Assembly: GCA_950295325.1 (NCBI GenBank)
Contig: OX485803.1
Location: 34,737,554 to 34,801,553 of the forward strand
Source: Polytrichum commune
Taxonomy: Eukaryota; Streptophyta; Polytrichopsida; Polytrichales; Polytrichaceae
Direction of reading: 5' to 3'
Length of the DNA: 64,000 nucleotides
Part shown: in pieces, positions 1 through 64,000 of the stretch
Layout of the letters: every line of letters starts with the position of its first letter
Position numbering within the stretch: position 1 is the stretch's first letter
Translations under genes and position numbers: made by a program
Notes under the pieces: generated by a model
What the model was told of the DNA's origin: nothing
Seen by the model: only the letters and a program-made list of their open reading frames with translations
Database searches by the model: none

Positions 1-40
1 TTTCAAGAATAAAAGCACCAAGCTTTGGTGTAATTTAGAA

Positions 41-836
41 ATGGTGTTCCTAATCGCAAAGTTGTCACTTTAGTGGGCATGAGCCAATCTTCTGTAGCGC
101 ATCTGAGGAAGGATGTAGGAGGCAAGATTGAGAGACAAAGAGGAGGACCTCCAAATCTTCTTGCAGATTGAGAGAAGAGGCGTTGTGTCACTCTCATTAT
201 TGAAGGTTGACTTGGAACTGCATCTGCAACAACAAGACAAGTTCGATATGAAATAGGTAGATTGTTGTTTGACATCACTATGAGGCGTGCTTTGAAAGAG
301 GGTGGATTAGGTACACAAATGCAACAAAAGAAGTCAAGTTTGAGTCATAAACATATTCTCACACGCATGAGGTTTGCTCAAGGTATGAAAATTGGACCAA
401 TGATGATTGGAAACGTGTGACTTTAAGTCATGAGATAAAGGTAGATAAGTTTAACTCAGATGGCAGGTCATGGTCTTGGATTGGAGATGGAGAACACGTT
501 GGACCTCAACATGTTCATCAAACTGTGAAGCATGGTAGTGGGTTGGTGATGATTTAAGGATGCAAAACGGCTTTTGAGCCGGGAGCATGGTACAAAATTA
601 AAGGTAGGATTGATAGACATTTGTACAAATTTATTTTAGAAAATTTCTTGTGGTCCACTACACAAAATTACAATATGGATCCTAGTAAATTGGTATTTGA
701 ACATAATAATGAGTCCAAGCACACAAGCAAGAATGTGCAAGAATGGTTGGCATCACAACCATTTCAACTCCTTCAATGGTCTGCACAAATCTCCGGATTT
801 GAATACCATTGAACCTTAAGAATGGGTATAAATGAA
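41..836 (+). pseudogene. Decayed Tc1/mariner (DD34E) transposase
   Basis: Broken transposase of the Tc1 group; the element probably begins left of the window. Around 46-170 one frame reads a helix-turn-helix DNA-binding segment (VVTLVGMSQSSVAHLRKD). Stops interrupt it at about 170 and 418. Around 430-812 the catalytic core is readable: a first acid in FNSDG, then KHGSGLVMI, then FEHNNESKHTS where the family has an aspartate in place of the first N, then VQEWLASQPF. One extra base near 788 shifts the frame, and SPDLNTIE follows at 790-813. Counting across the shift, 34 residues separate the second catalytic position from the final E, the DD34E spacing typical of Tc1. With stops, a frameshift and a lost second acid it cannot be active. 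It abuts a retrotransposon gag remnant. Confidence 0.85.
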
Positions 837-1758
837 CGGGTCTATAGTTACTACGGTAGGATGCAAGATCTCATACAATGTATGGGAGCCCATTTAATAT
901 CATATAATTTTCTTATGAATATTTTCATTGGAGGTCTTTACCCGAACACCTTAAAAACCTATGTAAAGGAAGGTGGTCCAATGACCTACACACAAGCATT
1001 TGACCATGCTAAAATTTGGGAGGAATGTCGCTTAGAAGACGACTTGGTTATATACACTAACCACACTTATTCAAATAATCTCATTCCTCCCCATATGGGA
1101 ACTTTCCCCATAACAATTCACAACCAACATTATGTCACAAACGTCCACCCTTCCACTACTTTTAATGCCCCTTTATACACTAAACCAATTGTTATGATGT
1201 CTACATCTCAAGACCCTATGATAGCCAAACATGAGGATGCTATCATGAACCTCACCAAGAACATATGATAAATATCAACTAAGTCATGAGAGGAGCACCA
1301 AAACGGTCCCAACCTACTAATGAACGTACTGACGTTTGGTGCATAAATTGTAAAGGGCATGGACATGTGGCTAATGAGAGTCCTACACCCCAACTCAATA
1401 GGATTAAATGCACGTATTGCGGGGGTAATCACTATGTGAATGAATGTTGGAATTTCAGACCACAACGTCATGTTAATCAAATTGAGGATAACAAGAATCG
1501 TCCATAGCAAGAGGAACGAACAAGTTCCGGGTCAAATTCTAATTACAACCCTAGAATTGTTTTTATTAAATGTCTAGTTCCGATTAATTTTCCTAACCAT
1601 CCTAGTTGGGGGTAAGATCAATGGAACGGACCACTATACAATCCCACTACACAAAATTATAACTCAAATTCCAATGATAGGAGGAAGATTTCACTTTGTT
1701 TTAGATGCCAAGAATTGGGACATTATGCTAATGAGTGTCCTAATCCAAGGAAATCTTA
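822..1758 (+). pseudogene. Retrotransposon gag remnant with zinc knuckles
   Basis: Degenerate capsid/nucleocapsid region of an LTR-type retrotransposon. At 822-1268 an open frame contains the gag-like stretch NIFIGGLYPNTLKTYVKEG followed by AFDHAKIWEECR, typical of plant Ty3-type gag. At 1286-1507 there are two knuckles: CINCKGHGHVANES has S where the last C should be, and CTYCGGNHYVNEC is intact. Near 1696-1740 a third, CFRCQELGHYANEC, is a perfect CX2CX4HX4C. Frames are separated by stops. I see no protease, reverse transcriptase, integrase or LTR nearby, so only a fragment remains. It starts directly after the Tc1-like relic, which suggests one inserted beside or into the other. Confidence 0.8.
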
Positions 1759-3549
1759 AGATTGGACCATATTCACCATTTGGACACTTTTTGATGTACA
1801 AGACTTGTTTGCATGTACATAGTTAGAAATATGGGAGAATTTACCTACTCCGAAAATGCAAGGTGGCTAGCTTCTTTTGATTTGCACATTTTGGCATGAG
1901 AAATTGTGAAGGTGCTCAATTATTGAGTTGTGGATCACACAAGCATTCTACTTATTTTCCAAGTGAATGTGATTGGTCAAAGGTCTTTTTTGGGGGATAA
2001 AATACAATATTTTCTTATGCATTCATTCCTTCAATTGTTATAATCTAGAATCCCAAAGGCCCATTCATGTCCATTTTTTCCCTTGACATACCTAGCTCAT
2101 CTCCCATGTTTTAAAATCCTCGAAGATACATTCAATAACCAACATTGAGTAAAATACAATCAAAACAACCCTTTCATAGCCTTGGGATGTTAAGAGTTGA
2201 GTGTAGGTTGACATTGCCACAAATTGAAATTGAGGAACAAGTAGCTTATGTGGTGAGGAATTAATGTTGAGTCCACTTCCTGTAGATGTTCAATAGCTTG
2301 GTATCAATTTCAAATATCAATGCACCTACATGGATCACATAGGAAAAACTATGGCCCTATTGTGGGCAATTCCAACTCCACAAACTTATCTAACTGTTCA
2401 AAGGGTTCAAGAAGAGCCTCATCCAGGTGGCAATTGAGAATCACAAAAATTGTCAATACTATTATCAGAGGCGAAATTGAGATGTTAAAATTACCTGAGG
2501 TCAAAGCCAACTGTCATTGGACCTCCCAGTTGTGGCAACTATTGAACCTATATTCGAAACACATTGTACCACATGTTTCTTTGGTATTCACCACAAGCTG
2601 TACCATATACCACTCAAATCTAGGTGTCCATTATAGAAAATTGGTCACATTATAAGGCCTAATTCATGTGGCTTCAATTCACAACTTAATCCTGGGCCAA
2701 ATATGGTTAAAAATTTGGCCAAGCTGGTAGCACGATGAGGCTATACCATGAAGAAGGCATAGTCCACCACGCTTGCGAAGGGTTGTGATTCTATTGATGA
2801 CTTCAAACGCTAACGTGAACACCACAGCAATTTGCAATACAAATCACTGCCAAGATGTCATAACATATAGCAATTTGCATCCAACAACCAAGTTGTCTTC
2901 ACATTTAAAACTCAATGAAGGATGCACATCAAGGTTGCTAATACATATTAGACTCATAAAAAACAGGAGTAAGTATTAATTGATGTTAAACCTTCCAACT
3001 ACTAATCGCTTTCAGTGACTTTGGTGGCGAAGTACATTGGCACTTGCAACACCTCTCCCTCATCCAGCACAGGGTGCACATATTACTGCACATTGTCAAG
3101 AAAGCCAAACATCTTATCAGATATACTCCAATTACAGCTGCCAAGGCACTTACCTTACTTGGAATTAAGACTACAAAGCTAGGTTGTTCAGTAAAACAGT
3201 GTTGTGCTTTGCTGGTGTTAAATAAACGAAGCAAATTGCAAATAGACCATTTGAAGATAATTTCAAGTGACATCCTAGCTCATGATAGCAAGGGCTTGGC
3301 ACATAGAAGGCATATCAACAGGAAACAATACACAATAGATCTCTGAAGCCCCAACTACATCACCAAGTCACTTCTGTGGAAAATGCAAAATTGACAAGAC
3401 ATACTCGCAGGGTGTATTAAAGGCCAGGTGCTGCTATGCTATAGGATAATCATACCTCTGCCTTTCTTTCCTCCAGGACTTCAAAGATCTTTTGACATGA
3501 ATGAACACTTGGTTATCGAGAAATACTGCCCACATAGTATGGTTATCAG
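1759..3549. other. Unassigned stretch and HRQ1 3' flank
   Basis: No gene recognised. Short open frames near 2320-2655 and 3044-3346 show no familiar motif and no splice-supported partner. The right part (about 3300-3549) is probably the 3' untranslated region and terminator of the minus-strand helicase gene. Confidence 0.5.
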
Positions 3550-6500
3550 TTAGCTCAAGTCAATCACTGCCGCACCTCCGACCTCAACAATGCTTGATGG
3601 AGTTGGTCCAATGCATTTACGAGATGTTTTGGATGAGACATATGGACCTTTTTTATAGCCAACTGAGGTTGTGGACTTGAAGTACTGATTCGCCACTTTG
3701 TTTACCAACTTTGAATCACTCTTTGGGCTCAAAGCATGACTCTTTGTCTTAACAGCTTCCATTTCTATGGATACACCAAATCGATTATCCGGGGCTGGAA
3801 TTGAGGAAATCTGCCTAGTGCAGAGCAGACTTTCCAACAGAGTGATACTTGCATGCTTGCTGCTGTCCGCTTCATTTGTCACAGTTTCATGTGCACTCTG
3901 TTGTCAAAGAAAAGTACCCAGCAGTTTATCAAGGGACATCAACTGACAGCCTGGCAGTCAGTAATTGAAGGCGTTGTTGCATTCTGATATCAATTTGGCA
4001 TAACCAGATATCACTATGCAAATCCACAAGGAGGACATTCAAAAACAATTAAGCGAAAACAATAGACCAAGCAAGTATTGACTTTTCTATATGCAACAGG
4101 AAAATAGTATGGTTTAGAATAAAAAACCTGGGTGCAGACAGGACATCCAAATTTGCAGTCACAGTTTTGTAGAACATTCAAAGCTCGTAACCATGTCTCT
4201 TCAATGTTCTTGAATGCCTGAACAAACCACACAAAACAGATATGATATTTGGTACATGAGATGGAAGAGGAGATGTACATGATTCCTTGTGAACATCTAC
4301 CATTTATTGCTTACAGCTGGAGATTGCCAAACAAGAATCAGGCACCATTTCAGGATATGTAAAAATTGTAAGACTGTCATGGACTGAAAGACCAAGAAAC
4401 AGAAGATTTCTCTTTCTTCACCTGTTCAGCAAGCCCAATGCCCCCTGCATAGGCATCATATACAAATATCTGCACAATTCCGGATAGCACTCACTAGTAA
4501 GAACACTAGATTTGCTAATGTCCTGAAACAAAAGATGTATAAATTGTATATGGTGAATTTTGGGATAGTACAAGTACATTCTTGAGGACAGATACTGTAC
4601 ATATGCTTCTATGCGAGTCAATTGAACCTTCCATATCAGAACAGTCAACAAGCCTGTATATGAGATTTGATGGTAGAAGTTAGTACATTTCACTTACAAT
4701 GCTGAATCACCTCGTGGTTAAGTTCCTGGTATATAGTACATCACATTTGAGCATGAATATTTAGCAGAAGGTGTCCAACCAAAATGTCACATTCTTTTAT
4801 TGCATATACTATAGAGGAAATTAGTGGTACCTGAGGTTGCTCAGTCTGCTCATGAGCCAAAGTCTCCAGCCCCAGAATGTCAGTCGGATCACCTGAAACA
4901 CAATATTTGTGCACAATAGTAATACCCTTCAGTCTACGTAACAAGTTATTACAACTTGACATCCAGGTTTTACAAGTTATCACCACTTTACAAGATGGCA
5001 ATGCCAATTCAGTCAACTACTTTAGAATTAAGATGTAACTTAATTCAAGGGAGACCCAGGGTGCATGACTAGGGAATTCGTAATTTGCGTACTCATTGTT
5101 GTGGATGGGAGAAGAGAAAGAACAACCCGCCTCAACACAACAAGGGAATCAAATGCCATGCTCTTCAGCTTCTGCATCACCTCTATAGGTATGTCCCACC
5201 ACTGCAATAGGAAAAAGACAGTAGTTGAAATCAGATACAACGATGTAGCCAGCAGAACTTGAAATAGATGAGAAAGAAAACCAAGGGTGACTCATAATAT
5301 GCCTTTAAGCTGGATAAGTTATATTGTACCACAAATCACACATCGGGCAACTTTTCAATTCAGGAACATCAACTTAAAGGAATAACATCTGAGAACACCA
5401 GTTTCCTCTGCAGTAGTTCACCTGGAGCGATAGTAGAGGATACAAAAGGTAAAATCTTCAGAAAGGTATATATTATCTCAAAACAAATAGTACTTACTAG
5501 TCCAATAGTGTCAAAAACAGATGGAGGGTACTTCAAATTGACATTATCAACGATTCTATTTTTCACCACATCTACTTCACAGTATCCCATCACTTGCTCT
5601 TTCACTTGAAGCTGCACACAAAATCAAGACCAGAGGCTCATAAAATTAGCACCAGAAGATCTAGAGATATTTTCCTATCTTAGCACCAGAAATCTAAAGA
5701 AGTATAAGGCATTCAAAATCCAGGTGATTACTCCAATCAAACGTCAAGTTTCACTACATTATCTTGAACATAGTACATTAACACCTGTAAACAAATTACC
5801 TCCATACCTTTCCCAAATGTATACGAGTTCCCAATGTTGTACGGGAAGCAATTCTCTCCAATATCATCACCGTGGTTTTGGCATTCACCTCTGAACAAGA
5901 AAAACATCAAAATTATTACTGATGAAGTTGGAAAAGTAAGATACGGTGACCTGGAGGCAGTCTTTCATAAAGACCATCCATAGTAACAAAAGCACCCCTG
6001 ACACTACACTCTCATGTCTGGGGCAAGTGGTATACCAGTTATGTGGTGTACATCACATAACTCTCCAAAGGCTTGCTTTTTTTCAATATCCAATTTCTTG
6101 ATCTGAGAGCAGGTTCAACAAAAATACAATACATCAGTAAAACTGGGACAACTTGTAAGTGACCAGAGGGCAACGCTATGATCTAGTTCATGAAAGAAAT
6201 CCTTCGGATCATATTAATTGCCAGTTACCAACTCAATTCTCTACATGAACTGGATAAAACTGACTTCAGCCTCTTACTACATACACAGGACGCCTGAAGG
6301 ATATAACCTACCCTGTAAGTGTCCCTTGCATGTGGGTAAATTGCTCCTTCATACAGCATTCGGAGAGCCATCTTTCCATCGACTTCTTCCACCAGTGAAT
6401 TTGCTCCTGTCAGCAGCTGTTCCTCTCATAAAATTCAGTTTAGCAAGTTCATGCTGAAAAACCTCCAATATCCTAAACAAGCACTTTACATGATTCTACT

Positions 6501-9500
6501 TGACGCACTTCAAAAGTACAGATGTACAGGGGACTGTACTGGACATACCAGTGCTATAAATTGCTGAACCTTAATGAACCATTAAGTATACACTATACTT
6601 CACCTGGACTCGAGAGCTTCTACTAGGTCTCACTTATAACATTGTTGTTTGCTGCTTCCTGTGAGGTTTCCAAAAGCTCACATAACTTGTCCAGATAAAG
6701 TATCCTCAGTAGCAGAATCGATAAACTACTAACTTATCTACTGAGAAATCCACCAAGAATTTTTTTTCCTCCTGTAATTTACCTGGAAGCAATTAGAGGA
6801 AGTTCCACGAATGGAGATTTCAAATGCAGGGTTGTCATCAAAACGATATCCATATAAGTTCTCCCCCCTGGATCCTGCCCTATACTGGAGAACTCCTTCA
6901 TTTATGAGATCATCCCTTGACTTCATGAAAGCCTCCCCAAAGTAGTCGCCATCGTCAGCTGTAAGATAACAAACTTGTCAAGAAACCACAACATCATCCT
7001 GAGAAATAGTCCTGAACAAGGTCCAAGTGTCTGCCAACATCAATTGTAAATTCTCAACAATGACCAACATATTCATTTAACATTACAAACATCATAATAT
7101 TTTGCTACCAGTTTACATAAATACCTTTCAGTGGAAGCTCTCTAGCAGCACAGGGAAGTTGCAGGCGTAGCACTTGAGGATTGCAGGGATTACAAAATGC
7201 ATGCTCCACATCTCTCTCAAATAACTGCCAGTGCAGCACACAAGGTATGTTCAGTCATCCATAATTCCCTTGACAAAACTCATCGTAGTGTGGGATCTTG
7301 ACATCTCAACATCTTTCATTTCCTCCCATTCAATTTTCTTTTTTTCAATCTCCTTCACACACAAACGATGTGTAAACTTCAGGTGTATAAAGGGCAATAA
7401 CCTTCTTGGGATTTTTCATGTAGAAGACATCAAGTGGTCTTTCTCGCCCAAGTATGACCGCCAATGATGCACCCTGCCTACGACCAGCTCGTCCTGCCTA
7501 CAGCATACAATCATAGAATGTGCATTTAGAACATAAAATGTCAAAATAATATAAAATTCATGCTTTCTTTTTGCAAGGGACATTGTCATGAGTATCTAGG
7601 GATTCTCATATGGCAAGTAATCGATACCCATAAAAAACTGAGAAGCAATAAGTTTGAGTATACAGGGAATGCAGAAAAGGAAGAAAAGGCACAGTTGATG
7701 AGTAGAATAGGGACACTCACCTGCTGCCACAAGCTGCACATAGTATTTGGTAGCCCAACATGGACTGTCGCATCCAATTGTCCCACCTACACACAAACAC
7801 TACCACTGTAGATGTCCCCCATAGCATTCATAGTAGGATTCAACACTGGAAGCTTTCAACACTTGTAACATGCAATGCAAGCTGCCACATGCTGTAGTTT
7901 TCCAGTTTGACATGTCTGAAATATCAAGATCATCTATATTGCATGAAACAGATTTCCATTGTCTGTAGGTGTTTCTTGCTGACTTAAGATCCTAAGCTCA
8001 AGACAATGGTAGTCTACCAAGACCCCTCAGCCTAACAAGCGTAGGGTGATGAATTCAAGATATATAACTTGACCATCAACAAGCAACAACAAACAGAAGC
8101 AGGAGGATTTTGTCGCAGACAATGTTGTACCTTAAGATCCCAAGCAACATATAAGAAATACTTGTAAAAATTCAATCTATGAACTAAATATCATGAATAT
8201 CCTCATCAAAATCATGTTCTACACAACACCTAAAGTTATGACCTACAAAGTTCAACAGTGACTCCAGAAAAGCAAATGATGCTCACATCAATGCCAAGCT
8301 CCAACGCTCTGGTAGTAACAAGCGCTCGTAATTGCCCATGTTGTAAACGCTGCATGATGAACCATTGAGAATATCAATTTTAAACAATCACAAGAGCTAA
8401 AAAGCTATGCTTAGTCCACATAATTATTCTCAGTACAGTGGACCCAGATATCCAGCAGCAGGCAAACCATACCAAAAAATACACCTGAGTGAAACTGCAA
8501 GCCTACCTTTTCCAATGCTATCCTCTCCTCTGGAGTATAACCAGCCCTGTAGCTGTCCACCTTGTCAACAAGATCAAAAAGCCCCTGCAATCACAAGAAT
8601 TTGGCAAAAAGTTAAGTCCACTTCCAACATGCTGCAAAAGGTAATCATGTATAGAATGCATCCACAGCCAAGAAATATATTACCTGTTGCACTAGCTTCT
8701 CACGGACCAACCTGCAGACACTCTCAGACAGCTTGCGAGCTTCCACAAATACCAGTATCTGAAGGCCAGCTTTCATCAAAGCCACCTGTTCATACAAAAG
8801 TAGTTCCACTTACCTCACAGGATGTGACTGATATATTCAAAAAAACACAGGCACAGTTGATGAAGTAGAATCATATGAATGCTTCAGATATGTAGTTTGA
8901 TTTTAAAAATATCAAAAAACCTGACAGAAAAGAGGTCACGCACAAAATGAACAGCTAGAGAAATATCACCTGATGACTAATTGGCTAGAACAAGTTGAGA
9001 CCCATCTTGAAACATGCCCTAACAGCTGAAGCAATCCTATGATTGAATATTAGTAAAATGCAATGCAGGAATTCAAATACCACAATCTTAACAGCCTCTT
9101 TATATACACTCCGTCGTTCCCCATTCTTGGTTTCTGGTGGTAACCAACACACGACATGTTTTTCCCCAGTTGGTGCACCAGATCCTTGAATCACTTCCAT
9201 ATCTACTGTTGTCAGTCTTTTCACATGCTCCTGCAAATGACAGTCAGTTTCCGCATCTGAACAATTCAAGCTGTGGCCAATTTTCATATAGATTCATGAC
9301 ATTGGTATTAAGAACATGGTCATTTACACTCCAGGTGTCCATGGATGTTAGGTTTTGTCATATTGCAAATAGACTCATCTGGTGATGGCAACCCAAAATT
9401 TATTTGTCAAGTCAACATATTCAGTATCAACAACATTCATGTCAATAATGCTTGAGAAATCAAATGAACTACCTCTGGGTTCCCAATTGTAGCTGAGCAA

Positions 9501-12500
9501 CATATGAACATGGGCTCCGACCCATAATGGCGAGCAATTCTCAGAAGCCGGCGTAATATGCAGCCCTGGCAGGTCATATAGAATCCCCATTTTACAAAAC
9601 TAATCAGAGGAAGAAACTTGCACCTTTCCAAGATATTAAAGACATCAATAGATGTAAGTCACTAGTGGAATGTCCAACATGAATTACAATATACTATGAT
9701 AGACAACAGCCATTTTGAGTAACCTCACTGGGCTGCCAAGAAAGGTGTAGTAGCTCACAACGTGGCTTCCAAACACGCCTCGGTAAGTGTGGGCCTCATC
9801 AATCACCACAAACTTCAGATTTGAGAAGAATTGCTCCCACAGCTGGAAAATACACAACAGTACACAAACCTTTTATCACATAAATATGTCCCAAGCAGTG
9901 CAGACACTTGATCTTGAGCCTTTGTTATTTCTGCAGTACAAACTCTTAACGTTGTACTTCTCAATATCCAAAATGGCCACAGGCCTTGACAATCTTCCAA
10001 GTACTTAAAAGGGGCTCCAAAGCCTGCTAAAACAGATCAAGGGCTCCTAGCACATCAGACATTAATTTTCTAATGATACAATATGCATCAAACTAAAGAG
10101 AGGTCCAATGCAGATGAAATGTTGAATAACTGACTACAACAGTTTTTCTGCAGTTGTGCTCACCTTGTGGTTTGGAAGAACTCCAGTGTGTAGCATGTCA
10201 GGGTTAGTGATTATAATCTGCACATAGTTCAGAAAGCTGTTGAGGACTATCATGAGCCCACCTCCATCAGTAAAATAATCTCACAGCATTAAATTGAAAC
10301 ATACACTGATAGTTTTAGCATGATCATCGTTTTTAGAAAAAACCAGACAAACAGGTGGAAAAGCCTGTGAATAGAATTACTGACCTTGCCAGTTTTCCGT
10401 ATCTGTGATTTCTGATCTTTGTCGGTATCCCCATCATAGCTGCAGAATAATGGCACGTCAATTATCGGCCACATGCAGAGGTGCACTCCTAGGTTGTTGC
10501 ATCTTTGTGAACAACCGTACGCATTAGATTGATGAAATTCATCTCAAAATTGGAATGAATTAGTGTACTGAAAACTTTACCAGAAGCAATGGGAACCTTT
10601 TTTCACCTCGGATGCCAAGTCAGCTGTCATCCACAGAATCCACATCACTTTTTATGTAACAAATACATTTACAAAGTCATTAAGTAGAACTCGCATCACA
10701 AAGATGGGCAATGGACATGGCATGTATACTAAGAACAACGGTGGATGGGCTTCCCACTAACCAATCACGATTTTTTGCTGAACACACATGATTGGTGGAT
10801 AGTTCACAACTCACCCAAAGATTTCAGTTGATCTCTGGCCAAGGCCTGCACAAAGGTCAGAAATTACTATCAAAGCTTTCTTTAAAGCACTCTGGAAACA
10901 AAACATATAACTTAGATTACTTTACTGAAGACAATGATGTAGTTGACCATCTGAAGAAAGCATTGCAAATATAATTGACCACCTAGAAATACCAAAGGAT
11001 AGTCTAACATGGCAGTCCAGAATGCATGTAAGAATTTAGGTACCTTAACGGGAAAGATAAAAAGAGCTCTTGACTTGGGGACCTTCATCAAAGAATCCAG
11101 AACCTGCCAGACATTAAACACATAAATACACCCCTTTGCTCATGAGAAAATCGCTTTAAGGGTCAGTGCACTGTGGCCAGCATGTATGAACAACATACCG
11201 GTATGAAGTAAGTCATGCTTTTCCCTGAAGCTGTAGGTGTTGCTGCAACAATACTTGAACCATTGAAAACTGCATCCATTGCTTCAGCCTGGTGTGAGTA
11301 GAACTTCTTGATGCCCCTGATAAAAATATATAATGTCAACAACACGTCATCTTCAAGCAAAAGCACAAATATATCAATCACTATGTCAAACAAAATTCGC
11401 TGTCTTTGCCACCCACTTCAAGAAAGGTTATCACCTGCTTCCAACCAAGCGGAAAGGATGAACAGAGCACTACAATATTACGTGGGTCTCAGACTTGAAG
11501 AACTATGAGTAAAGGACCATGCCTATATTTCATAAACAATCAGTTACCTTGTCTGAACAGCCTTCTGAAGCTTTTTGGGTAGCTTGAAATCCCGATCAGA
11601 GTAAGCAGCTGGTCTACACAAGGGACGGTCCAAGGAAATGTCTTAATTTCAAAGGGCATTAGTAAGTACTTCAAATAATCAAGGACAATACGTTACAAAA
11701 ACCACAAAGATATCTCCGGTACCTAGCTGGAAGTTTCTCAATGTGTAGGATTTGTCCCTTGGAGGCGACCGCTTTTAGTGCCTCCAAAGCGGCTATCACG
11801 TTCGGTTGTCCTGGTTGAGGAACATTAACTGACAATCCCTTTGGCCTTCTGTTTGCAAATAACACAAATTCCTCTTCCCAAAGATTCTCCTCGTCAATCT
11901 CATCGGTCACACTCACCTCCGCATCCATAGCCCTTGAGAAGTTTGATTTTTTCTTTTTTGAACTCGTCCTAGCAATCTGTGACTTCATGCCTGGTGCCGG
12001 GTCAACTGAGCCGCCGCCAGCAATTGTACTCGTCTCTGTGCTGTTCGTAACATCCCTCACTAAGGATTTGCTTCTAGTGTACGTAGAATCATGGCCACGT
12101 CTTTCTAGGCTGACCCCACATTGTGAGTCCTTTCCCGATTTAGAGCTTGTAACCACTACATCGTCCAAATCTCTATCGACAGATTTCCGAAGCACCTTCG
12201 GGTTGAAGCCAATTGTGACGGGGGCTCCCAGCAATTGAACTGGTCCTTCAATAACATCGTGAGGACTCGGCGACATATAATTGCTTCCCAAAATATCAAA
12301 GCAATCATCTGCCATTGCTGCCATGGTGACATCTTCGAATGTCTCTATTTTGGGTACCTCTGCATCAAACCTGCGCTTTAAAGAGGAAATGACTGTATCA
12401 TCTTCATCAATAAGCCCGTCAATTCGAAGGGGATTGGCTGGGGATGACCCAGGAATACCAGACTTCGCTCCAGAGTGCAACTTTCCCACATCTGGAGTTG

Positions 12501-14017
12501 CCTGGGGAAAGGCCATAGATGTGGTGATCGCTGAGTGAATGTTCTTCGTCCCTACCCTCGGAACATCTGGAGTCTTTAGCATGCATGATAGTAAAGTGTC
12601 ATTGTCAATTGTTGAATCATAACCTTTGAATTTTGTTCCCTTCTCGGACCCTGTTGCAACACATGTATTAATGTTTGTATCTTCGCTCTGTGAAGATGAG
12701 TACCCAGATATAAACTTGTCGGTGACTAGCCTCTGCGTAAGCCCAATAGAAATTAACGGCAAGGAGGCCTTCCGAAGATTCCATTCGGCCCGTGACTGGA
12801 TTGGGACAGTATTGGGAGTACTAAAATAGGGCGAGCTCTTCACTGGAGGTGTTATGTTAGGAGCGCTCTTGGGGTCTAAATCTTCGAGATGCGCCCCGCC
12901 TGCTGCCTTGCGCTTGCCAGGCCTAACCTGTTGCATGAACATAAATGCAAGAGACCTTCTTAGGAAACAGAGAGGATGTATGGAAGAGGCCAAGACATGG
13001 TTTGCAATCACACCAACGTTGAATCTGGACCCCCTGTTGAAAAATGAAATGAAAAGAAAATGACAATATATTCCAAGCAACCAAAAGACTTGTGGGACTA
13101 CAATAACATGAAGGTGGGATCAAAAAAGATAAATCCTTAAAGTAACGAAGTGCAGTAGATCGCTGATGAAACAACTAACGTCAACTTGATGATCCAGTTC
13201 GTAAAAAGCCTTCAGACTATATTATAAAATAAGGGAACATATCTCTAATGGAGTTGAAATAGGGACATTTCAACCCAAAGTGTGACTCATTTCCAACTAC
13301 ACAGAGATAATCAGCCACCGGTTAGGTTCAATAGTCAACCTATGATTTGAGGTGCAGTTAGCAACTGACTTTGCATAGGTGTTGCTGCAAGTTCGCTTCG
13401 CATTCATAGTTAAGAAAGTGCTCTAGGTGAAGGTTGTCTAGTATCTTTCCCATGTGATAAAAGAATGCTGATTCTCTTTGCGAGTTAGGACAGCTCAGCA
13501 AGAGAATACTATCTGTATTATAACTAATAACACTCTGGACCTTGGTCATGTCCAAATTGGCCCACGAAACATCTCCAGTGATGAATGATACACGACATCA
13601 AGGACTGCCAATTTATTATCACCGCCATGTTCGCAATCTGAGGCAGTCTCGCAATCTTTGTTCCAAATTAACCTTAGTCGTTTGAAAGGTGCAATCCCAA
13701 ATTTCCACTACATTCATTAACAAACATTCCTAAGCGAATCAACTGTCAATTGTGAGCAGATTGCACCAGCTTGACATCCTGGACTTTCAGAAACCATGGG
13801 AATTCAGAGAGACTCGTTTGAGCAGGACGCATTACTTATCGTTAGAGATGCATGGGAATCTTAATTGTACAATGTGAGTGACTGATTGGGAACAGAAGCT
13901 GGAGCTTAGACGAACTTGAGAGCGCCGTATGGTGAGAGGTTCAAAGTCGTCATCGGAGTCGTCCGACATTCCACTACCCTTCCCCATGACCCCCCTTCGT
14001 CCTCCACCTCCATTCAT
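3550..14017 (-). CDS. HRQ1: HRQ1-type RecQ-family ATP-dependent DNA helicase (29 exons)
   Basis: Predicted 1272-aa nuclear 3'-5' helicase of the HRQ1 (RecQ4-like) group, known in yeast and plants for genome maintenance and interstrand-crosslink repair. Exons, 5' to 3': 14017-13916, 12927-11723, 11613-11548, 11316-11199, 11103-11044, 10845-10815, 10623-10581, 10439-10385, 10217-10164, 9842-9759, 9565-9473, 9230-9081, 8976-8926, 8785-8684, 8584-8507, 8349-8287, 7786-7721, 7497-7402, 7224-7125, 6958-6783, 6416-6312, 6102-6036, 5890-5808, 5611-5498, 5201-5093, 4892-4831, 4469-4422, 4217-4128, 3897-3550. All phases agree. Residues 1-435 are Ser/Asp-rich and look disordered. Motifs: SHQ 465-467, motif I TPTASGKS 484-491, YDGDT 543-547, DEAH 593-596, SAT 630-632, ALELGID 779-785, QAGRAGR 807-813. 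The C-terminal DUF1998/zinc region has [16 protein letters not shown] (1112-1127) and cysteines 1146, 1148, 1152 and 1155. The first exon, the exon ending at 5093 and the last acceptor are the least certain. Confidence 0.9.
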
Positions 14018-14790
14018 CAACTCTGCACGCTCATTTGTGTAAGTAAAAGAAAACTAGGAACACCGTCTGAAGACTCAAATTCCTCTCAATCGGAGAGTCG
14101 TCGACAGGATGCGAGCTCAACGACAATCACAAAGCCAGAAACCGATTCCCTATGCCTGCGCACATTGAACAAGCTTCCCACCTGCTTCACAGAAATTATA
14201 TTGCAACTTCCTTTACGTAGAGCATCAATCTGCTCTCCAGGCTGCCAATCTCCCTTAAACCTCAATCCATCAACCCTGCACGCTCACTTGTGTAGGTGAT
14301 AGAAATCTAGAGCACCGTATAAGGTCTCAAATTCCTCGCAATCGCAGAGTGGTCGACCGTATGTAAGTTCAGATACAATCACTAAGCCATCAAACAACTC
14401 CCTCAGCCTGCGCACATTGAAGAACAAGCTTCCCACCTCCTCCAAAGAACTTATATTGCAAATTCCTTCACCTGTAGCATCAATCTGCTCTCCAAGCTCC
14501 GAATCTCCCGTCAACCTTAAATCATCAACTCCGCACGCTCACTTGTGTAGGTCATCGAAATATGGAGCACCGTAGAGATTCAAATTCCTCTCAATCACAG
14601 AGGCCTCGACCGGATGCAAGCTCGAAGACAATCACCTAAGCCGGAAAAAAAATTCCTGATCCTGAGCAGATTGAAGGACAAGCTTCACACCTGCTTCGTA
14701 GAAACGAAAGTGCAAATTCCTTGACCTAGAGCACCAATCTGCTCGCAAAACTCGCACCGAATGAGCCTGTATAATCCTGCATGACTACAA
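14013..14790. repeat. Tandem repeat, about 254 bp x 3, at the HRQ1 start
   Basis: Three diverged head-to-tail copies. The anchor TGCACGCTCA lies at 14024, 14277 and (CGCACGCTCA) 14532, giving periods of 253 and 255 bp. Other shared blocks are AAATTCCTC, GCGCACATTGAA, CAAGCTTCCCACCT and CATCAATCTGCTCTCC. The third copy fades after about 14770. The HRQ1 ATG (14017) lies at the left edge of copy 1, and copies 2 and 3 keep the same CATCAAC context, so each unit carries an ATG on the minus strand. The block therefore makes up the 5' leader or proximal promoter. Confidence 0.85.
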
Positions 14791-14849
14791 AGTGCAAATT
14801 GTACAGTACTTGCACTCAATTCCTTCATACCCCGACTTTCAAAATCAAT

Positions 14850-14866
14850 CTCTCTCTCTCTCTCTC
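14850..14866. repeat. (CT)n microsatellite
   Basis: About eight CT units, just beyond the tandem repeat upstream of HRQ1. On the HRQ1 strand this reads GA, a common composition in plant core-promoter and leader sequence. Confidence 0.8.
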
Positions 14867-17519
14867 GATCTGGAGCCCTAATTTCAGCACAGGAGGAAGC
14901 CACCATCGACACTGATGAAAATTGCATTCACGGTACCTTAGTAGATTGCAGGTCCTATAATGTTCTCTCTAGGTACATTTGGCAGAAAGGAGTTTCCCGC
15001 CAATTCGGAGCTGGGCCGTTTGAATGGAGATAACCTGGAAAGTGGCACTCGACTGGGAGCGGCGGGATGGATGATGTTATTCGTCATCCAATTTCGTGGA
15101 TGAATGACGACGATAGTGAAGTGGCAGAGCGGTTGTGGAACTTAGCCCAGAAATCACTTGGACAGCTTTGCATGGAAATTATCCTACCACTGAGTTATGT
15201 ACTTCTGGACTTCAGGTTAGCTCAAGGTTGAGGTGTCCATTACACTACCATTTTGGACCACTATTCTTAGAGTGCAATACTTATACTTAGAAACTTCCTC
15301 ACATCTTGTCAATAAACGAACCATTGTCATATGCACAATTTGGCAACGTTCGGCAAGAGTGGGTGGGTTTCACCGTTCAAAAGTTTTGAACTGGTCACAT
15401 GTCATTTTGAAACGGCATGTTGAGCGGTCAGTTTGGGGATGGTTTAGGACAATAATCCATATGCATGGGTGCAATGGGTTGGGATAACACGAGTCCAAAC
15501 TAGTCAACATATATTACATAATATCAAGTTTTATTAATAAAATTGTTGATGTAATCCACTCCTTATTATTGACAAGCCCAATCGGCACCTTGAATTAACG
15601 AGAGCAAAAGAAGTCTTCGTTGTCAACCTACATCAAGCATCCTCGTATCACCAAGTGAATCCAAAACCTCCGCCTTGACCATACATCTAATAAAATTTTA
15701 CATTCAAGAAGGAAAAATCATCACCAATGTCCAAATCGTCAAGATTTTTAAAATGTCCTAATATACACAATATATGAGGAATCACATAAACCTTGACAAG
15801 TTCTCTACCACCTTTCCCAACCCATGTTGTGCCCTCTGCAACATCTACGAAAATGGTTTGTAATCGCATCTTATGGGGAGAGGGGATTGTTGCATGTGAT
15901 CATAAACTCTTGTTCATCCACCAATACGACCATAAATTATATGTAGATCATAGGATATATTAAACATTTCTCATTACCATGTTTATTCATAAACACTCCA
16001 AAATAATGCAACATGCCACATTTGAAATGATTTATCCACAGACCAATAACATTGATAGACGAGAGATAAGCTTGTCTACAACAACTCCGTGTCGCCTCAT
16101 CCTCGCATAAGTATCAACCCATCACTAAATGCCTCCAAAGTACACATGCATTAAAAAAACAAGAAAACGGTAAAACCGTGAGGCTTTGTCCTTTACTATG
16201 AAAGACTATAATTGTAGTTGTCCACTTTGCTCATGCCAATCCATGGTTATTCACTTTACCAAACCTTTCTTGGATTTTGGGCACCTTCTTCTCAAATGCG
16301 GGTCAAGGATTGAAGCTACTCATTTATCACTCGAAATTTTTAAAATGACTAATCAAGAACTGCCGAAATAACTATAGTTAACTAGATTTCTTTCAATACA
16401 TTTTAGGGAGCAATTAGAGAGAGAGAGAGAGAGAGAGAGAGAGTCCACATTAAATAAGGTGGACCAAAAATAACAAGAACAAGTAACGTCCAAGTGTGAA
16501 CGCAAAGTTGTTAGGAAATTTGCTCTTGAAACGAAGAAGTTGATGCATAGTCTTTGTCCTACAAACAAAGCCAATAAATTGAAGGAGCTAACAACTCCTT
16601 TTTTCACACCAAAACAAAACTTTGTTTCCTTATTTCTTATTTTTAGCACAACAAAACATTGTTTCCATTGCTGGTTATTGCCATATTCAAGAGAAATCCT
16701 TGTGGGAACAACATTCTAGATTAACTTAGCCTTGTATTCACCTCTCCAAATGTTGTTGATGTTCATCTCAATTGCCTTCCAAGATATCCATCTACCAAGA
16801 TTAGGCCCAACTTCATAATTTGACTCATTGAATGACCAAACCCTAAGCTTGACCACACCATCCTCCTCAAAAACCATATTTTTATAAGTATCACAACTGC
16901 TCTACAAATATATAAGGTTAGTTGGAACGTTTCACCCCTCGTTGTCTTCATTGCAGGAACGTGTGGCAGTGTGCACTCCTACTCTACAAATATCTCCTTC
17001 CCCACCCTCAAACTAATAAACAACAAAAAAATTGGCCTAGAGGCATGGCACAAACATGTATAGATGAGAACATAGGGAGATATAGGCTTGTATGAACGAC
17101 CTTGATTCAAACACAAAACACATCTATGTTAGACATTATTACATTTTCATAGCGTATTTGTTGTACTTATGTTCAATATAGTCTCAATCTCATGGACGAA
17201 GTGGAACATAATCACAACACTTTTATGTGCCTGATATACAAATCATTGGGTGGGCCATAGAACATAAATCGATGCCCTTGAGGGTCAAGGGTGAAAACAA
17301 TGGGGACATAGATGAACATGGATGCATTGGTTATATGGGTGTACACGATAAAGGAAAAAGGTATGTGAACAATACTCATGATATCAAAAATGTAATCAGG
17401 GACATGAATATTCTAGGAATTATTTGTTGCACACCGAAGCGGTCCTCCAAAGGTGTTATTCCACATGAACCATGTTGTGAACTCCACAACCATTGTGGAG
17501 TGATACAACTACATTTTTT
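14867..17519. other. Intergenic, no gene recognised
   Basis: AT-rich spacer between HRQ1 and the first transposon relic. The left few hundred bases probably include the HRQ1 promoter. The short open frame at 17227-17580 runs into an inverted-repeat element and shows no known motif. Confidence 0.5.
16416..16443. repeat. (GA)n microsatellite
   Basis: Pure GA dinucleotide run of about 14 units in otherwise AT-rich intergenic DNA. Confidence 0.95.
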
Positions 17520-17722
17520 TATGGTATTTAGTGTCACATACTATTGGGAATTACACGATGTAATAACTTCTTACTCATGAGTTCAAATTTTACTAACAAA
17601 AGTTGAATAAGTAGTTTGGACACCATAGAACACATATGACTTTGCTTGGTAAAACATGACATTCTTAATAAACAAGTATAGAATTGCATAAGTCTGAATA
17701 GTAAGTGACACTAAATACCATA
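17520..17722. mobile_element. MITE of the CACTAAATA family with 18-bp perfect inverted ends
   Basis: 203-bp element. The left end TATGGTATTTAGTGTCAC (17520-17537) is repeated exactly inverted at 17705-17722. Both ends begin or end in TA, fitting a TA target duplication. The same ATTTAGTGTCAC subterminal sequence occurs in elements at 24.6, 50.7 and 52.4 kb. No coding capacity. Confidence 0.8.
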
Positions 17723-18220
17723 AATGGTGTAGTGGAGTTGGTTAGCCTCCGGGATGAGGGTAGGGTCAACCATGTTAGGCCATGTTATGTGCTAGCTCTG
17801 CAAACTAAAAATAAGAAATACATAGATGAGCCTATGTCGAGTAATGTTATGCCAATGTCAAATCATCTGTACGGCCATTCCTAGTTATAATTACAACTCC
17901 GATGGAAGGCGGGAAAACGGGGTTTATGAATGAAAGGATGACATATCGGCATGCCTAAATTGGTTACTTATCTTGATCCAACATTTCCACTTGGTTTGAT
18001 GTGGATTCGAGAACGGGTACCAAAAAGATATGCGATAAATGAGATTGGATTTGTGCTCAAAATATCATAACCATTATAGGTTCATTAGTTAATATAATTG
18101 GGAGACCTACATTACGATTCAATGAGCACGAGAACTTTCGTTATGATAATGAATGAGATATCCATACTAGTTATAAAAATTATGAGGAAAATGATTATGG
18201 CCTTGATCATGCTTCCCTAA

Positions 18221-18596
18221 GGGTGAGTTTCCATGTAGGCTGCTCTCCCACAAATTCTAGTGTCAATAAGGACAAACCCACCCAAATGTAGAGGGAATTT
18301 GGTGGGGTAGGGTTTGTATGTGCCAACTAGCTACAACCATCTTCTCAAATTCGGGCCCACTCACTAACCTCCTCCCCTTAGAACCATTCTCCAATGCTTC
18401 GGTGACCGACACTTATAGGTTTAAGATTCTTTAGTGGGCGCATGAAAGTCTAGCGGTTCATATCGAGAACCCTCCACATTCTAGCGGACTGTCATAATGT
18501 GGTTGGAGGGCGGCTTGTGCTCAACTACATGTGACCACCTCCCATCCACTATTATGTAGGATCTAGTGGGCGAGTAGCCTACATGGAAACTTACCC
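18221..18596. mobile_element. Tourist-like (PIF/Harbinger) MITE, intact copy
   Basis: 376 bp. The left end GGGTGAGTTTCCATGTAGGC and the right end GCCTACATGGAAACTTACCC form inverted repeats that continue for about 35 bp. They are flanked by direct TAA at 18218-18220 and 18597-18599, the 3-bp TWA duplication typical of PIF/Harbinger. No transposase is encoded. A second full copy is at 24482. Confidence 0.88.
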
Positions 18597-18599
18597 TAA

Positions 18600-19262
18600 A
18601 CCATCTTGTACTAAGCAAGTGTTTCATGTCCAAGGACAAATAGGCTAATCAGAAAAAAACTAACCATTTTAAGACCAATGTACGTTAACTTAATAAAAAC
18701 AAATGAACTGAACTGATAGCCCATCCACACTCACTGATATAGGCCACCAATGAATGGTCCCTACCAACACTGGTTACATCTAGTGGCTCTCATTGGCAAA
18801 ACCAACTCTAAAAGTGGCCTATGCTGGCAGGAGTTGCTTGGTGGTGGGCCACACCAGTAAGCGTGGGCATGCTACGAATTGAACTTGTACAGGCCTACTT
18901 AATCGCTGATTTTACGGAAGCCAGTGTGGGAAGCGCAGGACGACTGAGCGAGGAGGGGGAACGCTGGGAACCTCATGGGTACTCAAAGAGAACGCCAAGG
19001 GAACGCACAGGCGATGCGTCCCTGCCTCGCACCAGGAGATCGTGGCTATGGCGGAGGGAGCCAGCACGGGGCAGGCGTGGGGCGACGACGCTTCTCCTGG
19101 TGATGTTGTTGCAGCAGATTTACCACAGGATGGAGGACATGAAGAAAATGAATCAGGATGTCTCATTGCGCGTGTGAGCGAGAGGGTTCCAACGAATTGC
19201 GGGTGATGGTGTAAGAGTCCGAAACGACTGAGGGAGGAGGCAGGGCAGACGAACGGACAGCC
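18600..19262 (+). promoter_or_regulatory. Upstream region of the GAUT gene
   Basis: Base composition rises in GC from about 18880 up to the GAUT start codon, as expected for a promoter and 5' leader. The short open frames on both strands here (for example 18821-19177) look like composition artefacts. No TATA box or operator could be assigned with confidence. Confidence 0.4.
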
Positions 19263-22200
19263 ATGGCGGTCCGGGGAGGTCCGGGAGGGGGTGGTCGTGG
19301 CACAAGACTACGCCTCCTGATATCGAAAGGATTTTTCCCTGCATTGCTTGCATTCCTGGTGGTCTCCACAATGCTCAAGTTGTACGAGGATAGCAACTCC
19401 GTTTCTGTTCCGGTCAGCTCATGCTCTCTATCCTCTCTTGCTCTCTCGCTATTTCTTCTTTCTCTCCGTATATCTCCTCACTTACTCTCCCTCACTTGCT
19501 CGTGACATGTATCCATGCAAATATCATTTCGATATTTTCAGGTGATTTCTACATGCTGTATGATGCCAGCAGAGAAGGAAATGCAGGGGAAACATGGGCG
19601 TGCTCATGGTAGCTGCACGTAAGGTGTAGCTGCAGTCGTTAGTGATGGCTGGAGTTGGAACTACGAATGTGGAGGAGTTTGGAGAGAGAGAGCGAGAGAG
19701 CGAGAGAGAGTGGGTTTGAAGGGGCACATGAGAAACTCGATTGTCTTTTGCCATCGTTAGTTGTCGGGATTTTGTCGACTACAGCCGTTGACATGCGAAC
19801 TTAAGTTGCAAGTGGAGGAGGTATTCATCATGCTGCGGAGGATTAGCATTCGTCGATTTCCTCGTGTACGATGTGAGGAGAGAAGGCAATGTAGGGGGAA
19901 CATGGTCATGGTAGCTGCAGGTAAGTTGTCGTCGCAATAGTTGGTGATGATTGGGGTTGGGAATCCGAATGTGGACGATTGATGGCTTGAGAGAGAGAGA
20001 GCAAACGAAGGTAGGTTGAGAGTTAGAGGAACTAAGGATGAATGTACGACGTAGTTATTAACGTTCTGGGTCCAGAAAGGGAGTGGGTTTCAAGGGGCAC
20101 ATGAGGAATTCGATTGTCTTTTGCCATGGCTAGTTCGTCGGATTTCTCGACTACAGCCATGGATGTGTGGAGTTTATCAGGGAAATTTTACATGCTTGTA
20201 TGATGTAGCAGAGAAGGCAGTGCAGGGGGTGTCATAGTAGCTGCAGGTAAGGTGTGGCCGCAGTTGTGGGTGATGGTTGGGGTTGGGAATCCGAATGTGG
20301 AGCACTGGGTGGATCAAGAAAGAGAGTGAGAGAGGAAACGAAGGTAGGGCGAGAGTTAGAGGAACTGAGGGTGAATGTGGGACGCTCTTAAAATCGTTCT
20401 GAGTCCAGTAAGGGAGTGGGTTTCAAGGGGCACATGACAAACTCGATTGTCTTTTGCCATGGCTAGTTGGTCGAATTTTGTCGACTACATATATGGACCG
20501 AAGTCGTAAGTGATGGAGGTATCCTTCGTACTGCGGAGAGCCAGCATTCGTCGATTTCGGGGTTAAGGTTGGAAGAACCGGAGATTGGATTTCGCTGCCT
20601 GTGGTGCTCATGTTGTCATGGATATTATCGCCAGTGCAGAAGTCTGTGTCTGCCGTAAAAGCATTTCATGCTACGCAATAATGGCTGCTGTAAAGGTCCC
20701 GAAAGTCTTCAATAATAATATTGTGATAATTCTTTACGGGACCAATATTGGCCTTTGTGCTCTTTCCTTCCGCTTTTACATACTGCTCTGATTGGGTCTT
20801 GTACGCTGAATGGACTCTTGGAAGCACTCTAACGCATTTCCTTCCCCAAAGTTCTGCACAATGATAAACTGTAATTAGTAATATTGTTGTTGAGTTTGAT
20901 GAATGAGCTATTTACTGAATTGCTATATGTGATCAGGTGGGATTAGAGAGAACATCTATAGCATCAGGAAATCAAGTGCACGCGTACATGGCTCGGACTT
21001 TCTTGGCTCTGAGGTCAGATCCATGGCGTGCAAAGGCAGAGGCGGTAATAAAGCAAGTGAAGGACCAGATTGTGGTGGTGAATGCATACGCTGCTTTTGC
21101 ACGTAAGGCGAAACTGGACATGATGAAGGAGGTTCGCACCTTTGGTGAACAAAGTAGGAACTATACTGAGTTGTTAGACCGGCCTGAGAATAGGGCTATG
21201 TTGGAAAATGGGCCGGTGGATGAGGAGAGTGTGAAGGCCCTGGAGAAGGAAGTGCGAGATCGTATGAAAGTGACGAGACAAGTTATTAACGATGCAAAAG
21301 AGTTATTTGATAACCAGCTCAAGATACAAAAGTTGAAGGATACTATCTTTGCCACAAATGACGAATTGGTAAAGGCAAAGAAATCTGGCCAGTTTTCAAG
21401 TCTCATAGCTGCGAAATCCATTCCCAAGAGCTTGCACTGCCTCTCGATGAGGCTTATGGCTGAACGCATTGCCCATCCAGAGAAGTATGTGGAGAAGGTG
21501 ACGGCCCCGGAGCTGGAGGATCCAAAATACTACCACTATGCAATTTTCTCAGACAATGTGGTGGCGGCATCAGTGGTTGTAAGGTCATTGATACAGAATT
21601 GCAAGCATCCAGAAAAGCAGGTTCTTCATGTGGTTACAGATAAGATGAATTTGGGGGCAATGCAAACGTGGTTCAAATTGCGTCCACCTGGAGAGGCAAA
21701 AATTGATGTGAAAGCTGTTGAAGATTACAAGTTCTTGAACTCATCTTATGTTCCAGTGCTGCGCCAGTTGGAGTCTGCCAATTTACAACGATTTTACTTC
21801 GAAAACAAGATGGAGAATGCCACCAAAGACTCTCCAAACATGAAGTTCCGGAACCCAAAGTATCTGTCGATGCTGAATCATCTCCGGTTCTATCTGCCAG
21901 AGATGTATCCGAAATTACACAAGATTCTTTTCCTGGATGATGACGTTGTGGTTCAAAAGGACTTAACAAAACTTTGGAATATTGACATGGATGGCAAGGT
22001 GAATGGAGCTGTTGAGACCTGCTTTGGATCTTTCCACAGATATGAGCAATACATGAACTTTTCACATCCTCTCATCAAATCAAAGATCAACCCAAAGGCC
22101 TGTGCATGGGCCTATGGTATGAACTTCTTTGATCTAGATGCTTGGCGGAGAGAGAAGAGCACAGAAGAGTACCATCACTGGCAGAGCTTGGTACGTTCCT

Positions 22201-23168
22201 TGGCCTTGGCCTCCCTGTTGAGGACGCATGCAGTTGGGTTTTAATAGATGGTGAAGGACTTCAATGCCCTCTGCACATTGTTGTGATACTAAATCCTCAT
22301 AAAATTTTCTGCACCCTTAATAGTGAGCGGATTCATGAAGTCCTAACGACAACTCCATTGGCAGCTCTTTCAGCTAAGGCTTTTTGTTATTTCCTGATAA
22401 CGTTTGGCACAAAACTAGAGCACGACTAGGATAACCCAGAATTTCATAGGTTGCTTCTGGCTCTCTTTTTGCATCTATACAGCAGAAATTGCTAAGATAA
22501 ATGCATTGTCATGTTCTTTTAAGAGTGCAAGCACATAGTTGACTTCCACTACAAATGTCCTTCCACTACGGGTGGCTAGTGAAGAAGATGGGACTCCGTG
22601 GAAATATGTGCTTGCAGTATTGCCATGGTCGGATATGTCTACTCCTTGGTTTTATATAATTCTGCAATGTCTTCCATAGGAAATGTTCTGAGCATTTCGC
22701 ATGTGCATAGATGTGTTCGTGTATTATAGTGTGTAGATTAATAGTGTTTTATTGAAAGATGCCCAGAGTCCAGTTGCAGCTGGATCAACCTTCGAATCTA
22801 CAGAGAGGTTTTCTGTATGAGTTTTTTTCATGGGGCTTGCACTTCAAGAGTATTGATCTGCGGGTTTGTGTATGTGTGGTTGATCTGCACAGAATGAGAA
22901 TCGAGAATTGTGGAAGCTTGGCACATTACCGCCAGGATTGATCACTTTCTACAAGACCACAAAGCCACTTGACAAGTCATGGCATGTACTAGGGTTGGGC
23001 TACAACCCAAATATCAGTCTGGACAAAATCAAGCAGGCAGCAGTCATCCACTACAATGGAAACATGAAACCGTGGCTAGACCTTGCCATGAACCAATACC
23101 GAGACTTCTGGACCAAGTATGTAGATTATGATCAGGAGTTTGTTCAACAGTGTAACTTTGGTTTGTGA
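19263..23168 (+). CDS. GAUT8: GAUT8/QUA1-type galacturonosyltransferase (3 exons)
   Basis: Predicted 559-aa Golgi type II membrane glycosyltransferase of family GT8. The family transfers galacturonic acid from UDP-GalA to build pectic homogalacturonan. Exons 19263-19412, 20937-22190 and 22893-23168 join in phase 0. The ATG opens a short basic cytosolic tail, then a membrane anchor at about residues 18-40. A charged helical stem covers roughly 70-200, and the catalytic domain has FLDDDVVVQ (metal-binding DDD 384-386), GMNFFDLDAWRRE and the C-terminal HYNGNMKPW (521-529) of GAUTs. The ending VDYDQEFVQQCNF is also typical. The length equals that of Arabidopsis QUA1 (559 aa). GAUT9 is the close alternative. 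No truncation or lost catalytic residue seen. Confidence 0.95.
19540..20500 (+). repeat. Three tandem ~300-bp repeats inside GAUT intron 1
   Basis: Three diverged units begin near 19550, 19865 and 20195. Each contains AGCAGAGAAGGCA-like text, GTAGCTGCAGGTAAGGTG, GGGTTGGGAATCCGAATGTGG, a GA-rich patch, GTGGGTTTCAAGGGGCACAT and a GATTGTCTTTTGCCAT block ending in GTCGACTACA. The first unit is shorter because it lacks the AGTTAGAGGAACT part. They account for most of the 1524-bp intron. Confidence 0.85.
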
Positions 23169-24478
23169 GAAGGTGTCACCTTGATTTGTGAGACTGGCCA
23201 CTATATGACCGACTCCTAGTTTGGTGCACGTTCAGGTCCTTATCTCAAGAAGTACAGGTTAGGATATATGCTTCTTATGTTCAGTAGACCCATTTAATAG
23301 CGCATTTGTACCAAAGCAAACTTTAATTTGGGATGGACTGAAACCAATCAAGCAGGCAATCGTCTGGGTTTCATCCTCCTATGTTCCCTTTTTCTGAGGA
23401 CCTTGGGCCTTCCATCATCTGTCAGGTACTTGCCCATTACTGGCAAAATTATTAGTTGCCTTGTAATGGCTGGTCATGGTCCTGTGCAACTGAAGCTCGG
23501 AAGCTCAGTGGCAGCCTTTTATTATTGGTTTTTATATTCAGGTGGTTGGATGTTGAACTTCCTGACTCTCAATTAGCGAATCTCAATTGTGCTGCATCAC
23601 TTTGGTTTGGGAGCTAGAGAGGTGTAATTGTCTGCATCTTTCACATCCTTTGACAAAACAATCTGGAGATAGTCTTCAATCTGGATACTGTCTTGCATCT
23701 TTCACATCCTTTGACAAAACAATCTGGAGATAGTCTTCAATCTGGATACTGTCTTGCATCTGGCCGTTGGGGCTTGTGGCATGGATTACCACCAGATACC
23801 ATAGCTATAGTGACCTTGATTGTGTTCAACATCTGAATGCTTTCTTCCACCTCATAAAACAACAACTAGGGTAGATTGTGGATTTCGGTTAGTCCTGAAA
23901 CTTGAGAACCTTGATGAGCTGCCACCAACCACACCCACGACTTGAAGCAAAGGACTTCCTTGCAAAACTTGAACGGCAGTACACTTTGATCGTTGCACTC
24001 GGTGAACTGTCTGTTGGGCAGGATGAGAAGAGGAAGTATATTTGATCCTTGCAGTCGGCAATACTGAGTTGCGGATAAGTTTCTCACTGCCCATGTCTCC
24101 AAATTTAGGGTTGTGGCTGTCTTATTTGTATACTTATGACTGGCTGGCCTGAGGCTAAAGACAGAAATATGTACCTTAGACATCAACTACATGACTCGAC
24201 ATGTGTACTCAAAATTCACACATAGTAATAGACCTTCATAGATCTTCAAAGGTTTGAGAAAATCTTTTACTGACTCACCTTGTCCTTCACCATGGATAGC
24301 ATGCTTTTTTGTCAGGTTCCGCATAGGTTAGGTCACCCTCTCCAAGTGGGTGAATATCATGTAACTTGACTTGCTGTAACTCTAGACTTCTCCTTGGATT
24401 TGTAGAACCTCCAACCTTGATGCGCCAAGCAGACATTTTGGAAGGATTCCGTATTCCTACTCTAGTGGTTCTGAGTTC
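23169..24478. other. GAUT 3' flank, no further gene recognised
   Basis: Probable 3' untranslated region followed by spacer. Open frames on the minus strand at 23852-24186 have no recognisable motif. Contains the 61-bp duplication annotated separately. Confidence 0.5.
23634..23755. repeat. Perfect 61-bp tandem duplication
   Basis: The unit starting GCATCTTTCACATCC at 23634 repeats without a mismatch at 23695. A third unit starts (GCATCTGG) at 23756 and breaks off. Complete identity implies a recent duplication. Confidence 0.95.
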
Positions 24479-24481
24479 TTA

Positions 24482-25316
24482 GGGTGAGAGTCCATGTAGC
24501 CTGTTCGCCCACCAGATCCTAGTGTGAATAAGGACAAACCCGCTCAAATGTAGAGGGAATCTGATGGGGGTAAGGTAGGTATATGCCAACTAGATACACT
24601 AAATATGATATTTAGTGTCACCAATTCCAATGGTCTTGCTCAATACTAATTGTAAACCGCAATATCGTGTCACCAATAGTAAATGTTAACCCAACGTTAT
24701 TTGTCATTCCTTGTAAAAAAATTTGGGGGCTTATGGATTTATAGTTGTGCAATTACTGTCACTTACCAAGTGATTTTTCATCCAAATCTCAAACATTTGT
24801 GACAACATTTCATCACAAGTTGTTGACAAGAGAAGGTATGGTGTTGGCCAATGGATGGACTCGTCTATTATCCATGAGAGTGTTTGTTCACCTATTTATA
24901 AGAAGTGTCATCCGAAAAGTTACCACAGTCACACTAAATTCCATATGACACTAAATATTGTCTTTAGTGTACTTCCCATCTTCTCAAGTCTGGGCCCACC
25001 TACGAACCTCCTCCTTCCCATTAGAAAGGATGGAGTTCTAGACCAACGTTAATCCTTGAGTTCTCTAGCAACACTAGCAAGAATGGTTCTCTTGAGTCTT
25101 CAACCAACCTTAATCCTTCCATGACCAACACTTGTAGGTTAAAAGAGTCTTTGTGTGGGTGCATGGAAGTTTGGAGGCCCATGTCCATGGCCCTCCACAT
25201 TCTAGCACACCACCATAACGTGGTTGGATGGAAACTTGTCCTAACTACATGCGAACACCTCCAGCCCACTATTGTCTAGAATTTGGTGGGCGAGCAACCT
25301 ACATGGAAACTCACCC
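24482..25316. mobile_element. Tourist-like MITE carrying a nested second MITE
   Basis: Same family as the 18221 element. It has GGGTGAG and CTCACCC ends with TAGGAGG-type subtermini, and direct TTA duplications at 24479-24481 and 25317-25319. It is 835 bp because a 373-bp element is inserted at 24597-24969. Outside the insert it aligns along its length with the 18.2-kb copy (GGACAAACCC, GGGCCCAC, AACCTCCTCC, CCTCCACATTCTAGC blocks). Confidence 0.88.
24597..24969. mobile_element. Nested CACTAAATA-family MITE
   Basis: Inserted in the Tourist-like element. It runs from CACTAAATATGATATTTAGTG to ATTGTCTTTAGTG with TA on each side (24595-24596, 24970-24971). The left end is itself a palindrome: ACACTAAATAT, one G, then ATATTTAGTGT. 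The 18.2-kb empty Tourist copy has a plain CTACAA at the matching site, supporting a TA target. An enlarged relative of the 17.5-kb element. No coding capacity. Confidence 0.8.
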
Positions 25317-25319
25317 TTA

Positions 25320-26236
25320 CTACACCTTTTCTAGAAAGGTGGGTCATGGTCCGATCCTCAAGATCTAGCTTGCTTAAAATAATCCACCAAATTTAAGGAA
25401 CAAAGAGTGTCAACGTGGCAACCCCCTTCTAATTTACCACCAATAAGCTTCCTTCCTTAGCGGCGGCACCCGATAGGTACCATGTACTAGTAATAGGGTG
25501 CACCTAACTCATGAAAAGTGTAACTTGAGGTGAGAATTCTTGAAAGTAACGACATTGTAGTACGTAAGGAAAGCAAACGGGCCTTCAATTTTGTTCGCTT
25601 GCCACCTTATACCCCCGCACACCCACTTGCGACGATGAAATTTTTATGCATCCGCAAACGCATATGAAGGAAGCTAGAAACAACCCCACGAAAGCTTCGG
25701 AACTAATCTTAAATTGTGATGAATCGTCAAAGTCCACTAAAAAGAAGGCCACAAAAGTCCCCCACAAAGGTTTTGTTGACTGTTGTGGAACCTTAGAATG
25801 GTTAGTTGACGATGTTAAGCACGCACGCAATCCAACGTCTTTTGAAAACGTGGTCTTCATGGTGTGTCCATTCTTCTATCGGCCCCTAAACACCCACCTC
25901 AACACTCAAATGTACGTGCCTGATTAAGATAAGTAACCGAATTAGGCCCTCCCCCTCTCACGTTACCACAAGGCCCGGAGAAGCTGTTAATAATAAGTCT
26001 GTGGCAGGCAGGTAAGTGGTCAGACGGGCACTTGCTGTTCACCAGGCTACTTGCAATCTTTACCCATGTGACTCACACAGGCTGGCTTTCTTTCACTTTG
26101 ATGCCTGCTGCTGCTACTGCTGCTGCTGCTGCAACAACAACGTACCTCAGGTGATGGAACTTATAATTCGTGGAAGGACATCCCCCATTTTTCATGAGGG
26201 GTGTCCAACCAACCAACAAAAAAACAAACGTAAGGC
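25320..26236. other. Intergenic, no gene recognised
   Basis: Overlapping open frames on both strands at 25585-25927 show no known motif and no splice-linked neighbour. A CTG/CAA-rich patch at about 26105-26145 is a short trinucleotide repeat. Confidence 0.5.
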
Positions 26237-26246
26237 ACATGGTGAC

Positions 26247-26617
26247 GCCCCGGGCTATGTCACATCTTCGTTCGGCTGGGCCCCGCATCTCCTTCACTGC
26301 CCGGGTCTTCCTGCCCGCACAGTCTTCTACGTGGGAACTTTTTCATGTTGGGAACCGATGTGACAATACCCGGTCACTTAAGTTACTAAGCGCCAGTCAC
26401 TTGGGCCGTTAAGTGAGTGCCTTCGGGACGTGAGGGAACTCCATCGATTGACTTGGGGAAGAGCGAAAGTGATGTCAACTTGATTGTTTTGTGGTTTTTG
26501 ACCAGGTTTTGTCGCAGAAGTTCTCGACGGGGAAGACTTCCCACGCAGGTGCGGGCAGTGAACGAGGAGTGGGAGGGACGGGGCCCAGCCGATTGAAGAT
26601 GTGATCTAGCCCGGGGC
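26247..26617. mobile_element. Mutator-like non-autonomous element with 10-bp target duplication
   Basis: 371 bp. The ends GCCCCGGGCTA and TAGCCCGGGGC extend into long inverted repeats. The first 41 bp match with about four differences, and similarity continues for roughly 70 bp (TCACATCTTC, CGGCTGGGCCCCG, TTCACTGCCCG). The flanks carry an exact direct ACATGGTGAC at 26237-26246 and 26618-26627. Long inverted ends plus a 9-11-bp duplication are the Mutator-like pattern. The interior has no gene. Confidence 0.87.
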
Positions 26618-26627
26618 ACATGGTGAC

Positions 26628-27000
26628 CCTCGCCCAACAATGAATTCCCGAGTCGTTAATTTTTTGCGGTGGGTGCCTTTTGTTATGACTTCCTCCAACT
26701 CTCCCTCAAGTCACTGACTGGCATGGCAAGTAAGACCAAGACTCCACTTGCCTCGACTTTCACTTCCTTTTATCCTTTCTAAGAAGAGCCCACAGTTGAA
26801 CCCACCGCCCTCTCCAGCATATGATGTCGGCATATTCCCTCCACCCCCCCCCCCCCCCAATTCCCTTTGTCCAAGTGCGCTATCGGAATAATTGGGTTAC
26901 TTTGGTTTTCTTCATTTCTGGAAGATTACAACAGCAAAAATGTAAACTTACGACATAACTTTTGGTGGCCAAGCTGGGATACCGCAAGGATGCTCCCATA
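26628..27000. other. Spacer with a poly-C tract
   Basis: Nothing recognised apart from an uninterrupted C run of about 15 bases near 26846. Confidence 0.5.
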
Positions 27001-27496
27001 CTTAGGGGCCCACTTCACACACGGGACTGAAGGCCCCTGACCATCGCCCCTCAAGCACTCTCATAGGTGGAAAAGTCGGAGCCAGTCCAAGTTCGCCGCT
27101 TCACACTACGCTTGAGGGACCAACGGAGTATATAAGTGACTGCATGATGGATGCAAAGTCTACATGGATTCCTACATGGCATCAAAATGGATCACGTTTC
27201 ATGGTCCCTTGGACTAAGTTATGTCCAAAAACCACTTCATGAAGGTAGGCCTAACACAAAACCACGAGACCACGGCACTCCGAAATCTCACAACCGTCGA
27301 GATTTCAACCTCTAGTTCATCACGTGTGAGAGCCCCGCGTGAATAGAAATGCATTAATTGATATCGCATTTCGTTGAGGGGTCCGGTCACACATGACTCC
27401 ACACACTTACACCTGAGGGCCCGGGTCAACACACGAACACGGTTTCGGTTGTTTCACGGTCACGGCTCTCGGCTCCATGTGTAAAGTGTCCCTAAG
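27001..27496. mobile_element. ~500-bp TIR element (TTAGGGG family), copy 1
   Basis: Ends CTTAGGG and CCCTAAG are inverted repeats that continue as CACTTCACACACGGG...CTGA versus the complement of GGCTCTCGGCTCCATGTGT. It lies inverted relative to the copies at 29.1 and 35.7 kb, sharing AAGCACTCTCAT, TTGAGGGACCAACGGAGTAT, TACATGGATTCC and CATGTGACCGGACCC-type blocks with them. Superfamily unassigned because no clear target duplication is visible. Confidence 0.75.
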
Positions 27497-29104
27497 TCTC
27501 TCACCAAGAGTCGCACTAGCGTATTTCCACTGCATTCCATGGGTCAAAATGTTAGAGCCTCGGAGTCACTCCTTTGAAGACCACGGCCACTGTGTTGGAC
27601 CCCCATCGAGGGAGTCTCTCAATGGGGGTCCGGGGCGGTGTGAAAGGAGCCAAACAGTGCCGTGGGCAAAGTGAGGTGGATACCATTTTGTCAAGCGCGT
27701 TTATAAAATATACTCTAACTGTTCAAAGTCAACACCCCAAATTCGATTGTTCCCTTTTATATTTAGGCTATCGATCAAGCTCTTCCCCTCCTTCCCCTAC
27801 CATTATATGGAACTATTCTCTCCTCGCCTCGGCACCTAGCTAGCTAGCTAGTAGTACCCTCCCTCCCTTGCGAGTCTTGGGCCGTTGTTGGGTAGGTTTC
27901 CCATGCTGAAAGGATTTCGTCAAGTTGGCGATTCGGGAGTCTCCAAGTGGCCTTGCAAAATCAAACACATCCAAACTCATCAATATCTCCCTGGCCCTCT
28001 CCCTATATTCGCGACCCACACTAGTGTGTATACTTCTTCCCCTTTTTCTTAATACAATACGTTACACGCACCGGGCCCTTGCTCCTTGCTTTGGGTCGCG
28101 GTGTTGGGTCCCTTGCAAAATGGGTTGTCGAGGTCGACAATCGACGTCAGTGGTGATTTTTCACAAGGTTCCTAACGTGTTCAAGGGCATGTTCATAAAA
28201 AAGAAAAAAGAAAAAAGAAAAAAACATTTCTAGTGGATGGGTTCTTAGAAAATGAACCGGTTTTTGGACGTGTCAAATTCACTTTGGACGGGTTCTAAAA
28301 ATAACATTTTGTTTGATCATTTTTTTCCAAAAAAAATGGGTACAAATATCAGTTACATTATGTCATATATGACATGTGAATATAAGCGTAATGCAATCAA
28401 ACCACTAATACCCAATCAAAATATCCATCTTGAAGTGCTTGATTCACCTGCATACATTATTTCATCCACCACAAAATTTAGAATGGGGTGGAATGGAAAG
28501 ATGAGAATCCACAACAAAAGACAAGTAATTGACGAACATTGAAGGCATAAATTGTCAAGATCCTATTGTTTCCAAGTGCAACCAGTCACATGTCGACATC
28601 TTTCGGTTTTTTTGTATTTTTTTTAAAAAAATTCTAAATTTTTACCAACATGGTTAGAGATTTATTTATACCTCTTGCAGGACAGGTATTTTCATTTTCA
28701 AACCGGTTTTGGGATGGGTTGTTTTTTCTTTAACCTTAGTTTCCATGGACATGTTGGTTTAGAAATTACCGGTTTTGGGACGGGTTGCAATTTTTTTTGC
28801 CTTTCCATTCAAGGTTTTTGGACGTGGACAGGCAAAGACTTTGTGAAAAATCAGCCCCGATCAACGTGATGTTTTCGAACTGCCTACCCGTCTCAGCACT
28901 ATGTTAATAATAGCAATCCAAAAAGTACATAATTCAAGTGATTTTTTTTTATGATTAAGGGCGCGGCATCGTGAGGATAAGGTTCTATAATTAAGTCACA
29001 ATTAGGTGTTTTTGTTTCTTCGAATGTGGGTGAAATAGTCGCCTAGAAGTTCCTACATATAGCAGTGTTTTGCTATAGGTATAGCTTTGCCTCCCAAAAT
29101 CGAT
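27497..29104. other. Intergenic, no gene recognised
   Basis: Contains a short TAGC repeat at about 27837-27852, an A-rich patch near 28195-28225, and several ACCGGTTTTGGGACGGGTT-like pieces between 28250 and 28800 that look like internal repeats of an unidentified element. Small open frames have no recognisable motif. Confidence 0.5.
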
Positions 29105-29617
29105 GACCTCTCACAAACGAGCCAAGAACCATGACCATGAAATTGTGGGAGCCCACAAGAAAGTGTCCAAAGGCCGTCCCAACACACTTCCAAAATCATG
29201 TACTAGTGTGGTCACGGATCCTCAAGTATAGTGTGAAGTCATATGAGACCAAACCCTCAACCAAATGCTATTTCAGTGCATTGCTATTCATACAAGTCCT
29301 CACACATAATAAAGTAGAGTAAATCAACAATTATTGTAAACATTCAGAGTGGCATGATCTCCCGATTTTGTGTTAGGCGTGCCTCCAAGAGATGGGTATT
29401 GAAAATAGTCCAAGTGACCATGAACCATGATCCATTTGATGCCATGTAGGAATCTATGTAGACTTTACCATCTATCTTGCATTCACTTATATACTCCGTT
29501 GGTCCCTCAAGCGTAGTGTGATGAAGTGAACTTGGAGCGGCTCCGCCTTTTCCACCAATGAGAGTGCTTGAAGTGCAATGGTCACGGGCTCTCAGTCTCG
29601 TGTGTGAAGTGGCCCTT
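29105..29617. mobile_element. ~500-bp TIR element (TTAGGGG family), copy 2
   Basis: Same orientation as the 35.7-kb copy and similar along its whole length. It begins CTCTCACAAACGAGCCAAGA and ends CTCGTGTGTGAAGTGGCCC. Internal blocks CAACACACTTCCAAAAT, GTCCAAGTGACCATGAA and CGGCTCCGCCTTTTCCACC are shared. Ends are eroded. Confidence 0.75.
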
Positions 29618-29632
29618 ATGGAACATGCTGGT

Positions 29633-29868
29633 CATACCAGGGCCACACCGGGCGGCCCAGCCATAAACATCAGCCCTACGTATTCTCTGGAAATACAGGG
29701 CTGGGATTTCATATGGCTGTAGTTGTTGGTCGCAGGCTACCTGCCTTCTTCCAGCCACTCCAGTAGCTCTAGCCATATGAAATCACAGCCCTGTATTTCC
29801 GGAGAATACGTAGGGTTGGTGATTCTGGCTACTGGAGCTGATGAGGTTTTTGGTGTGGCCCTTGTATG
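29633..29868. repeat. Foldback element with 48-bp arms
   Basis: Arms 29671-29718 and 29771-29818 are inverted complements with about three mismatches, around a 52-nt loop. Outer ends CATACCAGGGCCACACC (29633) and GGTGTGGCCCTTGTATG (ending 29868) pair again. The whole would fold into a long hairpin. It could be a foldback/MITE-type transposon or a small-RNA source. No target duplication seen. Confidence 0.85.
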
Positions 29869-30119
29869 AGACTTAGAAAGCACTGCAAACTCTAGGAAAC
29901 CTCAGCCAGTCCTTGGCCTAAGGTAATAATTTTATTTATTTTTAATTGAAGCGGTGATTCAATAACCATAGTCCGTGGACAAAAATCATTGTCGGTCTGC
30001 TTCTCACAAGAGTGGCTCACAAACCTTCTATGTTACTTAGTACCACACTTTGAAGTGAAGTCCTTTAAGTGACCCCGATTTCGTGATCTCATTTTTGGCC
30101 CAGGCTGCCAAGTATGTAC

Positions 30120-30494
30120 AGATAGATAGATAGATAGAAACTCCGGTCCTTTTTTAGCAAGGGGCCGGCGTGAATAAAGTGTCCGTTCGTAATGTCAATG
30201 ACCCGATGCCCACTGGACAAGGGGACATTGGGGCAATACTACTCTCCCCTTTCGAGGATGGACACTATAGTGACACACTATACTAGTTCCTAGCTAGCCA
30301 CTAGTGCCTTGAAGATACCGGACATGGTATCCCCCCAAAGGACTTTGAGGTACCCATACAACAAGGTCCAAGGACCCCCCACCATAGTTGGGTGGACTAA
30401 GGTGGTGAGCACCACACCGGCATGGGGAATAGAACCCACAACCTCCTCATTGGGGGCCATGAGCCCTAACCACCAAGCCAAGGCCCGTGGTGCC
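30120..30494 (-). mobile_element. Full-length tRNA-headed SINE with (TATC)n tail
   Basis: 375 bp, flanked by exact 12-bp duplications CCAAGTATGTAC (30108-30119, 30495-30506). On the minus strand the 5' head carries a box A-like TGGCTTGGTGG (30480-30470) and box B-like GGGTTCTATTCC (about 30436-30425), spaced as in a tRNA promoter. The 3' end has a GGCCCC...GGACCGG stem-loop and a (TATC)n tail. These are SINE hallmarks: an RNA polymerase III internal promoter, no coding capacity, and a target duplication made by LINE machinery. Confidence 0.85.
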
Positions 30495-30520
30495 CCAAGT
30501 ATGTACGCTAAATAGTCCTT

Positions 30521-30590
30521 ATTAGTGTGGGTGGAAAGGTAGCATGGAATTAATTAGTGTGGGTGGAAAGGCAGCTTGGAATTAATTAGT
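30521..30590. repeat. 32-bp tandem repeat, about 2.2 copies
   Basis: Units starting ATTAGTGTGGGTGGAAAGG at 30521 and 30553 differ at two positions. A third starts at 30585 and stops after eight bases. It lies just right of the SINE. Confidence 0.85.
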
Positions 30591-31377
30591 GCAGGCCACA
30601 CCAAACTTGTTGGTGAAGGTGGAATTTACGTGGCGTCCAAGACCCCAGTCTTCTCCTAAGTCTTCATTAAGATTTCCGACCCGTACCTTGAATTTTAGTT
30701 ATTAGACATAAATAGCACAAAATAAAATAATCACATGTATGAATTTTTTTTTATAGAAAAAAACAATTTTTATGGTTCATACTAATCTTCTACTATAATG
30801 GATAGAAAATTATTGTGCCCTAGAATATTACAACTATTTAGTGTAGGTACATGGATACGTGGAACATTGGTAGTCGTGCATGCTTGTTGACTCTTTAACC
30901 AAATACATAAGTCTTCCCAATCATGTCCATTGCTGAGTGTGGATTACGTAATAAAATTTTGATGCATGAGGTAGAGAAATATAATCAGAGAGGTCATACC
31001 AGAACTAAAGAGAGTGAATAGTTGTCTCTTCAAAATGTTAGGTTATGATCGGTTAAGAATGTCAGTTTTATAACTTGGTGGGAAAGGTCAAAAGTATGAA
31101 CATCACTGACCTCATTACTTTATTCTCATGATAAATGTTATCACCAATGAAATTTGAAGGGTGTGATTTGGATCCTCACATGATTGTTGGTTTGTCCCAT
31201 GATGTTTCGATCCGTGTTCGCATCTCATCCCCGGTTTTTACATTACCCTTAACAAAGGCTCCCAACCATTATATGTGCATAAATAGTGTTATAAATTGAC
31301 CATTCCAATTGGCGTGTTCAAGATGGTGTAAAACTTCATTAGGTCAAAGTGCAAGAAAACAAAGAAGTCGGCCTTGA
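30591..31377. other. Intergenic, nothing recognised
   Basis: AT-rich spacer between two SINE insertions. No supported gene, RNA or repeat seen. Confidence 0.5.
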
Positions 31378-31395
31378 GAAAGGTTCTTGCAACAA

Positions 31396-31442
31396 GATAG
31401 ATAGATAGAAACTCCGGTCCCTTTTTAGCAAGGGGCCGGCGT
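31396..31442 (-). mobile_element. 47-bp SINE fragment: stem-loop plus tail only
   Basis: Consists of the (TATC)n tail and the CCGGTCCC...GGGGCCGG stem-loop of the 30.1-kb SINE, ending at its ACGCC. Perfect 18-bp direct repeats GAAAGGTTCTTGCAACAA flank it (31378-31395 and 31443-31460). This is a genuine, extremely 5'-truncated retroposition product. Confidence 0.93.
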
Positions 31443-31460
31443 GAAAGGTTCTTGCAACAA

Positions 31461-32674
31461 CTATCAAGGTTGAAAGTATTTATTCTGAAGGAGTTCAGCT
31501 CGTCTGTCATATGAACCTCGTGGCGGGACATTGGTGTCCCATAATACACCGGCTAAACCCTAAAGACCACGTCGACGTCAAATTTTGTCAATTTTAAGGC
31601 GATCAAAGCAGTGTTGAGATTATCTCGACGTTTTCTACACACTCTGATGTTCGAAGTTGGTTTTTCTTTTCAACCACTTATAACCACAAAACCAAGGGTT
31701 AGACTTGTCTTCACTTCTTAGGAGTCGTGCTCTTTGTATTGGGATGGATATGCTAAAGTTACAACCCAATTGTACCCGGATCACTAGTCAGCCAGTTGCT
31801 CCACTTTGTTGAGCACACTTAAAACATGACGAGCCTTGTCACTTGAAGCAGGAATAACAAGGAACCAAATCGCCTAATTGCCATGTTTTTTAAGTGTTTG
31901 TCTCTTGATGTCAACGGGTGGTAAACCTCGGATAAATCACTATTGTATTTATGAAGCCCTTCGTGGCACACCTTGATCTTATATGGCGAATCTTAGATGA
32001 AGGGGTTTATTTGTCTTCAAGAAAACGGGTTTTAAATGTGAGTGTTGAGACAACCATCCGTCAAGATGGTAGCATCAAGATTCCCTTTCCGTCCGTGTTT
32101 AAGAAACATGTCATGTACTTGAGGGGGAGAGAGGGAATTACGGCATACGAACTGGTGCCATTCATCTATCCAAAGTAGAAACCTAGTAATCCCAATAGGT
32201 TTGTGGTCGATTCATCACATATAATTTGGACTAGACAAATTCATGGTCTTAAAAATAATTTCAGTACCAATTGATTACAAAGAATAACCTCCGGGCTGCA
32301 AACTATGTTAGTGTTTTTATGTTGGATGAATGTGAACTATGCTCGTATGCTCTCTCTCTCTCTCTCTCTCTCCTAACTTGACTCAATGATAAGTTACATA
32401 TGTCTTTACTGAAAGGTGATGATAGTATGCATGTGAAAAGGCTCTTCCTCCATGCTTGTTTTGTTCACGAGGTTCACGTATCTATATATCAACAACTCCA
32501 TAAACCTTTTGAAACCAAACAAAATATGAATGACGTCACAAAGGTCCTTACTACAATGACATGCGTGTTGCAACATCATATGTCAAAAAAATCAAAAATC
32601 AAAGAAACACACCAAATACCATCAAATACTTCACATTGCTTGTCCTCAACAATCAAGAACTATAGTGGTGTTCC
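31461..32674. other. Intergenic, nothing recognised apart from a CT repeat
   Basis: A pure (CT)n run occupies about 32350-32372. Open frames at 31951-32178 and 32400-32729 show no family resemblance. Confidence 0.5.
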
Positions 32675-33014
32675 CTCGGGGGGGGGGGTAGTCATTGGTT
32701 GGAGTAGCAATATACGTGCGAACAAATGATAGGGTATTTTAAAAACATGGGAGCAAAAATTTATAATTGGGCTTAAGAGTAATATAGGGTATCAAAAATG
32801 GCACTGGACATCTTTAAAGTACTATAGGGTATGGAATAATAGGTAATTTGAAATTATAAGTAATGCAAGCCATTTTTCTATTGACCCAAAGTAGAAATTT
32901 ACATAATGATAGCATGTGAAAAAAAGAAGAGAATTGAAAGTAATACCCCCCTATAAAATAGTGGTTGTTCGCACCTATATCCTTAACTTTTTAACACACT
33001 GCCCCCCCCCCGAG
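32675..33014. mobile_element. hAT-like MITE with G-run termini
   Basis: 340 bp from CTCGGGGGGGGGGG to CCCCCCCCCCGAG, between exact 8-bp duplications GGTGTTCC (32667-32674 and 33015-33022). Subterminal GTGCGAACAA is present inverted about 50 bp inside each end. An 8-bp duplication fits hAT (or, less likely, P) elements. No transposase. Confidence 0.82.
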
Positions 33015-33022
33015 GGTGTTCC

Positions 33023-35659
33023 ACCCCAAAGTGGGATAATCAAAACGACTGCATAACATGGAATACAAAGTGCACCTACCACAAAGTAGTCAACAAACCA
33101 TATCATGTACCAAGGGGACTCTTGAATATGGTGGGACCAAGGGACTCAAATTAAGGTTGACAATATTAATGATGTAGTTTTTTTCAAGTCTTTCCTTTTC
33201 TTTTTGTGACGACTTATTACACCGAGCCATGTTACAAATGCACAACCCTACGTATCGAGAGATTTTCAAGAGTGCCTAAAAGTGCACATGTCATAGGCCA
33301 TATGTATATTGTTCTTCGACCAATTGGCAAAGCTACAACTAGGCCTAAAGTTTTGTAGACTAGAATGGTCCATCGTCAATTATGGGGACCTCAAGGATCA
33401 ACGCGAGGAATGAATGCTGCATGGAGATTATATTCATGGAGTTGAAAAGCGCCTGCAAAGTTTAGGAGCGTGGGGAGTTGTTTGGAAGTTGTGGGTGTCT
33501 ATCCAAACTCATTTGTTGCAAAGGTGAAAAATGTTGTACACTATTGTATAGTATGTAAAATGGCTATTTTAAAATGACTTGACTTTATAAACATCACTAG
33601 AAATCCCTTAAAGTAAAAAGAATCAATTGCCATGAATCAACTTTCATCTTGAAGTGGACTTGTAATTAAGAACGTCCCTTCATTCACAATGGATGTGTTT
33701 GCATAGATGTCACAAATCACAAATCACTTTAGGAAATCATGTACCTACTTTGTCTCGTATTTGTAGGTGTAGGTGACACCTCGGGTCAACTAACCAAAGA
33801 TTCGTAGTAGTCACGTAAGCTAAAAAATGAAACATTGGGAACTTGTTAGGTATAAGTCACATTTTTTGTTGGGTTAGGTAGACTTGACTATGGGATTAGT
33901 ATTAAAGACCCCAAATTTATCCACTCGTATCAAGTTGGAATGTATCAACCTTAAAGTCACATAGGATTAGTTTATGGTTGGCTTAAGTAGTCCATCATCT
34001 ATTGGGGAAGGGGGATTGCAAAAGCCACGTATTTTGTCTCGTATTAGGGGTGTGCATAGGCGATACCTTGAGGTATGCAAGAGCTTTGTGGTGCCTATGG
34101 TTACTCATATATTGGGAAAGGTGAACAAAATCAATGGATTTTGTAACCTATAGTTTTTATTTATTTTTATAAAAAAAAACTTCAACCCAACTTGACTACA
34201 ACAATGGAGTCAAAGACACCAAGTTGGTCTACCAAATGCCAATTGGGGAACCACAACTGACATACATGGGAATTGTTTCTAAAGAAGTCCCTTCATCCAA
34301 GATGAATATATTTGTCCAAAACACCACGAAGGCCAAGCCCCTAGGCGCATGTAGCAAAGGATTCATGGCAAACATGTACATTGAAAGTGAAAACCCTTTA
34401 AGCTGAAAATTGGATTTTAACTTGACCATAAAATGACCACTAGAGACCCCATATTAATCTAATGACAAAGTTATTTTAATTCAACAATTTTACGCAAGAG
34501 TAAGTTTTAATTTGAATCCTTGACATGGTAATTTTAACTTTGTTTTCCTCCTCCTTTTTCAAAATGCCATAACTCATAGTACTATTCATTAACAAACATG
34601 TGTTGGCATAGAACACTCTTAATCGCTCTACAAGCATCTTAGAGCACACATTGATTTTCTTGAAATGTACGGTAAATGAACATGTATTCATGAATTTAGT
34701 ATCACTCAATATAAAAATCAACTCTCACTAATTTGAGGTGGGCAAAATAGTGTGTGTTTCTGGAATCATTACCACACGTACTAATTGGGATAATCGATGT
34801 ACTTTGCTTACTTTCACTTTGTATGGTGTATGGATTCCACCTAGAAGGAGCCTCAATAAATGCAAATTCCACATTATTAGTGTAATTCCATATGATGGTG
34901 CCGCATCCTCAATACACAAATCGCTTGTGGTACATCACATGGCTTGACACGATCCATATATTAAGGTCTCGTCATGAAAACTGACATTGTGTGATCCCAT
35001 TTGACATATAGAAGGTTATGTAGCTCTTATGTGATCAATCTTCTTAACCAAACACCTATATTTGAGTGGTATGTAACAAGCTTTGTATCTAAGAACATAT
35101 GCTAGATATATAGACACGTGTTACAATGAGATTAGACTATATATGCACTTACAATATAAACACCATTCCATGTTCAAAATCTATTGAATATAATTTGGGG
35201 GGCGGGGGGGCAATGTGATCATTTAAAGTTGAAGAATATCTCCACTTTGACCTCTTGCACCTTTTGCATCTCCACACCAATTTGAAAGGTGAAACAACAA
35301 CTCATGCAATTTGTAATTGCTATGTATATGAGATAATTTTCGATTGTGATCCAACGATTCAACTTGGAAATGGAATCGCCCACAATAGGTCGCATACCGT
35401 AGACTATTAATCTATGCATTGGTTGACTTACCGATAAGCATTATTTTCATCGTCAATATTGTAAGTGTTATGTGCACGAAAGGGGTTTGAACAATATAGT
35501 GTGTATTTTGAAATTGATGCGGATCACACCAATTTATGAACATGGTGGTTGAGAGTTACTTTTATATAGGGCAATGTAAGCATAGTATGCCGAGGGCACT
35601 ATTTGACTATCCTTTGAGAATTAATCTATAAACTTGACATATTCACGGCGACGTTGATG
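33023..35659. other. Intergenic, nothing recognised
   Basis: AT-rich spacer. A broken G run (about 35199-35211) resembles the G tracts elsewhere, but I found no matching inverted end. Open frames near 34224-34947 overlap each other on both strands without motifs. Confidence 0.45.
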
Positions 35660-36169
35660 TTAGGGGCCATTTCACACACGAGCCAAGAGCCGTGACCATG
35701 AAGTTGTGAGAGCCCAAAAGGCAGTTCCAAAGGCTGTTCCAACACACTTCCAAAATAATGTAGTAGTGCGGTCACAAATCCTCAAGTGTAATGTGAAGCC
35801 ATATGTGACCGGGGCCCTTAATCAAATGCTATTTCATTGAAATTTTTATTCATGCGGGTCCTCGCACTCGATAAAATAGAATAAATCAACAGTTGTGAGC
35901 ATCTGGAGTGCCATGGTCACTTGGTCTCATGTTAGGCCTACCTCCAAAAGGTGGTTTTAAAAAATAGTCCAAGTGACCATGAAATACGATCCGTTTGATG
36001 CCATGTGGGAATCCATGTAGACTTCACATCCATCTTGCATTCGCATACTCCATTGGTCCCTCAAGCATAGTGTGAAGTGAACTTGGACCGGCTCCGCCTT
36101 TTCCACCAATGAGAGTGCTTGAAGTGCAATGGTAACAAGCTCTCAGTCTTGTGTGCGAAGTGGTCTTAA
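35660..36169. mobile_element. ~500-bp TIR element (TTAGGGG family), copy 3
   Basis: 510 bp. Left TTAGGGGCCATTTCACACACG and right CTTGTGTGCGAAGTGGTCTTAA are inverted. The copy aligns end to end with the 29.1-kb copy and, inverted, with the 27.0-kb copy. It is the best-preserved left end of the family. No coding capacity and no clear target duplication. Confidence 0.8.
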
Positions 36170-39100
36170 GACAATCCATTGTTTGGACTCTAAAGTAAGC
36201 ACGACCTGCTTTAACAATTTCAATAATTTGCTTTTTAGAAAAATATCCCAAAAAATCATTGTGATGCTCAACTCTTTTGAGCACATGTAGTCCATGTAAA
36301 GGTCTAACTTACTAGGTTGAGATATCTTACCCAATCACCCAAACTTGATTCATTCTTCGATCATTCTCAACCCATAGGGTGGTTTGATGAAATTGCTAAA
36401 ACAATGTTTTCACATACAAAACAATACATTATAGTATATCGACACCTCAACACAAACTAAAAATGATAGGTGGGGTTGTCTCAAAACTATAGGCTTTTGG
36501 TTTCTAGAAGTTGTTAGCATTGACAAGTTCTCACCGATTCATAAATCTAAAGGGTATGCTCGCAAAGCTTGTGAACTCATGATGTTGGGTCATTATCAAT
36601 CGTACTTATGGTATGCAATGTTATTAGGTCATTGGAGTCAGTCCGTTATTTTGAAGTCTATGTACTACCTACACTTATTGTCAACGTGTATTCATTTCTA
36701 TGTATGTTATGACATCGATTGAAGACGAGGGAAGCTAGCATGCAAGCGGTGAGTAGGGAGCGATGACATGTGAGCAGTGAGGAAGAAAACTTGGAATAAG
36801 GGCTATTCAAAGAGAACATTGCAATATAGTTGGTACATAGAGTTTGGATATAACATATTCGAGAGAGCATAAATATTAAAGCGTACCCGATTACCATGGC
36901 TTTTAGGGTGCATGATGGTTCATGGCAATACACACTATATTGAAATGACAACACACAATTGGAATGTAAAGCACATGATTGTGACAAAACAACCAATTAG
37001 TTGCAACATCAATCCGCACTACATTTCCTATGGACGCACATATATGTTTCTATATCAAAAAACTAATCAGTCTGGAACCCTTTAACTTTGTGTATTCAAC
37101 TATGCCTTCATCCTCGACGAAAATGTTCACATAGGTTCAAACAAATAATATGCACATTGGATTCTTCTTCCACATAACATTCATGTGTTTGTCAAATCCA
37201 TAGCAATAGGTCTATTTACAATTTTTTTTTGTAATTGATAAAAAAAAACTTTCATCAATCACATGAGCATTCACCAATTGAAGACAGATTGACAAAACCA
37301 TACAAAATTTGATTCTAAACTTTATAACAATAAAACCATGATATATATATATATATAAATGTCATCTTCTAAACAAAATTAAAATACACTATAGTCTCAT
37401 AACCCAATAAAATATGCATAAAAATATATAGCATTTGAAAAATGCGTTTGTTTATATACAATGTTATGTAGAGTCTTTTATTTACAGAACAATCTTCAAC
37501 GATGTACATAATATTAGACACCAAGATAAGCATTGTCTCCAACACATGTGTGAGCGAACTTGAAGTAGTCAATCCTCATCATTGGTCGTTCCTTATGGCC
37601 AACGTCAAAGTGTAAAGGATTACTTGCTCATTTCAAAAAAGAACTCGTGTAGACAACTAGTGGACGTGACATCTCTAGAGTTGTAGAGAGCTAGCTTTAG
37701 TGCACATGACACTAAATGCCACAAACAATGGGATCCGGTTTGTGAAGATCGGGTGAATTGTGAGACGAGAGGTGGACATGAGACCATGGCAACAACAAGT
37801 CATTCAAAGGTAGACAACCTTGACCGTTTTTTTTTGGGGGGGGGGGGGTTGGTTTTCGATTAGGACACACATGTTCAATATAGTGGTGTGTGAGTCAATA
37901 TGGTTGGAAGAATACATGCCAAAATGACATGTGCTCAAAGGAGATTAAACTTCATGTTCAACTTATGATGATCATTTTGGACTCGATAATCAACATAATT
38001 GGGGGGGGGGGGGGGGAGAGAGAGAGTATACGACCACTTAAGGAGCATGAAAATGTTCATTTTGATAATGGATAAGATATTTACATGAGCTGTCGGAACT
38101 ACAAGGAAAGTGGTCATGCCATTAAATTGGATTTGCCATCTTGTAAGGTTAAAGAAAATGGAAAACGGTGAATGACCACTATTGGTGCACTGGACGAAGA
38201 GTAGAATGATTCTCACGTGGACCCAAAATGGATGATTATAAAAATGATGGCTCGTAAAGGATGTTGTGATGGGCATGATGTTGGACAGGTCATGTTTCAC
38301 AACACTTGAGATCACTTTCAGATGCCATTGAGTTAACTGTTCTATGTGCATTTGTATGCGGAGTAGGATATTTTGATGCTCAAATTAGGGAAACTCTTCT
38401 ATACATATCGATGGTGTAATTGACTTGCCTCTTCGGGGGAATTGTACCTAAATATTTACATGGAATCAAAGCACAAAACGACTTGCATTCCTCATCATTT
38501 CCTCTATTCCATCTCTAAAAAATCATTGCACAAATTTCAAGGCCCTCTTTCGGGCCGAATCGGCTTAGTTTCACTGGGAGTTTCATATCCTAGAAGAAGT
38601 GGGCTAGTCATAAAAAGTACCCATATATTTGGTTGTTGTCCCATTATGAAAGCTCCTTTGCAGCCATGGACTCTTGATTGGTTCACTTCTTTATCACACC
38701 CCGAACAATAACTACAAGTAGGCATTTCCTAAATTAGGTTGTAGTAGGGCGATAAGGAATGAATTATCTCGCATACAAGCGTACCTTTCATCCATCCGAC
38801 ATGTAAAACTTTGACCACCTACATATAGGGTAGTTGCCAATTCATATCGGATGACTTAGACTAGACAATTTTAGGGTCTTCGAAGCTAATTATAGTGTCA
38901 AATCAACAAATGAAGAGTAATTCGGCATGATTGCATGGTGTTTTAGGGCTTTTTTTTAATGTTGGATGATTGAGAGGTACGTTTATATGCGATAATTAAC
39001 CTCTCATCTTGTTGCAGTGTCGCTTTGGATGTTACCTCGGGATGGATGAACTTGAAATTGGGGTCCAACATTGAGTGTCGCACATGTTTTCCATATGTTA

Positions 39101-39676
39101 TAACCAATGTTGTTATGGCATCCAAGTGAATGCAAGGTATCAATAATCAACATCTATAAATGGTATGAAGGAATCTACTCGTGGGTATCAAATTGTGATA
39201 CCTTCTTACATTTTGATATGTTACACTTGAGTTATTATTTGGGTCAATGTAATTCTAGACCATATTGATACTAGGGTGACGTTTCCTAGGTATTACAGTA
39301 TGCATACCTGAATGGTATAAAAGACAAACAAAATTTGTCAAAGTACCCATAACCTACTAGAATCTTAAAATGGGAAACTAGATAGTTGGATTTCTTTTTA
39401 ATATAGAAATAACACGATGCCAAATCAATATTGGTTAAGAATTATGGAACCACAATAACATAATTGTATATTGCACTCCAATGTTGGGAAATCAATCTCA
39501 TAACAAGGGTTGTTGACTTTGGTTAAAACTTGTTATTGTTATTACAATCAACGTCACAAGCACATACTCCAAAACACTCACATACTACATTTCACCCGAC
39601 AAATTGGACCCAATTTGTGATTGGGTGTTGAACCGGTAAATAAAGTGCCCTATTTACAAGTTGGTAAGATACCGTA
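36170..39676. other. Intergenic with homopolymer tracts, no gene recognised
   Basis: Contains an (AT)n stretch near 37340-37357, a T9-G12 run near 37829-37850 and a G run of about 17 followed by GA repeats near 37999-38028. Short open frames are not supported by motifs. Confidence 0.45.
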
Positions 39677-39816
39677 GAGGGCTTCCTATTTCATCTTTAC
39701 ATGTGCTGGAATATAGTTTCCAAGTGGGATACAAGTAGGTCGCGACGAATATGAACATGACACGTGGCAATTTTGGAGGGGAAAATAATTTATTTGTGTC
39801 GGAATAGAGAGCCCTC
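39677..39816. mobile_element. Stowaway-like MITE, copy A
   Basis: 140 bp between TA dinucleotides. The left GAGGGCTTCCTATTTC and right GGAATAGAGAGCCCTC ends are inverted repeats. TA target and short inverted ends are the Stowaway/mariner pattern. Relatives lie at 61667 and 62742. Confidence 0.82.
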
Positions 39817-39818
39817 TA

Positions 39819-42800
39819 CAGTAGAAGCAAACCCAAGAGCACCTGGGTATGTATCTTGCGTTGGAGCTAGACATTGGGTAAGGAACAACATCAACAATAT
39901 TACATTAGCTTTGTAGCTGGCGCAAATTGAGAATACATGCTTTATGCATGTGGATGGTCAACCCATTTGCAACAAGTGTTCACAAAATTTGAAATTTAAA
40001 CGTGAACATTAGAAGTTGGATCTACAACCTTGCATTGCAAAAGGGTGCATCTACCTTCGTGACACTATTGATGTGAATCTTGGGTTTTGAATAACTAGCT
40101 AAACATGGTCATTGTGAATCTTCAAGTGGTGGATGTAAATCACATGTTATTGGATAGGCGTACACATTACATTATGTAATTCTATGATTTTAAGTGTGAC
40201 ATTGAAATTAGTGCGTCTTGAAAATTCAAGTGATTTTCATGACTTGTCATGGAGCAGAGAGGTTGGGTGGCACCCTCTATGATTGCATGCAGTGATTGCA
40301 AAACAAAAAACGTTGTTTATGGTAAATAGGGGGTAAATATTGTAGGCATGATTATAGTATGCCTTAACCCTTGCCGCATTATATTAGGGTTCAAAGTATA
40401 CACCGTTACACATAAAAATGGAGTGGAACCCTACACTTGGACAATTTGATTTGCATCAATCTTTTCACATACTCGTCTTACCAAGATGATTTCAATGGAA
40501 ACTATGTTATTTTCTAAAATATCAAAATATATGAAAATTCTAGATAGATGTCATTTGATAAGGAATTTATGAGAAAATGGCCTCGTTACTATTGAAGTCT
40601 GTTTTTTGAAATCAAATGAAAGATATCCAAAACAACCTAAGTAAGATGAGAATGACATGAATTTCATTTTCTTGGATTGTCTTTCAAATGCTCATTGTTT
40701 CTCATCCAATAGAAGTGTTGTAATGTACAACACAAACCTCCGAAATCATATAGTGTGGGGTGGAGTGTAGTGTGCATTCACAACAATACCCCTGATGTTT
40801 GTAGGACTAGGTAATCTTTGAGACCTGGGAAGGATTACCTGGACATGACTATTTTGGCGTTGTCCTCTTCTCCGCGCCCTCCAATCATGAAGATCAATGG
40901 CATGGATCAAGAACATGGGAACAAGAGGGTTACGCTTTGTAAAAGGTGTTCTCTTTACATGTCCCCAAAATGCCACCTCGTGCGTACGCTTCACGATTAT
41001 GTGTTAGCATTGTTATCTATAATGTGGCCACAATATTTACCATGAACATTTTAGTTCAAGTTGACGATGAATAGTGAAGGCCACACTAGATTAGGGTTTT
41101 CGTGCATTTCAAGCACGACGATGGAAAACATCCGGACCCCGTCGGATGGGATGCTTGCCAACCACGTTCATCCAACCGCCAAGAACGTGACGAACATTAA
41201 CCCTTAAAGGACAATGCTGCCCCACGGGCTTGGTATTATTTTGGGAGAATCTTGTTCAAAACTTCTACTCCATTGCACCAAATGGGATTTTTAGAACGCC
41301 AAATCAAGCACCTTAGCAAAATCTATACTTCTTTAGAATAGAGCCTATGTAAATTAATTGGTTGATCATGCTTAAAATGAAATTTAAAATATATATTTGG
41401 GTGTGGTATCGGGAAAGCATATGTCCTTTAAGGGTTAAAAGCTCGAAAACCGAACCACCGTTCCCGAGCCAAACAAGTCCACCAAACTTTATGAGTTCTA
41501 AATTTGTACAACACTAAATGTATATTGAATGTGGGGTTGGGGTGAACCTTTTTGTGATTTTTTGGTCACGGGGACAAAATGACACTACAAATGAGAGTTG
41601 ACCGTGTTCATCCGACCAACAAACATAGGTGATGGACTCACAAGAATAGGATTTGGAGCCACACAAATTGGGCCAAGGATTCGTGGCGCACATGCAAAGT
41701 CGGGTGTGAAAAAAATTGTAGGGAACTTTGTATAGCTCAAATTTGTCCATTTAAAGCGTATGTGACGTTGGCGTTTGCATTATCATCCATGGAATTTATA
41801 TGTACTACATTAAGAAGAATATTTAGTGTTTGATACACTAAATACGAACGCGTACACTAAATATCAATAACCTTATGAACGTAAGTAACATTACATGTAA
41901 AACCAAACACTAAATATAAAACTATGGTAATATGTGAAAGTTATGTGTTTAAACCTAGTGTTGGTAAGCATATGAAATCCATGCTTCACAAGAAAGGAGA
42001 TGGCCTATATCATGGGCTAAGACGGCTCCATCTATGTCCCTGAAAGAAACTTTCAAGAGTGGGTTTGGTATGGTCGAAAGGTCAAATTTTGTTTCTCCTA
42101 GCAATCGGTTTTGTTTCCCGGTTTGTTTCTAAAGACTCCCTTGTGAATTGTGTATATTGTCACTTTGAATGATTAGAAGAGATGGTGTTGTGGGCTACAA
42201 GTGAATTGGTATTAGAGGGTAAAGTGGGGGACTTGACGTAAGTAAGCAAGGGTAATTAGCATACTATAATATTGCACAAATCTCAACTTATTGGATAAAT
42301 ATCATAATTGGGATTAGTGAGAGTAAGTAGGGTTTCATACGATCAACAAGCCGAATGGGAAACATATGGTCCAATCCATGATTTTTGTTGCACAATGCAT
42401 GAAAGGGTTACCTATGGTCATGCATCGATCACACTTGGTGGGCACCCACAATTGAATGACATTGTACATGTACGAGGTGGAAAATTGTTGTAGGTTCCTA
42501 TGAATTGAGAGATCGATAGGTTCAAGTGTAGATAACCATATTTAGATAGTCATAGACTAACTCGTTTCATTCTACTCGAGTGACTTTCATCGGTAGTTCC
42601 ATTGATGAACTTCAAATCAGCTAGAAACTCAATACAAGGTTTAGATAAACATTTGACCCATAAATTTTTTTTAGAAATTTGGCATTCTAGAAGTTATTGC
42701 TAAGTTCAAATCTCATCCAAGTTGTTTTACACTTTGATTTCATTTCACCTAAATCTAAGTGTAAGATTAAGCGGACATACACAATTTGCAAAATACATGG

Positions 42801-43080
42801 TGATGCAACCTGCGTGAGGGTAGAGAGTTGTGAACAAAACATACATTTTTTTCTCTTTCCAAACACACCGTGATTCTCAATTCTGTCGAAGTCTATTTTG
42901 TGTTTGAATCGTAAATTCAAAAACTACTGCTTCGATTCAACGACAAGAAGTGGAGACGTTGAAGAACTTGCACACATCAAAACCAAAAGTCGTTTTGTTT
43001 GTTTTTTCACATATAAAAAAGAATTATGACGATTATGGAGGTTGTGTTTAATAGTTTGGAACATGGGGAACGGCTGCCGC
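39819..43080. other. Intergenic, no gene recognised
   Basis: AT-rich spacer with only short unsupported open frames. A cluster of CACTAAATA motifs at 41.8 kb is listed separately. Confidence 0.45.
41818..41915. repeat. Cluster of CACTAAATA terminal motifs
   Basis: Four copies of the terminal motif of the 17.5/24.6-kb MITE family lie within 100 bp: TATTTAGTGT and ACACTAAATA facing each other around TTGAT, then ACACTAAATAT twice more. This looks like overlapping or nested ends of several elements. Confidence 0.65.
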
Positions 43081-44069
43081 TACGGTGGTGGAGGGTAAGT
43101 AAAATAAATGCGAAGTGCATGCGGAGGGTGAATGTATGTTCATCCATGCGTTTGCATGAATGAGGGAGAGGGACTTTTGCAGGAGGGCAAGGGAAGGGAA
43201 GGGAAGGGAAGGGAAGGGAGGGGGAAGGCAAAGGAGGGGGAAGGCAAAGGGAGGGGAGTTGTGGATAGGCGGCGGCAGCAACCTTGCTGAGGAACGAGAC
43301 CCGGCGCGGGCGCCCGTGCCAGCCGCGCGGCCGGGCGCGACCGCGCGGTGAGAAGCAACCGCGCGGCAGTGGTGGGGAACGGCGTGGAGGGGGGAAGGGC
43401 GACGGCCGAGCGCAACCGCGCTGCGATGCGGTAAACCGCGCGGCAGGGGGAGTGGGAACGGCGAAGGGGGTTATCCGAGGGGGGAACGGCCGCGGCAGCG
43501 GCAAGGCGCGGTGCCGTCGACGTCTCCAGGGAGACTCGCCTGACGCTATTCGGAGAGGAGCAGGCAGGCAGACGGGGAGGCGGGCAGGGTGGCTGGCCAG
43601 GTTCGCTCGCCCCATCGCTCCATCGCCGCCCGCACGCCTCCATTTTTGCTCGTTTGCTGCTCCACGGGGTCTTCCTATTGACGTAGAAACAGGCATAGCA
43701 CGCAGCGGTCGCAAGCGTTGTGCGAGCACGCGTCGCCAGGGTTTGGAAAACGGGACGTAGGAGAAGGAAAGGGAGGAAGGAAGGAGGACGAGGGAAATAT
43801 CGGGGCGAGGAGGGTAGGGGGAGGGGGAGCTTGAGGCGGGGAAGGACAGAGGGGAGGAGGGAGGCGGTTGTGTCGTGGCGCCGAGCGAAGGATTGAGGGA
43901 GTGGAGATGTGGAAGCATAGGGAATAGATCCGGAGGAGAGAGGCAGCGAGTAACGGGAAAGGGGGGAGTGGGAGGAAGGGATAAGGCGAGTGGAGGTGTG
44001 CAGTGGCAGGAAAGATATGATCGGGAGGAGGGAGATAGTACAGAGGCTGGTGGTGTGCATGGGTGAAGG
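43081..44069 (+). promoter_or_regulatory. GC-rich, purine-biased upstream region of the MLK kinase
   Basis: Sharp change from AT-rich spacer to GC-rich DNA about 1 kb before the kinase start. It holds a (GGGAA)n run near 43190-43220 and many GGAGG/GGGAGG blocks on the plus strand. The composition leaves long stop-free frames on the minus strand (43007-44359, 43140-44453). These encode Pro/Ser/Arg/Leu-rich sequence without a recognisable domain and overlap the kinase's first exon, so I do not call them genes. Most likely promoter plus 5' leader. Confidence 0.6.
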
Positions 44070-47000
44070 ATGCCAGAGCTGCGTAGTGGAGCGCGCCAGC
44101 CACGCTCTCCACCCCTGGTGCCAGCAGTAGCTGCCATCCCCGCATGCCCTGAGACGGTGCCGGCAAGGCGAGCGACTCCCCGCAGACGTGTAGGTGGCGG
44201 AGGTGCAACAGAGGAGGCGGCCGCGCCGGCGAGGAATCGGGTTAGGACCCGGGCTGCTGTTGCGAAAGAAGAGGCAGCGGTTGTCACACCTAGGGTTGCT
44301 GGGGGTCGAGGGAAGGGCACTGGGAGTGGGCGGCTTGCGAAGCAGACGCGCAATACCAAGGCCGCCGTAGCAGCTCAGCCTAAGGCGGCTGCCCCTGCAG
44401 CACCCAAGGCAAAGGTCACAGGGCGGGGCAAGCAGGTTTCGTCTAGATCTCAATCAGCAGAACCAGAACCTGTGCAAGATTACTGTGCATCTGAGGAGAA
44501 CGCCGCCGCAGATTTAGATCTAGAGGACGAGAAACAGGAGGAGGGGGCGGAAATTAGAGAGATGGAGGAGGAGAGTGCAGGCCGGACTGCGGAGAAGGTT
44601 GCCGGTGCCGAAGAAGAGGGAAGTGCGGCGCCCCTGCCAGAGAGGGTAATTGACTTCGGCCGTTTGCTTGCTCCACTTTCTTCTAGTTTAGTATGTCCAG
44701 TTTCACGTTCTCCTCATGTGCACATCGGGGTGGAATAAGATTTTGACGATCTTTGGATGTGTTATGATGATGGGAAGACATGTCTGTATGTGTGGAATGT
44801 GATTATCCGTCATCTTGCCATGTTGAACGATGTGTAACAGTGATTGTACAGGGTAAGGAGCTGTAAATGAAGTGTTGTGGCCTTGGTTAGAGCTCTTAGG
44901 GTCATGTGCTCTGGTGTGTTGTTGATTTTGTAATTGTGTGACAACAGGTTCAAGTTGGCGGGTCCCCAGTGTACAAGATTGAACGGAAACTTGGCAAGGG
45001 CGGGTTTGGTCAAGTGTATGTTGGTCGCCGCATAAGTGGTGGTGCCGAACGGACTGGGCCGCAGGCAGTAGAGGTGCTTATTAACCTTAATTGAGTTGCT
45101 GTTGCTCTTTTCTTGACATTCTGTGATTTAGCTTTGTCGTCAACACCATTCTTAGTTGGGGTCGAGGGTTTCCAACTCTCAATTACGATTTTGTTTTGTG
45201 CTTGCATTTGCTGTCTGCTGCTACCTTAAATTCCTGATTACTTATTTGTTTATGTCTGCAGGTTGCTTTGAAGTTTGAGCATCGCAGCAGCAAAGGCTGC
45301 AATTATGGCCCTCCATATGAATGGCAGGTTTATAAGTGAGTACATATTGCCTTAATATATTTATGCAATATGCCTGTGTATCTTTCTATGTCAAATGCTG
45401 TGCACTATGTGAACAATACTTTGGTTTTCTTTGGTTGATTGGAAATGGAGCCGACAATGGCATGTCACAACGATCATATGTATGTTGTGTCTGCAGTACT
45501 CTGGGGGGCAGTCATGGAGTGCCTCGGGTACATTACAAAGGCAGACAAGGAGACTACTATGTTATGGTGAGTGGGCTGCAGCATTTTCAAAGTTCTGTTC
45601 TGGTTGGAACTGTCCTTTTTGCATGTTTGCAATGCTGCAAGAGATGCCTTATCCAAGAAAGCTCAGAGTTGGTTCTGTCTGCTTGTGCAGGTCATGGATA
45701 TGCTTGGACCTAGTCTTTGGGATGTTTGGAACTCCTCCGGCCAGGCGTAAGTACATCATGTTTTAATGTTGGTGTTTTGGGTTTCTCAGCATTGTCTTTG
45801 TGTCCTTGTAGGTAGGAGCTTTATGGATTTGGTGATTTCTTGCTTTTGTCCTTTGTCTTGAGCCTAATGGGTTGGGTGTGAACTTGCAGGATGTCTACTG
45901 AAATGGTGGCTTGTATTGCTGTGGAGTCAATCTCAATTCTGGAGAAGATGCATTCAAGAGGGTATGGTATTCACTTTGTTTAATGGCTAGATATTTAGGT
46001 TCTCGTGCTGCAGTTTCACTTGGTTTGTGATCATTTTTCAAGGTAGCATGAAGCTTAATCTGATACTCTATTGTTTCTGCAGGTATGTACATGGAGATGT
46101 TAAACCTGAGAACTTCCTGTTGGGACAACCTGGAACTATTGAGGAGAAGAAGCTTTTTCTCGTAGATCTTGGTCTAGGTGAGTTCAGTGAAAGAAACTCA
46201 ATCCACAGACTAACCTAAGCTGAAGTAGTTGTAGTTCAAAATGGTTCCTGGGATAGATTAGAAGGGGCGGCTTCAATTACTTTACACTTTTGTCTGGTTT
46301 CTTTATGTTTTTTCTAACAGATGTCTCTGTGGGGTGTGATTCTTGTATAGCGACTAGGTGGAGGGATGGCACTACTGGTCAGCATGTTGACTATGATCAA
46401 AGGCCTGATGTTTTCCGGTGAACACTTAATCCTGTGTGCATTATGCACATTTGTTTATTTTTTTCCAAAAAAGTTCTGCCAATGCCTGTCAGTGTCTATT
46501 CTTCTTTATAAAGATCTATTCTTATATGGTGTCTATGCAGGGGAACTGTGCGATATGCAAGTGTGCATGCACATTTGGGTAGGACTGGCAGCAGGAGGGA
46601 TGATTTGGAATCTTTGGCATATACTCTTGTGTTTCTATTAAGGGGTCGGCTTCCTTGGCAAGGTTATCAGGTATTCAATCAACCTTCAACCAATAATGTT
46701 TTGATATGAAAATTCTGCAATTCTTGGAGGAGTTTATGGAGCTTGTCATTTTGTTGCTTGAAGGAAGATTTGAGATAAACTTATTATGATGTACTGTCGT
46801 TGGTTTATGAAGGGGGACAACAAAGGCTTTCTTGTGTGCAAGAAGAAGATGGCTACTTCACCTGAGATGCTTTGCTGCTTCTGCCCTACTCCTTTCAAGC
46901 AGTTCCTTGAGATCGTTGTCAACATGAAATTTGATGAGGAGCCAAATTATGGCAAATTGGTTGTACTATTTGATGGCATCTTAGGTGCAAATCCAGCTGT

Positions 47001-48747
47001 TAGACCTATCAATACAGATGGGGCAATAAAGGTGAGTTCTTTGGTCTTTGACCTCACCTTTCCATTTTTATAAGCAGGACATAGAGGTGGAGTTTTGTAT
47101 ATGAACTTCTTACTTCTATTGTGCAAGATTTGGGTTCCTCTGTTGCTAAACACATGTGTCATCAGTGTTCAATACAGGTTGGCCAGAAGAGGGGGCGAAT
47201 AGCTGTGGAAGAGGAAGAGGATGACCAACCGAAGAAGAAGATCAGACTGGGGATGCCAGCAACTCAGTGGATTACTGTCTACAATGCTCGGCGACCTATG
47301 AAGCAAAGGTACTCACCAAGTAGTCAACATTCAGTTTAACATAGCTGAAAACCTGGTGTTTGTGCTGAGTTAGTCTGGCTAGTTTGTGGATGTTGTCTGA
47401 GCTATTTTTGATCCTCATTTCACCCTATGGTAGGGCTGAACACTTTCATTTCAGAAGATTATATTTTCCATGGTACAGTTTTAGCTGGGGGGTATATGTT
47501 ATTGATATGCTTCTTCTTTTTTGCAGATATCACTACAATGTTGCTGATTCTCGACTCACTCAGCATGTGGAGAAGGGTAATGAAGATGGCCTGTATATAA
47601 GCAGTGTGGCATCTTGTACAAATCTGTGGGCCCTTATCATGGATGCAGGGACGGGCTTTACAGCACAAGTTTATGAGCTGTCCCATGTTTTCCTCCACAA
47701 GGTATGTTAAGATATATTGAAATTTCTGGCATCACCTGTTTTGACTTTGGTGGTAACTACTTGAAATGTTTCAGCTTTAATTAGTTATAGCTGACAGTGT
47801 TGATTTCTGTGCAGGAGTGGATCATGGAGCAGTGGGAAAAGAACTATTATATCAGCGCTATTGCTGGTGCCAACAATGGAAGCTCACTGGTTGTGATGTC
47901 TAAAGGTTTGTGATGATGACTTGTGTTTCTGGTTTCTGGTTTCACTTTAGCTATGGTACCAGAGTGTAGTGTATGTTAGTGCACACTATTCTGTTGGTTT
48001 GCATTGGTACCAGTACCTGTTCTTCATGGTCTTTTCTCAATTCCAAACTCGTCAAAGTATCAATCCACCAAAGCGTGTTATCTGACAGTATTCTATCATT
48101 TGTAATTTCAGGAACCTCGTACACACAGCAATCCTACAAAGTGAGTGATTCATTCCCATTCAAGTGGATCAACAAGAAGTGGCGAGAAGGCTTTTATGTG
48201 ACGTCCATGGCTACGGCAGGAAGTCGATGGGGTGTTGTGATGTCACGTAATGCAGGATTTTCAGACCAGGTATGATTCACATCTTGTCCATCTAATGACT
48301 TTGATGACTTGTTGCAGAGTTGATTATGTGGATGTGTAGTTGACTTGCATTATTGTCATGGAGGGTATAACTTCGCTGTCTGCAGGTGGTGGAGTTGGAC
48401 TTCTTGTATCCCAGTGAAGGAATCCACAGGCGGTGGGATAGTGGATATCGCATCACCTCGACAGCTGCCACTTGGGATCAGGCGGCTTTTGTATTGAGTG
48501 TGCCAAGGAGGAAACCGGCTGATGAAACCCAAGAAACACTTCGCACATCAGCTTTCCCGAGCACGCATGTGAAGGTTAGTAGAGGACTATATGCTGCAGA
48601 TCTTTGTACCTCCAAGAAAGCTCCATTGATGGTAGAAATAGACTCAACTTTGATGATATATTGATTTGTCATTTTCCTTGTTTTCAGGAGAAGTGGTCAA
48701 AGAACCTCTACATTGCAGCTGTAAGTTATGGGCGCACTGTTTCATAA
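44070..48747 (+). CDS. MLK: MUT9-like / photoregulatory protein kinase (MLK/PPK, CK1 group; 16 exons)
   Basis: Predicted 766-aa nuclear Ser/Thr kinase. The plant family phosphorylates histone H3 Thr3 and light/clock regulators such as PIF3 and CRY2. Exons: 44070-44645, 44948-45073, 45262-45335, 45497-45566, 45691-45746, 45890-45961, 46083-46177, 46351-46417, 46541-46670, 46813-47031, 47166-47308, 47527-47701, 47815-47905, 48112-48269, 48386-48574, 48688-48747. All phases agree. The start gives the conserved MPELRSGAR. Residues 10-192 are low-complexity (Ala/Pro/Arg, then acidic). Kinase motifs: GKGGFG 208-213, VALK (K238), HGDVKPEN (D330), DLG (D353) as usual in CK1 relatives. A basic QPKKKIR (516-522) is a likely nuclear signal. 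The C-terminal region ([38 protein letters not shown]) is the diagnostic MLK tail. Complete; no lost residue seen. Confidence 0.95.
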
Positions 48748-51600
48748 TACCCTTGCCGCCACCAAATTAGCCAAGGATCTTCATCAGGAATTAACCACAA
48801 AAGCTCAAACAACTTCAACAACTCTGGCACTTGTGCTTGATCGGTTTATCTTGACACATTTGTTTGGGGGAAAGGCCTATGGCCTAAGAGCTAACCTTTG
48901 CTCCCTGTCAGCTGGGGTAAAACAGTTGCAAGGAATGCAAATAGGGATGAAGATAGGTGCCCTAAGTTATCCAGACTGTTTGTTTGTTGGAAGACCAACC
49001 TGGCTTTGCAGGCAAGTTAAACGTAGGGATGATGGTGTGGTGGCACCACCTTGTATCAGGTCAATGTTCATGTCAGCAGTGATAGTACTTGCCTGCAGGA
49101 GGATTTGTTGTTATACAAGTAAGATCAAGGATACTCCATGCAAGTCTCATCCTGATTTTTCTAACATTTTCCTGGCTAGGTTGAGCGTTCACTGGTGTGC
49201 CTCTTCTGTTGGCCATCAAACTTTTGAGGGGATGTCCTAAAATGGGAAGTTAAGAATCTGTATTTTCCACTCAGCTTCTGTTGGGTATATCATAGAGGAG
49301 CAGCAAGTGTTGAGCACAATCTGTGAATCGATCCATGGAACAGTGTCAAAAGTAACTCTATGGTAGTGAGCATGTCGTGAACAGATGATCCACTGTCCTA
49401 AACCCTAAACTGTCCTAAAGAGTTGGCCAATGTCTGTGGACTGTTGCTAACATTGGCTTTGTTTGACACTTTTTGAGGATTGTCTGAGGTATCTCAATAT
49501 GGCTCATTCTGAAATTTTTGTTCCACTGAATGTTCTGGGTTCCAAGGAAGTTGTCGTGTTCTTGTTGGGTAGAGCAGGTTGATGTGTGCTGATAATGCAG
49601 GTAAGTCTACACATAGAGGATATAGAACCAGGCTAAGGAGGGATTTGCATGGGATTGGTTGGAGAGACCCTTCACCTGTGTATTTATGAGGACAACTTAG
49701 TTCAGCACAGCATTCTTCTGGGTGATGGGACAATTGGAGGGCAGTTCAATGCTCTTACTTTGCGATACTTGTTATGAAGATGCTCCAAAATGGTCGGCAG
49801 TTATATTCTGGAACCGAAAGTATCTTCTGGTTTATATTTTAGAGATGTCTTTGCAAGACATACAGGAATATGATGGATGGCAAGGTGGACAGGACTTCAG
49901 CTCCCTATGCAGGACATAACTATTCAATTCAAAGGCTTGTGGGTAGGTGTCTGCCATGTTTCTCTTTGAATTAGTTGCGTATCACAGAGGAGACCATTAA
50001 CAACTATTACCACTTGGGTGCGTTTCTAACCTTCAAATTTTCCTGCATTTCCTCCATTCTTGCCTTGTGTTTGCATCTGCGTAAATGTGTTGTTATATAT
50101 ATAAGGGTGGACGTCTTTATATCCTATTGTGTCTGCTGAAATTAATGGTAATATTGTTCACCTTGGAAGGTCCTCTTGTTCACCTGGCACTACTCAGAAA
50201 TTAGACTGGAGTGTCGACTATCAATGATGATCACTTGCAGTGAGAAACGGCTAACCATGTAGAGAGTATGGCTGTGACATAAATACTACGGAGGAGGAAA
50301 GTTATCTATCCAGTGATGACCTACGACAATAGGAGATGGAATCTATGTAGTCTTTACCCTTCATCTAGAGGTTACAGCAATGTTTTTTGGAGTGGAACTC
50401 CAAATCTTAAATAAAGGTCCTTCCAGGTGTACGCTTTTGGACCTTCATGTACTTTCTGGAACCCATGGATCTATCTTTAGTACCTTGAGATACTTAGGTT
50501 GTGCCCACTTATCTTCTCACTGCATCCAATGGGCCACTTAAAATCGACTTTTGTGTTCAGAGGAGACACTGCCAACGTTTTGAAAGGTTATTCTATTCCC
50601 TTTCCTTGATGTATTACTGTGTAACTGTGGCATTTTCGCAAGAGAATTGTGTTAAGAGACATACACCAAATATGATATAAATTGTCACTTACCAATTGGA
50701 ATTATGCTACGTTATAACTGTTTCTTGTGTATCTCAATTTTTACCAACAAAGGCCGACTTGGTTGTTTGGACACTATAGAACATTAACATCTTAATGTTT
50801 TTCGTTAATAGTAGTAAGGTGTAGGAAAGTGTAATTCCGCAAAATTATTGCCACTAAATAACATATTTTGTATAGTTATGTCTAGTATATTCAGGCAGTT
50901 AACCTTTAATTGCCTCACCAATGAACGCAAACATTTGTACCACCCTACATGTCAAGAGCATCTGAGGCCACTATCAACTTTCAATCAGCCACTTGCATGT
51001 GGATGCCGGGTCTAATAATGATGTTGGTGGTGACAGTACCGGCAGTCACTTTTCTTCTATTTGTTTTACTTTGTGACTTTCAATCATTTTCCTAGATATT
51101 TTTCCAATTTTACGGGTTGGTTGAAGGCCAAAAACAGGACTAAGGAATTTGTGCTTGATCTCTAACTTGCTCATTATCATGTTCTCATTAACACACCAAA
51201 ACAGCATTTACCCATTTCAATCGTATCCGGAGATAATGGAGAAGAGGGTGAGATTTGAATGTTGGATTCTTGCAATGACAACAGTGAAGAACGTAAGAGC
51301 AACACATGATTTAGTCGAAAGAGTTGTGAGGCATGTGGGCCTGATATAGCCAGTCGTGTTGATGGGGTGTTCGCATTTGAGACCCGCAGGTTAGAATGAG
51401 GCTTAATTCAAGAGCAGACCCCATGAACACGTGTGACCTTGAGATTGGACCTTGTACTCCAACCTATCGAGCATAATTGGGCAGGCTTGTGATTATTGGA
51501 AGAGAAATATAATCTTCACTTTGAGCTGTTGTAGCATCTCAACTCCGAACCAAACCCTGCAATGACAGTCTATAATTTGCAATTGTTAAGGCAGTTTCTA
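48748..51600. other. MLK 3' flank and spacer
   Basis: The first several hundred bases are probably the kinase 3' untranslated region. The open frame 48728-49240 overlaps the last exon in another frame and lacks any known motif. No other gene recognised. Confidence 0.5.
50661..50874. mobile_element. Eroded CACTAAATA-family MITE
   Basis: The left end ATACACCAAATATGATAT, then TTGTCACTTACC, and the right end CCACTAAATAACATATTTTG are imperfect inverted repeats. They resemble the ends of the 17.5- and 24.6-kb elements. Internal text TTGTTTGGACACTATAGAACA resembles that of the 17.5-kb element. Confidence 0.6.
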
Positions 51601-51607
51601 ACAGTTA

Positions 51608-51693
51608 GGGGACTCTCAACTCCACAAACAATTGTAGGAAACTGCTTAACTGTTGGAAACTGTTCAAAATTGTTTGTGGAGTTGAAAGTCCCC
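51608..51693. repeat. Hairpin with 26-bp arms
   Basis: Arms 51608-51633 and 51668-51693 are inverted complements with one mismatch, around a 34-nt loop that itself holds AACTG repeats. Isolated, with no element ends recognised. Confidence 0.85.
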
Positions 51694-52164
51694 ACAATAA
51701 TCACATTCATTGGTCGGAGGGTTTGTTATGTTATGTTGTGTTAAAACTTATGTGACTGTAGAATGAATGTAGATGAGAATTCATCCTGTGCAAATTTATC
51801 TTATTTGCCAACTTGAACTGAATTTTTGTAACATAGTTTATGAGACATCATTGATTTGAGCTGAGACCAGCCTAAGATTACATAACAGTCCCCACACACG
51901 GATAGTGGCAGACACTTTAAGTGTACTATATAACCAGGCACTTACAATTTTGACTTTGAACCTACGCTAACATGTCATCACTTATTTTGGTCTCAACATT
52001 TGGCAGGGTTTGCATGTGGCTCATAACTTATTGGTATGGCATATTCATGGTAGATTGCAAACCATTAAGCATTAACCTTTCCACATGCCAAAGTAGAGCA
52101 TGTACATCATGTTCCATGTAGGCTGCAGTGCATTAGACTGTAAATAGTAGCAAAAAGCCGTCAA

Positions 52165-52540
52165 CCAACCACATTTTGGTGGCCTACTACAATGTAGAAG
52201 GCGAACACCCTACCTTCTCTTGTCAAGAGCTTGTGATGAAATATTGTGGCGGATGATTGAATTTTGGGTGAGAAATCACTTAGGAAGTTATAGTGGTTGC
52301 AAGATTGTAAGTCTATAATCCCCAAAAGATTCACAAGGACTAACAAATAATGTTGGGTTAACATTTAGTGTTGTTGACACTATACCATGGTTTACACTTA
52401 GTATTGAGCAAGACAATTAGAGTTGGTGACATTGAATATCATATTTAGTGTAGTTGGTACATACGAACCCTACCCCATTAGACTTCATCTAGATTTGGGC
52501 AGGTTTGTCCTCATTCTCACGAGAATGTGGTGGATACCAT
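52165..52540. mobile_element. Truncated composite of Tourist-like and CACTAAATA MITEs, inverted
   Basis: Reverse complement of part of the 24.5-kb composite. From 52540 leftwards it reads the Tourist interior (GGACAAACC, GGGGTAGGG, TATGTACCAAC). At 52450 it crosses into the nested element (CACTAAATATGATAT) at the same insertion point, and continues to about 52196. Both outer ends are missing. Confidence 0.8.
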
Positions 52541-55271
52541 TAACTCTCCTGGAACCAGAAACCAATACATGTACATGCACACCAACCCTTTTTCAAGGCT
52601 AAATTTAGACAATTTGCACCATACATTTGCCACCTGCCAAAATAATAAAGGACCGGGAGCCATTATTACCTGCCCCATTATCCTTCCCACATACCACTTG
52701 TTGCCTTTGTCCATGCATCCGAGGTGCTTGGCATGCTGCACTGGAGCCAGTATGCTCCCATCTTAGTGTTGGTTTATGATTTAGTCGCCCCAGCTTTCAT
52801 CCTCAGCCTAGAACCACTCTTGTGGTTTTAGGCAGCTCACAATGGTTTGCATCAACTTCGCATCCTACTGTCTCTTTTAAATAACTTGGATAATAATAGC
52901 ATAATTACTGCATCCCATAACATTACGAAAGCTGATTCTAACATCTTCAATGATATCACCGGTCCAATTGTGCTTTCAAAATCCTTCCTATTGCTTGAAA
53001 CAGTCTGTTGCCTTGTGAAATTTAGCAAAAACCAGAGACATATTTATTTGCGGTTATCTTTGTAGTGGTTGAGGTTTACGAATGGTGGTTTTACACGCTA
53101 TAGTGTAAGGCAAACACAAAGTTCATGAGCAAAAAATATTCAGGGATTGACTAATTTTGTTTCATGGAGGCTTGACACCATCTCTTTGGTGTGGAGTCCC
53201 GATGATATTGACTCAAATGGCCCAACAGATTCTTTGGTATTCAAATGCGGACAAACTTTGCATCAACCAACTTAGGTGAGTCCGGCAACAATCTCTTTTG
53301 AGATACACCATGATGAATGCGCGGCAATCATGGGCGAGGTGAGAAAATGGTGCCAAGGTGAACTCTAAAACCCCGATCTTTCATCTATAGAATTGTAGTA
53401 GAGTTCATTTTGTTTCTTTTTGGTGTTTGAACATTGGCCTTTAGAGTGCATAAAGGTATTGATATGTGGTGTTATTCGTACTCATGTGCCTTGATTCACA
53501 CATCCTCTAATACTCCCCCTTAACAAGTTTCCCAACATAGTTAACCAAAAGGGAACTGAAAATTGTCACAATCCTATGCGTACACCATTTCCAAAGACCC
53601 TTCATTATCCTAATATTTGCTGAAAGATTTCAATACTACCTTGAACCCTCATTACGCCTCACAAAACTCTCCTCCACACAAAATGCCAACCAAGTGGACA
53701 CACCCACCAAGGTCGACCTATCCAACAAATCGGAACACACCCCGGCCCCTCTTGCTACTTTGAAAATCCATGTCCTCCCCTTTCCCCCTCCAACATGGTT
53801 TACATACAACCACACATCCCCTTGGCACTCCAAAAATTCCTCGCCGGCAAAGGATTTTGGACAACTTAGCAATAATTGTATGAGCTAGTAATTTGAGTTA
53901 GTTGTTGGAGTTAGTTCAAATAGTCTCATGTTGAGTAGCAGAGTTAGGATTTTAGTTCGTAATAATGAAGATGCTAGAAGGTACTTCTGATTGGTTACAT
54001 CTCGAAAACCCAATGACTTGGATTGGTAGTAAGGAGGCTAGGACCACGACTTAGAAGAAGATAATGATGGCCAAGAGGTTGGGGGCGAGAATCAACATAC
54101 ACAAATGCACAAACCACGCAAACACTCAAATTGCGATGCAGACCATGTATGGACAACCAAGAAAAACAAATCATCTGGCCCACCAATTCCCCTCCCTTCC
54201 TTGTAATCTTTGTCCACTGTAAGAAACCTACACATGTCTCCACCTTTTTCTCCATGTGCACGACCATCATCCTCGACAACATCCGCACAACCGGACACAA
54301 CAAAGCAATATGGCAAATACATTGAATATTGTTGTGCCGCTCCACAACATAAGACACATTCCTGATAAATGCATGCACTCACCTAGGGAGTCCCTAGAGA
54401 AAACAATCCCCGCATGGCTATGCCCGTGCATATGTGTCACCGTACTCAAACATGGCATCCTTACCATCACCCCTGCCTCCCTAGAGAGAACCTTGCAATA
54501 CACCACCCAACAGTTGAGCCTAAAATTCATGGAAGTCAAGTTATGGCACGACCATGGCCCTACCACCATAGTTCAATGGAAGAAGCTAAAACATTAGTCA
54601 CTAGTGGCCACCCTTGAAGATTCTAGATGGTATGTAACACTCACCGTCTTGACAAAACGTATCCAAGGAGGCACACACATAAACAACATCACCAACATGT
54701 TCAAACAATGTTACATCCATTTAATGGCCACACATGCATGCTTGCAACAAATGCACTTGATAGCTCTCAAATACCTGACCTTAGTCATGCTCAACAAACG
54801 TAAACTAGAAAATCAACAACATTCCCCACCTAAGTCAACAACAAAACCACATCCATACAACAAAATCCACATAACGAATCTTAAAACACAACGCATAAAC
54901 CCAATCAATTAGCTTAGATTAAAGGATAGACCAACCTTCCAAAGAGATTGCCAAGAATTGAACCCAACTCATGTTGCACCAAGTTAAAATATTGTGTCCT
55001 CATAACACCCACCTTTAAGATGCACTACATTGCTAAACAAAACCTCATACCCCCCCCCCCCCAACTGGGCCTACAATGCCCCCCATTACTTTTTACCCAT
55101 AGGGAGCACCTCCGACAGGGAGCAATAGTATTTCTCTCAAAATCTTGCTTAGTAAACCGTTTGAGGTTCACATATGAGCTCACGGCTACAATCAAAGTGA
55201 CTCTCTCTCTCTCTCCAACCTTTTGAGAAAGTTTTCACAATTGTTTTCTTGCATCTAGCCTCATGAACGCC
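52541..55271. other. Intergenic, no gene recognised
   Basis: AT-rich spacer. Overlapping open frames at 53995-54617 occur on both strands and have no motif. A C run of about 12 lies near 55051 and a (CT)n run near 55201-55216. Confidence 0.45.
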
Positions 55272-55283
55272 CTAGGGGTTGAA

Positions 55284-55768
55284 GATAGATAGAAACTCCG
55301 GTCCCTATTTCAGGGGCCGGCGTGAATAAAGTGTCCGTTTGTAATGCCAACGACCCGATGCCCACATGACATGGGGAAGTTGGGACAAAACTACTCTCCC
55401 CTTTCGAGGATGGACACTATAGTAACCATGAAAAATAAGGGTAGCCCCTCGCAACTTATTAGCTAGCGATAATGTTTGTTGGTAATAGTATAAGTTGCGG
55501 TTTGTTTGTGTAGGTGTACGCCAAGTCATGTTTCCTTGGTTGGTTGAGGGAGGATGTTAGTATTAAGACAGTCCGGGTTCGATTCCTGTTGAGTCCGTTT
55601 GAGCGTATACAATGTAATACATGACTTGGTGCTACTGATGAGTTAAGGCAGGAAATTTGTATCAACCAACCGGCATTGATCCCTCCCTTGAGCTATTGAT
55701 GTTTATTAAATAAATGTTGGTCAGCATTATTACCCCAACTTTTATTCAGTTGGGATTGCTTGGTTGTT
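55284..55768 (-). mobile_element. SINE 3' module joined to a different 5' body
   Basis: 485 bp between exact 12-bp duplications CTAGGGGTTGAA (55272-55283, 55769-55780). About 140 bp at the left (tail, stem-loop CCGGTCCC...GGGGCCGG, GATGCCCAC, CCTTTCGAGG, GACACTATAG) match the 30.1-kb SINE on the minus strand. The rest does not. The non-matching part carries on the plus strand a tRNA-like GGTTGGTTGAGG and GGTTCGATTCC (about 55535 and 55568) and a CCCAACT...AGTTGGG hairpin near 55733-55752. It could be one chimeric retroposon or two SINEs in opposite directions inside one duplication. Confidence 0.7.
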
Positions 55769-55780
55769 CTAGGGGTTGAA

Positions 55781-58700
55781 TACCTTGAGTATTGGCTCTA
55801 GGCTCATGCAGAGGAGGTTTTTTTCAAGGCCATTTCAGTTTTCTAAAGAACCACGCCGTGTTGGTGATATCGTTTCACTGGCATTGTTAGATGCTAAGTT
55901 TGAACCATCAAAGCTCCTTATTCAAAGGCATCATGACGACAAACCTTGGTGATACAAATGGAGAAGCCCATCACCTTCACAATGTGTGGTGCAACTTGCC
56001 TATGTCAATTTTTTTGAAAAACCCAATTCAGAAAGTGGTCCAAGTGCTCGGATCGGCCCAAGATGAGCGTACAATTTATACTATGGCATTTACAAAGTCC
56101 AAACTATAGACTTAATGCTCCCTTCCCACATGATCCTCTCATCGGTACCTAAACATGAGACAAGAATATAGGACCTCCAAAAGTGTCGTCTCCTGCCCTT
56201 GTGATTGGTTGCTTTTTAGTCTTAGCTATGAGGGCACGAGGAGCTCCATTAACAAAAACCGATGGCAAGATAGGTGAGTAGTAAGGGATTTGAGGATGGG
56301 ACAAAAACTTCCCAACATTTATTGTTTGGTAGATAAACCAATAAACATGTGTGAAAACTACTTAAATAAAACCTACTTGAAAATCTCCAGACTTGAGAGC
56401 AAGTTCTTGTAGGTGCATTGGGATAGCCGGATGCCTCCGCTATAACTGAGTGAGCTTTATCCAGTTATTAGGAAATATTTTGGGTCTAAGCTAAGGTCAG
56501 GTGGGAAGGGGGGATAAGTTATGTAAGTGGCCATCCTCGTGTTTGTGTAGGGTTTTCACTCTAAACTTCCAATAACTTGACACCTTTGTTGTGGACAAGG
56601 TGTATGAAGAATGGCACCACGATTTAGAGGTGACAATGTGATTGTTGGATTTATGTAGCAATTATGCAAACGCAACTCTTGGCTCAACCTAGGTTCCTTT
56701 AGATTCTCAATAGTGATATTTGTGGGTCGAGGACACCCATATGTCCTAGACATGCACATCTTGGTCCGATGTCGAAGTAATTTACAATTCTCATTGTTGC
56801 TTTGATTGTCTTCGTCGTGGTCATGTTATGTTGTTGTTTGTGACCTATGTGGTCTTATGTGTTGCCTTATGTGAGGTCACACGTGCCTTATGTATCGCCT
56901 ACTTCAACTAGTACGTCGTCGATTCTCGATCAATTGGTTGGAGTCATGAGGTTGTTTGTGGATTCCGTCATAGTTTTGTGGTGACAATGTTGTGTAGAAT
57001 CCAAATATGTGCTTGTTGCAAATTTGAATCCACTTAACTTGGAATTGGTATGTTGTCATTGTTGTTAATGTTGTTGTTTTGGTTTTTGTTTTTGTTTTAT
57101 TAGGGGGATCACTGGAGGTGCAATTTTGAGACCATAGGGTTAAGAGGACTACTTTGGCATGTAATCTCTAATGTACCACTATTTTATTTTATAAATGAGT
57201 AAAAAGAAATGTAAGACATTATTGTTGGACATGTCATTTGCATCACTCTTCATTTTACATGCTATATTGCCAAATACTATTACTATATATATAACATATA
57301 ACATATTATGTCACCAAATCCCAACATTTAGCTTAGATGTTTCGTTAATTGTACTACATGCAACTCTTATTTATGGGCAAAACTTCTACGCTTGTGCCAT
57401 GCCATGGGCTAACTCTACAATAATACCAAAAGGCCCAAAAAAGGGTTGATGCAAACCTTGTATATGCACAACTCAGATACTCCCTAAGGCATGCATTCCT
57501 CTATTTGAATTTGAGCCCCCTTTTACAAAAGGATATAAATTGTATATCTTCAAAGCTAGGAAGATTGCTATCAAGGGCATAAGCATGGTCAAGTACACAA
57601 CTCTATTACCCTGCATAGATTTAAGTGAAAGTGATTCAAAACTATATACTAACTTTCAATTTTGTGAAAAAAAAATTCACAAGCATTTAGAATACAAATT
57701 GATCTACAAAGCCAAGCAATTTATGTTGACAAATGTTTTTTTTGGAAAATTTTAGATATTTTGAAAAATGATGCAAGTAGTGTGCAAGTAGGTATATTTA
57801 ACATATAAGTGTCTAATTGTTTTTCAAAAATATGATCAAATATGATCAAATTGATGTTTTTCTATAATTTTCAAATCATGGTGTCCTTGATTTTAGAATG
57901 AATTCAAGGAATATGACAGCAAAATCCAACTTCAAAATATTTAAGGTCATGAGATCTATGTCCAAAACAAAATTTAGCCATTATCTTTTCAACAATACTT
58001 TTAATTATAGGCTTTGAAGATCCCATCATCATATTCTATATTTGCATACCTAACACAAAGATAGAGGGCACCTTGGAATAAAAAAAATTAAACAACACTT
58101 TGCTACGACTTTTAGGCGTTTGACCAAAAAAATTATGGGTTTAGTATACCATAGCATTTTTTTCCATATACTTGACTGTGCTTGCTCCCTCAAGCATTTG
58201 TTGTACATGTGACTTCATAATGTAACATGTTTTGTGATATGTTTTGTATTTGTCCATTTGTGTCTTCACTTTCGTGATTCGATGATAACCTTATGTTGTG
58301 TGTAGATATGTTCACAAGGAATCGATCGCAAAATAAAACCATTCATGCATATGGTTTGCCAACCTTTTTCAACGCTCATATTGATAGGTCTTACAAATTG
58401 TGTATGTATACAATGCCCTAGCACGTGCTTAGGAGTATAATGTGTTTTATGCATGTCCTTATGTTGACACTTGCCTTATGGGGCTTCCCCCCCTTCGAGG
58501 AGGAAAAAGAATCAAAGGCAATTGAGAAAGTTCCGGATGTTGAGGATGTTCTAGTGGAATCCCAAGTCGTATCATTGTAGACTGGCAAATGGAATGGCAA
58601 AGGTAACAATTTCGTAACACAAACTCAACCTCCTACCAATATTCGTCCACATGCCAAAACTCCTACGAACTTAATAGGTCCTCCAATTGCCCAATTTGGT

Positions 58701-61666
58701 CATGAAATATCCTTTCTCTCCCACCTGATCCTCTTTGCAAGTTTTGGTTGTGATGTGGCAAACTTTGAATTTTCCATCAAATCTTATGTTGATGAGCATG
58801 CCAGTTCTTATATTATCAATGCACTAGCTCATCTAATGTTGTTGAAAATGTATGAATTGTCAAACAAGTAGAATTTTTTCAATTATTTTTATTTTGTTTT
58901 GCATTGTCCTTATACTTAATAGAAGTTGGATTCCAATCGGTATTTATCGATTCTTGTTGTGTGCAATAGTTTGGTAGTGTTTGTTCTATACGTGTGTTGA
59001 ATGGCTCACGCCCGCACCAATTGTTTGACTTATTGATTGTGGACTTGTGTGAAGGTTTCCTTGTCTTAATTGTGCCATAATCCAAAAAACACAATCCATA
59101 ACAATTGAAGTAATTTTTGAGTTTGCTTTCTTATTCCTCACGACAATGAATTCATTTTGTTCTTTATTCTGGAATGTAAGAATGTACACCAAGATGTTCA
59201 TACATATTTGGCCATGTCCAACTTCACTTTGGTGAGAGATTGGTGGGGTGTGAATGCTATGAAATTATGCCTCGGTATCAATGCTTGCACCGTAGTAAGT
59301 ACAACTATTTATATGTAACAATTCAACTCATTTCTATTTCATTGAAGCATAGTCGTTCCTTTATAACTTATGCTAATATTTGTGCATGTGTTTGTTTGTT
59401 GTAGTCAAAGAGGTTCCAACTTTTGCTGTTCTACTTTGAGAAGAATGCAAATGTCAAAATACACTTAAAAACACACACACACAATTCAAAAAGTAGACTG
59501 TATGTGTTAGTGAGGATGACATACATTTTAGGTGCACTATTGAGAAGGACCAACTTATGCATGGAATTTTGCCTTGATGGGCTCTCGTAAGAAACATCGA
59601 ATCCTAATCTAGATTTTTGTAGAGGCTTTAACTAAACCTGAAGCGGTAGTCATCAATGTCACGGTTTCTACCAGTGGGTTTAATAGCTTTGCCTTGATCT
59701 TTCACTAGTTATACTGTCTTTTGTAATGTGTAATCATAGTCTAATGATATTGGGGTTTTTTTTTTTTTTACATTCAAGTTTATGTGTCCACGCATGCTGT
59801 AAGTATGGACACCTTATTATTGTTTTTAAGGCAAATGACCTCATTCTCAGTAAGATACTTGAATTGCTTCTTGAATCATCATCTCAAAATTTTGGTCATT
59901 TATCACAACCATCTTTATTGGAGGATAACAAAGAACCTTCTTGCAATGTGCCGAGGAAATCACGCTTGAGTATGTGAATTTTCTTTTTTGGGGGTTTGTT
60001 TTTTTGGTTTGTTGGATTTGTAGATTAACCAACTCTCATTATGTATATAAGTACCCAATGTCCGCAAGATGATGGAGCAAATGTCATCCCCTCCCATAGC
60101 ATTGATGTTTCCTTGTATGTTGAGAGAATTGCTATTGCACAAGTGGCCACTTCAACACCCCCCCCCCTTCACCCGGAGTCTCATTAGTTTAATGCCAATG
60201 TGGAGATGTTGTTCCATTTAGGGGCACGAAGGACAATTGGGGGCACTTAGATACTTTGCATTACCACCCAATATATATGAGATTGGATTAAATATGATTG
60301 GATATGATAGTATTGAATGGGATCTTAAACAACATTGGACATGTCGTTCTATATGGGAGTGTGTTTTGGAGTTGCAATAATAAACAAATATTTTTGATTT
60401 ACTACTTATATTTGTGTTACTTTATTTGCATATATTTGGTTTCCTTTTGACCGTTGCAATCAATGGAGATTATTTAGTGTGATGAATTCCCTCTTATATA
60501 ACCTTCTATGCCTTACATGCAAGTGTCATTATTTGGCAATGCCTCGTTGAAATCATTGTGGAAACCTAGATGAATTCTAGACATATATATTAGATTGTGC
60601 TCAATATTTGGAATGTGCTTGCATATATATATATATATATAATTTTATTGTTTTTTTTTTGGGGGGGGGGCGTAGAACATTGACTACAACCACGGTGTTA
60701 CATTCAAGCTTACATATGTTGATTTCAAGGGATTCATCATGTTAATTGCACTTTGCTCAAATTCCCTACTCGTATTATTGAAAAAAAGAAAAAAATTGCC
60801 TCTATTGTTGTCAAAATACCAGAGCTTTAGGATTCTAGTGCATGTATTTCCAAATATGTTTCCTCCCTCATCGCTCACAAGTTATAGCTCACTTCATAGC
60901 ACCCTTCCAGGATTAGGTTATTATGCACAAGTTTGAGATACTTGTGTTTATTGTGGGCATTTCCAACTCCACATACCAATATGGTTATTGACTAACAAAT
61001 CAAATAACTCGTCCATGAAGAAGAATGCTAGTGGTAAATTTGCAACGAAGGTTTGTAAGTATGTATGCCATGATTCATCAAGTGGTCGTGCAGTGAGGGG
61101 GGGAGGCTCAAGGTAATTTTGAAGTTAACTTGTGTTTGTTCATGCGCCAAAATGTGTGTAAACACAATCTACCACATTTAAACAACCGTGTGTTCTGTTT
61201 GAAACTTTGTCTCTGCTCTCAAAGTGGTTCCAAAATAAGACGATGATCCATTTTCATTGGAAGTGGTCCCAAACTTCTTAATTCCTTTCTTTGATTATCA
61301 TGACGACTTTTGATATACATGAGATCACACTATGGGCAAATTGTGTGTATTGAAACTTCAATAAAAGCTCATGGCCACCTACCAATATTCAACAAGTGAC
61401 CACATAAGTTATATGTGCTTAACATGCCTTTAGTGGTTTCTAATGCATTGGCTCAAAACCAACCTACATATTAAGATAAGAATTAAAATTAAAAATGTAA
61501 GTTTAAATTCAAAGATTTATCATTTATCCATTTTGACTCCAAAGCTTGCAATCTCAACCCTCATGTTCTTCATTTAATTTCATGATTCTAACGCATTTAC
61601 TTCTTCTTTTTATCATGGTTGCCCAAATGTTCACATATGCCAAAATATGGTCACCATATTATTGTA
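55781..61666. other. Intergenic, no gene recognised
   Basis: Long AT-rich stretch. Notable only for a C run near 60157, a pure (AT)n run at 60623-60642 and a T9-G10 run near 60652-60670. Short open frames at 57195-57755, 58418-59201 and 59726-59977 show no recognisable family, and I cannot join them into a spliced gene. Confidence 0.45.
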
Positions 61667-61803
61667 GAGGGCGCTCTATGTCATCTTTACTAGTGTTGGA
61701 ATGTAGTTTCCACATCAGATCTAAGGAGGCCTCAACCTATGTATGACTAATACGTGACATAACTTGAGGGGAAAATAATGCAATTATGTCAAAATAGAAA
61801 GCC
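61667..61803. mobile_element. Stowaway-like MITE, copy B (right end eroded)
   Basis: Starts TA then GAGGGCGCTCTATGTC and shares TAGTTTCCA, CTTGAGGGGAAAATAAT and CAAAATAGAAAGCC with copy A. The right terminus has lost the final CTC-TA. Confidence 0.68.
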
Positions 61804-62741
61804 ATTGAACGGATGGAGGTTGATGGGCTCCTTGTGGTGTTGGACCTCCTTATCAAATACAAACTCATAGGTATAAAAGTTTTCATATACTTATTCCTCA
61901 TGGACATTATGTGGATTTCACAAGGTTTGTAAGATAAATGTGTGTTGTGTAAATTTGCACAAGTTCACATCTAAGTTTGCAACTTTATCAAGGGTGAAGC
62001 ATCCCTCATTTATGCCTCTTTCATTCTTCCTCTACATGCCATGTAGATGCACATGACCATCAGTTGGGCATGGATACCTTAAGGTGCATCATGGTTCATC
62101 TTTTTTTGATGGTGAACCATAGTTTCCACATGAAATACGAGTGGGTCTCGACCAATGGAAACTTGGCTTAAAATGGTAAAAAATGAGTGTTGCTAAAAGC
62201 ATGGATTTATCATAACATGATTTAATAGAAAACAATGTTTTATGAAATGGTCATCATGTTATTCTTTTTTTAAATAAATGAAATAAAAAATGTTGAGAGA
62301 ACCTATTTGGGTTCTCTCGCCACACATTTGGGGTGGCCACCAAACATTATGCATATTTGGACGTATAGGATTCCATGTCACTTTCTCATTCATTTTTGAG
62401 CATGCTCTCAATTTTTATGACCTTATGTAAAATGAAGTGGGATGGCCACTCGTTTCTCTACCAACGAGAGAATTCAGAAAACAATATCCATGAATTGTGT
62501 ATATGCCCTTAGGCGCACCCGAGCAAATGAAGAAGCAATATAAAAACTAGACTATCGCAACCATGATCATATTTCAAGATAAAATATACATGCATGTAGC
62601 AAATATGACTTGGAGTGCTAACCATTGGAAGTAAATAAATGACTAGAACACACAAGTTACATTGTAAGCCTAGTGGTCAATTTTAGAGTATGTATGTTTA
62701 ATTGACATTGGACTCATGTCCATAACTTCTTAAGTATTGTA
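61804..62741. other. Intergenic, nothing recognised
   Basis: AT-rich spacer between two Stowaway-like relics. No gene-like signal. Confidence 0.45.
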
Positions 62742-62880
62742 GAGGCTTCTCTATTTCATCTTCACATGTGCCAAAATAGTTTAGACATGGGACACAAGTC
62801 GGTCTTAGCGAATGTGAGCATGGGACGTTGCAAACTTTGAGGAAAATTTTAATTATTGTGTGTCATAATAGAGAGTCCCC
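62742..62880. mobile_element. Stowaway-like MITE, copy C
   Basis: 139 bp between TA dinucleotides (62740-62741, 62881-62882). The ends GAGGCTTCTCTATTTC and AATAGAGAGTCCCC are inverted, and the interior matches copy A (CTTCACATGTGC, GACACAAGT, GCGAATGTGAGCATG). Confidence 0.8.
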
Positions 62881-62882
62881 TA

Positions 62883-63440
62883 CAATATTATAGTTCAATT
62901 ACTCGACGTGGGGGGATAAATATTATGTGATCACCACAGTAGAAGAAAGAGGAGCCTACTGACTTTGAAGATTACAAAAATATTTTTATGATTATGCAAA
63001 TACTAAGAAAAACAATTACGGCTTCAATTTGGAATTGGTTACTATCACATAAGGACATTGTGTTTGACATCCGTGGTAGTGAGCTTATAAAAAAATATTG
63101 TTAAGTTAACCACAAATTGGTTAACACAACCATAAAAGATGCATTGCGTGGTCACATGACTTATCAAAATTTTAACAATTTTAACTGTAAATTAAAGTGT
63201 AGAGAAAGAGGAAACGGAGCTAAATACCATGATCCTCTTCATGTGTGCAATCGTAAGATCAAAATTTAACAGGTCATGTGACCGCACAACAAGTCTATAT
63301 GGTCGTTCCAACAAACTACATGGTCAATTTAAATCCCCTGTTAATTTATTTTTGAAATATCCTTCAATTAAAGAAGTTTGTGAATTACTATAGACAATGG
63401 TTTGTGTGGAACACAAGTACAATATAATTGTTATGAAAGA
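62883..63440. other. Intergenic, nothing recognised
   Basis: AT-rich spacer. It may include the unrecognised 5' body of the SINE-like copy that follows. Confidence 0.4.
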
Positions 63441-63580
63441 ATAGTGTCTACTCTCGAAAGGGGGGAGTAGATCTTTACCTCCATACCTTTGTCCTATGGG
63501 CATCGGATTGGGGGTGGATCGAACAGACACTTAATTCACGTCGGTCTCCTCCAGAGACCGAAGTTTTTCTCTCTCTGTTA
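63441..63580 (+). mobile_element. Diverged SINE 3' module
   Basis: On the plus strand it follows the order of the 30.1-kb SINE: ATAGTGTC, CTCGAAAGGGG-GAGTAG, TGGGCATCGG, ACACTT, ATTCACG. It ends in the stem-loop TCGGTCTC-CTCCA-GAGACCGA (63541-63561) and a pyrimidine tail of TC repeats. The stem sequence differs from the other copies but is perfectly paired. The 5' head is not recognised. Confidence 0.72.
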
Positions 63581-64000
63581 TAAAAGAACATGGAAATTTC
63601 TATTAACCACCTCATACTACTCGTATGTTTCATACCCTATGAGAAGTGGGCTAGTAACCATTTTAGATCTGTCTACCTGAAACTCATAAGTTTGTTATTA
63701 TTGTTGTTGTGGTCATCATGGTCATTGTTAATGACATCACTCAACATCCATGTCTTGCTCATGGACACAAACTTCATTGGCACTACCAATAATCCAATGT
63801 TTGTGAGGAAACAAAGCTACAACACGGATCTTTGTAGACACAATAAAGACACTTTTTCTATGTTGATTGATGATATGTGACACAAAGCTTGCAAGGCTTG
63901 ATTATGGTTTCTAAATCGATATATTTGGGGTCCTACAATTCAATGGTTAGGCAATATTATAAATGCTTCTTGTTATCAAATTCTTACTCAAGAATCGAAG
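63581..64000. other. Intergenic to window end
   Basis: No gene recognised. The open frame 63590-63880 has no known motif and starts within repeat flank. Confidence 0.4.

Follow-up and report, generated by a model that had tools for sequence, protein, structure and literature searches.

The 64,000-nucleotide stretch of Polytrichum commune DNA analysed here (the window) harbours a non-coding SINE with a tRNA-like head, which in all likelihood has its 3' end from a dual-endonuclease LINE of the same genome and uses the machinery of that LINE via a folded 3' module. Observed directly were the 3' end common to both elements, the covariation of its fold, the domains of the LINE protein, the target-site duplications and an exchange of tails.

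Copies in the window and the SINE family

An earlier note on this DNA had claimed four dispersed copies with a common 3' module, and the module was indeed read at all four places (30.1, 31.4, 55.3 and 63.4 kb). Its assignment of all four to one SINE family was too broad: the module is common, but the copies comprise one SINE, one truncated LINE (55.3 kb) and two short 3' ends. The SINE is full-length (30120..30496, minus strand, ~377 bp), with a tRNA-like head bearing a B box, a family-specific body, a putatively LINE-derived 3' module (30127-30274) and a (TATC)n tail, and the 10-bp target-site duplication AAGTATGTAC stands on its 3' side (30110..30119) as well as on its 5' side (30497..30506). 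The head (30415..30489, minus strand) carries the B box GGTTCTATTCC, found also in sister copies, and its best tRNA model is tRNA-Sec, a weak match at 16.2 bits (below the gathering score of 47); ARAGORN detected no tRNA. The structured part of the module (30139..30267, minus strand) consists of a closing helix (AGTGTCC/GGACACT), inner hairpins, an ATTCAC linker and a terminal hairpin.

The copy at 31396..31442 (minus strand) is minimal, comprising the tail and terminal hairpin only, and lies inside an 18-bp duplication, GAAAGGTTCTTGCAACAA, read by eye at 31378-31395 and 31443-31460. The 5'-truncated LINE (55283..55768, minus strand) retains a 3' UTR, the 3' module and the tail, and is similar to the LINEs L084 (506 bp, 74%), L041 (432 bp, 75%) and L042 (168 bp, 90%); a repeat script found no duplication around it. 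A degraded coding fragment from the C-terminal (RLE) region of a LINE occupies 54104..54831 on the plus strand (tblastn, E 1.8e-13 to the L086 protein). The last copy (63441..63576, plus strand) is a 5'-truncated 3' end of a second stem subfamily with the tail TTTTTCTCTCTCTG; it is likely LINE-derived, with 130 bp at 95% identity to the 3' end of LINE L079, and its flanks, TTATGAAAGAA and TTATAAAAGAA, are near-identical by eye, with no exact repeat by script.

On the minus strand, the stem of the 30.1 and 31.4 kb copies reads CCGG-C-CCCTT...AAGG(G)-A-CCGG, so that the arms originally quoted (CCGG-C-CCCTT / AAGGG-A-CCGG) are exact at 31.4 kb but have one broken pair (G to A) at 30.1 kb. The arms are CCGGCCCCT/AGGGACCGG in the 55.3 kb copy and, on the plus strand, TCGGTCTC/GAGACCGA in the 63.4 kb copy. 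An Rfam scan of the window returned no family at gathering scores. As a side observation outside the repeat analysis, downstream of the plant's rbcL open frame (474 aa searched; best PDB match 9chz) come a tRNA-Arg(CCG) gene and then an accD-like frame. Such a tRNA gene is characteristic of bryophytes, other non-seed plants and charophytes rather than of angiosperms, so that the host is probably no angiosperm.

Beyond the window, which lies on contig 1, the genome (408 Mb, seven large contigs) was searched for further copies. A pattern on the module flanks alone, with the stem left free, gave 1,443 matches vs 22 with a reversed-pattern control, and one in which TATCTATC and the lower part of the stem were held constant gave 673 vs 0; the module recurs far above chance. 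A looser pattern for rare stems (eighth base not C) yielded 257 matches vs 450 in the control, i.e. mostly chance matches, and was not used. With the full SINE as query, 1,797 first-look candidates were obtained, and scoring of the best 40 gave 40 near full-length matches at 98-100% identity (the window copy and 39 others, these at 98-99%) plus one 102-bp match at 95%; at least this best-scored part of the family is young. The family is short (377 bp), non-coding, dispersed and multi-copy, as are SINEs of the tRNA type, and the B box GGTTCnAn(T/C)C is present in all seven loci with a SINE body. Target-site duplications surround 6 of the 8 head-bearing copies examined; the two others are L096, in which the search for a duplication found none, and L123, the head start of which was not located.

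The common 3' end and its partner LINE

Over its last ~150 bp the window SINE matches the 3' ends of three LINEs, L041, L042 and L084, at 81-88% identity (145 bp at 88% for L042, E 9e-48), and no similarity past 30274 was found to eight LINE sequences at E 1e-4. An endonuclease-domain search of the genome produced 401 candidates, of which 150 were scored; two scored matches on contig 1 are followed, at a distance of 6.3-6.5 kb and in the same orientation, by the stem-loop and a TATC tail, and both elements could be read in series from ORFs through 3' UTR and SINE-type module to TATC tail. The LINE with the same stem-loop and TATC tail for which the earlier note had proposed a search is thus present in the same genome.

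Among 40 LINE 3' regions chosen by endonuclease domain, the module occurs in 11 (10 by a looser regex, plus L045); 21 belong to a second lineage of the same layout (GAGCCC...GGGCTC, NATTCA, hairpin, T-rich tail) and eight are without a recognised module. A strict regex caught the module in only two of the 40, the varied stems in 17 being read by eye. L075 and L080, among the 10 regex-positive LINEs of the first lineage, have an irregular C-rich hairpin and a different 3' flank. The stem-loop of the commonest SINE type (GCTAAAAAGGG) was found in its exact form on no LINE here (nearest LINE tail 88%), and none of 20 loci held a SINE with a lineage-2 tail.

A separate set of 40 fetched 3' modules was sorted into seven with a SINE head, 21 with a LINE 3' UTR upstream and 12 with neither, the latter truncated in or beside the module. 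The LINE 3' UTR upstream in 21 of these 40 loci shows that the module moves as a piece of the LINE. Inspection of 26 loci by eye revealed no preference of 5' truncations for the edges of helices, the breakpoints being scattered. One locus (L119) combines the same SINE head (96%) with a LINE tail of the TCGGTCTC type ending in a TTTA tail, inside a target-site duplication of its own (TAAATCTCGG); as a SINE head on the tail of another LINE subfamily, it indicates that tails can be swapped. A SINE and a LINE of one genome thus have a common 3' end, and the two would form a SINE/LINE pair of the stringent kind in which the LINE is the unexpected member.

Mobilisation by L1-type LINEs via the tail alone, with the common hairpin as a passenger, is very improbable. 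According to the available text of PMC3747384, L1 elements predominate among the LINEs of flowering plants, and L1-type LINEs with a zf-RVT domain are present in this genome (141 matches); however, for 40 of these 141 matches (L001-L040) the downstream 1,700 bp contained neither a (TATC)3 tail nor a match to the module regex, although the 3' ends of some L1 elements may be more distant. Moreover, the SINE tail is not poly(A), and LINE and SINE subfamilies alike retain the shape of the stem. Two candidate links to L1 were rejected: three sites of exact ATTCACG downstream of L1 lack the hairpin after each, and a stem-loop near an L1 (C1:4904605) is, by eye, a separate SINE insertion (L043) rather than an L1 tail.

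The preferred partner, the module-bearing LINE, has long frames of 2,854 (L084, one frame), 2,167 (L085) and 2,348 codons (L086), in which Pfam recognised an endonuclease, RVT_1, PCIF1_WW (below its cut-off in L086) and RNase H. The endonuclease matches PF03372 in L084 (25.5 bits, cut-off 24.5) and PF14529 in L085 and L086 (29.9 and 32.3 bits, cut-off 27.4), and RNase H (PF00075) is found in all three proteins at E 8e-15 to 1.5e-14. The zf-RVT domain (PF13966), typically located at the ORF2 end in plant L1 elements, has no match in the three proteins at E 0.1. For the PCIF1-like region, the PDB matches at E up to 1 are PCIF1 chains only (best E 6e-4). Upstream of the endonuclease stands GDIETNPGP, GDIELNPGP or GDIHPNPGP in L084-L086, presumably a 2A-like site; in L085 this sequence lies in a separate upstream frame. 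Duplications were found around neither L084 nor L085, and only tail-like repeats around L086, so that the 5' ends of these long copies are not fixed.

The C-terminus contains a CxxC-H-C knuckle and the motifs RHNK, (K/R)PDILC, FIEFTY, DRF and K..KY, and the pattern PD...E...K...KY was evident in a C-terminal alignment (A2). The sole PDB match of the zinc knuckle/RHNK region was R2Bm, at a non-significant E of 2.2. A structure predicted initially for 340 C-terminal residues (pLDDT 51.8) was set aside; a model built from 26 sequences (pLDDT 71.1, pTM 0.67) matched R2 C-termini best in Foldseek, at prob 1.00, E 2.7e-3 and a TM of 0.38 relative to the query (no match under E 0.001), with structural Z of 7.5 to R2Tg 1246-1390 and 6.9 to R2Bm 970-1083, viral cap-snatching endonucleases ranking after these. 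At a pLDDT of 71, an E of 2.7e-3 and a best Z of 7.5, the match is below the level at which a fold match is safe alone, and the model argues with moderate strength for an R2-like restriction-type endonuclease (RLE). For the C-terminal part, dN/dS was computable in 9 of 10 pairs and came to 0.09-0.38; these values are rough, since most dS exceed 1.

Accordingly classified by its domains, the LINE appears to have two different DNA-cutting enzymes, both of which it would use. An APE-like endonuclease, RNase H and a C-terminal RLE (of moderate support) are found together, and APE plus RLE is the hallmark of the Dualen/RandI group; in the R2 clade the RLE is the sole endonuclease, and here an APE domain is present. 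An R2-type element with an independently captured APE-like endonuclease and no Dualen/RandI relative is a rather unlikely reading. It draws on the R2-like zinc knuckle with RHNK and C-terminal domain and on the RT, which among solved structures comes nearest to the R2 proteins of two vertebrates, turtle and zebra finch (E 1.1e-29 to 7.6e-27), with Bombyx R2 (3e-17) about level with the L1 ORF2p chains (6.8e-17 to 4.3e-16). Nevertheless, APE and RLE together, plus RNase H, constitute the make-up described for Dualen/RandI in the available text of PMC4640811, and a separate APE capture is required by nothing observed.

Covariation in the folded module

The short terminal stem-loop described in the earlier note is real, but the structured region is larger, extending over ~125 nt with a closing helix. 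Forty-two distinct LINE and SINE modules were aligned (A3) and folded by RNAalifold, leaving out L112 and L126 (truncated before the closing helix; shortened hairpin), the identical modules L098 and L101, as well as L075, L080 and copies truncated inside the module, which did not pass the regex. The fold has 34 pairs, 13 of them with two-sided changes (10.0 in shuffles; 3/500 reach it). Paired cells amount to 95.7% vs 86.9 in shuffles, two-sided cells to 142 vs 50.5 and the covariation score to 0.321 vs 0.170, none of which was reached in 500 shuffles; all these counts are inflated in favour of the structure, as RNAalifold fitted it to the same rows. Further pair types (34 vs 35.0) were reached by 450 of 500 shuffles, and this measure is therefore uninformative. 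The proposed matching of base changes between the arms, and the covariation test suggested for it, are borne out in that LINE subfamilies and SINE subfamilies alike show the paired changes.

Such changes might alternatively be explained by the descent of the subfamilies alone, a small number of old stems having been inherited with no selection on shape. This reading is very improbable. The copies are indeed related, further pair types are no more frequent than in shuffles, and several two-sided changes (e.g. at columns 104-129) are confined to one clade, so that the cell counts overcount events. However, the two-sided changes are spread over 13 different pairs, and sliding the partners, which keeps the relatedness, leaves 32-48% of cells paired instead of 95.7%, and 8-35 two-sided cells instead of 142 (two-sided pairs 2-8). 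In addition, the closing helix and terminal hairpin were read at fixed positions and covary there too: columns 8-88 are T-A in 25 and C-G in 15 of the 42 modules, and columns 104-129 are C-G in 28 and T-A in 14. In the second, separate lineage of LINEs the layout recurs and covariation is seen again (A4), with 10 of 32 pairs two-sided among 17 distinct modules (20 matched, three duplicates, from 21 lineage-2 LINE ends). Selection on the folded 3' RNA is thus indicated by A3 and the second lineage alike. The linker ATTCAC and an AGTT after the hairpin are invariant and the loops vary, the invariance being partly preset by the module-collecting regex, which required ATTCAC (one mismatch allowed) and AGTT.

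Stems were tallied in 96 usable of 100 listed matches (four cores <21 dropped) in a fixed 8-pair register, which misreads bulged-A stems of the CCTC/GAGGA type. The commonest among them are CCGGCCCC/GGGACCGG (43) and CCGGCCCC/GGGGTTGG (11), and three further stems, including that of the 63.4 kb copy, occur three times each. The fifth stem pair is mostly C.A, but one subfamily has C-G there and a different one T-A. Arms unpaired at random, named beforehand as a refutation of the idea, are seen in single copies: 45 of 200 pairs are broken in the 25 once-seen arm combinations (one a chance match outside the family) vs 10 of 72 in the nine repeated ones. This fits decaying copies from sources with intact stems; being expected of dead copies, it is no argument against selection having acted on the elements from which they stem.

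Proposed mechanism and comparison with known systems

The last ~150 bp of the SINE would derive from the 3' end of a LINE of the same genome, the protein of which may recognise the 3' module with its closing helix, inner hairpins, ATTCAC linker, terminal hairpin and short-repeat tail, target-primed reverse transcription then starting on the tail. As the SINE RNA carries the same module, it is proposed to borrow the LINE machinery, i.e. the LINE protein would bind the module RNA and mobilise the SINE in trans. Helix geometry and the linker, rather than the loop, would be the handle for the protein; if shape and not letters is recognised, the stems of LINE subfamilies could drift by paired changes, and the SINE would track this drift, at least once through exchange of the whole tail. 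SINE, LINE, tail and RNA shape are all readable in one genome, with many natural paired mutants.

A wider picture can be offered tentatively, as one that may well not hold in full: a non-angiosperm plant would possess abundant, probably recently active LINEs of the Dualen/RandI type in which a 2A-like site is combined with a domain resembling PCIF1, a shape code of ~125 nt would span two LINE lineages of diverged sequence, the SINE would swap tails between LINE subfamilies, and orphan plant SINEs whose tails are T-rich or built of short repeats could have their missing partner in this LINE group. A conserved plant SINE 3' domain with compensatory changes was reportedly described by Seibt et al. 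in 2020 for the Angio-SINE superfamily, for which we know of no partner LINE; the present host, by contrast, is probably not a flowering plant. The 37-bp Angio-domain of this superfamily is cited in the review PMC9033089, the available text of which gives L1 and RTE as the only plant LINEs. Dualen/RandI elements are assigned to green algae only in the accessible part of a 2015 survey (PMC4438587), and no land plant is named as a Dualen host in the part covered here of the openly available retrotransposon literature on Dualen, most subscription papers lying outside the search. The LINE moving poly(T)-tailed plant SINEs was left open by a 2013 review, as far as its available text goes (PMC3747384). 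The present elements suggest that dual-endonuclease LINEs, listed in the 2015 survey for green algae only, were retained by the lineage from which land plants arose.

Known systems, as far as they are described in the openly available portions of the sources, offer three comparisons, and SINEs sharing a 3' stem-loop with the LINE whose protein reads it are on record for other LINEs (PMC4176376, PMC3747384). The SINEX elements of Chlamydomonas pair with RandI/Dualen LINEs (PMC3747384, Table 1); like the present SINE, they are short, some are tRNA-derived, their 3' end is common with a dual-endonuclease LINE and their tails are also short repeats, e.g. (ATT)n or (CTTT)n. In contrast, their host is a green alga and the likeness is one of description, a paired-change fold and tail exchange not being among the features reported in the available text. 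ZmSINE2 and ZmSINE3 of maize/sorghum likewise form a SINE/LINE pair, with LINE1-1_ZM, and have a 3' hairpin with compensatory changes, but their partner belongs to the L1 clade, the length given is ~50 nt and the tails are poly(T) or poly(A) (PMC3747384). In zebrafish, the ZfL2 protein recognises the cognate 3' stem-loop, which is needed and is read by the LINE's own protein as in the mechanism proposed here; ZfL2, however, is of the L2 clade and loop-specific (PMC4176376), and since the terminal loops are free in the present module, recognition would differ in detail.

Other repeats of the window

Window positions 31505-31695 hold an abundant repeat without relation to the SINE. When the best 40 of its 1,484 candidates in the genome were scored, 39 proved to be other matches, each spanning about 185 bp at 81-85%. 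The window also holds a tandem repeat of 2.9 copies of a 255-bp unit (14006-14744).

Variation in the 3' regions

At L126, a genomic locus carrying a SINE-like module, the terminal hairpin is reduced to CCGGCCCCTTGTAGACCGG, a short form found twice among the 100 matches listed. In the partner LINE, a block of the 3' UTR (L041:7144-7420; L084:9041-9365; window 55430-55700) resembles, when read on the opposite strand, the B-box region of a tRNA, of the GGTTCGATTC type.

Coding features of the partner LINE

Upstream (5') of the endonuclease, the long-frame copies L084, L085 and L086 carry 2A-like motifs (GDIETNPGP, GDIELNPGP, GDIHPNPGP), whose sequence suggests ribosome skipping between an N-terminal part and the polymerase. 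Further along the L084 protein, a PCIF1-like domain (cap adenosine methyltransferase family; residues ~2106-2234) is flanked by the reverse transcriptase on one side and RNase H on the other. Since NPPF, the catalytic motif, appears altered here, the domain may be an RNA-binding relic.
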